Source: a virus. Taken from it: a stretch of DNA of 40,104 nt. The notes below the pieces were generated by a model. That model saw nothing but the letters and a program-made list of their open reading frames with translations. It was not told where the DNA came from and did no database searches. Below are positions 1-40,104 of this stretch, one piece after another (position 1 is the first letter of the stretch; the number at the start of each line of letters is the position of its first letter). Location of the stretch: the IMG/VR virus record IMGVR_UViG_3300033148_006741, positions 1 through 40,104 of that record; one strand, written 5' to 3'. Both the position numbers and the translations under genes were made by a program.

Positions 1-1062
1 AAAAAGAGCATCTTCCTCGTTACCCATACGGTTCAACTTGTCCATCGCTGTTCCGTAGGCTAAAGCATCACCCCATAATACATTCGGAAGAACACTAGTA
101 AGAGCTAAAGCCGTTGGTCGCTCCGCAACCTGGATGTTTATGTCATACGTTCCATCTGGAATTGGTCTGAACTTCAAAAGATTATCATAGTAAAGAACAC
201 CGTTCGGCTGAGCTGCCTCATACTGAGCATACGTTGCTATGATATTTTGTCCATCAGTAGGCGCAGTATTAAACGTAATACTATAAGCGCCAGAACTATA
301 CGCAATAGAACCACTTCCGCCAAGGGAACCTGTAAGAGTTCCAGTACCCTCGACATCCTTAAACGTTTCCACATCATCGTTTACCACCATGCTTTTCTTT
401 ACTACTGGTGAACTCACCAAGGTTCCTGTAAAGGTCACTGTACTCCCATCACCAACACCCGTTTCAGTATATTGATAATCTATCGTTACCGGATTGCCTA
501 ATGTTACGTTCGAATTGAATGTAACACTTATCGATCCTGATGCATAAGCCACACTCCCCGTTCCATCTCCTGTAAAAGCTCCAGCACCATCGTCTGTCAT
601 AGATTGACCACCACTGGTATCGTCAACCGTTAAACTGCCAGCAACAATAGGCGTATATGTTGAAGTCGCAGCATAAGCTGCGCCACCATCCCCCGTAGCA
701 AAAGCCTCACTTGTTACCGTCCGTGTTACACTGCCTAGCGGTTCTTCTGATACATACGCATCTGGGAAATATTGATCGAACAACACCCTGTCAAAATACA
801 TGTCAATGACATTGCCACTCATCAACACTTCTTTGTCATTAATCAATCGATACTTCTCCGATACCGCATACTCGTCAACATTCGCCAACGTCTGGAAATT
901 CCACATCGTTGTGATTGAACCCATGCCAATATCAATGTGAAACTGATTTTGATAAAAACTGTTGAGATCCGTAAGCAATGTCGCATTGGTATAACCCGTA
1001 GTACTCTGTTGCTGCGATACATCTCTAGCTAATGTCATTACCTCTGCTACCGTTTCCGCCAT
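1..1062 (-). CDS. Connector/tail-adaptor-like virion protein with two tandem beta domains, cut by the window edge
   Basis: Open from an ATG at 1060-1062 to base 1 (354 codons), with no stop inside the window. The N-terminus is MAETVAEVMTLARDVSQQ and is followed by a helical segment (to about residue 110). Then come two tandem beta-rich repeats (about residues 140-200 and 210-282), each ending in a GSIAYSSGAYSITFN-like strand pair, and a final conserved segment containing AERPTALALTSVLP. Its place after capsid and head genes suggests a head-tail connector or tail-tube/adaptor protein; this is inference from context, with no catalytic motif seen. If the ends are joined, two more codons (L, S) and a TGA complete the gene. 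Confidence 0.6.
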   Translation of the reverse strand, partial: MAETVAEVMTLARDVSQQQSTTGYTNATLLTDLNSFYQNQFHIDIGMGSITTMWNFQTLANVDEYAVSEKYRLINDKEVLMSGNVIDMYFDRVLFDQYFPDAYVSEEPLGSVTRTVTSEAFATGDGGAAYAATSTYTPIVAGSLTVDDTSGGQSMTDDGAGAFTGDGTGSVAYASGSISVTFNSNVTLGNPVTIDYQYTETGVGDGSTVTFTGTLVSSPVVKKSMVVNDDVETFKDVEGTGTLTGSLGGSGSIAYSSGAYSITFNTAPTDGQNIIATYAQYEAAQPNGVLYYDNLLKFRPIPDGTYDINIQVAERPTALALTSVLPNVLWGDALAYGTAMDKLNRMGNEEDALF

Positions 1063-1064
1063 GA

Positions 1065-1421
1065 TTACACCTCATATAAATCAAAACGCCTGTCTCTGTA
1101 AAATCTTCCTGTTTGACGAACTTCTCCTCGTTCGTTCTCTTCCGTAATTGGCTTCAATCTTCCCTTATTCTTGATGTGGTGGGCCATTTCTTCCGTCAAC
1201 TCTACCTCTTCGCCATGCTCTATCTCGTAAACCTTCATGTCGCCTTCTTGTGGGCCTTTACCTTTAACAGGACAATTACCACCAAAAAACTTCAATGATT
1301 GACCAGGCTGACGCCTGTTCTCAAATAAATACTTCTTCTTTGAGGATGTATCACCCGTATGAACTGATGGTGCATGGTACTTTCCATCTTCCCCTAATTT
1401 GTCCCCTACTTGCCTTGGCAT
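1065..1421 (-). CDS. Small hypothetical protein of the head module
   Basis: 118 residues, starting MPRQVGDKLGEDGKYH, with a strong ribosome site (AAGGAGG, 5-6 bases before the ATG). It is charged, has no membrane segment and no recognisable fold. It contains GGNCP and a central acidic stretch (residues about 60-85, VYEIEHGEEVELTEEMAHHI). It lies 2 bases before the connector-like gene and after an HNH gene, on the same strand as all head genes, so it is most likely a small virion or assembly protein. Function unknown. Confidence 0.55.
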   Translation of the reverse strand: MPRQVGDKLGEDGKYHAPSVHTGDTSSKKKYLFENRRQPGQSLKFFGGNCPVKGKGPQEGDMKVYEIEHGEEVELTEEMAHHIKNKGRLKPITEENERGEVRQTGRFYRDRRFDLYEV

Positions 1422-1487
1422 ATAGCCTCCTTAATTGTTAATGGAGAGGCGGGCACAAGGTAAATCCAAACACCCACCCCCTCCAAG

Positions 1488-2030
1488 TTATGTTTTCTCT
1501 TGCTCTCTTATCATCATATGCAATCCTGCATGACATCTTCTGCAAACAAATGTAACCTCTAAAGGAAATTCGTAGTTATGATGATGCCCTTCTACATATC
1601 CCACCTTACTACAAGATTGGCACCTGTCAGGTTTAACTATTTCACCATTTTGGATCGCTCTAAACACCATGTCTTTTGCTTGTATTTTTTCTTTGTTGTT
1701 CTTGTAATACCTTCTTTTCTGAGCTTTAAATTTTTCTGGATTTTTCTCTATCCATTTCTTCATCTTGAGGGCATTGTGTGGTATCAATCTTTCCTTGTTC
1801 TCGTGATAAAATTCTTTTTTCCATTTTCTTCTCTTCTCTTTTGTACGCTCATAAAGATCTCTTTCTCTTTTCTTAGTGCATTCCTTGCATACATGTATCT
1901 TGTATTTCTTCTGCCTTATGACTTCGACAGTTCCATTCTTCTTCACATATGCATAATCTTTTCTGTTTACTCGATCCTTTGAAAATTCGCTTTCGTCTTT
2001 TTCCTGTAAACATGTCTTGCAAGTTCTCAT
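1488..2030 (-). CDS. HNH homing endonuclease with N-terminal zinc finger
   Basis: 180 residues. The N-terminus carries a CKTC...CKEC zinc-knuckle pattern (residues about 4-52), a very lysine/arginine-rich helical middle (residues about 55-120), and a C-terminal HNH module with CQSC, GHHH and CRRCHAGLH (residues about 137-172). The HH of GHHH would be the metal/general-base end of the nuclease motif, and the paired cysteines the structural zinc. Free-standing HNH genes of this kind are selfish elements that spread between phage genomes. It sits between two structural genes, has its own AAGGAGG ribosome site, and is not expected to have a virion role. Confidence 0.8.
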   Translation of the reverse strand: MRTCKTCLQEKDESEFSKDRVNRKDYAYVKKNGTVEVIRQKKYKIHVCKECTKKRERDLYERTKEKRRKWKKEFYHENKERLIPHNALKMKKWIEKNPEKFKAQKRRYYKNNKEKIQAKDMVFRAIQNGEIVKPDRCQSCSKVGYVEGHHHNYEFPLEVTFVCRRCHAGLHMMIREQEKT

Positions 2031-2131
2031 TGTAACCTCCTTATGGTTGCGACGTGACTATACTACTAATCACGGTTGTTCCACAAGAAGAGTTGTTTTT
2101 TTTTAACTTTTGTCCCCCATACAATTAAAGA

Positions 2132-2149
2132 GAAGGACTTTCGCCCTTC
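2132..2149 (-). terminator. Hairpin, candidate terminator after the capsid pair
   Basis: On the minus strand a 7-bp stem (GAAGGGC/GTCCTTC, one G-U pair) closes a GAAA tetraloop and is followed by TCTTTAATT. It lies just downstream of the 219-residue head gene and upstream of the HNH gene. The U-run is short, so it may attenuate rather than stop late transcripts, giving more capsid than distal message. Confidence 0.45.
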
Positions 2150-2167
2150 CCTAATAGCCTCTAAACC

Positions 2168-2827
2168 TTAAGAGGTTACCTGATCAAATGAATCGTACCA
2201 GCTAGCATCAAGTAGCAGCACGTCACTACCAGAACCTATTAGATCCGTACCTATCGTAATACCCTTAAATCCAGTGTTTGCATAATCATCAGCCGTCAAG
2301 TTCTGGAAAATCCCAGCTCTTGTCGTCGATGCGTCAAACGTTGTATACCCTGTAGTATCAATCTCAATGTAAAAGGTCGTTGAATTAATATAGGTCATTG
2401 ACGTTCTCTGACCATTTAATTCATACATTGAATCACTAGGTAACAAGTTGAAACTAATAGTATCACCATCGTTAGCAGCAGCCGTAAATCCATGGCCTCC
2501 ACTAACAGTAACAATACCTCTTGTCGCCTTGCTTATACCTGTTGGTAACTGATCCCTTGAAGCAAACGTATACGTATCATATGGCGTAAAGCCATTTGTC
2601 GAACCCTGCACAGGTTCCATACCATTCGTAACAGGATTCTGCGTAGAATAACCATACCACGCAGCATCGGCCAACCGACTGTCCCAACGTGATTCTATCA
2701 CCCTATCAACAGTTAAAGCTCTCCAGGGCGTCTGATTCAATAAATGAACACAATTCGGAACAAATCCCAACTCAATGTTCATCGCTGACCCAGTGGACAC
2801 AATTGATTTTAATGCTCGTCTTTCCAT
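2168..2827 (-). CDS. Head-associated structural protein
   Basis: 219 residues with an AAGGAGG ribosome site. It is directly downstream (16 bases) of the major capsid gene, the usual place of a head decoration or head-fibre protein. The middle (residues about 95-165) contains GIVTVSGGHGF, a GDTISF strand and INSTTFYIEIDTTGY. This HG..GD...tF pattern resembles the FCCH-like beta domain common in phage virion proteins and also present in the 180-residue protein at 27535-28077. No enzyme motif is visible. The structural role is inferred from position and composition. Confidence 0.6.
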   Translation of the reverse strand: MERRALKSIVSTGSAMNIELGFVPNCVHLLNQTPWRALTVDRVIESRWDSRLADAAWYGYSTQNPVTNGMEPVQGSTNGFTPYDTYTFASRDQLPTGISKATRGIVTVSGGHGFTAAANDGDTISFNLLPSDSMYELNGQRTSMTYINSTTFYIEIDTTGYTTFDASTTRAGIFQNLTADDYANTGFKGITIGTDLIGSGSDVLLLDASWYDSFDQVTS

Positions 2828-2842
2828 AGTATCCTCCTTATT

Positions 2843-3787
2843 TTAGGTGTGTACGCAACGTAGATCTACTGCCCACATCTCGTTTAGCATCTCTCCACCC
2901 CAGTATCCGTCCCATCCTAAGCTCATGATCATAGAATGCGGATCCGCTGAACCAGCTGATCCAAAGCCATGGCGATATACATTATGCTTATTTCCACTCA
3001 GATCAATCGAACCATAGGAATTCTTACCAACTATGAAAATACTGTAAGTAGATCCTGTCAACTTACCATTCTGAGTCTCGAGGAAACGAACGTCATCAAC
3101 AGCACCTAATTCCATCTCATATGTGGTCTTTTGTCCTGCATAATCCCGAACATTCTGGAAGTTCTTCATTTCTCGAATGTCGTCACGCATATCAGTATGC
3201 ACAAAAGCAAAATATGCTTTTGATACTGGGCCTGTGCCAATATTCTTAGATGCGGAAATCATAGGTGCTAACATCTTCGCACTGTTACTGCGCAATTGCT
3301 TTACAGCAATCCCCATGTCAGTAGTTGTAATTTCCGTTAATGTTCCAGGAGTTCCAGACGTACCGTTGGTGCAATTCAGGTAACTTGTCCCCTCGTAAAG
3401 CGTTTCACGCATTAGAGTGTCAATCGTTTCCCCAAACTGCATACCGAAGTTGGTCATGTAACTCATCGTTACACTTTCCAAGTTGGTGTTGACTGTCCTC
3501 TTGGTTAATGTAGAATAATCTCCGTAAGGCTCTAACTTACCTATGATAGGTCGTCTTACTGCCTTTCTTGGAGCACCATAGACACCGTCTGTCAACGGTG
3601 TTGTAACGACAGGAAACTTGTCGTAACGATTCCACTCTATCCCATCCCCGTTCCTAGTAGGAACTGAATCAGTATTGGCAAAAAGCATGTAAACAAGCTC
3701 TAATTCCGCTTGCTCTAACATCTCACGCTTGTAAACATTGCGAATACCTGGAAGAATGTCATTATAGGTCGTAATACCTGTAGGCAT
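2843..3787 (-). CDS. Major capsid protein, N4-gp56 family
   Basis: 314 residues. Family features are visible along its length: an N-terminal YKREMLEQAELELVYMLF segment, GIEWNRYDKFPVVTTPLTDG, KLEPYGDYSTLTKR, FGETIDTLMRETLYEG (the conserved GETIDT), LRSNSAKMLAPMI and DDVRFLETQNG. These match the order and spacing of N4-gp56-type HK97-fold capsid proteins, although it is shorter than N4 gp56. It follows the scaffold gene directly, as is usual. Ribosome site AGAGGAC precedes the ATG. It would be the main shell subunit of an icosahedral head. Confidence 0.9.
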   Translation of the reverse strand: MPTGITTYNDILPGIRNVYKREMLEQAELELVYMLFANTDSVPTRNGDGIEWNRYDKFPVVTTPLTDGVYGAPRKAVRRPIIGKLEPYGDYSTLTKRTVNTNLESVTMSYMTNFGMQFGETIDTLMRETLYEGTSYLNCTNGTSGTPGTLTEITTTDMGIAVKQLRSNSAKMLAPMISASKNIGTGPVSKAYFAFVHTDMRDDIREMKNFQNVRDYAGQKTTYEMELGAVDDVRFLETQNGKLTGSTYSIFIVGKNSYGSIDLSGNKHNVYRHGFGSAGSADPHSMIMSLGWDGYWGGEMLNEMWAVDLRCVHT

Positions 3788-3829
3788 TTTATGTCCTCTG
3801 TTTTGAAGGACACTACCCTAAAAGATCCC

Positions 3830-4591
3830 CTATCCCTTGTACGTACCGTCTTTTATACTCTTCTTGACATTGGCGAACTCTTCAGCCGACATCCTAAACG
3901 CATCTTTCTGAGTCCCAACATTAGATTGAACCCCTGTACTCCCTAATGTCTTAGGCTTATCCGCATTCTTTACCATGCGCTCTGCCTCTTTACTCTGATT
4001 CGTCGCCATCTTGTCCTTAAGATAATCCATGTTTCTCGTAGCGAAGTGGTACGCTGATTTCCACGCTTGCGGTGAATGTTTTATCGTGTCCGCAATACTT
4101 GGATCTTCCCGGATAGCACCCGGTAAATATTTGTCGATGGTAGTACGCCAGTTCTGATCCAACATCTTAAGTTCCATCTGCTCCATTTGCTCAGATTGCA
4201 TCTTAGTCTGTTGCGTTATCTGCTCAGCTTGTTGCCCTATATATCCAGTAAGCTTGTTAAACGACTCACTGTCAACAGCATCATCAAAACTTATCCCACC
4301 AAAGGATTGATTTTGTTGCTGTTGTTGTGGCTGGTAGCCTGGACTCTGCTGAGACTGATAACCCATAGCCTTATACATACTAACCATGTCATCACTCTTC
4401 TTTACCTGAGCCTGGTAGTCCTCTGACTCCCTCCGGTACTTGTCACGCTCTGCTTCAAGTGCCCGAAAGTTGTACTCTTTACCGCCTGACTCAGATCCCT
4501 GACTTTCGTCAGCTTCAGGTTGAGCGACTCCCTGATCTACGCTCGCTTCATCTGTCGGGACGGGCGACAATACGTCTTGATTCGGTTCCAT
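3830..4591 (-). CDS. Capsid scaffolding protein
   Basis: 253 residues from the ATG at 4589-4591; the reading frame opens 17 codons earlier, but only this ATG has a ribosome site (AAAGG, 5 bases away). The protein is hydrophilic and almost free of aromatic residues: an acidic N-terminus, a helical charged segment (EAERDKYRRESEDYQAQVKK), a Gln-rich linker (SQQSPGYQPQQQQQNQS), coiled-coil GQQAEQITQQTKMQSEQ, and a basic C-terminal helix (AEEFANVKKSIKDGTYKG). The composition, and a position immediately upstream of the capsid gene, identify a scaffold. Its basic C-terminus is the part that normally contacts the shell. Confidence 0.8.
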   Translation of the reverse strand: MEPNQDVLSPVPTDEASVDQGVAQPEADESQGSESGGKEYNFRALEAERDKYRRESEDYQAQVKKSDDMVSMYKAMGYQSQQSPGYQPQQQQQNQSFGGISFDDAVDSESFNKLTGYIGQQAEQITQQTKMQSEQMEQMELKMLDQNWRTTIDKYLPGAIREDPSIADTIKHSPQAWKSAYHFATRNMDYLKDKMATNQSKEAERMVKNADKPKTLGSTGVQSNVGTQKDAFRMSAEEFANVKKSIKDGTYKG

Positions 4592-4636
4592 AAAAACCTT
4601 TTGGTATGTCCTTACGAGGGACGTTACGTGATTGAA

Positions 4637-4690
4637 GCACAATGGCCTTTGTGCCTCTCGAAAGCCACCGCTTTACATCGGTTGTAAAGC
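4637..4690 (-). promoter_or_regulatory. Two hairpins in the leader of the scaffold/capsid message
   Basis: Two perfect inverted repeats lie between the putative late promoter and the scaffold start: GCTTTACA-TCGGT-TGTAAAGC (4670-4690, 8-bp stem) and GCACAA-TGGCCT-TTGTGC (4637-4654, 6-bp stem). Neither has a U-run in either direction, so they look like stabilising or regulatory 5' leader structures for an abundant message rather than terminators. Confidence 0.45.
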
Positions 4691-4708
4691 TGCTTTACTT
4701 TCATCAAC

Positions 4709-4850
4709 CATTAAATATATATAATTTTAATATTGCAAGAGAAAAGGTGAACATTAGGTGAACATATGGAAAAACACTACGAGTGACACTTTTAAGATAG
4801 AGAACTGAATATATGATTTTAACGTTGCAAGATAAAAAAAAGATATGTCA
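4709..4850 (-). promoter_or_regulatory. Putative late promoter region with two related motifs
   Basis: Read on the minus strand, two segments about 100 bases apart share TCTTGCAA-yr-TTAAAATyATATAT (4712-4736 and 4811-4834). The copy nearer the scaffold gene is preceded by a direct repeat of ATGTTCACCT (about 4743-4764). ATGTTCACCTTTT plus TTAAAAT recurs ahead of the tail operon at 28170-28206. A TTGCAA-17-TTTAAT reading is possible, but the sharing suggests a phage-specific late promoter or an activator site. The rest of the 4592-4974 gap holds the leader hairpins and the terminator at 4894-4919. Confidence 0.45.
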
Positions 4851-4893
4851 CACTAACACCGTAATAAGTGTATACAACATAACAGTTTGTTAG

Positions 4894-4919
4894 AAGCCGG
4901 CCTCGTGGTCGGCTTTTTT
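4894..4919 (+). terminator. Rho-independent terminator, plus orientation, with no plus gene before it
   Basis: A 9-bp stem (AAGCCGGCC/GGTCGGCTT with one G-U pair) and a TCGT loop are followed directly by TTTTTT on the plus strand. On the minus strand the sequence after the stem is TTCTAAC, so it is poor there. No plus-strand gene ends here. It would stop rightward RNA before it enters the terminase operon from its 3' side, or end a short plus-strand RNA. Confidence 0.7.
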
Positions 4920-4974
4920 GTAACCATTTTGCTAACGTCAGCAATAAGGTTAAATCACCTTACGGTGACACTCC

Positions 4975-5277
4975 TTATCCCCTTTCAAGAAAGGTTTGTC
5001 CTTTATGCTGATGTATGGCAATCTTTGATGTTTTTCCACAAGCTTCACATTCCAAATGTATCCTTAAACCGTGTCTTCTCCAACTAGGATTGCCCGTCAT
5101 ATCCTCGTTACATGTTGTATATGGCTGTGTTATCAAGATATGTCTTCCCCCTGGGGAATCATCCTCTCTCTCGTAAACGTCCACTCTGTAATGACGTATA
5201 TAGCTGTGACCACAATGTTGGCATTCAATAACATATTCATTGTCCTTAGTAGACAATCTATCCCAAGGCCCTTTCAT
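4975..5277 (-). CDS. Small zinc-ribbon-like protein of the packaging operon
   Basis: 100 residues. Two CxxC pairs, CQHCGH (residues about 19-24) and CEACGK (about 77-82), suggest a zinc ribbon; an acidic VYEREDDSPGG loop lies between them. The GGGAG ribosome site and an 18-20 base overlap with the upstream 94-residue gene show translational coupling. It is the last gene of the terminase operon. No homologue is recognised; a role in packaging or takeover is only a guess from position. Confidence 0.55.
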   Translation of the reverse strand: MKGPWDRLSTKDNEYVIECQHCGHSYIRHYRVDVYEREDDSPGGRHILITQPYTTCNEDMTGNPSWRRHGLRIHLECEACGKTSKIAIHQHKGQTFLERG

Positions 5278-5542
5278 CTTCTTTCTCCCAAGTATATCCC
5301 ATTTTCTCTAAAACCTTACCTGTACAGGTTGAACCATTGATCCCACTTAAAAGCTCCAATTTGGCAATCTCTCCCTCAGGCGTTGCCGGAACACAATGTG
5401 TTTCTGGTCCCTTGCCCCTCGTTGATCTCTCCGTTATGATGCAATGACTATGCTCTTTATAAGGTGGAGATAATTTAAATAATCTCTGGATATAACCACC
5501 AAGATTTGTTTCTACCTCTTTAATGAAATGTGCTGTGTTCAT
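5258..5542 (-). CDS. Hypothetical protein following the large terminase
   Basis: 94 residues, start MNTAHFIKEVETNLGGYIQR. The ATGA at 5539-5542 overlaps the terminase stop, and the ribosome site lies in a CACC-GGAA-GGTG hairpin inside the terminase gene end. The sequence is soluble, with a conserved-looking ITERSTRGKGPETHCVPATP segment (residues about 36-55), which could be a loop binding nucleic acid or nucleotide. Not recognised; likely an accessory of packaging or virion assembly. Confidence 0.5.
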   Translation of the reverse strand: MNTAHFIKEVETNLGGYIQRLFKLSPPYKEHSHCIITERSTRGKGPETHCVPATPEGEIAKLELLSGINGSTCTGKVLEKMGYTWEKEDERALG

Positions 5543-7056
5543 ATCACCTTCCGGTGTCGCTCCTTTAACTTCTTGTAGTCGTCTCTTGATATCTGGAAAC
5601 CCCGCCCCCTCACTATCTCCGCAAACTGTAGTGCATAGATAAATCCCTTAGCACCATGGGAATATTGGTCATGCACCGATAACGCTGTAAAACACTGATG
5701 CTTCTCATTCCAACCCTTGCGAAACTTGTCTAAACACTCCAAGCCACGCTTGCAATTCGGAACGTTGAAACGACACTGGTTGAACATACCCCTAGCCTTG
5801 TTGATGCCGAATATCTCATGCTCATCTCTATCCAATACCGTTACGTCATATCCCAGATTCTTGAACTGCACATCCACCGCATCAGGTTGACCGAAACGAA
5901 CAGCCTTCGCATCGTGAGGCAAACCCAACGTCTTCACCGAATATTCTAGTGAATCAAACCAGTTGTGGAAGAATATGGGGTGTTCCCCCTCCCTTTCTAT
6001 GTAATCCAAGAATCTTATCTCCATGCCATCAAATTGGAACGTCCACGCTGTAGCTGCATCCTTGTGACCTATGTCCATCGCTCCATATACCTTGCTCTGA
6101 CAATTGTACGGTATCCGACAGATACGATCCTCGTGCTTGGCCCTCACCATCTGCTTGCCAAAATACATCGAGTCCGTTGCAACCTCGACACTCTCTTCAT
6201 ACGTTGCAGGATATTCTTGCTTCATCAGATCTCCCAGTATTTCTCTCTCCTTAATATACCACCACTTTTGTTCGTCCTGTAACACAATACCGCAATTCTG
6301 CTCAAGATCACCGAAGTACCGCTCCATCTCAGGCTCAATTTCAACTGGTATCTCAAGCCTATACTCTTTGCAACCATACCAGGAAAAGAAGAAAAACTTG
6401 AAGTCCTTGTCTGTTAATGGAACATTTCTATCAAAGAGATCCTTGGCTTGTTCGCACAACTCGAACATGGTGCCATATCTGCCTTTCATCGTTGACTCTA
6501 CATCGATAATGCCACGCTCAGCAGCAGGGAAAGCACCTGTCTTCACCTCTTCTGCTCTAGCTGCATCTTGATCGAAAAGCGCACTTAACTCACTGACATG
6601 CAATCGCTGAACTGTGTCACTTCGAACTCGTGTCTCTGCACTGAATATGCTACCGTTGGAAAACTCCAGCAGGGAGGTTGTCTCTCGATACAAACGAGGG
6701 ATGTAAGGCTTAAGTCTCGGATCGATGTGGTCATATGGAAACTTGACCTTAGACGAAAACAACTTCAGCGAATCTTGCTCCCGGTGCGCCAGGGTAGCAG
6801 CTTTGTAATAGGGGGTGAATAAAATCGTATCGAGGTAATCGATTAAGATACAGGTACTTAGACCTCTTTGCCGGGCCTTCGGGATAATGTTACGCCTGTG
6901 CCTGTGATCGTAGAGATATTGTTGTGCTTCGTTGGGTGTGTACCTGACAACCTTTCCTTGCTTGTCCTTGATCTTGTAGAGATGCGACAATCTCCACTGC
7001 TTGTTACGTAGCGTCCTTATGACATTCTCTTGCATCTCCTCGCGGTTATCTGCCAT
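5539..7056 (-). CDS. terL: Terminase large subunit (packaging ATPase and nuclease)
   Basis: 505 residues, close to the usual length. The ATPase half shows an adenine-binding PNEAQQYLY segment (residues 41-49), a deviant Walker A KARQRGLST (60-68), a Walker B-like RLHVSELSAL (151-160), with E156 as likely catalytic carboxylate, and a coupling ESTM motif (187-190). The nuclease half begins YGAMDIGHKDAATAW (324-338; D328), continues with LPHDAKAVR (379-387; D382) and ends around SVHDQYSHGAKGF. It translocates DNA into the prohead through the portal and cuts concatemers. The upstream 41-residue ORF and the downstream 94-residue gene both overlap it. Confident by motif order. Confidence 0.93.
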   Translation of the reverse strand: MADNREEMQENVIRTLRNKQWRLSHLYKIKDKQGKVVRYTPNEAQQYLYDHRHRRNIIPKARQRGLSTCILIDYLDTILFTPYYKAATLAHREQDSLKLFSSKVKFPYDHIDPRLKPYIPRLYRETTSLLEFSNGSIFSAETRVRSDTVQRLHVSELSALFDQDAARAEEVKTGAFPAAERGIIDVESTMKGRYGTMFELCEQAKDLFDRNVPLTDKDFKFFFFSWYGCKEYRLEIPVEIEPEMERYFGDLEQNCGIVLQDEQKWWYIKEREILGDLMKQEYPATYEESVEVATDSMYFGKQMVRAKHEDRICRIPYNCQSKVYGAMDIGHKDAATAWTFQFDGMEIRFLDYIEREGEHPIFFHNWFDSLEYSVKTLGLPHDAKAVRFGQPDAVDVQFKNLGYDVTVLDRDEHEIFGINKARGMFNQCRFNVPNCKRGLECLDKFRKGWNEKHQCFTALSVHDQYSHGAKGFIYALQFAEIVRGRGFQISRDDYKKLKERHRKVI

Positions 7057-7171
7057 ACCGTTTAAAACCTAGCCATTTCCTGCGGTTCGTGCCATAGAAT
7101 CCTTGCCAACCGCAACAGGGACAATTATGTTGTGGCTTCTTGTAATAAGCTTTCTTGGTTATCTTTCTCAC
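7046..7171 (-). CDS. Tiny zinc-knuckle ORF between terminase genes
   Basis: 41 residues from a GTG at 7169-7171, whose ribosome site (AGGGGACGGGA) is the end of the upstream gene. The start overlaps that gene's TGA, and its own TAA lies 11 bases inside the terminase gene. The sequence is strongly basic (MRKITKKAYYKK...) with CPCCGWQGF, a single zinc-knuckle-like CxxC pair, and an arginine/lysine-rich tail. The tight overlaps on both sides argue that it is translated. Function unknown. Confidence 0.5.
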   Translation of the reverse strand: MRKITKKAYYKKPQHNCPCCGWQGFYGTNRRKWLGFKRYGR

Positions 7172-7467
7172 TCCCGTCCCCTATGCAGCCACTTGGAACT
7201 GTGACGTCTAAATGCCGCCCACACTACATCAGACAAATCTTTGCCTGTGGCTTGCCCCTTAATAGATGTCCCCAGAGTGCTAAACGTTACATGCCATTTA
7301 TTATCTCTTTGAAGTAAGAGTATGTGATCCTCTTCTGTATAGTCTTCATCTATAAAAACAATCGGCTTTCCTTTCCAGTTTTTTTTTGTAATACTGCATT
7401 TCCACCCTGCAATACTCGTGAATACTTCGAAGAAATCTTTTTTCCAGCGTTCCAACTCACTTGTCAT
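7168..7467 (-). CDS. Hypothetical protein of the packaging operon
   Basis: 99 residues from the ATG at 7465-7467; the frame extends ten codons upstream to a GTG, but the ATG overlaps the preceding gene by 11 bases in this phage's typical coupled style. The sequence is aromatic and basic (MTSELERWKKDFFEVFTSIAGWKC), with predicted beta strands (GKPIVFIDEDY, DNKWHVTFSTLG) and a helix near the end. No family recognised. Confidence 0.5.
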   Translation of the reverse strand: MTSELERWKKDFFEVFTSIAGWKCSITKKNWKGKPIVFIDEDYTEEDHILLLQRDNKWHVTFSTLGTSIKGQATGKDLSDVVWAAFRRHSSKWLHRGRE

Positions 7468-7744
7468 CGTCCACCACCAGTTTCTCTTCCTTCGCACTAA
7501 GGTCTACATTAATCATCTCCCTTAAATCGATAGTCCATTCAGGGTTCAAAATAACAGACTCATAACCCTCTATACACACTATCGGCTGAACCTTTGCCTC
7601 TCTACCATACAAGCACTCGTTGCATATCCACAAATGAACATCACTCCCCATCATACACGTGTCAGCTCGCTTGCCACAATCGCACCTAGGATCAGTGATC
7701 TCATTGCCAGATGTGTCATGTAATGTTAGCCCATCACTTGGCAT
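7457..7744 (-). CDS. Small zinc-binding hypothetical protein
   Basis: 95 residues from the ATG at 7742-7744 (MPSDGLTLHDTSGNEI). The open frame runs much further upstream, but that part overlaps the small terminase gene in another frame and is not expected to be used; the start chosen leaves an 11-base overlap. CDCGKRADTC and CNECLYGR give a four-cysteine zinc-ribbon pattern (residues about 22-47), followed by an acidic, hydrophobic C-terminus. Its neighbours are packaging genes. Function not recognised. Confidence 0.5.
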   Translation of the reverse strand: MPSDGLTLHDTSGNEITDPRCDCGKRADTCMMGSDVHLWICNECLYGREAKVQPIVCIEGYESVILNPEWTIDLREMINVDLSAKEEKLVVDDDK

Positions 7745-8171
7745 CGTCAACCGTCCCCTGGATCGCATCGTTTGCTGATTTGAGCGTGTCGATTGTGTCA
7801 TCTTTGATAGCATCACGCTTTGCTCGATCCATGTCCTTAAAATGACACGCAAGACTCTGTTCTTCTTTTGCATTCTTCCGATCATAGAAAGTGCAGGTCT
7901 TTTGGTAAACCCCTGTGTTAAAGTCACCTGCAGCGCAAGCCTCTTCTCTATTTTGGCGTATTCTGTCCTTTGCTATCAAAAACGCGTGTAAATAGGCTTC
8001 GCTTTTTTCGCATATTAAATGCATTTGTTTTCGTGTGTATGGTTCATCTCTGCGTGTGCAGAAGCCTTCTAAAGTCCAGGCTCTAGGGCTAAGCGACCAT
8101 TCAAGCAATGCCTTAGCTTCAACTTTAATCCTCTCTTCCGTCCACTCGGTAGGTCTCCCAATTTTAGCCAT
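7734..8171 (-). CDS. terS: Probable terminase small subunit
   Basis: 145 residues from the ATG at 8169-8171, preceded by a strong AGGAGG; the upstream extension of the frame runs into the terminator and is not used. The start MAKIGRPTEWTEERIKVEAKALLEW, a central YTRKQMHLICEKSEAYLHAFLIAK helix-turn-helix-like region, and a C-terminal segment (TGVYQKTCTFYDRKNAKEEQ) follow the layout of phage small terminases with a DNA-binding helical N-terminus and an oligomerising core. It is the first gene of the operon that includes the large subunit. It would recognise the packaging site. Family assignment is by pattern, so moderate. Confidence 0.65.
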   Translation of the reverse strand: MAKIGRPTEWTEERIKVEAKALLEWSLSPRAWTLEGFCTRRDEPYTRKQMHLICEKSEAYLHAFLIAKDRIRQNREEACAAGDFNTGVYQKTCTFYDRKNAKEEQSLACHFKDMDRAKRDAIKDDTIDTLKSANDAIQGTVDDAK

Positions 8172-8230
8172 ATAGCAACCTCCTCGGTAAGCTGCGATAT
8201 TAGAATAAAAGTTATATTTATGGGAAGAAG

Positions 8231-8256
8231 AAAAAACCCCCGCAATCAAGCGGGGG
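8231..8256 (-). terminator. Strong rho-independent terminator just upstream of the small terminase gene
   Basis: A perfect 7-bp GC stem (CCCCCGC-6-GCGGGGG) is followed on the minus strand by TTTTTTCTTCTT. It lies 60 bases before the small terminase start, so it would stop leftward readthrough before it enters the packaging operon. The plus strand has no U-run. Confidence 0.8.
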
Positions 8257-8360
8257 AACATGGAGAGCTTGCACACCTTGTGATTAGAATGTGCAGTTCA
8301 CGGGGTGAGCGTATGGTATGGTGTCATTTGTGTCAACAGTATTATTTGTACAAGTTTAAC

Positions 8361-8390
8361 TTGCACTTTATGTGTGACACATGATATTGT
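8361..8390 (+). promoter_or_regulatory. Early promoter with internal palindromic operator
   Basis: TTGCAC (8361-8366) and TATTGT (8385-8390) are 18 bases apart and head the plus-strand early operon. The spacer contains the perfect palindrome ATGTGT-G-ACACAT (8370-8382), a likely repressor site. A related GTGACA-TTG-TGTCAC palindrome is found ahead of the recombination operon at 18642-18656. Confidence 0.5.
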
Positions 8391-8462
8391 GTTATGAAAA
8401 GAACGAAAAAGGGGCTGAGGCTCCGGTTTCAGCGATGATATACAAAACATGGAGAGAAGATT

Positions 8463-8750
8463 ATGAATAAGGCAAAAAAAAGATACTACGCAAGAATAGA
8501 CTGGTTTGTCACGGCACAAAATCCAGGGCAGGGATTTGCTAATAGCAAGAGGATCATTAGTTTTTCAAGTTTTAACGAAAGAAATAAATATCTTTTAGAA
8601 AGATCCGACTATGATTTTTCTTGTGTTGAGATCACATATAGAGAAGCGGTTAAAGAGCGTTACACAGATTACGACCCATTTGTGTTGGGGTGTTACACGA
8701 AGGGAGAAGCTGAATTTAAGCCTTTTGGTCGTCAATCTGCGAGACAATAA
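8463..8750 (+). CDS. Small early protein, unknown
   Basis: 95 residues, basic N-terminus (MNKAKKRYYARIDWFVTAQ), soluble, aromatic-rich, no cysteine pairs of zinc type. It is first in the plus-strand early operon, preceded by the cassette AACATGGAGAGAAGATT that recurs before two further genes here. The five-codon ORF in that cassette ends in a TGA overlapping this ATG. Early location suggests a host-takeover role, but nothing in the sequence names one. Confidence 0.55.
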   Translation: MNKAKKRYYARIDWFVTAQNPGQGFANSKRIISFSSFNERNKYLLERSDYDFSCVEITYREAVKERYTDYDPFVLGCYTKGEAEFKPFGRQSARQ

Positions 8751-8772
8751 ACAAAAACATGGAGAGAAGAGT

Positions 8773-9252
8773 ATGAACTATTTTGTAGGATGCCAGACAC
8801 AGGATGAATTTAAGCAGAGGTATAAAGAGTTAGCCAAGAAAAACCATCCCGACTTGGGCGGTTGTAGTGAAGATATGAAAGCTATAAATGAGGAATATGA
8901 GAAAGGTTTCCGTGAGAATTACAAGAAGTCCGGTACAGAATACGAGGGTATGGATGTAGAGGATTTGTTGAAGGAAGACAGAGAGCTACGCGAGAAGCTT
9001 TATGCAATCTTGGGCATCGAGGGCATTGAAATAGAATTGTGCGGGACATGGCTATGGCTAACAGGGAACACGAGAGAGGTACGAGATGTTTTAAAGCGGA
9101 ATGATTTCAAGTGGGCAAGGAAAAAGAGTGCTTGGTATTTCCACACAGGAGCTTACAGCAAGCGAGGCAAGAAGCGTTTTACTCTGGATGAGATAAGGGT
9201 TATGCACGGAAGTGCAAACATCAAGACCAATACACGGAAAGTGTTAGCTTAA
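8773..9252 (+). CDS. J-domain (DnaJ-like) early protein
   Basis: 159 residues from the ATG at 8773, chosen because the repeated ribosome cassette GGAGAGAAGA lies just before it. Residues 11-43 form a short J-domain with the HPD signature at 25-27 (KELAKKNHPDLGG) and the following helix EDMKAINEEYE. The second half (about 75-150) holds ELCGTWLWLTGNTREVRDVL and WARKKSAWYF, an accessory domain regularly joined to this J-domain in phage and plasmid proteins. J-domains stimulate the ATPase of DnaK, so it probably redirects the host chaperone. A near-copy of the J-domain lies in the 1202-residue virion protein. Confidence 0.8.
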   Translation: MNYFVGCQTQDEFKQRYKELAKKNHPDLGGCSEDMKAINEEYEKGFRENYKKSGTEYEGMDVEDLLKEDRELREKLYAILGIEGIEIELCGTWLWLTGNTREVRDVLKRNDFKWARKKSAWYFHTGAYSKRGKKRFTLDEIRVMHGSANIKTNTRKVLA

Positions 9253-9273
9253 CAAACAAAACAAGGAGAGAGC

Positions 9274-9492
9274 ATGAAGATAGTATTAGATAACACGCTG
9301 AAAGCAGAATTGAAAGATCTTATTTTCAATACGCTAAATTTCTGTGGCAACACTTATCTTGCTACGATTGATTTTTGTCATGAGAACCGTTTAGAGATGA
9401 GTGAAGATGTCGAGAATTTTAGGTATCAAACAATAGAAGACTTTCATAATACAACAATTTTAAGGAGAGAGCATGACAACACCAGCACATGA
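9274..9492 (+). CDS. Small early protein, unknown
   Basis: 72 residues (MKIVLDNTLKAELKDLIFNT...), preceded by AAGGAGAGAGC. Acidic, mostly helical by eye, single soluble domain; no motif recognised. Its last 20 bases contain the ribosome site and start of the next short ORF at 9473, giving translational coupling. Confidence 0.45.
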   Translation: MKIVLDNTLKAELKDLIFNTLNFCGNTYLATIDFCHENRLEMSEDVENFRYQTIEDFHNTTILRREHDNTST

Positions 9493-9683
9493 GATATATC
9501 GTCAGTTAGGTAGTAAATGCTTATTTATGCTAGGGGCGCAAAACTTTAGCAGATCGAAAGATGTTAAGTGAGCGCATGTTCAAATTAGTATTAATTATTG
9601 AGGGGGGGGATATCATTTTGTTTTTGGATAATTTGGGTATACCTAGCAATAACGTTTAAATAGAAAAACATGGAGAGAAGATT
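9473..9683 (+). pseudogene. Truncated member of a small phage protein family (IYxQLGxxxFxxMTGAxNF type)
   Basis: An excellent ribosome site (AAGGAGAGAGC) precedes an ATG at 9473, but the frame stops at 9571 after 32 residues. Those residues (HEIYRQLGSKCLFMLGAQNF) match the N-terminus of a common small phage protein, normally about 80-100 residues long. Beyond the stop another frame (from about 9561 to 9658) stays open across a G-run at 9601-9608 and reads FKLVLIIEGGDIILF, similar in character to the missing part. The likely cause is a frameshift near 9560. The 9572-9683 stretch holds nothing else. The family match is from memory of the pattern. Confidence 0.5.
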
Positions 9684-9905
9684 ATGAGAAAGAAGAAATG
9701 TACATTTGCGCCCCCTGGAACGAATGGTCATGAATGTGGTAGAGTAGCCGTAACGGTAGGTCTATCAAAAAGCGTCCTTACAAAGAGTGGTATTTTTTAC
9801 AGTTATCGTTGTAAAGAGTGTGCATCAATTAGTGGAGGGGAGAATACAAAGATCTTTTACTGGGAAGATTATGACCCAGCAAAACACATTAATTTCTGGA
9901 AATAG
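9684..9905 (+). CDS. Small zinc-binding early protein
   Basis: 73 residues. Cysteines in the contexts KKKCTFAP, HECGRV and YRCKECAS form a CX..C/CxxC set that could bind one zinc. The C-terminus is aromatic (IFYWEDYDPAKHINFWK). It is the third gene preceded by AACATGGAGAGAAGATT. Nothing more specific can be said; other possibilities include an anti-sigma or RNA-polymerase-binding peptide, but this is unsupported. Confidence 0.5.
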   Translation: MRKKKCTFAPPGTNGHECGRVAVTVGLSKSVLTKSGIFYSYRCKECASISGGENTKIFYWEDYDPAKHINFWK

Positions 9906-9916
9906 GAGATAGTAGC

Positions 9917-10162
9917 ATGAAAAAGAAGAAATTGTTAATGTATTGCAAGATAGGAGATGTTTTTATGTTCTCTGATCATGATGCGCATTATATGGTGTGT
10001 CACGATGTTGATTCGCAGCAGAAGATCGCTGTTGTCCTCGACCACAAAGTGATAGGGAGAGGTAATGCGTTTCGAATTACAGATGAATATGACGATGATA
10101 ATGGTTGTGAGAAGGTGGTTGTATTCTCAGCAGTGTTAAAGATTGAGGAGGGGGAAACATGA
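9917..10162 (+). CDS. Small early protein, beta-rich, unknown
   Basis: 81 residues, start MKKKKLLMYCKIGDVFMFSD. Alternating hydrophobic residues (VFMFSD, KIAVVLDHKVIG, KVVVFSAVLKI) suggest a small beta barrel. The TGA overlaps the next ATG (10159-10162), so the two genes are coupled. No family recognised. Confidence 0.5.
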   Translation: MKKKKLLMYCKIGDVFMFSDHDAHYMVCHDVDSQQKIAVVLDHKVIGRGNAFRITDEYDDDNGCEKVVVFSAVLKIEEGET

Positions 10163-10377
10163 AGCAGACAAAAGAAAAAGCGGAAGAAATGGGAATAATC
10201 GCATTTAGATCTGGTTTAGGTCGAGCACCCTGTCAAAACAAAGAATTTTTAGAATGGATGCCTAATGGTAATATTGATGACAATGCACTCCATAAAACAA
10301 GAATGGATCTTATGCGTGCGTATGTAATTGGTTGGACTTCAGAGGATTTGAAAATATTAGCGGAGTTTTTGAAATAG
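10159..10377 (+). CDS. Small early protein with ribosome-modulation-factor-like core
   Basis: 72 residues. The stretch FRSGLGRAPCQNKEFLEW...MRAYVIGW resembles the short helical family that includes Rmf (ribosome modulation factor) and related phage proteins (A...G..A...G......PY.......W..G). The match is partial and from memory. The GAGGAGGGGGAAAC ribosome site lies at the end of the preceding gene. If correct, it may act on ribosomes or be a small nucleic-acid-binding factor; otherwise unknown. Confidence 0.4.
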   Translation: MKQTKEKAEEMGIIAFRSGLGRAPCQNKEFLEWMPNGNIDDNALHKTRMDLMRAYVIGWTSEDLKILAEFLK

Positions 10378-10396
10378 AAACATAAGGAGAGAGAGC

Positions 10397-10684
10397 ATGA
10401 AGATTGGCGATTTACCCGAGGAGAAGCAGCGCGAAATCGCTGCGGCAATGTTAGGGGTTGACACGAGGAAAGAAAAGGATGACAGCATGAAGACACGGAT
10501 CTTGAATTTAATTCGTGAAGAAATTAGCAAAAAGAATGAAAACTGCGAGGTTGTGAGAGAATCACTTGCGCGCATTCGTGGAAATATTTGTATCGAGGTA
10601 GCGGACGGTCATTTTCTTGAAAGATTTTATCATGAGATATGTGAGTTGGGTAGTATCGAAGAAAAAATAATGAACTTAGAATAA
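10397..10684 (+). CDS. Small early protein, helical, unknown
   Basis: 95 residues (MKIGDLPEEKQREIAAAML...), highly charged and helix-forming, with a second internal ATG (at 10487, MKTRILNLIREEIS) after GACAGC that lacks a good ribosome site. Preceded by AAGGAGAGAGAGC. No domain recognised. Confidence 0.45.
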   Translation: MKIGDLPEEKQREIAAAMLGVDTRKEKDDSMKTRILNLIREEISKKNENCEVVRESLARIRGNICIEVADGHFLERFYHEICELGSIEEKIMNLE

Positions 10685-10701
10685 ACAAACAAGGAGAGAG
10701 C

Positions 10702-10797
10702 ATGCTAATCTTATTCATGAGTGTATTGAGTTGTGCAGTGGGCTTTGTTCTGGGTTTGGTGCATAGCGAGACGTTGCGTTTACGTAGGGACAAGTAG
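10702..10797 (+). CDS. 31-residue single-span membrane peptide
   Basis: Short ORF with this operon's standard ribosome site (AAGGAGAGAGC). The sequence is MLILFMSVLSCAVGFVLGLV followed by a basic tail (HSETLRLRRDK): one membrane helix, N-terminus out and positive tail in the cytoplasm. Last gene before the terminator. It could be a holin-like or superinfection-related peptide; the sequence alone does not decide. Confidence 0.5.
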   Translation: MLILFMSVLSCAVGFVLGLVHSETLRLRRDK

Positions 10798-10803
10798 ACA
10801 TCT

Positions 10804-10834
10804 GGCCCCATCGGTTAGCACCTTGGGGCCTTTT
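10804..10834 (+). terminator. Terminator of the plus-strand early operon
   Basis: A perfect 7-bp stem (GGCCCCA/TGGGGCC) extended by an inner GGT-TAGC-ACC hairpin is followed by TTTTG. It ends the early operon just before the convergent minus-strand genes. Confidence 0.8.
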
Positions 10835-10874
10835 GTCAAAACCTACTAAGACCTACTAAATTAGTAGTTACGGT
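10834..10874 (-). repeat. 41-bp direct repeat, copy 1 (terminator-like)
   Basis: Identical over 41 bases to 11138-11178. On the minus strand it reads CTACTAA, then two TTAGTAG arms, then GTTTTG, a plausible terminator with alternative pairing. Both copies lie at the 3' end of a minus-strand gene and include or abut its TAA. Confidence 0.85.
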
Positions 10875-11086
10875 TAAGGATTTCGCCTTGAGAAGAAACG
10901 GACATCGGCCTCATACCAAAACTTCTTTTTGCAATGCTCGCACTCTGTCTCATTGTCTCCTAACTTGTAGTTTCCTTCTTCAACTGTTGAGCTACAATCC
11001 TTGTAGCAATGGGGGCAAACGGGAATATAGGTGTCCCATTCTTCGCCATCGTGTTGCAAGTGGAACATCTTGTCTTTTTCATTCAT
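10874..11086 (-). CDS. Zinc-ribbon small protein between 41-bp repeats
   Basis: 70 residues from the ATG at 11084-11086 (MNEKDKMFHLQHDGEEW); five upstream codons of the open frame are the ribosome site AAAGGTGGAAG. CPHCYKDC and CEHCKKKF form a classic two-knuckle zinc ribbon (residues about 24-55). The gene, with its upstream fragment, is framed by two exact 41-bp repeats, as if inserted or duplicated as a unit. Function unknown. Confidence 0.6.
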   Translation of the reverse strand: MNEKDKMFHLQHDGEEWDTYIPVCPHCYKDCSSTVEEGNYKLGDNETECEHCKKKFWYEADVRFFSRRNP

Positions 11087-11135
11087 CTTCCACCTTTTCA
11101 TATGTTTCGTGTATAGCGAATATATTTTTAATCAT
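11079..11135 (-). pseudogene. Remnant C-terminus of a lost gene (HETYEKVEDE)
   Basis: An 18-codon ORF, MIKNIFAI followed by HETYEKVEDE and a stop. The last ten residues, and 29 bases of DNA (11083-11111), are identical to 11779-11807 in the 114-residue gene. It carries the ribosome site of the zinc-ribbon gene. Best read as the 3' end of a duplicated gene left behind when the rest was lost, still serving as the next gene's leader. Confidence 0.6.
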
Positions 11136-11137
11136 AA

Positions 11138-11178
11138 TGTCAAAACCTACTAAGACCTACTAAATTAGTAGTTACGGT
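11138..11178 (-). repeat. 41-bp direct repeat, copy 2 (terminator-like)
   Basis: Exact copy of 10834-10874, overlapping the stop of the Lar-like gene. If it terminates leftward transcripts, the zinc-ribbon gene beyond it is reached only by readthrough. Confidence 0.85.
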
Positions 11179-11345
11179 GTTCGAGTGTTCCAGTGTTTCG
11201 CCACTTCTTCATGGGTGCCGGAGTCAGTAAACACATCACATTGCATACACCATACGTAAAAGGATTCTTCCCAATCGTTTTCATCTACTTTCACAATGAC
11301 ATTATCACGCCCACAAAAGGGGCAACTCAAAAGTTCTTCACCCAT
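11172..11345 (-). CDS. Lar-like restriction alleviation protein
   Basis: 57 residues from the ATG at 11343-11345. LLSCPFCGRDNV near the N-terminus, VWCMQCDV in the middle and EEVAKHWNTRTP at the end follow the Lar-family pattern (LLPCPFCG ... C..C ... A...WN.R). Lar family members modulate host type I restriction, though many phage relatives are only inferred. It starts 8 bases inside the preceding gene, with ribosome site AGGGGGAAGG, and its TAA lies inside the 41-bp repeat. Confidence 0.65.
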   Translation of the reverse strand: MGEELLSCPFCGRDNVIVKVDENDWEESFYVWCMQCDVFTDSGTHEEVAKHWNTRTP

Positions 11346-11526
11346 CCTTCCCCCTCTTATCTAGCATATCGAGGATACCGATGATATCCTCTATGACCTT
11401 TTTTACTTCGAGCAACTGAACATCAAGTCGCATAATCAAATCCTTATTCTTAGCAGATTGAAATAAGCAAAAGAATATCCCTATCATTACGAGCAAAATA
11501 AAGCCCATCCATAGTTGATCACTCAT
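11338..11526 (-). CDS. Small membrane protein with coiled-coil tail
   Basis: 62 residues: one membrane helix (MGFILLVMIGIFFCLF, residues 7-22) and a charged helix with heptad leucines/isoleucines (LIMRLDVQLLEVKKVIEDII). This shape occurs in small holin- or spanin-type lysis proteins, but also in many unrelated phage peptides. No partner is recognisable next to it. Start overlaps the previous stop (ATGAGTGA). Confidence 0.5.
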   Translation of the reverse strand: MSDQLWMGFILLVMIGIFFCLFQSAKNKDLIMRLDVQLLEVKKVIEDIIGILDMLDKRGKDG

Positions 11527-11782
11527 TCTTCCACCTCTCCTTCGGTATGGATTCTATGAGCTTCCTTGCTTTTTCGCTTCCTATCATAGCAAGTGTTTCG
11601 CTTTGCCTGAGACGGCAACCATGATTAATGATATCCCTGATATCAGCATCTTCATTAAGCCCATCACCAACGCCAATATAACCATGATAAATATCGGTCA
11701 CTCTATCGAAAGCAAACACAACACCTACACAGCCTTTTGGTCCTGTAAACCATTTATGTTCTAATTCTACGAGACCACTCAT
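11519..11782 (-). CDS. Hypothetical protein
   Basis: 87 residues from the ATG at 11780-11782 (MSGLVELEHKWFTGPKG); earlier codons of the frame are the ribosome site. Beta-rich start (CVGVVFAFDRVTDIYHGYIGVG) followed by helices. It overlaps the previous gene by 29 bases because that gene's usual TGA has become TGG. No family recognised. Confidence 0.5.
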   Translation of the reverse strand: MSGLVELEHKWFTGPKGCVGVVFAFDRVTDIYHGYIGVGDGLNEDADIRDIINHGCRLRQSETLAMIGSEKARKLIESIPKERWKNE

Positions 11783-12098
11783 CTTCCACCTTTTCATATG
11801 TTTCGTGAAATATACTTTCTTTAATTGGATACATCTCCCCTTTGATTCCTTTAATGATATAGTCTCCTTCTCCTCCGGTCATCACCCCTTCGAGTGTAGG
11901 AATATTAATTCCGATTTGATTATTGGGCAACATTACTCCTGCTGGCTTGTCATCTTCCAGCTTACCAACTCCTGCGAATTCACACATTTCGTCCCAAGTA
12001 TCCCACCGCAATTGCAATGCTTCGATTACGATTGGTTTTTTCCTATACTTCTTCGTTCTTCTTATAATTTTTGTTTCACTATCTTCTATTTCACTCAT
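11754..12098 (-). CDS. Conserved phage protein of the YRKKP...GDYIIKG type
   Basis: 114 residues. YRKKPIVIEALQL (residues 18-30), IPTLEGVMTGGEGDYIIKGIKGEMYPIKESIF and HETYEKVEDE follow a widespread phage and prophage protein pattern (sometimes annotated PGDYG domain); its biochemical role is not known. The 114 residues include a WSRRIRT tail: all neighbouring genes with this junction stop at ...GAGTGA, here it is GAGTGG, giving an eight-residue extension. The next gene starts inside it. Confidence 0.7.
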   Translation of the reverse strand: MSEIEDSETKIIRRTKKYRKKPIVIEALQLRWDTWDEMCEFAGVGKLEDDKPAGVMLPNNQIGINIPTLEGVMTGGEGDYIIKGIKGEMYPIKESIFHETYEKVEDEWSRRIRT

Positions 12099-12288
12099 CT
12101 TCCACCTTTGTTTTCAGTTTTGCTAGAGATTCTTCTCTTTTTTTCCATTGACTCTCGTCGCCTTCGGAATTTTCGACGTACCCCGAGGGCATGTGCGTTA
12201 ATCTTATCCCAAACATACGTCCTAAATGGGGGTATCCCCGTGGGACATATGTATCAATCCTCACATCTTCGATTTTGAATTTACTCAT
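12091..12288 (-). CDS. Small protein resembling a release-factor fragment
   Basis: 65 residues. VRIDTYVPRGYPHLGRMFGIRLTHMPSG and DESQWKKREESLAKLKTKV align by eye with the class I release factor core (VRITHIPTG ... RSQ.KN...A...L), a short version found in several phages. The catalytic GGQ is absent, so it could not release peptides; it might bind ribosomes or stalled tRNA. It ends KVEDE, encoded by the ribosome site of the next gene. The family call is tentative. Confidence 0.45.
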   Translation of the reverse strand: MSKFKIEDVRIDTYVPRGYPHLGRMFGIRLTHMPSGYVENSEGDESQWKKREESLAKLKTKVEDE

Positions 12289-12460
12289 GTTCCTCCTGGC
12301 ATTTTTGTGCTTCTTCGCATGTCATTCCCCCGTGAACCATTCTTGCGAATGTTGCTAGTTTTATGGCAAACTCATAAGAAATTGGTCTAAAATCTAGTCC
12401 ACCTGTTTCGAGATTATTGATTAATACCCCAAGGGCTTTTTTACATTCTTCTTCACTCAT
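12281..12460 (-). CDS. Hypothetical protein
   Basis: 59 residues from the ATG at 12458-12460 (MSEEECKKALGVLINN), which overlaps the previous stop as ATGAGTGA; the longer open frame would begin far inside the previous gene. Helical, with three cysteines and a GGLDFRPISYEFA core. Not recognised. Confidence 0.5.
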   Translation of the reverse strand: MSEEECKKALGVLINNLETGGLDFRPISYEFAIKLATFARMVHGGMTCEEAQKCQEEHE

Positions 12461-12698
12461 CGTCATCCTCGTCTTTGTTTCTATTGAGATTTCCATGCAT
12501 TAAGAAACCGATCAAATATGGGATTAGATCCGCGACCATCTCTTTTGTTAGGTGCATCGGGCTTTCGTCTGTACCTAACACAATGGCTTCCTCTGAAGTA
12601 ACGCTGCTTTCAGCTATACGGCATCCGACAGCATATCGATCTTTGAATGCAACCCAGGTGAAACCGCCCCCTGTTTTGCCTTTTTTCATTTCACTCAT
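12453..12698 (-). CDS. Hypothetical protein
   Basis: 81 residues from the ATG at 12696-12698 (MSEMKKGKTGGGFTWVAF); ribosome site GAGGTGGAAG lies in the previous gene's end. Probable mixed alpha/beta fold; ends in an acidic DEDDDE run which encodes the next ribosome site. Not recognised. Confidence 0.5.
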   Translation of the reverse strand: MSEMKKGKTGGGFTWVAFKDRYAVGCRIAESSVTSEEAIVLGTDESPMHLTKEMVADLIPYLIGFLMHGNLNRNKDEDDDE

Positions 12699-12963
12699 CT
12701 TCCACCTCTTTTGTGATGCCTTCAGGTCTGTCACCTATGGTTACTTTGTCGTCGAAATAGGCGTAACGAAGGGGGTATGTTGTTTTCCCACCGCCTTGAT
12801 CTTGCTCGCGTTCAACGGGCTTACCACTCTGTTGATTCACGATTTGTCTGTAGAGCAGTTCCCTTCCATCATGATTCAATGAAAATTCTTTGGTATCTCT
12901 AACTTTCAAAGAATCATAGAGAACTTGCATGAGATATGTTAACTGTTTATCGCTTATTTTCAT
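12691..12963 (-). CDS. Hypothetical protein
   Basis: 90 residues (MKISDKQLTYLMQVLYDSL...). N-terminal helices with DKQLTYLMQVL...S, then NHDGRELLYRQIVNQQ, then a Gly-rich loop and an acidic EVEDE tail overlapping the next start. The first third resembles the small helical modules seen in phage early proteins; no named family. Ribosome site GGGAGGAAG in the preceding gene. Confidence 0.5.
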   Translation of the reverse strand: MKISDKQLTYLMQVLYDSLKVRDTKEFSLNHDGRELLYRQIVNQQSGKPVEREQDQGGGKTTYPLRYAYFDDKVTIGDRPEGITKEVEDE

Positions 12964-13127
12964 TCTTCCTCCCAGTCAACGGCAATCTTTGCAAGTCCAT
13001 ACCTGGCGAGGATGCGTTGAATTTTTTGATAGTTTGTTACTGAGCTACGAGTACGTTCATGTTGTGGGGGTGCTTTCGGCTTTGGCTTGAAGCAAGCGCA
13101 TGCGAGTACGTCATTGATCAGTTTCAT
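12960..13127 (-). CDS. Small basic protein
   Basis: 55 residues (MKLINDVLACACFKPKPKAPP...). A proline- and lysine-rich N-terminus, then a helix (YQKIQRILARYGLAKIAV) and an acidic WEEE end that carries the ribosome site of the next gene. ATG at 13125-13127 overlaps the preceding gene. No family recognised. Confidence 0.5.
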   Translation of the reverse strand: MKLINDVLACACFKPKPKAPPQHERTRSSVTNYQKIQRILARYGLAKIAVDWEEE

Positions 13128-13347
13128 CTTTCACCTCCAGGTGCATATTTCGATATTTCACGATAATCTCGTTTTGTTTATCGCTTATTTTCTCATAGTC
13201 TTTAATAATTTCACCCTGTTTATCTACCACTTCGACAAATTCCCAGAGCTTTTTTCGAACAAGAAAGAGCGAAGCGATACTTCCAGCGATAAAACCGGCA
13301 CTAAGCAAGCCGATGATTTGCGCTGCGAGAATAATATTTTCATTCAT
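13111..13347 (-). CDS. Membrane-anchored coiled-coil protein
   Basis: 78 residues: a long membrane helix with small residues (IILAAQIIGLLSAGFIAGSIASLFLV, residues about 5-30), a basic RKK stop-transfer, and a coiled coil (LWEFVEVVDKQGEIIKDYEKISDKQNEII). This layout fits an inner-membrane spanin or small holin-like protein, but no outer-membrane partner overlaps it. A superinfection-exclusion role is equally possible. Confidence 0.5.
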   Translation of the reverse strand: MNENIILAAQIIGLLSAGFIAGSIASLFLVRKKLWEFVEVVDKQGEIIKDYEKISDKQNEIIVKYRNMHLEVKDETDQ

Positions 13348-13537
13348 CGTTCACCTCAACTTTGACCAAATCAGGAAAGTACATAGTCTCTCCCTCATCG
13401 TTGATTTCCGTCTTACAGTTGTCGTAATCGCATTCGTAACGATCACCGTTAAGTGTACAGCATCCAGAAAACCTGGCAATCGAAAGTTGGGAATTGATCC
13501 AATAATCATATGGTATTCTGTCTGGGTATTTACTCAT
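13340..13537 (-). CDS. Conserved small phage protein (LSIARxxGG type)
   Basis: 65 residues from the ATG at 13535-13537, sharing ATGA with the preceding stop. WINSQLSIARFSGCCTLNGDRYECDYD matches a common phage protein pattern (N..LSIAR.YGG..ING..Y.iDY......LV). The role of the family is unknown. It ends KVEVNDE, encoded by the ribosome site of the next gene. Confidence 0.6.
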   Translation of the reverse strand: MSKYPDRIPYDYWINSQLSIARFSGCCTLNGDRYECDYDNCKTEINDEGETMYFPDLVKVEVNDE

Positions 13538-13842
13538 TCTTTCATATCTCCTTCTCTGTGGATTTTTCCCCATGCGTCTGATTTAGCTTTGCGCTGATCC
13601 ATCTTTTTTTGGACTATGCTCTGGACATATGGATCTCGTGTGAATTGAATCACCTGGAAGCCCCTAGGCTTTTGTTTTGGGTATACCTGTCGGTTCTTGT
13701 TAAAGATGTGGTCGGTGCTTGCCTTCACCTTTGCTTGCACAACTCTTTTGGCTGGCGGCGATTCTGCCCGAGAGATGGGTTCATCGTCTTCGCAGTTGAA
13801 GATCCACTTAATGATGGGGAGGCAACAGTTGAGGTTATTCAT
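13534..13842 (-). CDS. Hypothetical protein with long basic linker
   Basis: 102 residues from the ATG at 13840-13842, selected because GGAG lies 7 bases before it; the frame's first ATG has no ribosome site. MNNLNCCLPIIKWIF forms a short hydrophobic N-terminus, followed by an acidic patch and a long basic, proline-rich stretch. It could be a nucleic-acid-binding or membrane-peripheral protein; unrecognised. Confidence 0.45.
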   Translation of the reverse strand: MNNLNCCLPIIKWIFNCEDDEPISRAESPPAKRVVQAKVKASTDHIFNKNRQVYPKQKPRGFQVIQFTRDPYVQSIVQKKMDQRKAKSDAWGKIHREGDMKE

Positions 13843-13844
13843 TT

Positions 13845-14030
13845 TCATCTCCATGATATTAGATTCTCTTTGCCTCTAGGCGAACTCGACGTATAGATTT
13901 TCCCATTGCGATAAAAGGCATAGGCTTCGGTTACTCTGCCATATGCCCAGAATCTGGCTTCGATAAGTCTACCTTCTTCAGGAGATTTGTCTACAAACTT
14001 TGTCCATGATTCTTCGTTATTTTCTGACAT
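13845..14030 (-). CDS. Hypothetical protein
   Basis: 61 residues (MSENNEESWTKFVDKSPEEGRLIEARF...). W..F.DK.P..G..I.A.F near the start and a C-terminal W are the pattern of small beta proteins often called DUF551-like in phages; this similarity is weak. Starts inside the 69-residue gene and ends just before the next ATG. Confidence 0.45.
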   Translation of the reverse strand: MSENNEESWTKFVDKSPEEGRLIEARFWAYGRVTEAYAFYRNGKIYTSSSPRGKENLISWR

Positions 14031-14226
14031 ATTCTTTCTTTGCTATATCGCTACATTTCTCTAAAATTGCTTCGAACGGTTCGGATGGAGAGATCTCCGT
14101 ATCCTCAAGTATGATAACGATAGAGCTGGTGATGACAGCATCACCTTTCTTTTCCATAGTCTCATATTTGACTTTATGGAAACCGTTTTTGTCTCTTGAA
14201 ATGTTCTTGAAATTCAGTTCTAACAT
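14017..14226 (-). CDS. First gene of the compact minus operon, unknown
   Basis: 69 residues (MLELNFKNISRDKNGFHKVKYE...), with ribosome site AAGGGAT. Beta strands early, helix at the end (PFEAILEKCSDIAKKEYV). It follows the divergent control region, so it is probably the promoter-proximal gene. Not recognised. Confidence 0.5.
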   Translation of the reverse strand: MLELNFKNISRDKNGFHKVKYETMEKKGDAVITSSIVIILEDTEISPSEPFEAILEKCSDIAKKEYVRK

Positions 14227-14588
14227 TTGATATCCCTTATGGTTTGCGAGGCTTTATTGCCTCGGTTGGTATGTGGACATTATACAACAATGGCTTTTAA
14301 ATGTGTAGAGAAAAAAGCCAAATGAGAATTATTGTTTCAGTCGTTAGTGTTCCATAAAACAACAAGCGTATGTGTATAATCTTCTGCATGTTACCCTTAA
14401 AAAGCATGTTTACTTTGTCTAATACCGTATGACTGCGATTTGACAAATATTACTTTTTGTTTTGTGTAAATTATACTTATATGTTATAATGGATGCTATC
14501 AACGGAAAGCTTGTGTTATCGGCTTAGCTGGGGATTCCCTCCGAGCATTTGAGCTGCTGTTGAGTGAAGAAAAACAAGGAGAGAGCTA
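14227..14588. promoter_or_regulatory. Divergent control region
   Basis: Non-coding, AT-rich. Rightward, TTGTGT (14462-14467) and TATAAT (14485-14490) are 17 bases apart, a near-consensus promoter for the gene at 14589, followed by a roughly 95-base leader able to fold (AGCTGGGG-ATTC-CCTCC and TCAAC/GTTGA pairing). Leftward, TATAAT (plus-strand ATTATA at 14279-14284) lacks a good -35. A CGAGGC-TTTATT-GCCTCG hairpin (14246-14263) lies in the leftward leader. No gene is seen. Confidence 0.65.
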
Positions 14589-14828
14589 ATGTTAGTCAAA
14601 GAACTAATTGATGAGTTACAGTCTGTTGATGGAGATAGACTTGTCGTTCTTGCCTCTGATGAAGAGCAAAATAGTGTTGCGCCTTTAGAAGGAGGTTACG
14701 AATGCGGATATGCAGAAGACGATGAATGCACATGCATTGAAAAATTGACTGAAGATGCTATAAAAGATGGTTATACGGAAGACGATTTATTCGTTGATCA
14801 TGTGAAGGCATACATTCTTACACCATAG
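14589..14828 (+). CDS. Conserved small phage protein (VxELIxxLQ type)
   Basis: 79 residues. MLVKELIDELQSVDGDRLVVLASDEEQN matches the start of a common phage protein (VkeLIeeLq..p.d..V......), followed by an acidic cysteine-containing part (YECGYAEDDECTC). The family has no established function. Preceded by AAGGAGAGAGC, the standard plus-strand ribosome site, and by a near-consensus promoter, so it should be well expressed. Confidence 0.55.
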   Translation: MLVKELIDELQSVDGDRLVVLASDEEQNSVAPLEGGYECGYAEDDECTCIEKLTEDAIKDGYTEDDLFVDHVKAYILTP

Positions 14829-14835
14829 GAGATTT

Positions 14836-15078
14836 ATGAAACGAGATATCGATGGCGACATGAAGGTTCTTAATAGTTTGTGTGTGAACATGATACGTTT
14901 CTGGGTTGAATCGGGTATAAATTCAGCGAACATATGCTACAGATTTTGTTTAGCCTCTTGCTTACTTGTTATACAGGAATTTGGGGATACGCAAAAAGCG
15001 CGAGATGAATTAAACAAATTAATGAAAGAAGCATGGAGCAAGGGGGTTTATGGGTTTGAAAAACACAGAAATAGATGA
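14836..15078 (+). CDS. Hypothetical protein
   Basis: 80 residues (MKRDIDGDMKVLNSLCVNMIRFWVES...). Helical, four cysteines, moderately hydrophobic centre (YRFCLASCLLVIQEF) but no clear membrane span. Ribosome site TAGGAGA. Its last 29 bases overlap the next small gene. Confidence 0.5.
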   Translation: MKRDIDGDMKVLNSLCVNMIRFWVESGINSANICYRFCLASCLLVIQEFGDTQKARDELNKLMKEAWSKGVYGFEKHRNR

Positions 15079-15211
15079 TTATGTCGAAGCAAGGACCGAG
15101 CAGATCCATGCTGAAATGTATGTTGATGATTATGCTTGCGATTATTTTGAAGAATTATACAAACAATATCTACAAGGAGAGATTGATGAAGATTATATAC
15201 GAGAAAGATGA
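15050..15211 (+). CDS. 53-residue acidic protein
   Basis: ATG at 15050 with AGGGGG 4 bases upstream. The sequence is very acidic and tyrosine-rich (EIDDYVEARTEQIHAEMYVDDYACDYF...). It overlaps both neighbours, and its 3' end holds the AAGGAGAGATTG ribosome site of the next gene, the same coupling style as elsewhere. A DNA-mimic or inhibitor-like protein would look like this, but that is speculation. Confidence 0.5.
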   Translation: MGLKNTEIDDYVEARTEQIHAEMYVDDYACDYFEELYKQYLQGEIDEDYIRER

Positions 15212-15482
15212 CCTACCCAGGATGGTGATAGCTTCTATACTTGTCGATTTAGGAATTGAAGAACGTATTATCGAAAGTATATCCATTGATGTTAAATATG
15301 ACGGTTCAATTGAAGTTGACATGGTGTTAAAAAAGGACGATACGAAAATTGAAGTTTATTTAGTTAATCCACGTAAGGTTGCTGAGGATACGCTGATTCC
15401 GACAGGACTCATTACCATGGATGGTATAGACTATCCCAGCGCAGATCCATCGCCTCAAGTGGTCAAAGCCAGCGAAGAGTGA
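15186..15482 (+). CDS. Hypothetical protein
   Basis: 98 residues from the ATG at 15186, chosen for the AAGGAGAG ribosome site; the upstream part of the open frame is a shadow of the previous gene. Beta-rich (MKIIYEKDDLPRMVIASILV, YDGSIEVDMVLKKDDTKIEVY). It ends two bases before the convergent nuclease gene, with no room for a terminator. Not recognised. Confidence 0.5.
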   Translation: MKIIYEKDDLPRMVIASILVDLGIEERIIESISIDVKYDGSIEVDMVLKKDDTKIEVYLVNPRKVAEDTLIPTGLITMDGIDYPSADPSPQVVKASEE

Positions 15483-15484
15483 TC

Positions 15485-15793
15485 TCAGTTCTTGACTATT
15501 TCTATCACAACAGGATATAGAGCTTCCACTTGCCTTTTCTTTATTTTGAACACAGGTGTTTCGACACCTTTTGTGTCCACGTATCTTATGCTATTATCAT
15601 TGTTAACTATCATGAAATCACAACGATATGTGACCTTCCCTGGAAGTCGGAATGGAATTTGCATGAGGAAGTATTTTATTTCTCCAGCTTTTTGGAGAAG
15701 TTTCAGTTTTGAGTAGTATCTTGCCTCAAGTTTGCTTGGAAATCTGATATCATCAACGATAGTGGGTTGGGCATAGTACTTCTGTTTCTTCAT
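15485..15793 (-). CDS. DUF1064-type phage nuclease (Holliday-junction resolvase-like)
   Basis: 102 residues from the ATG at 15791-15793 (GGGAG 6 bases upstream); the longer frame adds six unsupported residues. The start KYYAQPTIVDDIRFPSKLEARYYSKLKLLQKAGEI, then LMQIPFRLPGKVTYRCDFMI and VDTKGVETPVFKIKKR, show the PD-(D/E)XK layout of DUF1064: E (KLEA), D (CDFMI) and a DTKG lysine. Such proteins sit in phage replication clusters and probably cut branched DNA before packaging. Last gene of the replication operon. Confidence 0.8.
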   Translation of the reverse strand: MKKQKYYAQPTIVDDIRFPSKLEARYYSKLKLLQKAGEIKYFLMQIPFRLPGKVTYRCDFMIVNNDNSIRYVDTKGVETPVFKIKKRQVEALYPVVIEIVKN

Positions 15794-15845
15794 ATAAGGC
15801 TCCCTGTTCAACTTTCTTTTTTACGTGAACAATCCTGTATCTTCG

Positions 15846-15896
15846 TTAAGATCGTTCAATCTGAGCGTCCTCTGTGGGTTTAACGGCCTGTTCCAT
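15846..15896 (-). CDS. 16-codon ORF or frameshifted remnant after the helicase loader gene
   Basis: ATG at 15894-15896 has a perfect AAGGAG 5 bases upstream, but the frame (MEQAVKPTEDAQIERS) closes after 16 codons. In the next frame the DNA continues open as RTLRLNDLNEDTGLFT to about 15807, which reads like real protein, so a one-base frameshift in a small gene is likely. It may also be a genuine leader peptide. Weak evidence. Confidence 0.3.
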   Translation of the reverse strand: MEQAVKPTEDAQIERS

Positions 15897-15897
15897 T

Positions 15898-16713
15898 TTA
15901 ACTCCTTGTTGATCTTAGGTCTTCACCTTCCATCTCTATATATTCACCACTAAACAATCGACTCACTATCGCCTTCCCAAATTTGTCCTCTAACTCATTG
16001 ACATCCATATTCGTTGTTACAACGGTTCCCTTTCGGTCAGAATAGCGACTATTGACCACAAGATAGATGAAATCACAGAATGCTTCGGATGGTGTACGCG
16101 TACCAAGATCATCAAGAACAAGCAAGGGAGTTCTCGTGAGCTTATACATCAATTTGAGTGGAGACTTAACATTAGAAAGCCACTCTTGGTATAGGCTACT
16201 CACATTGTAAAAAAGTGGATATTCTCCATTACGTTCAAAGTATTCTCTGATGATTGCCGAAGCGGAATAAGACTTTCCAATTCCATTTTTGCCAATGAAA
16301 ACGTAGAACTCTTTCGGATTCCTTGAATAGCTTATCAGCTCAGACTTAAGGCTCTCTGAATGCAACCAACTATCAAATGAAGCTGACAAGAGACGTTCAG
16401 GCACACCAATCTTCGTTAGACATTCCTCAATATTGGCTTTTGGTGGAGTGTACTCGACTCTTTTGGCATTCTTTTGGATGCATTCATTCCTACGGCATGC
16501 CCACCAATATCCGCCTGGATCATTGACTTTGTATCCTTCATCGAAGCCACACATGGGACAAGTTATACCTTTTGAGAACCTTGGTGTGCAGAACACCGGT
16601 ACACCATTGTCCATGATTGCACAAATTATCGTACCTTCGGTTAGCTCGGGAAGTTGATCTTTCGACATGAAGTCGCCATAATTCGCATGTAATATCTCTT
16701 GGAGTGTTTTCAT
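15898..16713 (-). CDS. DnaC-like helicase loader (AAA+ ATPase)
   Basis: 271 residues. The N-terminal part has four cysteines (C52, C55, C73, C78) forming a probable zinc finger. Then Walker A GKNGIGKSYS (141-150), Walker B LLVLDDLG (197-204), sensor-like VVTTNMDVNELEDKFG and an arginine in AIVSRL follow in the order of DnaC/IstB-type loaders. It would load the host replicative helicase at the phage origin together with the initiator gene next to it. ATG shares ATGA with that gene's stop. No phage helicase is seen, fitting use of the host's. Confidence 0.88.
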   Translation of the reverse strand: MKTLQEILHANYGDFMSKDQLPELTEGTIICAIMDNGVPVFCTPRFSKGITCPMCGFDEGYKVNDPGGYWWACRRNECIQKNAKRVEYTPPKANIEECLTKIGVPERLLSASFDSWLHSESLKSELISYSRNPKEFYVFIGKNGIGKSYSASAIIREYFERNGEYPLFYNVSSLYQEWLSNVKSPLKLMYKLTRTPLLVLDDLGTRTPSEAFCDFIYLVVNSRYSDRKGTVVTTNMDVNELEDKFGKAIVSRLFSGEYIEMEGEDLRSTRS

Positions 16714-17555
16714 GACATTCTCCTAGGTTTTAAATGTCCGTATTCGTAGTTTTTCGGACATTTATCACTCACAACCTTTTTACCTTGAGCGTATTTTGCA
16801 TATTCTGATGACCTTGAGAACCAATCCAGTACAAACTTCCATGTCCCTTTGCGCCTCTTGCCCTTTGGGTTTTCCTCAAGCCACAGCTTGATTTTCACCA
16901 GTTCCGCCTCGATGTCGGTACAAGGGTATGCTCTCCTGAGCTTGGACATTCTTTCCTCGTTGAGGTTTTCGAATTCACTTGTTGTACGATTAAAAAAGAC
17001 AGAATTTGTGTCGTCACGTTCACATTTTTTATGTGGATGTGAAGATATACCGTCAGGTATATCTATCTTTGTTTTAGTATCTGTTTTAGTATCTGGTATA
17101 GGAGGGCCACTTCCTTCCATTCCATTGGACACTTTCATCCTCTCCATTGGACAACCTTGACCATTCGAGTGGTCAGATGTGTCCATTGGTTCAGATGTGG
17201 CCTCGAACAACATTTTGTCCTCTTGTATTCCAATGAGGAATTTATGTTCATCATTGAAAGCATACCAAGTCGTTCTATCATAGGAGGATTTGTTGAAATT
17301 GCCCGTTTTTATCACTTTTTTGTCTATAAGACTTCGTATGAGACGCTCTATCTTTTTCCTATTCTTCCAATAAGGAAAATGCGCGATGATCCATTTTTGT
17401 GTTTGATATGTCCATGTAGCACCTTCATGTTTGTTCGTTCCCATTCTCTTGTTAATCATTATCCAATGCTGAAAATGATGTATGAGAATTGCTTCTTCAA
17501 TGCCATATTCTTCGGCAATTGCGATGTCAAAACTATGATGTAGTGATGAATTCAT
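16710..17555 (-). CDS. Replication initiator, lambda O-like
   Basis: 281 residues. The N-terminal domain (about 1-115: SFDIAIAEEYGIEEAILIHH, WTYQTQKWIIAHFPYWKNRK, IERLIRSLIDKKVIKTGNFN, DRTTWYAF) is the winged helix common to phage O/DnaD-like initiators. A low-complexity Ser/Thr/Asp linker (about 120-185) precedes a C-terminal part (KLRRAYPC, WLEENPKGKRRKGTWKFVLDWFSR) that normally touches the helicase loader. Directly upstream lies a region with four TGCAT repeats, a plausible binding site. AGGAAA ribosome site. Confidence 0.8.
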   Translation of the reverse strand: MNSSLHHSFDIAIAEEYGIEEAILIHHFQHWIMINKRMGTNKHEGATWTYQTQKWIIAHFPYWKNRKKIERLIRSLIDKKVIKTGNFNKSSYDRTTWYAFNDEHKFLIGIQEDKMLFEATSEPMDTSDHSNGQGCPMERMKVSNGMEGSGPPIPDTKTDTKTKIDIPDGISSHPHKKCERDDTNSVFFNRTTSEFENLNEERMSKLRRAYPCTDIEAELVKIKLWLEENPKGKRRKGTWKFVLDWFSRSSEYAKYAQGKKVVSDKCPKNYEYGHLKPRRMS

Positions 17556-17629
17556 ATGATTTCCTTTAAAAGCATAAAGCTTTTATTTTAACTTATTTGT
17601 GTTGTAGGAAATGCAGATAAATGTTAGAC

Positions 17630-17710
17630 TTTCGAAGTCTGGATTTTTGCATCTGCATTGTTGCATTGCTGCATTCAGTTGTTCAAGATGCTCTTACATC
17701 TTGTACATAA
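17630..17710. repeat. Candidate replication origin: TGCAT iterons and palindromes
   Basis: TGCAT begins at 17648, 17654, 17662 and 17670 (spacing 6, 8, 8). To the left is the palindrome AGACTT-TCG-AAGTCT and to the right CAAGATG-CTCTTA-CATCTTG (17685-17704). The region is AT-rich and sits immediately before the O-like initiator gene. Origin function is inferred. The rest of 17556-17865 holds the promoter described separately. Confidence 0.5.
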
Positions 17711-17755
17711 TTCCACATACATCTATTATGATATACGTGATTTTAGTCGGTTACA

Positions 17756-17800
17756 ATGATAGTTTGTAAGGTTATTTTTGACAATCAAAAGTCAAAGATA
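17756..17800 (-). promoter_or_regulatory. Promoter of the replication operon with overlapping operator
   Basis: On the minus strand TTGTCA and TATCAT are exactly 17 bases apart (plus-strand positions 17779-17784 and 17756-17761). The -35 lies inside the inverted repeat TTTGAC-8-GTCAAA (17778-17797), suggesting repression by a phage regulator. Confidence 0.6.
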
Positions 17801-17865
17801 TTTTTTTCTTTCACTTGGTTAGTTCTTAGCCCCTAAAATCTCAAGGAGCTATTTCTTTGGATTGA

Positions 17866-18228
17866 TTAGAACGGGAGTCCGTCATCTGAATCATCGAATG
17901 ATGATTGAACGGGTGGAGGAGTGGCATCGGGCTGTGGCCCTGCCGGTGCGTTGAAGTGTTTGTTGAATGCTTCGGTCATTCCTGCATGGAATTCCGCATA
18001 GCCATCTTTAGAGAAGAAACCGCAAACGGCACTATATTTCTTTTCGCCAGCTTGATTCGTATACTCACGTGATGGCAAAGCATAGAAATTACCACCTTTC
18101 GGTGATTCGATGATCTTCACACCGTTTATAGTTAGAGGAAAACCATCTACGGTTATCTCTATGTTAGCGAATCCTTTAATCTTAGATTCGTTCATGTTCT
18201 TCTTATAATCCGCGATCTTTATTTTCAT
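17866..18228 (-). CDS. SpoVG-domain protein with SSB-like C-terminal tail
   Basis: 120 residues. Residues about 1-90 follow the SpoVG pattern: start KIKIADYKKN, GFANIEITVDGFPLTINGVKII, then GGNFYALPSREYTNQAGEKKYS. The C-terminus is a Pro/Gln/Ala-rich linker ending SSFDDSDDGLPF, like the DDDIPF tip by which bacterial SSB recruits repair and replication partners. SpoVG-family proteins bind nucleic acid; with the tail and its place before the replication genes, this may be the phage's single-strand binding protein. The tail and domain are seen; the function is inferred. Confidence 0.7.
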   Translation of the reverse strand: MKIKIADYKKNMNESKIKGFANIEITVDGFPLTINGVKIIESPKGGNFYALPSREYTNQAGEKKYSAVCGFFSKDGYAEFHAGMTEAFNKHFNAPAGPQPDATPPPVQSSFDDSDDGLPF

Positions 18229-18434
18229 CTGTATTCCTCTGGTTCTTCGTGAAATAGAGCTTCCTCTTTGGTAATTTTCCCACCTGTGACTTCTTCGATA
18301 ATGTGCGCTAGTCTCTTGCTGGGGGAGCCTTTCCTTAACATCAACATGCGAAGATGTGTCACGGTGATACCCAACTTATCGGCAAAAGCCCTTTGGGTTA
18401 TCTTATATTTTCTCATAAATTCTTTTAGGTGCAT
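18225..18434 (-). CDS. Cro/CI-type helix-turn-helix regulator
   Basis: 69 residues from the ATG at 18432-18434, preceded by AGGAGG; upstream codons of the frame are promoter. KITQRAFADKLGITVTHLRMLM (about 10-31) is a clear helix-turn-helix, followed by RLAHIIEEVTGGKITKEEALF typical of YdaS/Cro-like repressors. It lacks a CI-like protease/dimer domain. It lies in a divergent switch facing the recombination operon and probably represses one or both promoters. Coupled by ATGA to the SpoVG-type gene. Confidence 0.8.
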   Translation of the reverse strand: MHLKEFMRKYKITQRAFADKLGITVTHLRMLMLRKGSPSKRLAHIIEEVTGGKITKEEALFHEEPEEYR

Positions 18435-18669
18435 AGAACCTCCTGTGTAATTTTTATTATGATAAGGGATATTTGCATATTTTGTCAAGGTTTAGAAGGA
18501 GATGTGCAGATTTTACTTTTACTTTTTGAGATAATGTGATATGATGAGAGAAAACTTGAGACAATAAAAAACCCCAACCGGACTACTGATAACTGACACA
18601 TGACGTCAGCCTTCATCCTTATGGGGTAAAAAACGCGAACAGTGACATTGTGTCACAAGGAGAAAAAAC
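18435..18669. promoter_or_regulatory. Divergent switch between repressor and recombination operons
   Basis: Leftward: TTGACA and TATCAT 18 bases apart (plus positions 18483-18488, 18459-18464), near consensus. Rightward: TTTACT (18518-18523) and TATGAT (18540-18545), spacing 16. The rightward leader contains ACCCCA/TGGGGT arms (about 18574 and 18621) enclosing CTGAC-7-GTCAG, then the perfect palindrome GTGACA-TTG-TGTCAC (18642-18656) just before the ribosome site. On the minus strand the ACCCCA/TGGGGT stem is followed by TTTTTT, so it may also terminate antisense RNA. Confidence 0.65.
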
Positions 18670-19275
18670 ATGGAAGAGAAAGTTATAGAAATCGCACCAG
18701 AAAGCATATACGTATCGTTGTGTAAGCTTCAGGGCTCTTTGACTACTGTCGAAAAAAAGCGAAAAGGGTATAATTTCACTTATGCTGATCTGTCAGATAT
18801 TTGGGATATGATCCGAAAACCATTAGCTGAAAATGGCTTTGCCTTGATACAACTTGTGGAAAGTGAAGAGGGGCGAAATTACATAATCACTCAACTACAT
18901 CATACATCGGGACAAATGATACAATCTAAGACTCTCATTGAGTTTACTGCAAAGAAGTTTCAGGAAGTGGGTACAGCTATCACCTATTATCGTCGGTATG
19001 CATTGAGCGCAATGTTGGGGATTGTATCGGATGAAGATGTTGACGACAAAAAAGAAGAAAATGATAAGTTATATTCCAAGTCTAAAGAGCTACAACTATC
19101 TGAAAAACAAATAAAGACCATTGAAGGTTTGATAAATGGACACGAAGACATTCGCGATAAGATAAAAGCTGCTTATTATTTCCTCAAAAACATCCCTGTT
19201 GCAGAATACGAGAAGGTGGTTAAGACAATAAAGCAACTGATCAAAGACAAGGAGAAGAAAAATGAAAATAGTTGA
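18670..19275 (+). CDS. Erf-family single-strand annealing recombinase
   Basis: 201 residues. The core (about 12-125) includes GYNFTYADLSDIWDMIRKPLAENGF, and the family signature GTAITYYRRYALSAMLGIVS (101-120) with DEDVDD after it. The C-terminal third is a lysine-rich helical region (LSEKQIKTIEGLI...), often the partner-binding part. It anneals complementary single strands, pairing with the YqaJ exonuclease encoded next to it, in a Red-like system for circularisation or concatemer formation. AAGGAG ribosome site; 14-base overlap with the next gene. Confidence 0.92.
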   Translation: MEEKVIEIAPESIYVSLCKLQGSLTTVEKKRKGYNFTYADLSDIWDMIRKPLAENGFALIQLVESEEGRNYIITQLHHTSGQMIQSKTLIEFTAKKFQEVGTAITYYRRYALSAMLGIVSDEDVDDKKEENDKLYSKSKELQLSEKQIKTIEGLINGHEDIRDKIKAAYYFLKNIPVAEYEKVVKTIKQLIKDKEKKNENS

Positions 19276-20161
19276 CGTTGAACAGAGATCCGATGAATGG
19301 TATGCGTTTCGCAAAGAAGGTATTGGCGCATCAGAAGCCTCTGCAGTTTTGGGAACATCAAGATATAAAACCCCAAAAGACATATGGGAAATAAAGACGG
19401 AAAGAGCATTCCCTGATTTTACCAATGTGGATATGCAAAGAGGAATTGATTTAGAACCATCTGCTAGGGCAGCATTCGAAATGATAATAGGAAAGTCGTT
19501 TCCATCACTATGCGGAATACATGATGAACTTCCGTACATAAGAGCTTCCTTTGATGGGGTAAGCAAGGACTTCAAGGAGATAGCCGAATTTAAGTGTCCA
19601 AGGACTATGAAGCTTTTTAAAATCCTGAAAGAAGAGAACTTGCCTCTTTTCATGGAGGAATATCCCGAGTACTATGCTCAAATCATGCACCAGTTTGCGG
19701 TATGCGATACCGCAGATACTGCATACATTGTTTCATATATCAACGGAGAGATCGCATATATGCGATTGTCAAGAGATGCGCACTTCATTGAGACTCTTCT
19801 TATTCCTGAGATAACCTCTTTCTGGAAGGAGTTTGTATTGAAAGATGTTGAACCACCCCTCTCCGGTAAAGACTGCCTGTACATCGATGATCCGGAAGCC
19901 ATTAAAGAGGCTGAAGAGTTGGTTGCCTTAAGTGAGACAATAAAGAATCTTCTGGAAAAAGAGAAATCCCTCAAGAAGCGCATTGCTGATAGGAGTGATG
20001 ATGGAAACTTTCAGGTGGGACCAATCCTCAGAGTAACACGAGTCAATAAAAAAGGAAACGTTGACACAAAGAAGCTTTATGAGGCTTATGCAATTACCGA
20101 AAATGATCTCAAAAAGTTCAGGAAATCAGGAATAGGATTTTGGCAATATAGAGCTTTGTGA
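19262..20161 (+). CDS. YqaJ-family (lambda Exo-like) exonuclease
   Basis: 299 residues. RSDEWYAFRKEGIGASEASAVLG at the start, MQRGIDLEPSARAAFE (E65), then ASFDGV (D98) and EFKCP (E109, K111) give the YqaJ PD-(D/E)XK catalytic set; EEYPEYYAQIMHQFAV is the conserved helix with QxxxQ-like residues. The C-terminus has a coiled coil and a beta-hairpin. It degrades one strand from double-strand ends, feeding the Erf annealase made from the same message. Ribosome site AAGGAGAAG. Confidence 0.93.
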   Translation: MKIVDVEQRSDEWYAFRKEGIGASEASAVLGTSRYKTPKDIWEIKTERAFPDFTNVDMQRGIDLEPSARAAFEMIIGKSFPSLCGIHDELPYIRASFDGVSKDFKEIAEFKCPRTMKLFKILKEENLPLFMEEYPEYYAQIMHQFAVCDTADTAYIVSYINGEIAYMRLSRDAHFIETLLIPEITSFWKEFVLKDVEPPLSGKDCLYIDDPEAIKEAEELVALSETIKNLLEKEKSLKKRIADRSDDGNFQVGPILRVTRVNKKGNVDTKKLYEAYAITENDLKKFRKSGIGFWQYRAL

Positions 20162-20190
20162 TACAAAAAATTGTTAGTAGAGGAGGTTTT

Positions 20191-20481
20191 ATGCCACTCG
20201 TTACATGTGAATTCTGCAGAAAACAATTTGAAAAATATGCTGCACATATAAAAAGAACGAAAAAACATTTTTGTTCTAATTTTTGCCAAGGAAGATATGA
20301 GTCTAACATGAATGTATTGTCGTTTATAGGAAAAAAGTATGGTGAATTGAAAATCTTGGAATATTCTGGAAGCGATTATGACAATCGTTCCTTAGTAAGA
20401 TGTATTTGCTCTTGTGGAAGAGAGACAATAAAACCTTTGAGAAACATTGTAAAAGGTTCGATAAAGAGATGTGGAACATGA
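20191..20481 (+). pseudogene. N-terminal part of a broken homing endonuclease
   Basis: 96 residues from the ATG at 20191 (AGGAGG upstream). It begins with a zinc finger (CEFCRKQFEKY...FCSNFCQGRYES) nearly the same as in the HNH protein at 28695-29375, followed by IGKKYGELKILEYSG and CICSCGRETIKPLRNIVKGSIKRCGT, the N-terminal domain of many phage HNH proteins. The nuclease part is in another frame downstream. Probably one gene that lost an internal segment and its frame. Confidence 0.6.
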
Positions 20482-20768
20482 TAATATGCCATCATTGTGA
20501 CAATCCCCGCTGTGTTTTGATTTCCCATCTTTTTCTCGGAACGCATGCTGATAATGCTCATGACAAAGTTAAAAAGGGAAGACAGTCACACTCCAAACTA
20601 AAAGGTGAAGAATGTGGGAATGCAAAACTCACTCAAAAACAAATAGTAGAGATAAAGAGGCTTTATTCTACAGGTAAATATACGCAAATTTATTTAGCTA
20701 AATTATTTGACGTATGCGATAGCAATATATGCCAAATAATAAACAACAAAACATGGAAGCATACTTGA
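20478..20768 (+). pseudogene. HNH nuclease part of the broken homing endonuclease
   Basis: 96 residues. ICHHCDNPRCVLISHLFLGTHADNAHD is the core of an HNH_3-type domain; GRQSHSKLKGEECGNAKLTQKQIVEIKRLYSTG... and CDSNICQIINNKTWKH form the usual C-terminal DNA-recognition helices. The normal N-terminal stretch before the first H is missing. An ATG at 20478 overlaps the preceding TGA (ATGA), so a truncated nuclease could still be made by re-initiation. Confidence 0.65.
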
Positions 20769-20784
20769 AAAGTAGGAGAGTATT

Positions 20785-20868
20785 ATGGCGCTATTTATAT
20801 CAATATCACTTATGATTGTTGTTGTGGGTGGCTTAATGATAGCGGACACCTGGTATAAACTCAAATAA
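20785..20868 (+). CDS. 27-residue membrane peptide
   Basis: MALFISISLMIVVVGGLMIA then DTWYKLK: a single membrane helix. TAGGAGAG lies 5 bases before the ATG. It is followed at 17 bases by a lipoprotein-like gene. Too small to assign; could belong to lysis or exclusion functions. Confidence 0.45.
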   Translation: MALFISISLMIVVVGGLMIADTWYKLK

Positions 20869-20885
20869 CCTAAATGGAGGTTTTT

Positions 20886-21023
20886 ATGAAGATTTTAGCA
20901 TTATTTGTTCTGATGGCAGTATTATGCACATCATGCACTATGGGCTTCAAAGGAAGCTTTGCCTATGGCTACGATGGCTCGATAAAACAAGCCACCGTTG
21001 TTGACGAAGAAGACAACCGATAG
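20886..21023 (+). CDS. Small lipoprotein-like peptide
   Basis: 45 residues: signal-like MKILALFVLMAVLCTSC with an atypical lipobox (CTSC, cysteine at -3), then TMGFKGSFAYGYDGSIKQATVV and an acidic end. The mature part would be about 29 residues anchored at the membrane surface. TGGAGG ribosome site. Possible lysis or exclusion lipoprotein; role not established. Confidence 0.5.
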   Translation: MKILALFVLMAVLCTSCTMGFKGSFAYGYDGSIKQATVVDEEDNR

Positions 21024-21117
21024 AATTTTGCTTGCCTGAGGATCGTGGCGGGGGTAGCTGTAATTTGCTTACTAGGAGTTTTGTTGCAGCAGTAGGGCGA
21101 GCTCTTTTACGACCGAC

Positions 21118-21154
21118 TTATAGCACAAACTTGCTATAACCCACTATAAGTGGG
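21118..21154. terminator. Two back-to-back hairpins between convergent operons
   Basis: TTATAGC-8-GCTATAA (21118-21139) and CCCACT-ATA-AGTGGG (21140-21154), both perfect, lie in the gap between the plus-strand recombination operon and the minus-strand tail cluster. Neither has a good U-run; the position suggests a bidirectional stop. The remainder of 21024-21164 holds only a short hydrophobic open stretch (about 21045-21095). Confidence 0.4.
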
Positions 21155-21164
21155 TATAAGTGCA

Positions 21165-21365
21165 TCAATCTTCAGGAGAGAAGGGGGTCAGGTCCAACGA
21201 TCCTTCTTCCATATCCCATTCTTCCTCGAGATACGCTTCCAGATTCTCTTCAATTTCTGAATCCTGAGGCAGATCCTCGACTATATCAACCACGGTCGTC
21301 GCGATTTGCCACCAGGAGCAAGAACACAAGGCTGATAAAAAAAAGAGGCAGATTAAGGTTCGCAT
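21165..21365 (-). CDS. Small lipoprotein at the end of the tail operon
   Basis: 66 residues from the ATG at 21363-21365, with AGGAGG 5 bases upstream. MRTLICLFFLSALCSCSW is a signal peptide with a lipobox-like ALCSC; the mature part is very acidic (DIVEDLPQDSEIEENLEAYLEEEWDMEEG). It is the last gene of the late tail operon, where lysis genes often lie, so an outer-membrane lysis lipoprotein is possible. No spanin partner is seen. Confidence 0.5.
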   Translation of the reverse strand: MRTLICLFFLSALCSCSWWQIATTVVDIVEDLPQDSEIEENLEAYLEEEWDMEEGSLDLTPFSPED

Positions 21366-21374
21366 GAGCACCTC

Positions 21375-22139
21375 CTATGTTGTAATAAAAGTAATAGGTT
21401 TATCGAAACTGAATCCAGTAATTGTTTTTCCACTGAAAGTTAGATCAGATGCTATTTCCCCATATGTTCCAGCCCAAGCAAGACATGAAGATGGCACACT
21501 GAGTAGACCATCAACAATTAGTCCTCTATTCCAAAAATACCTTGCCGACGGAAATTCTAATGCGGATGTATTTTTTACAGCGATCACTAGCCACACTGGG
21601 CCTGCGCTATATGATACGGATGACGAATATGTTTTTAATCCAGTTGTAGATGCATCAAGTTCGCCAGACTCGAAAAGTCTCGTGCCAAAATCACCCGAAC
21701 TGTCTGTGAAAATTGCAAACCGGAATTTTTGACTTGCTGAAGCTGTTGAGACATATAATGCTGTTGTAGCAGCAGTTACATCCGCTCGAACATATATTGG
21801 AAAAACATAAAAAAGATTAGTTACTGCTAAACTTTCATCTGCATCAATGTTCTCTCCCATTAAAGATAATGTATGGTATTCGGTTGCAGCAAGAAAATCA
21901 TCGTTAAAACCTGTTCCTAATTCATTTCCACCCCCTGAGGGTGATTGAAAGGTTGGCAATACTCCTGCTCCATTGGATGTGAGGGCTTGACCAGCCGAGC
22001 CAACCCCTGCAATAGGCTGAATATCGCTGGTTGAAGCAGTTCCTCCACAGAGAACGGAGTATGCCGTATGTGAAGCAGCTCCCGTGCCTCCTTTAGCAAC
22101 CTGAATAGGCATGTCCGTGTTTACACTGTTCTGTGACAT
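21375..22139 (-). CDS. Tail fibre / receptor-binding paralogue 3 of 3
   Basis: 254 residues. The first about 66 residues (MSQNSVNTDMPIQVAKGGTG...LTSNGAGVLPTFQ) are almost identical to those of the next two genes and to a repeat type found in many fibres. The C-terminal part alternates conserved segments (YVRADVTAATTALYV, FRFAIFTDSSGDFGTRLFES, TYSSSVSYSAGPVWLVIAVKN, WAGTYGEIASDLTFSGK) with variable ones. Probably a fibre tip or adhesin. TAGGAGT ribosome site shared by all three copies. Confidence 0.7.
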   Translation of the reverse strand: MSQNSVNTDMPIQVAKGGTGAASHTAYSVLCGGTASTSDIQPIAGVGSAGQALTSNGAGVLPTFQSPSGGGNELGTGFNDDFLAATEYHTLSLMGENIDADESLAVTNLFYVFPIYVRADVTAATTALYVSTASASQKFRFAIFTDSSGDFGTRLFESGELDASTTGLKTYSSSVSYSAGPVWLVIAVKNTSALEFPSARYFWNRGLIVDGLLSVPSSCLAWAGTYGEIASDLTFSGKTITGFSFDKPITFITT

Positions 22140-22147
22140 AATTACTC

Positions 22148-22921
22148 CTAACTTATTGTAATATATAAAAAAGCTGGATCTTCTAAACTCGCAGTCAAGC
22201 TTTTTCCACTGAAAGTTAAATCAGACGCTATTTCCCCATATGTTCCTGTCCAGTGAAGAAAACCAACATTATCTGCACTTATAGGATTTGCAATCCAACC
22301 CGCATTTACTGTTTGGTCACATTCACGCAAGCCGAAATCATTAGCATTTTTTACAGCGATCACTAGCCACGCTGGGCCTGCGCTATATGATACGGATGAC
22401 GAATATATTTTTGCTCCAGAAAAAGTCGCATCAATCTCACCAGACTCGAACAATCTCGTTCCAAAATCCCCTGCATCATCAGTGAATATCGCAAACCGGA
22501 ATTCTTGGTCACTACCAGGATCACCAAGATACAATGCTGTTGTAGCAGCGGTTACGTCCGCTCGAATAATTACAGGATGAGCATAAAAGGCATCTGCAAC
22601 ACCTCCCAAATCTGATATTGCTGTAGTGTCGTTTAAATTAACAAAGACACAATGATAATGAGAGGATTGCAAATAATCATTGTTGTAGTCAACCGTAAGA
22701 TCAGCACCACCTCCCCCTGATTGATTCTGAAAGGTTGGCAATACTCCTGCTCCATTGGATGTGAGGGCTTGACCAGCCGAGCCAACCCCTGCAATAGGCT
22801 GAATATCGCTGGTTGAAGTAGTTCCTCCACAGAGAACGGAGTATGCCGTATGTGAGGCAGCTCCCGTGCCTCCTTTAGCAACCTGAATAGGCATGTCCGT
22901 GTTTACACTGTTCTGTGACAT
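22148..22921 (-). CDS. Tail fibre / receptor-binding paralogue 2 of 3
   Basis: 257 residues with the same N-terminal module and interleaved C-terminal frame as its neighbours. Here the variable parts read SSHYHCVFVNLNDTTAISDLGGVADAF and DFGLRECDQTVNAGWIANPI. It is separated from its neighbours by only 8 bases, an unmistakable tandem duplication. Different copies may bind different receptors, or form hetero-trimers; neither is shown by sequence. Confidence 0.7.
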   Translation of the reverse strand: MSQNSVNTDMPIQVAKGGTGAASHTAYSVLCGGTTSTSDIQPIAGVGSAGQALTSNGAGVLPTFQNQSGGGGADLTVDYNNDYLQSSHYHCVFVNLNDTTAISDLGGVADAFYAHPVIIRADVTAATTALYLGDPGSDQEFRFAIFTDDAGDFGTRLFESGEIDATFSGAKIYSSSVSYSAGPAWLVIAVKNANDFGLRECDQTVNAGWIANPISADNVGFLHWTGTYGEIASDLTFSGKSLTASLEDPAFLYITIS

Positions 22922-22929
22922 AATTACTC

Positions 22930-23700
22930 CTAACTTATTGTAATAAACATTGATGTTAGACTTTTTGTGCTACTTGTTATTGTTTTTCCACTGAAAGTTA
23001 AATCAGACGCTATTTCCCCATATGTTCCAGCCCAAGCATGTCCGTTATAAATTACTGAACCGCTTGCATTGCAATGTTTTGCTGTATTAATAGTGTAAGT
23101 ACAGGCTTCAACATCCAAATCGGTTGTGTTTTTAGCAACGATCACTAGCCACGCTGGGCCTGCGCTATATGATACGGATGACGAATATGTTTTTAATCCG
23201 TTTGTAGATGCATCAAGTTCGCCAGACTCGAAAAGTCTCGTGCCAAAATCACCCGAACTGTCTGTGAAAATTGCAAACCGGAATTTTTGACTTGCTGAAG
23301 AATCTGTAACATATAATGCTGTTGTAGCAGCAGTTACATCCGCTCGAATAACAAAAGATTGAGCAAAAAATTCATCAGCGACATCTCGACCTGAAGGGAT
23401 GTCGGTTATACGATCATTTAGTGATAAAAGATGGTAATGTGATGATGGGAGTTGATCATTATTAAATCCTACACTATAGCTTGGACTGCTCCCCCCTGAT
23501 TGATTCTGAAAGGTTGGCAGTGTGGCAGCCCCATTAGAGATTAAAGCTTGACCAGCCGAGCCAACCCCTGCAATAGGCTGAATATCGCTGGTTGAAGTAG
23601 TTCCTCCACAGAGAACGGAGTATGCCGTATGTGAAGCAGCTCCCGTGCCTCCTTTAGCAACCTGAATAGGCATGTCCGTGTTTACACTGTTCTGTGACAT
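22930..23700 (-). CDS. Tail fibre / receptor-binding paralogue 1 of 3
   Basis: 256 residues. N-terminal module as in the other copies but with small changes (ALISNGAATLPTFQ), conserved core, and variable parts SSHYHLLSLNDRITDIPSGRDVADEF and LDVEACTYTINTAKHCNASGS. In places its DNA is identical to paralogue 3 over tens of bases and in others to paralogue 2, a mosaic suggesting gene conversion among copies. Confidence 0.7.
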   Translation of the reverse strand: MSQNSVNTDMPIQVAKGGTGAASHTAYSVLCGGTTSTSDIQPIAGVGSAGQALISNGAATLPTFQNQSGGSSPSYSVGFNNDQLPSSHYHLLSLNDRITDIPSGRDVADEFFAQSFVIRADVTAATTALYVTDSSASQKFRFAIFTDSSGDFGTRLFESGELDASTNGLKTYSSSVSYSAGPAWLVIVAKNTTDLDVEACTYTINTAKHCNASGSVIYNGHAWAGTYGEIASDLTFSGKTITSSTKSLTSMFITIS

Positions 23701-23708
23701 AATTACTC

Positions 23709-24035
23709 CTATAAAGCTTCCAGACGCTTCTTCAATAGCTTAAAATTGGCATACCCATAATACTTGTCATATTCTTCAAGAGTCTTTATGCTCCCGAAAT
23801 CACTCTCAATTTTCTCAATTTCTAATCTCATATCTGATCTTTTTTTCACTATTTCAGCATCAATGGCCTTTCCTATTTCAAAATTTCTGACTACCATCCA
23901 GTCAGTTTTTGCAAGAGCCTTTTTAGCTCCTTCTTTCAAAGACCTGATACGTTCGGTCTTCTCTTCCTCGACTTTGCGAGTGTCAACTACCTTGAGTAGC
24001 TTCCCATCTTTATAAAATTCTTCTCTACAACCCAT
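23709..24035 (-). CDS. Tail fibre assembly chaperone-like protein
   Basis: 108 residues, charged and helical. KKALAKTDWMVVRNFEIGKAID (residues about 39-60) matches the kTDW..iR..E...ip motif found in tail fibre assembly and DUF4376-type proteins, and VKKRSDMRLEIEKIESDF follows as usual. It lies between the large fibre gene and the three fibre paralogues. It would help fold or trimerise a fibre. Confidence 0.65.
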   Translation of the reverse strand: MGCREEFYKDGKLLKVVDTRKVEEEKTERIRSLKEGAKKALAKTDWMVVRNFEIGKAIDAEIVKKRSDMRLEIEKIESDFGSIKTLEEYDKYYGYANFKLLKKRLEAL

Positions 24036-24044
24036 AAAAACTCC

Positions 24045-27000
24045 TTATGTTATGTCCCAATTTCCAATAGATGAAGTAACGAGATATGTATTGGCTGCTT
24101 GTCCCACGATTTCTACTGCATCACCAAGAGCTGTACAGGTAATGTCACCTCCTGCACCTGTGGTCGTTGTCGATATTCCATATCTCAAATCATCGGAAGC
24201 ATTCTGTGCTATCTTAACAAAGCCAGCACCAATATTTACGACTTTAAAAGAATCCCCCAAACTAACACTAGCGGGGAGAGTCAAAGTGACGAGTGTCCCC
24301 CTATTGCAGATATAGCCATTATCTGCGACCATGGTATCCGATGCATCAGTGACGATGTTCCATGTGAAAGGAGTTGCAGCGGCTTGGAAACTTGGTAATG
24401 CTGCGGCCCCATTGGACGTCAATACTGTTCCGGCTCCACCCAAGGCACCCAAGGGCTGCACAGCCCCCGTTGCTGTCGTGCCTGCACAGAGGACACCATA
24501 TGCTGTTGTGAGAGTAGCCACACCCGTTCCACCGTTTGTAACAGGAAGTGTGCCTGTAACACCATTTGACACATCAACTTGCGCCCATGCAGCATTATTA
24601 TTTGCTCCTGTATTAGAAAGATATCGTGTGGCATTTGCATCTTTTGTCAATGCTGTAATCGTATTTGCGGAAGCACTCAATAAAAGATCACCTTGAGCCG
24701 TAGTTGCAGGATAGGTTGCAGTAGTCCACGCAGGATCGGCTCCCGATACTCCCGTTAAGATTGTACCTGTACTTCCAACAGCAGTCACGCCAAGGTTGAA
24801 ACCTGCACCACCTCCACCAAGAATTACACCATGATCAGTCTGCGCACCAAGTCGTGTATCCAATCCGTCAGGATGTACGGCAAGTGCTGTACTGGTTCCC
24901 GTGGTCGTTTCAGCTCCTGTGGCGAGTTCTAATACCCCTGTTTGCCCTTCACCTCCTGCTCGTGCCTGCGCAGTAAGCGTCCCAGCTCCAAGAGTCCAAG
25001 TGATAGTGCTGTCGGAGCTTCCAGGGGTTCCAAAAACGGGATCAGCACCCGTTGAGCCAATGCATAACTGACCATTTGTTCCCACAGTTAAAGCAGTTAC
25101 GGCTGAAGTTCCAGAACCAACAAGCAGACCGTGGTTAGTCAACGTGCTTGCTCCTGTGCCTCCGTACTGCACCGCAAGGTCTGTCGAGGGCTTTAGCTCT
25201 TTGCAAGTAATAACTCCGTCCTTATCCCAAGAATATTCCCCGCCAGACGTTGACGTGATCTTGATAGTGTCCTCTGTGGGAGCAGTTACGACATGGTTCT
25301 TTGTGCGCTTCAATCTCACATAATACCAAGGACCGTCACCTTCTCCATTGACTTGTGTTGTCGTCCAATCCGCTGACAAATCTGGGATCGCAATACTTCC
25401 GTTCTGAGAAAAGCCACTAGTGGTGTCTAGTGGTGAGAAAGATGTCCAGGAACTATTCCAGTATTCAAAAGTGAATTTCAAATCAACACTAGCTGCCGTT
25501 GTTGCAACGAAGTTGACAACATCAAACATCGCTATATCGCCAATGTAAATATAATCATCATCAGCAGCAAATATCTGCACATCAGTTCCAGCAGAACCGA
25601 ACGCTGTTGTCCTGTCAGTCCATGCAGCACTGTCCACGCTCCAACACTTGTCGGCTGTTGCTGCGGTTCCGACGTGCTGATGTATAACGTCCACCCCTGT
25701 GTGTGTACCCATAGCGACGACTTCTGCTCCGCCTGATGCCTCAGTGAGTGAAACATCAATGACATGCATATCACCGCCGGTAGTGCTTGCTGCATCTACA
25801 GAACACTCCCATGCATATTCCTGCTCACCAGTAGCAAGGGTTCCCAAGTCTTTATCGAAATTAAATGCTGTCGTTAAATTGAGTGTTTGAGTATCAAACT
25901 CACCATCTTCGTGAGAAAAGGCATATGTAAACGTCCCTGCACCGGTATGTGTTGTGTCTATCTCGACATCATCAAAATTAGAGAGAACAGTGTCACCGGT
26001 TGCTATAGTTGCGAAAACACTCGTTCCATAACCGCTGGCATGAATAATGTTACCAGAAGAGTGAATGTGAGCATCATTACTCGTGCTGTCGATGACATAC
26101 GGATAGCAGAAGTTGTTGGGTGTCCCCGTAGTCTGAATGAAATCTACAGCATTATTCGTTATCTCTCTCGTATGCTCAACACCAGCCGCTGTGGTATCCA
26201 AAAACTTAACCGTTCCAGTATGAGCAGCATTCGTTGTCTGCACATCTGAATCTATTCGTCTCAGTTCAAGTTTTGTCGTTGTTCCAACTTCTTTCACAAA
26301 AGTGAAGTTGTCATCAGTATCCGCAATCGAAATTGCTGTGCGGATAAAACCAGAAACTTTTGTAGTGTGCGTTCCACTAAGATTTAGTATAATGTGTTCT
26401 TTTGCTGTCGTAGTAGCAGTAGCGGACATTGTGTAACTTAAATTACAATTGTCGATGAAAAGTGTGCCACCGCTCTGATTAATAACATTAGCTCCGATAT
26501 CTTGTGTCGAGGATGTTACCTGGAATTTACATCCTTCAAACTTATGCGTTCCGTTTGTCATTGTCGCTATACTTTGAGCATCTGTTGTCGGAGCGAGTTG
26601 AAATAATATGTTCTCAACGAATGTAGACGATGAATCGGTATCAAATGTAAGAAGCGGAGCAGAATTCGTGCCTGCAATTATAACATAGTTCGGTTGCCCG
26701 ATACCCTTCAAAGACACCCAGTCTTCCAACACGATATCTTCTGTGTATGTGCCAGGGTAGATCATGACTACATAACGCTTGCTTGTTGTATTATCAGTGA
26801 TCGAATCAATAGCACCTTGAACCGTCAGCTTAGCACTAGAATATGTAAGACCGTCAGCACTATCATTACCCCACTTCCCGACAAAAACCAATTGAGAACC
26901 AGGACGAAGAGATACTGCTCCTGAACTTATACTGAAATCATAGGTATCAAACGAAGCAATACCTTTATTTGTTGTCGTAGCATCCTCACCAGCAACAGTT

Positions 27001-27521
27001 ATAACAGTTCCAGCATGCGTTGCATCCATTCCTTCTCCACCTAATATCGAGAAAGAATGAGAAGATGGAGTCAAGGCACCTGAATCTGTAGTTACACTCT
27101 TTACAACGGTGTCAGCCAATGAAACAGCACCGGAAGTAACTCCGAAATCCGCTGTGGCAAAGGAAGCTATACCTTTATTTGATGTCGTTGCATCCTCACC
27201 AGTGATCGTTATAACATTTGTAGCCCCTGATGTGTCTATTCCCTCGCCACCGACAATATCAATAACACCAGCGACAGGACTCGCAGAACCAGAATCGGTA
27301 TCAACCTGAGTAATTCCTGTGCTTCCACCGACAATCTGTTTCCAAGTTCCAGTTACTCCACTTTTGGTCGCCAAAAACCAAAGATCACCGGCATCAGTGT
27401 CCACCCATTCAGTTCCTAAAGCAAACTGATAGTCTGCACTCGTTGGGGCTCTTGCCATCTCAAGTCTAGGAACACCGATTTCATCGATTAGCCCCGTGAA
27501 GGGGTTGATACTTATAGGCAT
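24045..27521 (-). CDS. Large tail fibre with beta-helix domain
   Basis: 1158 residues. The N-terminus (about 1-70, LGTEWVDTDAGDLWFLAT) is of the kind that attaches to the tail. Two 68-residue repeats follow (about 70-205, TDSGS..P....I.GGEG...GEDATT.NKGIASF). A pectin-lyase-like beta-helix is probable at about 205-400 (LTVQGAIDSITDN, YPGTYTEDIVLEDWVSLKGIG). The rest has long beta regions, then several GGTG...LTSNGAAALPSFQ-type repeats also present in the three paralogues, and a C-terminal tip (VTLTLPASVSLGDSFKVVNIG). Main receptor-binding fibre or tailspike; depolymerase activity possible but no active site is visible. Confidence 0.8.
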   Translation of the reverse strand: MPISINPFTGLIDEIGVPRLEMARAPTSADYQFALGTEWVDTDAGDLWFLATKSGVTGTWKQIVGGSTGITQVDTDSGSASPVAGVIDIVGGEGIDTSGATNVITITGEDATTSNKGIASFATADFGVTSGAVSLADTVVKSVTTDSGALTPSSHSFSILGGEGMDATHAGTVITVAGEDATTTNKGIASFDTYDFSISSGAVSLRPGSQLVFVGKWGNDSADGLTYSSAKLTVQGAIDSITDNTTSKRYVVMIYPGTYTEDIVLEDWVSLKGIGQPNYVIIAGTNSAPLLTFDTDSSSTFVENILFQLAPTTDAQSIATMTNGTHKFEGCKFQVTSSTQDIGANVINQSGGTLFIDNCNLSYTMSATATTTAKEHIILNLSGTHTTKVSGFIRTAISIADTDDNFTFVKEVGTTTKLELRRIDSDVQTTNAAHTGTVKFLDTTAAGVEHTREITNNAVDFIQTTGTPNNFCYPYVIDSTSNDAHIHSSGNIIHASGYGTSVFATIATGDTVLSNFDDVEIDTTHTGAGTFTYAFSHEDGEFDTQTLNLTTAFNFDKDLGTLATGEQEYAWECSVDAASTTGGDMHVIDVSLTEASGGAEVVAMGTHTGVDVIHQHVGTAATADKCWSVDSAAWTDRTTAFGSAGTDVQIFAADDDYIYIGDIAMFDVVNFVATTAASVDLKFTFEYWNSSWTSFSPLDTTSGFSQNGSIAIPDLSADWTTTQVNGEGDGPWYYVRLKRTKNHVVTAPTEDTIKITSTSGGEYSWDKDGVITCKELKPSTDLAVQYGGTGASTLTNHGLLVGSGTSAVTALTVGTNGQLCIGSTGADPVFGTPGSSDSTITWTLGAGTLTAQARAGGEGQTGVLELATGAETTTGTSTALAVHPDGLDTRLGAQTDHGVILGGGGAGFNLGVTAVGSTGTILTGVSGADPAWTTATYPATTAQGDLLLSASANTITALTKDANATRYLSNTGANNNAAWAQVDVSNGVTGTLPVTNGGTGVATLTTAYGVLCAGTTATGAVQPLGALGGAGTVLTSNGAAALPSFQAAATPFTWNIVTDASDTMVADNGYICNRGTLVTLTLPASVSLGDSFKVVNIGAGFVKIAQNASDDLRYGISTTTTGAGGDITCTALGDAVEIVGQAANTYLVTSSIGNWDIT

Positions 27522-27534
27522 AAGTCACTCCTTA

Positions 27535-28077
27535 TTAAGCGTATGTAAGATTCAAGTAATCACGTTTGTAAGATGAACCTGATGTTCCAACACCAACATA
27601 TCCAGAGGAATTCACGCCCAATGTAAACTTCGTTGCATCCACCTTCGTAATCGTAAATACAATCGACCCATACCCATCGGAGTTCACTTCTGTCATATCC
27701 GAAGATATTATCTCAATTTTATCTCCTGTTGAATATCCATGAGCAGCCGATGTCGTTACCTCTGCATCTGCAGCTTTCGTTATAGCTGTAATTGTCAATG
27801 CCGAACTGTCATCCCATATCTGATCAAAAACAACATGTGCTAAACTGTTATTAGCATGTTTGCGCATAACAACATTGCCAGAGGTATCATAAGTGTTTTC
27901 CATGATAAGCCAGTTGTTATCCGAATCAGACGTTCCTGGTTGAGCATATCCTATATATACAAGATTGGTTGTACCATTTTTGCTTGCATTCATTCTCCAC
28001 GAAAGGGGACTCGATGCAATATCTTCCTTTTGAGCTGTCTTGATACTTGTAGGGGCTGTGCCTCTTGATAATGTCAT
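27535..28077 (-). CDS. Structural protein with FCCH-like domain
   Basis: 180 residues. The first part (MTLSRGTAPTSIKTAQ...) is unknown. The second (about 95-170: AITKAADAEVTTSAAHGYSTGDKIEIISSDMTEVNSDGYGSIVFTI) follows the FCCH-like beta pattern (T..aHGy.tGd.i.i......N......i), repeated in phage head and tail proteins and also found here next to the capsid. First gene after the putative late promoter at 28078-28310; 13 bases before the large fibre. Likely tail or fibre-attachment protein. Confidence 0.6.
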   Translation of the reverse strand: MTLSRGTAPTSIKTAQKEDIASSPLSWRMNASKNGTTNLVYIGYAQPGTSDSDNNWLIMENTYDTSGNVVMRKHANNSLAHVVFDQIWDDSSALTITAITKAADAEVTTSAAHGYSTGDKIEIISSDMTEVNSDGYGSIVFTITKVDATKFTLGVNSSGYVGVGTSGSSYKRDYLNLTYA

Positions 28078-28310
28078 GAAATACTCCTTTTACAAGGGCG
28101 CCTCCATAGGAGGGCTCACCTTCCGGTGGCGCACTAATGATTAGTGGATGTTCAAGGTATATTCCTACTCTTTATTTTAAGACAATGAAAAAGGTGAACA
28201 TTCAGCGTACACTACAAGTCTTACTTGAAACAAAAATAAAAATGGCTATAATGAGTTCAGCACTAAACTTATAAGTGTGCTAAATCCATAGACAAAAAAA
28301 GGAGATCTCC
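28078..28310. promoter_or_regulatory. Divergent control region of tail operon and moron
   Basis: Rightward: TTGAAA (28225-28230) and TATAAT (28247-28252), spacing 16, for the gene at 28311; downstream lies a palindrome ACTTATAAGT. Leftward: ATGTTCACCTTTTTCATTG plus TTAAAAT (about 28178-28206), matching the scaffold control region. The leftward leader (28098-28133) can fold as a three-way junction: CACC-GGAA-GGTG and CTCC-TAT-GGAG hairpins closed by GCGC/GCGC. Confidence 0.6.
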
Positions 28311-28631
28311 ATGGAACCAATTCTGATAATGCAACACAAATTTTGTGTCGAAATTCGTGAGAAACTTTTTGAAATGCATATGCCACCAGAATATAATGTA
28401 TACGAAGCATATGAAGCTGCAATGCTTATGGCTCAAGTCTATTCAAATAGTATTGCAGACAACAGAGCAAAACTTGAAAAAGTGAACGTTAGGGAAGAGT
28501 CCATAAAAGAAATACCCAAGGTAGAGGCCCCAGTGGTAAAGGTAGAGGCCCCAGTGGTAAAGGTAGAAGCCTCAGATGAAAAGGTAGACGCCAAAGAGGA
28601 AAAGATAGTTGCTTTAGAAGAGAAGGGATGA
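28311..28631 (+). CDS. Moron-like plus-strand gene with KVEAPVV repeats
   Basis: 106 residues. The first half (MEPILIMQHKFCVEIREKLF...EAYEAAMLMAQVYSNSIADNRAKL) is helical. The second half is a low-complexity tail with an exact 21-base tandem repeat giving VEAPVVK twice, then VEASDEK and VDAKEEK. It has its own strong promoter, AAGGAGATC ribosome site and terminator, and lies on the opposite strand within the tail cluster, the definition of a moron. Not recognised; a host-interaction or anti-defence role is a possibility only. Confidence 0.65.
   Translation: MEPILIMQHKFCVEIREKLFEMHMPPEYNVYEAYEAAMLMAQVYSNSIADNRAKLEKVNVREESIKEIPKVEAPVVKVEAPVVKVEASDEKVDAKEEKIVALEEKG
28519..28560 (+). repeat. 21-bp tandem repeat inside the moron gene
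   Basis: Two exact copies of a 21-base unit beginning GTAGAGGCCCC, followed by a degenerate third copy. In frame, adding or losing a unit changes the tail by seven residues. Confidence 0.85.
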
Positions 28632-28646
28632 AATCCTTCAAAAACC

Positions 28647-28680
28647 ACCGCCAGGAAAAGCTCTTGGCGGTTGGGGTTTC
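28647..28680. terminator. Hairpin between convergent moron and HNH genes
   Basis: ACCGCCA (28647-28653) pairs with TGGCGGT (28665-28671) around a GGAAAAGCTCT loop. The minus strand has GGTTTTTG after it and the plus strand TGGGGTTT, so it probably works mainly for the leftward transcript and weakly for the moron. Confidence 0.6.
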
Positions 28681-28694
28681 GCCTAAGACGTTTT

Positions 28695-29375
28695 TCAAAT
28701 GCTAAGACGTGCAACCGAGTCTAAAGCTTCATAGCAATTTGATCCCAATTTTATTTTTCTATGAACTTCCTTATGGCATATTGAACATAACGGAACTAAG
28801 TTATTCAACGAATTATTGTCGCGATCACAATCTATATGATGTGCTTCTATTCTCTTAGCTTCCTTTGAACCATCGCAAGCTAAACACTTTTCCCCATGTT
28901 GTAGAAATGACATTCTTCTATATGTATGATGGCTTCCGCCTTTCCAATTAGAGTTTCTTTCCATTGCTCCTGAATCAGACAATAGTAAATTTCTTTTGGA
29001 TGAACATAAATCGCAATAACCACCATGATCTCTACACTTCACAACCCACAATTCCTTACCACAATCACCACATATTACTTTCTTCGATTTTCTTTTTATA
29101 CCACCATAAATCAGAAAATTATCATTGTCGCGTATAAGACCATCCCTTTTGTCAATCGTATTCCTATTTCTGCAAAGTATAGAACAGAATCGTCCTTCCT
29201 TCCTTTTTAACAGAAAACCTTTGCCACAGAACTCGCAGTTCCTATATCTAACTTTCTTCTGTGCTTTAGATTTACACTCTTGAGAACAATAATGATGTTG
29301 ATATTTCGCCTGACTAGCAAAACGATGAAATTCCTTGCTGCAAAACTCGCAGTTTAATACTGCCTTTTTATTCAT
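28695..29375 (-). CDS. HNH homing endonuclease with multiple zinc fingers
   Basis: 226 residues from the ATG at 29373-29375 (GGGGGG upstream); the longer frame adds 12 unsupported residues. Three N-terminal cysteine modules (CEFCSKEF...CSQECKSK, CEFCGKGF...CSILCRNR, CGDCGKEL...CDLCSSK) precede the classical HNH: CLACDGS, AHHID, NSLNNLVPLCSICHKEVH (residues about 165-210). A free-standing selfish endonuclease sitting between fibre genes. Its first zinc finger is nearly the same as in the broken gene at 20191. Confidence 0.88.
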   Translation of the reverse strand: MNKKAVLNCEFCSKEFHRFASQAKYQHHYCSQECKSKAQKKVRYRNCEFCGKGFLLKRKEGRFCSILCRNRNTIDKRDGLIRDNDNFLIYGGIKRKSKKVICGDCGKELWVVKCRDHGGYCDLCSSKRNLLLSDSGAMERNSNWKGGSHHTYRRMSFLQHGEKCLACDGSKEAKRIEAHHIDCDRDNNSLNNLVPLCSICHKEVHRKIKLGSNCYEALDSVARLSI

Positions 29376-29429
29376 GATGCCCCCCTTGGACTGTTTAACC
29401 AAAGAGGGCATCGTATAGTACCGAATTGT

Positions 29430-29445
29430 TTAACGCAAGCGTTAA
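29430..29445. repeat. 16-bp perfect palindrome at the end of the 756-residue fibre gene
   Basis: TTAACGC-AA-GCGTTAA overlaps the stop codon of the fibre gene and lies next to the HNH gene. It could be a weak terminator or the recognition site of the endonuclease's ancestor; no U-run. Confidence 0.5.
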
Positions 29446-31712
29446 CTTAAGTCAAGAATGCGGTAGTTGATGATGACCTTAAGGACACCATCTCCTCCTC
29501 CAGCCCCAGTAAATTCGGCCCCGTCGTTATAAAGCTCGATCTTTTTATTGGCAAGCATTGTAACGTCAGTAGCCAAAGTTCTTGCAGTGGACGCAGCATC
29601 TGCTACAGCATCTACTAGTCCGTCAGCTTCTACGGTCAGTGATACTACGGTACTTGCGTCGAATCTGATCTGGAAATTTCCATCAGCAGCAGCGTCGTCA
29701 TATGCCACACTTCCAAAATCAAGAGCAATAACAGCACCCAAGAAGTCAATGTACTTATCAGCACCAGGAGCTGCAATAAGTTCCTTTGGAGAACCAGCCA
29801 AAGCCTTTATTTCACCAGAAGAAACCGCCACTGTTGCTGTACGTATCATTGATGTAGCTGTGTCGAGGTTTAGTGTGTTAACACCAGTTGTCGACGTAAT
29901 AGTTCCACCAGCATGAGCAATACTTGCAAATTCACCTGTCGCGCCCGTTGCGCCAATAATGACTTGCCCTGCGGTTCCAGCGGCTGTGGTTGCTGCAAGA
30001 ATACCAGCGACCGGTAGTGTTATGGTCGTAGCACCTGTGGTGGTAAAGCCAACATTATGCGCACCAGTTTGAATGAAATCACCCAGTGTAGTCAATGCCC
30101 CAGCTAGAGCAACATCACCACCGAGAGTAATTGAACGATTTGTATCACCAACATCCCATGATATTGTCTTATCTCCGCTAAGCACTTCAGAAGTGGCTTG
30201 CAGAAGATCAAAAGCAGCACCAGTAGAACGGATGGAGAATGCTGTCAATTCAATCGCAGTACCTCCGGTAATCCCAGGCGCAGTAAGCGTCTTATTTGAA
30301 AGCGCCTCACTGCCAGCAAGTGTTGCTAACGTTCCCGTTGTTGGAAGCGTAACAGTAGTCGCGCCTGTGGTTGTTACACCAATTGTGTGAGCGCCTGTTT
30401 GAGACCATGCTGCCAACGTGGTAAGAGTTCCGCCAAGAGCGATATTACCACCCAAAGTAATACTTCTATTGGTGTCCCCAACATCCCAAGAAATAATCTT
30501 ATTGCCTGTAAGAACTTCCGCAGTATCTTGTTCAAGATCGAACGCTGCACCTGAAGAACGGATGGAGAAACCTGTCAGAGAGTCGGCTGTTCCACTGTTA
30601 ATGTCAGGTGAAGTAAGCGTTTTATTCGCAAGAGTTTCTGCTTTTGTCTTGAACACAAACGTATCACTTACAGATGCAAAGTCTGGAATTGTTAATGTTG
30701 GCGCACTAACTGTCTGGGTTGTAAATGCAAGAATCGCATCATCTGTCCCAGCATCATTTAATGTTGCACCATTAGCTATCGATGTAGCAGAAGAAACGCT
30801 CGGAGTTCCCCAAAAGTTAACAGCAGCAGCACCACCAGAAACGAGAGCCTGTCCAGCAGAACCGACACCGAGAACTACCCAATTCGAACCATCAAACTGA
30901 GCGATAGTACCCTCAGCTTCAGAAGCAAGGGTAAAGTCTGTAACAGTAGACACACCAGCATTGCTAAGAGCAACATCACCAGACCAAAGAACGGAGTTGA
31001 AAGTTGTACCATTACCGATACCAATATACTTATCTGTCTTGAAAGAAACCCGTTCCCAATTAGCAGCTCCACGAATTGTAATATCTCCTTGAGCATCCGA
31101 ACCAAAAGTAAGATCCGTTACAGTCGAAACACCACCTGTGGTAATAGCAACGTCACCAGTAAGATCTTTATTGTCCCATGAATTAGAATTGTCCCAAATC
31201 AGGAGTTGAGCTCCGGATGGGGTGGTGATATTCGTGTCCGTGGCCGCCGCGATTGTTGTGATCCCTGTTGTAAAAGATCCCCACGCTGCAGAAGCATAAA
31301 GAAGATAACCCGCTGTCTCTTCGTCAAAGACTACCATACCTTCACTCGGAGCTGTTCCTTCCCAAGCAGCACCTTGATACTCATAAATATAATCAGCCGT
31401 CCATGAACCACTTGTTGCAGTAGAAAGATATCTATTACCTTCTGTTGCAACAGCACCAGCAAAATTCGTTTGCTTAAGTACACTTTCTTGGTAATCATAT
31501 GAGCCTGCCAACTTTCCCCATGTGGCAACTCCTGCATTTTTCCCTATCATTATAAAAGCTTTTTTATCTAAAGCATTTATCCAAAAAGCTCCTACATTTG
31601 AATTATTGTCCGCTGTAGTCGGATCACGCTGATAAACACGTGTCTCAGCTGTATTTTGTCCCCTTGTCCTTCTACCATTAAAAGGATCATTGCTGTGTAA
31701 TTGGTTTCCCAT
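29442..31712 (-). CDS. Tail fibre with 110-residue tandem repeats
   Basis: 756 residues. The N-terminus (1-70, ...GAFWINALDKKAFIMIGKNAGVATWGKL) is a fibre-attachment type module. Residues 361-470 and 471-580 are two tandem repeats of exactly 110 residues, each starting LxNKTLTxPxI and including KxISWDVGDTNRSITLGG and TTTGATTxTLP. The C-terminal part (VGDGVLKVIINYRILDLS at the end) is beta-rich. Such GxTT/NKTLT repeats form triple-stranded fibre shafts. A second long fibre beside the 1158-residue one. GGAGT ribosome site. Confidence 0.75.
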   Translation of the reverse strand: MGNQLHSNDPFNGRRTRGQNTAETRVYQRDPTTADNNSNVGAFWINALDKKAFIMIGKNAGVATWGKLAGSYDYQESVLKQTNFAGAVATEGNRYLSTATSGSWTADYIYEYQGAAWEGTAPSEGMVVFDEETAGYLLYASAAWGSFTTGITTIAAATDTNITTPSGAQLLIWDNSNSWDNKDLTGDVAITTGGVSTVTDLTFGSDAQGDITIRGAANWERVSFKTDKYIGIGNGTTFNSVLWSGDVALSNAGVSTVTDFTLASEAEGTIAQFDGSNWVVLGVGSAGQALVSGGAAAVNFWGTPSVSSATSIANGATLNDAGTDDAILAFTTQTVSAPTLTIPDFASVSDTFVFKTKAETLANKTLTSPDINSGTADSLTGFSIRSSGAAFDLEQDTAEVLTGNKIISWDVGDTNRSITLGGNIALGGTLTTLAAWSQTGAHTIGVTTTGATTVTLPTTGTLATLAGSEALSNKTLTAPGITGGTAIELTAFSIRSTGAAFDLLQATSEVLSGDKTISWDVGDTNRSITLGGDVALAGALTTLGDFIQTGAHNVGFTTTGATTITLPVAGILAATTAAGTAGQVIIGATGATGEFASIAHAGGTITSTTGVNTLNLDTATSMIRTATVAVSSGEIKALAGSPKELIAAPGADKYIDFLGAVIALDFGSVAYDDAAADGNFQIRFDASTVVSLTVEADGLVDAVADAASTARTLATDVTMLANKKIELYNDGAEFTGAGGGDGVLKVIINYRILDLS

Positions 31713-31772
31713 AGATTACTCCTTGCTGTATTGTTGTGGCTAATTCACCCCACGCCACTTTGGGTTTTGACA

Positions 31773-31792
31773 GCGAAGATTTATTTCTTCGC
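31773..31792. other. Hairpin at the end of the ejection protein gene
   Basis: GCGAAGA-6-TCTTCGC, perfect, spans the stop codon of the 1202-residue gene. It lacks a U-run, so it may protect the 3' end or mark a processing site rather than terminate. Confidence 0.4.
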
Positions 31793-34700
31793 CACCTTCT
31801 TGTTGCCAACTATGAACTTTTTCATAGTCGTTATTGTTCTTTTGATGGATGACATCTTGTAACCATTGTCTTTGAGAACTCTCACAATCTTATTGAGTTT
31901 TCCCATATCTCCTTTTCTCAGTGCGTCGTAAATATATGGTTCAGCTTTCCTTAATGACATACCTTTTCCAACGGGTATTCCTCCCAATCCTGATGCAGCC
32001 CATACCGCAAGACCTTCTATGAAATTACCATCTTTCCCAATAGTGCGAACTCCAAATGGAATAAACTCTCCAACAAGTTCTTTAGTTCTGGATGCACCTC
32101 TTCCAATCGTATGTTGCATTGTTCCTGACCAAGGACGCATTGCTCCATTAACATATTCACCCTGAACTGGAAAAGCACTTCCCTGATATGGAGAGGCACC
32201 AAACATCTGTTTTAATCCAGTTTGAACAACAGGACTTCCTTTTGAGAAAAGAGCATCTAAGGGATCTGTAACATAACGAGGAATCTCAAGAGCTTGCTTT
32301 CCAAAGTGGGCATGTCGTTTCCTTCCCCTCTCGTCTCGACCCGGATTGAATTCCACCTTTCCAACTTTCAGGTTAACATCAGGTAATGGAAATGAAAACC
32401 ATTTTGAAGGATCGTCTTCATCCCAAACTCTCATTGCTTTCTTAGCATTCCAACGTATCTTATTAGATTCATCTTTCTTAGATTCAAAACCTGACATAAC
32501 CAATCTCATAAGAGCTGTAATCAAAAGCATTCCCATTACATAACGAATCCAATATGCTCGTGCCATGTCTCCCTTAACACCTTTTCCAAAGAAACCGGCT
32601 GCCTGTTTAATAGCAGAAACCGACCAGTCAGGATACCCAACGGCTCGTTGTACCCATTTACGAATATTAGGATCATTGAAAACACGGGAGAGCTCTTTGA
32701 TCTGACCACCAAATTGGTTATTAACAAGTTCACCACTTTCTCGTTTAATCTGTATCATCAATTCAGGGGTTATCTTATGTCCTTTCTCAAGGTGACGGAC
32801 AATAGCTTCTTCAACATACGTCTGCCAAGTGAAGATTTTTAGACGAGGCTGGTATTCATCAAATAAAAACTTGTCTGCCTTGATTATATTGTCGTAAACA
32901 GGTTGAAGATTCTTACCAAACATCTTTTTAGGTAACTTATCAAGTGCTCTTGTGAAAAAACCTTCTACTTGACGAATTTGTTCTTGATCTGGTATGCGCC
33001 CAATCTCAATATACTTTGAGGCTTCCATCATAAATTCTTTGTCAGCACGTAATCGAGTTCCTTCATCCCACCAGTTCTTTGGAAAGAGATTCTTCATTCC
33101 GGGAAGTGCTTTGAAAAGATCAAATCCCAATCCACCTATTCCCGCTTCTGCTAATGCGTAATAATGAAAAGGCGACAATTTGACACGACTTGTTTTTAAA
33201 ATATTATTGAGAGTATCATAATATTTCCAAAATGGATATTCTGGCTTGAAAGCATCTTTTCTAAACATACCCTTCATTGCAGGAGCAAGGTCAGGATTCA
33301 TCAATGCTGGTTGTGCATGGACTGCCCGAATGGTTTCACCCTCTTTTGTTTTCCCTGCGTTATAACTTCTTAGAAAAACATCATGGAAAGGAATCCATCC
33401 TCCTCGTTTGGCTTGTGCGTAAAGTTTCCCATCACTAAGAGTAATGATTAATTTGCGACCTGTCTCAGCCTCTAGCTTTCTGATAGAATCAAGCAACTCA
33501 TTGTTAGCCTCAAGGCGCAACATGATCTCATCATACGCCTGCATTAAATGACTAGGATCTTTATACCTTGGTTTCAACCCAGCCTTTACGAAAGCTTCAT
33601 TGTAATCGAGGAATGTCTTCTGTTTCGATAATGGGTTCTTTGTCTTAAATTGTTTCGAGACAATATTTAATATTGGGCCATAACCCCCTTTCGGTTCTTC
33701 GTAGATCCCTGGAAGATATACCTCCTGAACTCCTTCTCCTGGGTTAATATTCCTTGTAACAATATTATCATTCCATCTCTTAAGCCACGCATCAGTGTGT
33801 CGTGCCATCTCTTCTGCAACATCTTTCCCCTCTTCAGGTAGACGTTTAGAAAGAGCTTCAAAACTATCACCTTTAACATTCGGATTTTCAGTATTTTGAC
33901 GATAATAAATGATTTCTTCTCGTTCTTTCGGAGTGAAATTTCTGCCAAGTTCCTTTTCAGCTTCAAGCATAACATCTCGCCACTTGAATTGAGACTCGAC
34001 ACGACCAGCTCTTGTCTTCTCTACATGATTTCGCAGAATGTCGAAATATTTTTCCTCTCGTACCTTTTTATCTTTATAAGCAAGAGCTTTTCGAGCCAAT
34101 TTTCTAATTGGTTCAGGGAAGTCCTCAATAGCATCTCGCAGTGCTTGATCTGGTGATTCAGACTCTTTGGGTTTAACTTCTGGTTCTGCTGGTTCTTTTC
34201 GTGGTTCTTCTTTCTTCTTAGGTTCTTCTTTTCGTGGTTCTTCTTTTCGTGGTTCTTTCTCAGTCGGTGCAGGAGACTTCTTACCCACTGACCTCTCTTT
34301 CTCAAACGGTTTTCTAGTCTTTACCTTTGGTTGTGCCTGAGTGGTCTGTTCCAAAATGGAAACAACCTCTGCCTTTGGACTTGGCTTTGTCTCAGGCTTT
34401 GTCTCAGCTTCATCAACCTTCTTCTCTTGTTTCACAAGTTCTTTTTTCTGCTTAACTAATTTCTTTTTGTCCTCTGCAATTTCTTTTGCTTGGTCTTCAT
34501 TTATTGCATTAAACATTCGGATGAATCCAGTATCGGGATTAGTAGAATTGATTTCTTCGTCTACCGTCTTTTTTCTTTGTCGAAGTACTTTCTCTTCTTC
34601 TGTTATTCTCTTCTCAAATTTGTCAATCTCCGATTTCTGCTTATTGAGAGCATTCCTTTCTTCTCCAAATGCAATAATTTCAGCTTCTTCTATAGTCTTT

Positions 34701-35389
34701 GCTTTGCGGATTTTATCAATCCTCTTGTCTGTCTCCGATACAAATTCTTCCTTTGGCTTAGGTCGAGTCTCAGGCTTTGTCTCGGGCTTTGTCTCAGGCT
34801 TTTGCTCAGGCTTTTGCTCAGGCTTTTGCTCAGGCTTTGGTTTCGTTTTTTCAGCTTCCTCAAACCCTTCTTGCCCTTCTCCAAAAAAGTAGTTAAGTGT
34901 GTCTCGTATGTAATCAAATCGTCCAGGCTTTTGATGTCCTCTACTATACTCTTCATTGATAGCCTTCATTATCTCTGTATCGCCACCAATATCAGGATGA
35001 TTCTTTTTAACCAAATCCTTGAATCTTTGCTTAAACTCAGCCTTGGTTTTAGTCCCTTTGAAATGCTTTACAACTTCAGGACTAGGAGGTTTGCTTCCTC
35101 CTGTTTGAGCCTTCTGTGCTTTAAGTTCTGCCTGTATCTTGTTGTAGACTCCTGATGTAAGATGGAATCCAAATGTTAACGCAATATTATCACCAATCTC
35201 TCTTACCGAAGGTATTCTCATATCCAAAATTGCTTGAGATCCTGTAATTGCTGTAAGAGTCGCTATTGGTTTTTCTAATAACTTTCCAACCTTTGAATTT
35301 AAGAGTGGCCTAAATCCTGGTAAAGTTCTCATCACAGGTAATAACTTCGATGCCTGGGACGTAGCAGCACCCACGATGGCTGATTTCAC
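31781..35389 (-). CDS. Large ejection (internal virion) protein with J-domain, main part
   Basis: 1202 residues from a GTG at 35387-35389 that has no good ribosome site and lies directly after an in-frame TGA. Residues about 110-150 are a J-domain (KDLVKKNHPDIGG, HPD at 131-133) very close to that of the early protein at 8773. Then KPEQ/KPET repeats (about 188-215), long charged coiled coils (to about 420) and a C-terminal half (about 480-1200) rich in aromatic and basic residues with one hydrophobic segment (YVMGMLLITALMRLVM). Position after the portal and Q-rich protein fits an ejected virion protein. See the adjoining 180-residue gene. Confidence 0.6.
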   Translation of the reverse strand: MKSAIVGAATSQASKLLPVMRTLPGFRPLLNSKVGKLLEKPIATLTAITGSQAILDMRIPSVREIGDNIALTFGFHLTSGVYNKIQAELKAQKAQTGGSKPPSPEVVKHFKGTKTKAEFKQRFKDLVKKNHPDIGGDTEIMKAINEEYSRGHQKPGRFDYIRDTLNYFFGEGQEGFEEAEKTKPKPEQKPEQKPEQKPETKPETKPETRPKPKEEFVSETDKRIDKIRKAKTIEEAEIIAFGEERNALNKQKSEIDKFEKRITEEEKVLRQRKKTVDEEINSTNPDTGFIRMFNAINEDQAKEIAEDKKKLVKQKKELVKQEKKVDEAETKPETKPSPKAEVVSILEQTTQAQPKVKTRKPFEKERSVGKKSPAPTEKEPRKEEPRKEEPKKKEEPRKEPAEPEVKPKESESPDQALRDAIEDFPEPIRKLARKALAYKDKKVREEKYFDILRNHVEKTRAGRVESQFKWRDVMLEAEKELGRNFTPKEREEIIYYRQNTENPNVKGDSFEALSKRLPEEGKDVAEEMARHTDAWLKRWNDNIVTRNINPGEGVQEVYLPGIYEEPKGGYGPILNIVSKQFKTKNPLSKQKTFLDYNEAFVKAGLKPRYKDPSHLMQAYDEIMLRLEANNELLDSIRKLEAETGRKLIITLSDGKLYAQAKRGGWIPFHDVFLRSYNAGKTKEGETIRAVHAQPALMNPDLAPAMKGMFRKDAFKPEYPFWKYYDTLNNILKTSRVKLSPFHYYALAEAGIGGLGFDLFKALPGMKNLFPKNWWDEGTRLRADKEFMMEASKYIEIGRIPDQEQIRQVEGFFTRALDKLPKKMFGKNLQPVYDNIIKADKFLFDEYQPRLKIFTWQTYVEEAIVRHLEKGHKITPELMIQIKRESGELVNNQFGGQIKELSRVFNDPNIRKWVQRAVGYPDWSVSAIKQAAGFFGKGVKGDMARAYWIRYVMGMLLITALMRLVMSGFESKKDESNKIRWNAKKAMRVWDEDDPSKWFSFPLPDVNLKVGKVEFNPGRDERGRKRHAHFGKQALEIPRYVTDPLDALFSKGSPVVQTGLKQMFGASPYQGSAFPVQGEYVNGAMRPWSGTMQHTIGRGASRTKELVGEFIPFGVRTIGKDGNFIEGLAVWAASGLGGIPVGKGMSLRKAEPYIYDALRKGDMGKLNKIVRVLKDNGYKMSSIKRTITTMKKFIVGNKKVAKK

Positions 35390-35431
35390 TCATGTTGTAC
35401 CAATCCTGTCAGCTCTCTCTAAAAACTTTCC

Positions 35432-35493
35432 AAACGTTAACCCTGACCCCTTACGAGCATGCAAACGTTAAACCTGACCCCTTACGAGCATGC
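35432..35493. repeat. 31-bp tandem duplication splitting the ejection gene
   Basis: Copies at 35432-35462 and 35463-35493 differ at one base (CCC/ACC). The extra 31 bases shift the frame and create the stop at 35451-35453 for the upstream gene. Confidence 0.9.
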
Positions 35494-35993
35494 TCCCGAT
35501 ATTCCTCAAAAGCTTGCTTGATAATCGATGGAACAGCAAGCGCACCTGCTCTACTGCCAAAAACACCACCAACAGGGCCACCAACGGCAGCACCAGCAAA
35601 ACCACCAGCAATACCACCCACTGCCATTGCTGGAATATCAGATATTGTTTCACCAGCTAAAACACCTAGATGCTCAAAAAATCCTTCTTCTCTAGGTAAC
35701 TGTTCTTCTGCACCAGAGACAAGACCTGTTATCCCTCGTTTGAATCCACGCTTTGTACCAGAAATGAACCCTCTTTCTGATTTAGGCAATTCTGTATCTG
35801 TTGAAATGTCTGTTGGAAACTTGCCCTCTTTCGTCGTAGCAGAAATGAAATCAAGTATCTGAGATGAATCGTAACCGGAGTCCAATGCCTGTTTAGAACG
35901 ACTTTCAAGTTCAGGACTGCGAGACATAACAAAACTTAAAATGTCATCATCTGAATGTCCTGTTTGACGAGCTTCTTCTATTGCCTTGTACAT
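35451..35993 (-). CDS. N-terminal part of the split ejection protein
   Basis: 180 residues. After a helical start (ILSFVMSRSPELESRSKQAL) comes a glycine/alanine-rich membrane-active stretch (MAVGGIAGGFAGAAVGGPVGG, about 128-148) and IIKQAFEEYREHARKGSGLTFACS. Without the second repeat copy, the last part would continue as LTFGKFLERADRIGTT to a TGA that abuts, in the same frame, the GTG of the 1202-residue gene. In related phages these parts form one protein (my recollection). The stretch may insert in membranes during DNA entry. Confidence 0.6.
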   Translation of the reverse strand: MYKAIEEARQTGHSDDDILSFVMSRSPELESRSKQALDSGYDSSQILDFISATTKEGKFPTDISTDTELPKSERGFISGTKRGFKRGITGLVSGAEEQLPREEGFFEHLGVLAGETISDIPAMAVGGIAGGFAGAAVGGPVGGVFGSRAGALAVPSIIKQAFEEYREHARKGSGLTFACS

Positions 35994-36001
35994 AGATACC
36001 C

Positions 36002-36988
36002 CTACTTATTTCCTCCAAAAAGACCCTTAACACCGCTAAATATCTTGCCTAATCCTGTTTTTTCTCTTTCAAATCCATAAAATGCTTCTTGCTGTGCTGG
36101 TGTTAATTGGTCAATTATTGGTTCAAATATTTTCACAATATCTTCTTCAGTAAAACCCTTATCGAATAATTCTTGAATAATAAGCTCGGGAGACATGTCT
36201 TTAGAAACGATAGCCTTTACTGCTCTCTGTGCTTTGGAAATTGCTGTGTCCATAAGATTAAAAGCCTGAATATCCGCACCTGATGCCAAGACCTTTTGTG
36301 CTTCTAACATGGACGGAATACTAGACAATGCTGTCTTTTCCTTATTAGATAAAGAAAATAGAATCTTTGCCTGTTCTGATGGTTGTGTTATCCCCGCTTC
36401 ATTGAGGACAGCGCGCGCACTACCAGGAGAAGCCGCATCCATCCGTTTCGCCATCTTGGATAATTGTGAACGTTGAGAATCAGTTGAATAACCTCCTTTC
36501 CGTATTTGTTCCGTAAACGCATTCGTTGAAACATCAATTATTCTTTTACTCTTCTCCATACGCTCTTTAGCAACATTCACATCAAATGTATCTCCAACTA
36601 CATTTCTCGTATGTTCAGGAGAGACACCATATTGCTCACTAAATTGACTTATCATATCATCGCGAAGCTGAGATTTCTCTTGCTGTTGTCTGAATTTACT
36701 CTCTTCTAAATTCTGTTGACCTTGTTGCAATTGCTGTTGCCCTTGTTGGAATTGCTGCCCTGCTTGAAGAGCAGATAGCCCTCTCTGTTGTGTCTGTGGC
36801 GATAAATTCGAACCAAGGAGAGCCTCAATGAAACCTTGAGGATTATTAGTGAAATCTGACTTGGAAAGAATTTGTTGCAATGCGTTGCTTTCCACCCCCT
36901 GCGGTATCCCTTGTCCTAATCCTTGACCAAGACCGCCTAGAATCTGACTGAGTACACTCGGATCTCTGTCAAGCTTTTGAATTACCAT
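36002..36988 (-). CDS. Q-rich virion (ejection) protein
   Basis: 328 residues. Gln- and Gly-rich start (LGGLGQGLGQGIPQG; QQFQQGQQQLQQGQQNLEE, about 80-100), a helical core, and a C-terminal helical domain (PELIIQELFDKGFTEEDIVKIFEPIIDQLTPAQQEAFYGFERE). The composition and location (portal - this - large ejection protein) match internal or ejected proteins of podoviruses. The ATG is one base beyond the portal stop. Family not recognised. Confidence 0.6.
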   Translation of the reverse strand: MVIQKLDRDPSVLSQILGGLGQGLGQGIPQGVESNALQQILSKSDFTNNPQGFIEALLGSNLSPQTQQRGLSALQAGQQFQQGQQQLQQGQQNLEESKFRQQQEKSQLRDDMISQFSEQYGVSPEHTRNVVGDTFDVNVAKERMEKSKRIIDVSTNAFTEQIRKGGYSTDSQRSQLSKMAKRMDAASPGSARAVLNEAGITQPSEQAKILFSLSNKEKTALSSIPSMLEAQKVLASGADIQAFNLMDTAISKAQRAVKAIVSKDMSPELIIQELFDKGFTEEDIVKIFEPIIDQLTPAQQEAFYGFEREKTGLGKIFSGVKGLFGGNK

Positions 36989-36989
36989 T

Positions 36990-39071
36990 TTACACTCCTA
37001 CAGGTTGTTGTGCCCCTTGTAAAGGACTTGGTGTTTTGAGATTAGCCAATGTTGAATCAACAACAGCCTTATCGATAGCAAGATCCTCTTGGTTCTGGAC
37101 ACGGTAACGCTCCTGAAGCTCTGTTATAAAGGCAACCGCTGAACGGAAACGATCACTTCTTAAATCTTGAATCTCATTGGCTGCTTTGGTCATATCAAGA
37201 ACCGCACTTGCTCGTTTCTGATCTGCTTCTGCAATATGAGCATTGGTCAAACCAACATCTGCTATCGCACGACCTGTCTGCCTAACTGTATCGGCTTCAT
37301 TCTCTCTAATCTGTGAATGCACTAGGGCTGCTGTGAGTTCATCTTTCTGCCTCTGCATTTCTGCCAACTGTTGCTGTTGCTCTGCCTTCGCCCTTTCATT
37401 CGCTTCGATCTCTTCGCGGAAGGAACCTTGATCCTGCAGAGGTGCTTTCTTCGCCAACATCGAACCTGTTACCTCTTCAACGCCCATTGCTCGGAGCTCA
37501 ACAAGCTGATTGAAAAAAAGCACTCTTTGATGTTCCGTCAAGACATTCTGTGTGCACACAGCATCCCATTTAGAAAAATCCTTGTCTCTGAACATCGCTG
37601 TCGGTGGTTTACCTGTGATCCTCTCTATCTTCGCATCACTCCATTGCTGAACCATCTTGATAAGCTTACAAGCAAGAATAGACTGGCTCCTGTTGAGATT
37701 GTCATACAATGGCTGTAAACCAACCATCGCTGAACTCTGTTGTAACATCTGAAGGAAACCGGACTGTTGACTCGTCTGTTGTTGACCAAATGCTGCATCA
37801 TTAAGACCAAGAACACTCGGAATGTTCTCATCGAAGAAACTCTGCATCTGAAATATGGAATTGGGAACATCAGGTAATTGTATCGGTGCAATGTCTTGAC
37901 CGATAACAGCATCATCCTTAAGACCAATATTCCCATGGTTGCCAGAACCAAAAAGATCGTCCTCATCTGTCAACTTGCTTAATTTGGCATAATGACCACC
38001 ATAAAGACGACTATCCATCATGTCTAAGACCTTGGATATACGCTTGTTGAGCTCTTTCTGTGGATCTCGGGCTACTCTAATAAACGACTGCATATTGAAA
38101 TCATATTCACTGTATTCAGGAGTGTGATAAGCAATGAAAGGTGTGAATGGATAGTCTCCAATGCCATTGGGATCCCCTCCACTTAAAAATACTTCACCTT
38201 CTATCATTACATACAGATTGACCGTTGCTTTTTCCTTAGTGATAAGCTTGACTAACTCTGTGCCAAATTGCTTATTCACATCGTCTACAAGGTCTTGTGC
38301 ATCACTTTTCTTCGTATCTTCAGGAAATTCAGTCAGTATTTTTGACCTCATGTTAAGAAGATAATACACAGACTTCGTGTCCCTTTCCCAAAATTCATCA
38401 TACGCTAACAAAGGTTGACCGTTGGGATTGTTCTCAAATGGGATATCAGGAAATTTGCCATCTCGCTTGTTGGCAACAAGTTTCTTTATCTCTTTCTGTC
38501 TCTCTGGTAATAAACCCATAGCCGTTGCATGAGAAACATACTTGCGACGCATGATGTAATTGCAATCACTCAAATCGAAATTCTGGAAATATGGATCCCA
38601 CATCACCGCGTTATACGGTACTCTCAAAAATCTGATATCACCATCCTCAAAATCATGGGAATAATCGAAATACATCTCACTGAAATTGATACCAGAAATC
38701 GAAGAACCCTGAAAACAATCCGATATGTGGAAATATCCATACTGCTTCTGTAACACAAATTGAATGGCACTGCTAAGTTGAGAGGCTGTTTCAAGCTCTC
38801 CTGGAACGTTATCATTGATCGCTGTGATTGTAGAACCAAGACGGTTTAACCTCTGCTCACCAGTAAGAAGGTTGACCGCACGACGTATCTTGTTGTTCGT
38901 TATCGCTTCTCGCTCATTCTCTGCTAAATAATGCAATTCCTGCGCAGTGTACTGCTTCCCTAAATAATATTGCACATCTATCAAGGCTTCTTGTTGAAAT
39001 GGTTGCAACTTCTCCCAACTCTGATTGTAACGCTCATCATAGGTTGATATAATCTCTTTGCCACGAAGCAT
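36990..39071 (-). CDS. Portal protein, P22-like
   Basis: 693 residues, the usual size. N-terminal YLGKQYT..EL....REAITNNKIRRAVNLLTGEQRLNR; the wing and crown region holds VPYNAVMWDPYFQNFDLSDCNYIMRRKYVS; then DYPFTPFIAYHTPEY, and IRVARDPQKELNKRISKVLDMMDS, a typical stem motif; NIPSVLGLNDAAFGQQQ..QSG leads into the clip, and a long C-terminal coiled coil (EANERAKAEQQQQLAEMQRQK...) forms the barrel. Twelve copies form the head vertex through which the terminase pumps DNA. It lies downstream of the capsid genes instead of before them, unusual but consistent after joining the ends. Confidence 0.9.
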   Translation of the reverse strand: MLRGKEIISTYDERYNQSWEKLQPFQQEALIDVQYYLGKQYTAQELHYLAENEREAITNNKIRRAVNLLTGEQRLNRLGSTITAINDNVPGELETASQLSSAIQFVLQKQYGYFHISDCFQGSSISGINFSEMYFDYSHDFEDGDIRFLRVPYNAVMWDPYFQNFDLSDCNYIMRRKYVSHATAMGLLPERQKEIKKLVANKRDGKFPDIPFENNPNGQPLLAYDEFWERDTKSVYYLLNMRSKILTEFPEDTKKSDAQDLVDDVNKQFGTELVKLITKEKATVNLYVMIEGEVFLSGGDPNGIGDYPFTPFIAYHTPEYSEYDFNMQSFIRVARDPQKELNKRISKVLDMMDSRLYGGHYAKLSKLTDEDDLFGSGNHGNIGLKDDAVIGQDIAPIQLPDVPNSIFQMQSFFDENIPSVLGLNDAAFGQQQTSQQSGFLQMLQQSSAMVGLQPLYDNLNRSQSILACKLIKMVQQWSDAKIERITGKPPTAMFRDKDFSKWDAVCTQNVLTEHQRVLFFNQLVELRAMGVEEVTGSMLAKKAPLQDQGSFREEIEANERAKAEQQQQLAEMQRQKDELTAALVHSQIRENEADTVRQTGRAIADVGLTNAHIAEADQKRASAVLDMTKAANEIQDLRSDRFRSAVAFITELQERYRVQNQEDLAIDKAVVDSTLANLKTPSPLQGAQQPVGV

Positions 39072-39083
39072 GTTAGCCTCCCA

Positions 39084-39575
39084 TTATTTTTGTTTGGCTT
39101 GAAACATCTGCGTTAACCCCGAGGCTGCTGCCCCGCCTAATGGGCCTCCTGCTGCTGTTCCAATTCCACCAGCTAATGGCCCTAGTAAGTTGCCCAATGG
39201 TGAATCACTCGGTCGTTGGAATGTATTCATAATTGGAGAAGTAGCAAGACCAGCTTGTCTATTAAGGGAACCCTCTTGTGCTCCTGCTATCAGTTGTGCC
39301 AACTGACCGCTTAGTCCCGTTTCAAGATCCGCACCAGCCTGAACACCAGCTCTGCCAACTGCACCACTTCTAGCTCCACCACCAGCTATGAAACGCTCCT
39401 GGATGCCAGGTAGTGTCTGTTGCTGAAATTGCTGTCGTGCAGGATCTCCCACCGACGTCTGAAACATATCAACAAGCTGTGCAGGATCAAATTCCTGAGA
39501 CAATCTAGTAAATAGTTGTTGTTGCTCGGGAGAAAGTCCGCTGACTTGCTCAATACCACCTTTTGTTCCACCCAT
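39084..39575 (-). CDS. Small virion protein next to the portal
   Basis: 163 residues. PEQQQLFTRLSQEFDPAQLVDMFQTSVG, then QQFQQQTLPGIQERFIAGGGARSGAVGRAG and a Gly/Ala-rich C-terminus (LLGPLAGGIGTAAGGPLGGAAASG). This Q..lPgI..rF.....rSgA motif is common in small podovirus virion proteins that accompany the portal. The Gly/Ala tail may interact with membrane during ejection. Function unknown; a structural role is inferred. Confidence 0.6.
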   Translation of the reverse strand: MGGTKGGIEQVSGLSPEQQQLFTRLSQEFDPAQLVDMFQTSVGDPARQQFQQQTLPGIQERFIAGGGARSGAVGRAGVQAGADLETGLSGQLAQLIAGAQEGSLNRQAGLATSPIMNTFQRPSDSPLGNLLGPLAGGIGTAAGGPLGGAAASGLTQMFQAKQK

Positions 39576-39576
39576 T

Positions 39577-39990
39577 TCATTCCTCCTTTCTTGTATATTC
39601 TAATAAAACTTGCTCAGACCTCTTGAATCCCATTCTCTCAAAAAGTGCCGGTCTGTCTGTTATCCACAAGGCTTTCTCTAATTTGAGATTGTCAAACACA
39701 TCATGCAAAAATTCTGAAGCTAACTCCACCATCTCTCCACTGCCCCATAACTCTTTATCCACACTCAGTAAGTTGATAAATAAGACCTTCTCTAATAAAT
39801 TGACCTCTGACCATAGAAAACCCTTAATCATATTGCTATCCGACATCAGCAAATAAAGCAAATGCGTTGGACTCTGTAAAGCCACTCCCATAAATTGATA
39901 GAAACCCTCAACATCAAAGTCCTTGTTAGGCAACTGCTCGATGAGATGCCTCGGGATGAAATTCTGATTGAAACAACGCTCAAATTTCAT
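39577..39990 (-). CDS. GNAT-like protein of the virion module
   Basis: 137 residues. Core helices and strands, and the C-terminal LEKALWITDRPALFERMGFKRSEQVLLEYTR resemble the last part of a GNAT acetyltransferase (W.TD.....lyek.GFk...), similar to the GNAT-like proteins near virion genes in T7-like phages. The acetyl-CoA-binding Q/RxxGxG/A loop is not clear (INLLSVDKELWGSGEMVELA could be it), so catalysis is uncertain. ATG overlaps the stop of the following partial gene. Confidence 0.55.
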   Translation of the reverse strand: MKFERCFNQNFIPRHLIEQLPNKDFDVEGFYQFMGVALQSPTHLLYLLMSDSNMIKGFLWSEVNLLEKVLFINLLSVDKELWGSGEMVELASEFLHDVFDNLKLEKALWITDRPALFERMGFKRSEQVLLEYTRKEE

Positions 39991-40104
39991 GTGTCTGCCT
40001 GTCCTATGTAACGGATACTGCCAGATATTGAAAATATCTGGTCATCATCTATCTGAACAATTGCACTCACCCCAGCAGCATCACACGCTACTATCTCAAG
40101 ATAA
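39987..40104 (-). CDS. Small phage protein cut by the window edge
   Basis: The C-terminal 38 codons (LEIVACDAAGVSAIVQIDDD...SISGSIRYIGQADT) end in a TGA overlapping the next ATG. If base 40104 is joined to base 1, it starts at an ATG (bases 9-11) with GAGGAAG just before it, 42 residues in all, overlapping the end of the connector-like gene. Not recognised beyond a likely small beta protein of the head-tail module. Confidence 0.55.
   Translation of the reverse strand, partial: YLEIVACDAAGVSAIVQIDDDQIFSISGSIRYIGQADT

Follow-up and report, generated by a model that had tools for sequence, protein, structure and literature searches.

The locus and its phage

The DNA analysed here (the window) is an IMG/VR contig of 40.1 kb, 40,104 nucleotides in full, which encodes a P22-like portal, a major head protein, a terminase and a DnaC-like helicase loader. 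The window phage, which comes from a metagenome, is podovirus-like. Its portal gene (36990–39071, minus strand; Pfam P22_portal, E 1.4e-57) lies two genes upstream of a large gene that is split in the contig. Portals of cultured phages that match the window portal are just 20–23 % identical to it, and by sequence comparison the cultured phages include no close relative of the window phage. Relatives were instead reached through portal alignments; scans of viral contigs with either of the two proteins described below as single-protein query gave no match. Among these relatives are L003, L010 and L011, with portals 74 %, 63 % and 55 % identical to that of the window, and the syntenic L056, with 60 % identity in the portal and 53 % in the terminase.

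Two open reading frames are of particular concern, and both are found exactly where the initial annotation had placed them. The first, P0002 (8773–9252, plus strand), is an early-type protein of 159 aa made up of an N-terminal J-domain (residues 1–45, with the HPD motif at 25–27; 8773–8907, plus strand) and a C-terminal domain of unknown function. A single protein family, phrog_15863, covers residues 1–153 and hence both parts (E 1.4e-40). The orthologue of P0002 in L056 occupies the same slot, upstream of the terminase genes and divergent from them. The second, P0001 (31781–35389, minus strand), is an ORF of 1202 aa that carries another J-domain at residues 107–151 (HPD at 131–133; 34937–35071, minus strand).

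The large gene is split in the contig

In six intact relatives (L013, L019, L047, L048, L049 and L051) the equivalents of 35451–35993 and 31781–35389 form one ORF, L013 being the single-ORF orthologue of the split gene. Compared with these, the 1202-aa ORF corresponds to the 3' part of one gene rather than to a whole gene, a split that the initial annotation had missed. The N-terminal part of the same gene appears in the window as an ORF of 180 aa (35451–35993, minus strand), 52 % identical to residues 6–182 of L013, with helical repeats and a Gly/Ala-rich hydrophobic segment. Two lesions separate the parts on the minus strand. One is a frame-shifting 31-bp tandem duplication (35432–35493), the copies of which, 35432–35462 and 35463–35493, differ by one mismatch; the other is an in-frame TGA (35390–35392) directly before the GTG start of the 1202-aa ORF, at a position where all homologues have a sense codon. 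This GTG lacks a Shine-Dalgarno sequence, whereas nearly every other gene of the window has one. Perhaps the split arose through assembly, and the one-base mismatch between the repeat copies would fit an assembler that joined two strain variants. Recoding of the TGA was considered and rejected, as TGA is the ordinary stop of several window genes, some of which overlap the next gene. All searches and fold predictions used the sequence as found, with no repair of the frame.

Within P0001 the J-domain stands directly behind the Gly/Ala-rich N-terminal module and is followed by a low-complexity linker of about 280 residues rich in K, E and P (residues 152–430; 34100–34936, minus strand), which is largely missing from the homologues. 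Next comes a C-terminal region (residues 433–1202; 31784–34093, minus strand) that is conserved in seven metagenomic phage proteins and has no match in Pfam, PHROG or PDB.

Two related J-domains in one genome

The early-type protein and the 1202-aa ORF share a J segment, as the initial annotation had proposed: BLASTP aligns P0001 residues 107–151 with P0002 residues 1–45 at 28 identical positions out of 45 (62 %; E 5e-17), and within the 31-residue core EFKQR...NEEY the count is 24 of 31. With P0002 as query, the six frames of the full record yield exactly two places, P0002 itself and 34928–35068 on the minus strand (E 1e-15), which puts the likeness of the two segments far above chance. They are nevertheless related copies, and the earlier description of them as near-identical was too strong for 62 % over 45 residues.

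As far as sequence comparison goes, the P0001 segment and the P0002 N-terminus are both J-domains, which bears out the earlier assignment. Pfam DnaJ matches P0002 with E 3.6e-4 (21 bits) and the virion-type segment alone with E 0.016 (15.8 bits), both under the gathering cut-off of 27.8 bits. In a group of seven such segments each one (7/7) matches Pfam DnaJ at E < 0.1, and the profile built from the seven finds 37 PDB sequences with E-values up to 0.01, almost all of which carry the name DnaJ/Hsp40 or T antigen. Solved J-domains are matched with E-values from 1e-6 to 1e-2, and the top match is the Euglena complex I subunit NDUEG6, which bears the motif HPDVGGD.

AlphaFold2 places the HPD between two helices in both copies, so that the structure prediction proposed at the outset gives the expected hairpin in either copy. 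In P0002 the flanking helices span residues 10–24 and 32–50. For a 97-residue fragment around the virion-type segment, helices are predicted at 21–27, 33–47 and 55–70, with the HPD at 48–50; pLDDT is 71–79 over residues 31–70 and its mean of 60 represents modest confidence. Foldseek matches of this model are mostly J-domains, among them Tim14 (probability 0.84) and Sis1 (0.72), at weak E-values of which the best is 0.7. The resemblance of the predicted fold to solved J-domains is thus supportive rather than decisive.

Gene slot and probable virion location

The split gene follows the portal gene and one gene of 328 aa. In L003, L010 and L011 the same slot holds proteins of 1420–1688 aa with an LPD38 domain, which has been described from phage-type polyvalent proteins only (PMC5512222). 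Polyvalent proteins are thought to be injected along with the DNA (PMC7824862). The product of the large gene also shows traits of ejection proteins, namely large size, hydrophobic segments and a gene near the portal. Searches of the window protein in Pfam, PHROG and PDB gave no match outside the J segment, LPD38 included, and a Pfam search of P0001 together with its six-member family detected neither LPD38 nor another polyvalent domain; P0001 was therefore not assigned to the LPD38 class of polyvalent proteins. Nor is homology claimed between the window family and the LPD38 family of the slot, since a profile comparison gave 5 % identity, confined to the N-terminal region. With these matches lacking, we infer the virion location from gene position and from the LPD38 relatives in the slot: the large protein is probably a component of the head contents that is ejected together with the DNA. 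In a tblastn search of the phage collection, P0004, parts of P0001, L049 and L051 retrieved no member of the virion family from a cultured phage, and scans of genome contigs gave no match.

Origin of the inserted J-domain

Among the seven distinct homologues that share the C-terminal region, the J segment is present in two, the window and L013, and is absent from the more distant L047, L048, L049, L051 and L019. In a tree of 703 columns, calculated from an alignment without the J segment and without the intein-like insert of L019, the window and L013 are sisters with support of 100/99, so that a single gain in their ancestor suffices. From this distribution the virion J-domain is a derived insertion, gained by the common ancestor of L013 and the window phage. 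The survey of related proteins suggested in the initial annotation hence returns a lineage-specific insert, and the idea that the segment is an ancient part of the large protein is rejected, as five of the seven homologues do without it. The L013 copy keeps the HPD and matches the same PHROGs; its core has lost a Leu to Asp in helix II, and an Ile to Thr and an Asn to Arg in helix III, as if the constraint on this sequence were weaker.

Where the insert came from is indicated by a 26-row tree of J-domains, in which the virion J falls within the clade of phage early-type J-domains (98/96), nearest to the early J of the window itself (90/83). Since the virion J groups with this clade, its origin is best explained by a J module of the early type having been transferred into the virion protein. 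The J-domain of P0002 is identical to the virion J at 28 of 48 positions and to the J of L056 at 22 of 48, while the virion J shares 18 of 42 with its own orthologue in L013. The C-terminal domain of P0002, on the other hand, has L056 as its nearest relative (92/97). Such a mosaic, with one half of P0002 near L056 and its J near the virion J, would be consistent with exchange, or with co-adaptation of the two J-domains to one DnaK.

Codon usage limits how recent any exchange can be. Codon usage predicts the same codon at 11.8 of the 27 residues that the two J-domains share; the observed number is 6, and a count this low has P 0.016. With shared residues mostly in different codons, either any exchange is old or both J-domains have adapted to one DnaK. 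In AU tests a clade of the P0001 and L013 J-domains is not rejected (p 0.37), and one of the P0002 and L056 J-domains is near rejection (p 0.07). Judging by these comparisons the exchange need not have taken place within this genome, and its timing is beyond the reach of a J tree of 48 columns. The earlier proposal of module exchange within the genome thus stands as regards the early-type origin of the insert and the mosaic pattern; it does not hold for a recent event, and exchange within the phage's own genome is not required.

A possible role for host DnaK in entry

J-domains act by recruiting Hsp70 proteins and triggering them. On the simplest reading, the inserted J-domain brings DnaK to the very protein in which it lies, much as Rki of phage RB43 is a J-domain protein that works through host DnaK (PMC3486835). 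In the scheme that we propose, the common ancestor of L013 and the window phage would have gained the J of a small early-type phage protein within the linker of its large protein, between the Gly/Ala-rich hydrophobic N-terminal module and the conserved C-terminal region. The large protein would travel in the head and be ejected along with the DNA, whereupon its J-domain could recruit host DnaK to the incoming protein and trigger ATP hydrolysis. DnaK clamping on in this manner would serve as a ratchet or refolding aid on the cytoplasmic side of the entry channel, and the early-type J protein would provide the same recruiting activity once transcription has started.

Different parts of this scheme deserve different degrees of belief. 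That the large J-bearing protein recruits host DnaK, whatever the step, we take to be an evenly balanced proposition. That the step served is entry or refolding is speculative and somewhat doubtful, and it is preferred to assembly, to control of the host or its defences, and to absence of function. Unlikely as a whole is the full version, in which the particle-delivered J recruits DnaK at entry to pull in or refold protein and DNA, so that the virus would have its own equivalent of the Tim14/mtHsp70 import motor, with the early twin as support.

The points that we counted against this account are the split of the gene in the contig, the core losses in L013, the weak Foldseek values, the modest AlphaFold2 confidence, the differing codons of shared residues, which speak against recent exchange, the lack of a cultured member and the silence of the ejection-protein review (PMC8954989) on DnaK and Hsp70.

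The J-domain might instead act in the producing cell, where DnaK would keep a large hydrophobic protein soluble until packaging, with no role in entry. The size of the protein, its hydrophobic segments and the long K/E/P-rich linker beside the J would all suit such a task, and for jumbo phages it has been predicted that their J-domain proteins enlist the Hsp70 of the host in folding and assembly (PMC7824862). However, close homologues of similar size and hydrophobicity manage without a J-domain, and the early-type J protein could already serve in trans, which leaves this explanation rather improbable, if still the strongest competitor of a role in entry.

Each particle would deliver few copies of the protein and DnaK molecules number in the thousands, which argues against the view that the virion J is delivered in order to regulate host DnaK, acting at once on entry in the manner of Rki or in counter-defence, with the early-type copy sustaining the effect later. 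Pfam and PHROG likewise recognise no other effector domain in the window protein. We consider such regulation unlikely, even though Rki, an early-expressed protein that binds DnaK, stabilises sigma32 (PMC3486835), bNACHT25 guards DnaJ and DnaK as a pair (PMC12169576), and the LPD38 proteins in the slot of the relatives are polyvalent proteins thought to be active in host conflict (PMC5512222).

The lesions of the contig bring up a further explanation, in which the J segment would be just a relic or helical spacer devoid of DnaK activity, in a gene that is decaying or mis-assembled. The frame-shifting duplication and the TGA upstream agree with it, as do the core substitutions of L013 and the absence of the segment from five of the seven homologues. 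Yet the frame downstream of the lesions is open for 1202 codons, and the window J retains its HPD and core and 62 % identity to the early J while the shared codons are saturated, which points to constraint on its protein sequence; a segment without function thus seems to us an unlikely outcome as well. Finally, recent copying within the genome by gene conversion would explain why each of the two J-domains is closer to the other than to its own orthologue, but it is rejected by the codon test and is, as a recent event, highly improbable.

Comparison with known systems

Phage J-domain proteins as such are already known, from Rki (PMC3486835), from jumbo phages (PMC7824862) and from large aquatic phages (PMC12619734). 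A search of the open-access literature for a J-domain together with an ejection or polyvalent protein found no report. The known phage J-domain proteins are small and free. If the proposed entry role is true, the presence of a J-domain within the entry machinery would link host Hsp70 to delivery of genome or effectors, a process for which the source of energy in short-tailed phages is poorly understood. Phages would then also reuse one J module at two stages of infection, and a chaperone recruiter that arrives ahead of any phage gene expression would be available as a case open to testing. The same short J in an early-type protein and in a probable particle protein is a hint that certain phages carry a DnaK recruiter with them into the cell.

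The LPD38 polyvalent proteins of Iyer et al. 2017 (PMC5512222), found in the same slot in L003, L010 and L011, resemble the window protein in being large and modular with an N-terminal hydrophobic module, and differ from it in their recognised polyvalent domains; DnaJ or the J-domain is not mentioned in the main text of that paper. The podovirus ejection proteins (T7 gp14–16; P22 gp7, gp16 and gp20; PMC8954989) share with it a gene near the portal, large size, hydrophobic segments and the swapping of modules, and have no sequence match to it; the review of these proteins does not mention DnaK or Hsp70. Tim14/Pam18, the membrane-tethered J protein of the mitochondrial import motor, is among the best fold matches and provides the analogue of the ratchet idea. 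The likeness to this motor, with its membrane topology, channel and Hsp70 contact, is one of analogy only.

P0002 itself matches the phrog_15863 proteins of MW202738, Enterococcus phage Efs 1-1-1 and Fusobacterium phages over its whole length, no difference from them being noted, and in MW202738 the family member adjoins the terminase genes, in the slot that P0002 occupies; the virion-type P0001 has the J part alone in common with this family. The closest functional precedent is Rki (gene 057w) of RB43, the first functional phage J-domain protein (PMC3486835). Like P0002, it is a small early-type phage protein with an HPD-bearing J-domain and DnaK as the expected partner. Rki, however, is a free early protein, whereas the second J-domain of the window is part of a large protein from the structural region, where the link to DnaK is predicted.

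At the residues shared by the two J-domain copies, that of the virion-type protein (34937-35071, minus strand) and that of the early-type protein (8773-8907, plus strand), the same codon is used at 6 of 27 positions, fewer than the 11.8 expected by chance (P 0.016); this weakly hints that the two copies avoid being identical at the DNA level. The 20 bases ahead of two consecutive early-type genes (8443-8462 and 8753-8772) are nearly identical (AAACATGGAGAGAAGA), which suggests a common translation signal.

The virion-type gene is split in the window by a 31-bp tandem duplication with one mismatch (35431-35493) and a TGA (35390-35392), possibly the result of two strain variants having been joined in assembly. 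In a J-less homologue of its product (L019:9554-13603; also in L053), one of the best-conserved motifs in the C-terminal region is interrupted, between GYPDW and TTSAVRQAA, by about 315 residues that resemble an intein.

Two HNH-type endonuclease genes (1488-2030 and 28695-29411) both lie inside the structural region, and two overlapping ORFs in different frames at 20158-20768 look like fragments of one broken gene of this type. Three tandem genes (21375-23700), probably fibre-type paralogues, encode proteins of 254-257 aa that are nearly the same over their N-terminal halves (MSQNSVNTDMPIQVAKGGTGAASHTAYSVL) and have diverged over the C-terminal ones.

Follow-up and report, generated by a model that had tools for sequence, protein, structure and literature searches.

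A SpoVG-fold protein with an SSB-type acidic tip: a candidate single-strand binding protein in Chlamydiota-linked phages

Almost all single-strand DNA-binding proteins (SSBs) share one fold. Non-OB SSBs on record are adenovirus DBP, ThermoDBP, and N4-type Drc (PMC8276246), and the winged-helix Sul7s are another non-OB ssDNA binder (PMC8998557). The tip of Escherichia coli SSB, DDDIPF, docks more than 14 partner proteins (PMC5872125). SpoVG proteins, in turn, bind nucleic acids. In B. burgdorferi and S. aureus, DNA binding depends on two basic residues (R53/R54 and K50/R51, respectively; PMC3688583), and Listeria SpoVG binds ssDNA nonspecifically, with an apparent Kd of 1.2 uM and no significant binding to dsDNA, while cellular SpoVG prefers RNA, with roughly tenfold better binding than to ssDNA (PMC4959528). 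Phage spoVG genes are already known (PMC3362512; PMC10294663); Clostridium phage phiCP7R, for one, encodes a putative SpoVG whose role is given as unknown (PMC3362512). None of the papers that we found links SpoVG to an SSB tip or an SSB role; priority is nevertheless unproven, because our literature search covered subscription journals thinly.

The window analyzed here is a whole viral record of 40,104 bases. It encodes a small protein that we regard, with moderate confidence, as a phage ssDNA-binding protein built on the SpoVG fold, with an SSB-type tip that would recruit host proteins.

The gene product and its predicted fold

The gene occupies positions 17866 to 18228 of the minus strand, stop codon included, and the plus strand of this interval is full of stops. 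The 120-amino-acid product (MKIKIADYKK...SSFDDSDDGLPF) divides into three parts. Residues 1 to 93 (17950 to 18228, minus strand) form the predicted SpoVG-fold core, with six strands and a C-terminal helix at residues 74 to 93; the core contains the family motif P52-S-R-E-Y...G61-E-K-K-Y65. A flexible linker rich in Pro, Ala, and Ser follows (residues 94 to 111; 17896 to 17949, minus strand), recognized from its sequence and from a drop in pLDDT, which is down to 62-63 from residue 101 onward. The last nine residues, DDSDDGLPF (112 to 120; 17869 to 17895, minus strand), make up an SSB-type acidic tip, conserved in the family as [DE]..xPF.

The SpoVG likeness that an earlier note had read in the N-terminal part is borne out: PF04026 is the best Pfam match (E 7.1e-6), and structure prediction backs it. 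At 26.5 bits, the match falls just under the curated Pfam cut-off of 29.6; the predicted structure makes the protein a divergent SpoVG-fold relative, and its score leaves it outside Pfam SpoVG membership. The same Pfam family is the commonest match among the relatives described below (found in 23 of 32 at E values no higher than 1, the lowest being 7.1e-6). The window protein matches the family profile at E 1.6e-25; PHROGs holds no good family for it. Because a PDB sequence search from the window protein reaches SpoVG weakly (E 0.08), the fold claim rests on models. The AlphaFold2 model, which draws on 32 family sequences and reaches a mean pLDDT of 85, has SpoVG entry 2i9z as its top Foldseek match in the PDB (probability 1.00), and its Z scores (VIA) to SpoVG entries are 9.2 (2ia9), 8.7 (2i9z), and 8.4 (2i9x), the next row being at 6.0. 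The model of a relative with 27% identity to the window protein (L080, alignment A10; pLDDT 77) gives the same picture, with Foldseek places 1 to 6 all taken by SpoVG and Z scores to SpoVG entries of 9.9, 9.2, and 9.1, followed by 5.2. The remaining fold-search rows, at Z 6 or below, carry unrelated titles and were disregarded. Against viral predicted structures, Foldseek ranks the phiCP7R putative SpoVG first (I3PV27, E 3e-4).

By alignment, the DNA-contacting pair of SpoVG falls on the PSRE motif of the family. The first basic position is R54 in the window protein and Q in some relatives, and the second is E55.

The tip and the distribution of the family

We identified about 30 relatives in uncultured phage genomes of about 36 to 42 kb each. 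A tip can be an artifact if loci are chosen by their tails, and one pattern scan did require the tail; it gave 69 loci, a single one of which is a true relative (L055), and three other in-frame PF ORFs from that pattern are unrelated to the family. We reject the artifact, as three tail-blind routes also give the tip. The searches that ignored the tail used a PSREY...KKY motif, relatives of alignment A4, a W-I..P..KKY pattern filtered by profile, Erf-motif sampling of phages, and a profile search of Chlamydiota genomes. A PF end is present in 35 of the 40 tail-blind members and in 1 of 576 non-family ORFs near family genes, and none of these 576 ends in an acidic PF. The SSB-type tip that the earlier note had pointed out thus recurs beyond chance, and the search that it had proposed, for SpoVG plus an acidic LPF tail in phages, proved positive. 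By subset, 29 of 32 sequences in alignment A7 end in PF (27 of 30 when the window and L055 are left aside), as do both members sampled through the Erf motif (EDDLPF and EECPF) and 6 of 8 Chlamydiota members from the profile search. The exact PF end is missing from the first copy in L076, from L116 and L130 (all in A7), and from two Chlamydiota loci. None of 5 canonical SpoVG proteins from phage records and 6 canonical-like Chlamydiota SpoVG proteins has a PF end, and the linker is missing from them as well. A split in charge is general in the family: the core carries a net charge between 0 and +5 in all but one of 32 members, the exception being at -1, and the last 25 residues are net negative in 31 of 32.

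The profile search found family genes in 8 of 232 Chlamydiota genomes and in 0 of 288 Verrucomicrobiota genomes; a Spartobacteria match (L171) is a chance match within a P-type ATPase gene. One Chlamydiota MAG contig of 36,464 bases (JAAKFB010000001.1; L170/L294) carries the family gene together with P22-type structural and recombination genes, and the SSB of that MAG ends in ADEEIPF. P22-type portal and terminase, YqaJ, and RecT-like phage genes were seen at L170/L294 and at L298 to L303. These loci probably belong to tailed Chlamydiota phages or prophages. To our knowledge, the isolated phages of Chlamydiota are microviruses. From family membership, we infer that the window phage, which encodes a P22-like portal, may infect Chlamydiota, with the qualification that phage contigs are possibly misbinned.

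Other searches located no relatives, and the family is missing from the collections of cultured phages and of plasmids. tblastn of 50,697 phage records with the window protein, four relatives, a tandem paralogue, and the family consensus gave one fragmentary, chance-level match (E 0.06), and a search of 72,556 plasmid records with the consensus came up empty. Viral contigs scanned with the window protein alone, or with its DnaC alone, gave no match, and a first genome-contig scan with alignment A5 gave no relative; the six-sequence alignment A2 was too diverse as a scan query. In a gut phage record (MT838484.1; L003:912-1385), a second SpoVG-domain protein has a long acidic tail but no tip; it matches the family profile at E 1.3e-6.

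Gene neighborhood, OB-fold SSB absence, and alternative roles

The earlier note had placed the gene ahead of the replication genes, and this placement holds. Downstream on the same (minus) strand are a phage replication initiator, DnaD-like (16710 to 17555; PHROG 11233, E 1.7e-25; PHROG 6493), a DnaC-like helicase loader (15898 to 16713; PHROG 50, E 1.2e-33; Pfam IstB), and a Holliday-junction resolvase (15485 to 15811; DUF1064/PHROG 190). Directly upstream, also on the minus strand, is a Cro/CI-like HTH regulator (18225 to 18434), with its ATG at 18434 behind AGGAGG and an ATGA overlap between its stop and the start codon of the SpoVG-fold gene. Before it lies a sigma-70-like promoter, TTGACA-18-TATCAT (18459 to 18488, minus strand), read directly by its resemblance to the consensus. 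Upstream and divergent are genes on the plus strand for an Erf-like ssDNA annealing protein (18670 to 19275; Pfam ERF, E 5e-19; PHROG 2324) and a YqaJ/RecE-like exonuclease (19262 to 20161; Pfam YqaJ, E 6e-23; PHROG 434). Elsewhere in the window, positions 21375 to 23700 encode three near-identical tandem proteins of about 255 amino acids (MSQNSVNTDMPIQVAKGGTGAASHTAYSVLCGGT...), probably tail-fibre-like, and AKGGTG repeats of a similar kind are present in larger structural ORFs, both of the window and of relatives. A J-domain-like segment is common to 8611 to 9252 (plus strand) and part of 31781 to 35389 (minus strand) (FKQRYKELAKKNHPDLGG / FKQRFKDLVKKNHPDIGG); one of the two sits in a 1,202-amino-acid late protein, and Pfam DnaJ matches one ORF (E 6e-4).

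In the relatives, too, the family gene usually lies among replication and recombination genes. DnaC-like loaders and RusA resolvases are commonest (9 each) in the 119 ORFs around it, followed by DnaD/O-like initiators (7 to 8) and then recombinases. Individual loci, with genes named by eye from sequence, also place the family gene together with a DnaB-type helicase in L156, a primase in L298, and a PolA-type polymerase in L302; Erf lies within a few genes in L164 and, accompanied by YqaJ, in L158, as does a RecT-like gene in L294. Several loci, L055/L146 and L155 among them, have no initiator or loader directly next to the family gene. Some loci have tandem copies, one tip-bearing and one tip-less (L147, 2065-2699), and in L298:1501-2298 and L299:1501-2319 the tip-bearing copy precedes the tip-less paralogue. 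This pairing suggests a division of labor or a hetero-oligomer.

The earlier note had also reported no OB-fold SSB in the genome; PF00436 indeed has no match in the 40,104-base record, and the Pfam matches of its 57 ORFs include no SSB family of any kind, PF10991 included. Across genomes, PF00436 is found in 0 of 27 family-bearing records (25 plus two sampled through Erf) versus 7 of 23 Erf phages that lack the family (Fisher p 0.0025; six of the seven matches exceed the curated cut-off). The genomes are related to each other, relatedness is uncorrected, and some records are fragments, so this comparison supports replacement of the OB-fold SSB but is short of proof. A missing OB-fold SSB is weak evidence alone, because 16 of the 23 Erf phages without the family share it. 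The profile of Enc34-type SSBs (PF10991) matches 0 of 50 records, control genomes being likewise without a match. The family apparently fills the SSB slot of the genome.

The main rival to an SSB is an adaptor that mimics the SSB tip, recruiting host SSB partners or competing for them without coating ssDNA, while its SpoVG core takes another ligand (origin dsDNA, RNA, or the phage initiator). We consider it unlikely. The tip is more conserved across the family than the basic residues of the core, RNA and specific dsDNA are further ligands of SpoVG proteins (PMC4959528, PMC3688583), and family genes lie beside initiators and helicase loaders. Against this, dsDNA, unlike ssDNA, is not a ligand of the Listeria SpoVG core, ssDNA-recombination genes are also among the neighbors, and the split between basic core and acidic tail, together with the missing OB-fold SSB, fits an SSB. 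RNA could nonetheless be the ligand of the family, given the tenfold preference of cellular SpoVG.

A recombination mediator is an improbable alternative. Such a protein would work mainly with the Erf/RecT annealase and the exonuclease, to promote loading or annealing much as the SSB of phage HK620 stimulates Sak4, with replication secondary. A phage SSB has been published to stimulate its cognate annealase (PMC5928155), and Erf and YqaJ are divergent next door in the window, with Erf near the family gene in two other loci and a RecT-like gene in a third. Most loci, however, have an initiator, helicase loader, helicase, primase, or polymerase nearest and no Erf beside the family gene.

Very improbable is an expression regulator of the SpoVG type captured by phages with an incidental PF end: global regulation is a known role of SpoVG proteins, the spoVG genes of gut phages have been interpreted as sporulation or post-transcriptional regulators (PMC10294663), and an HTH regulator gene overlaps the window gene, but most members keep the PF tip, which is all but missing from other ORFs nearby, SpoVG proteins of phage records and Chlamydiota outside it have no PF tip, and the genomic place of the gene argues otherwise.

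A candidate SSB compared with known proteins

The simplest account, on our analysis, is that the core acts on ssDNA and the tip engages the replication and repair proteins of the host. In this account, ssDNA arising from phage replication and from Erf/exonuclease recombination would be the ligand of the SpoVG core, which is weakly basic. The disordered acidic tail, with its DDGLPF end, would dock in the SSB-tip pockets of host proteins, for which primase, PriA, Pol III chi, RecO, and exonuclease I are candidates, and would thereby bring host machinery to phage DNA, as host SSB does; docking is proposed because of the known role of the SSB tip. The earlier note saw here a SpoVG fold recruited as a phage SSB. 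Sequence, predicted fold, tip, context, and the absence of an OB-fold SSB uphold the candidate, whereas "SSB" proper is too strong, because ssDNA binding and partner recruitment, like the replication role of the family, rest on inference.

More broadly, the SpoVG fold may form a separate class of SSB in Chlamydiota-linked phages, one in which the OB-fold SSB was replaced, a bacterial tip was acquired or arose by convergence, and some genes were duplicated into tip-bearing and tip-less copies; to this larger proposal we give about even credence. If it is true, the SSB tip is a portable module for different ssDNA-binding folds, the long-puzzling SpoVG proteins gain a plain biochemical theme in single-strand binding, and some "sporulation" spoVG genes of phages may be replication genes. 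For Chlamydiota-linked tailed phages, the family also offers a marker and a replication protein open to testing.

Compared with bacterial SSB (PF00436; E. coli SSB-Ct DDDIPF), the family has the same arrangement of basic core, flexible linker, and acidic tip ending in a hydrophobic residue, Pro, and Phe, but its fold is that of SpoVG and not the OB fold, its length is about 105 to 120 amino acids, and it has no sequence match to PF00436. With SpoVG (PF04026; B. subtilis 2IA9, S. epidermidis 2I9Z, and Listeria Lmo0196) it shares the predicted fold over about 85 to 90 residues and the PS[KR]...GE motif region, at low identity to the solved structures (8 to 21% in structural alignments), and it differs in its replication context, linker, and SSB tip. 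The phiCP7R protein and the window protein are both phage SpoVG-fold proteins, likened by predicted fold; the Clostridium perfringens podoviruses with SpoVG are protein-primed, phi29-like phages, unlike the window family. Adenovirus DBP, ThermoDBP, N4-type Drc, and Sul7s likewise place an ssDNA-binding role on a non-OB fold, but their folds are unrelated to this one. The family probably represents a novel type of SSB, unrelated to known ones and covered by none of the described phage families.
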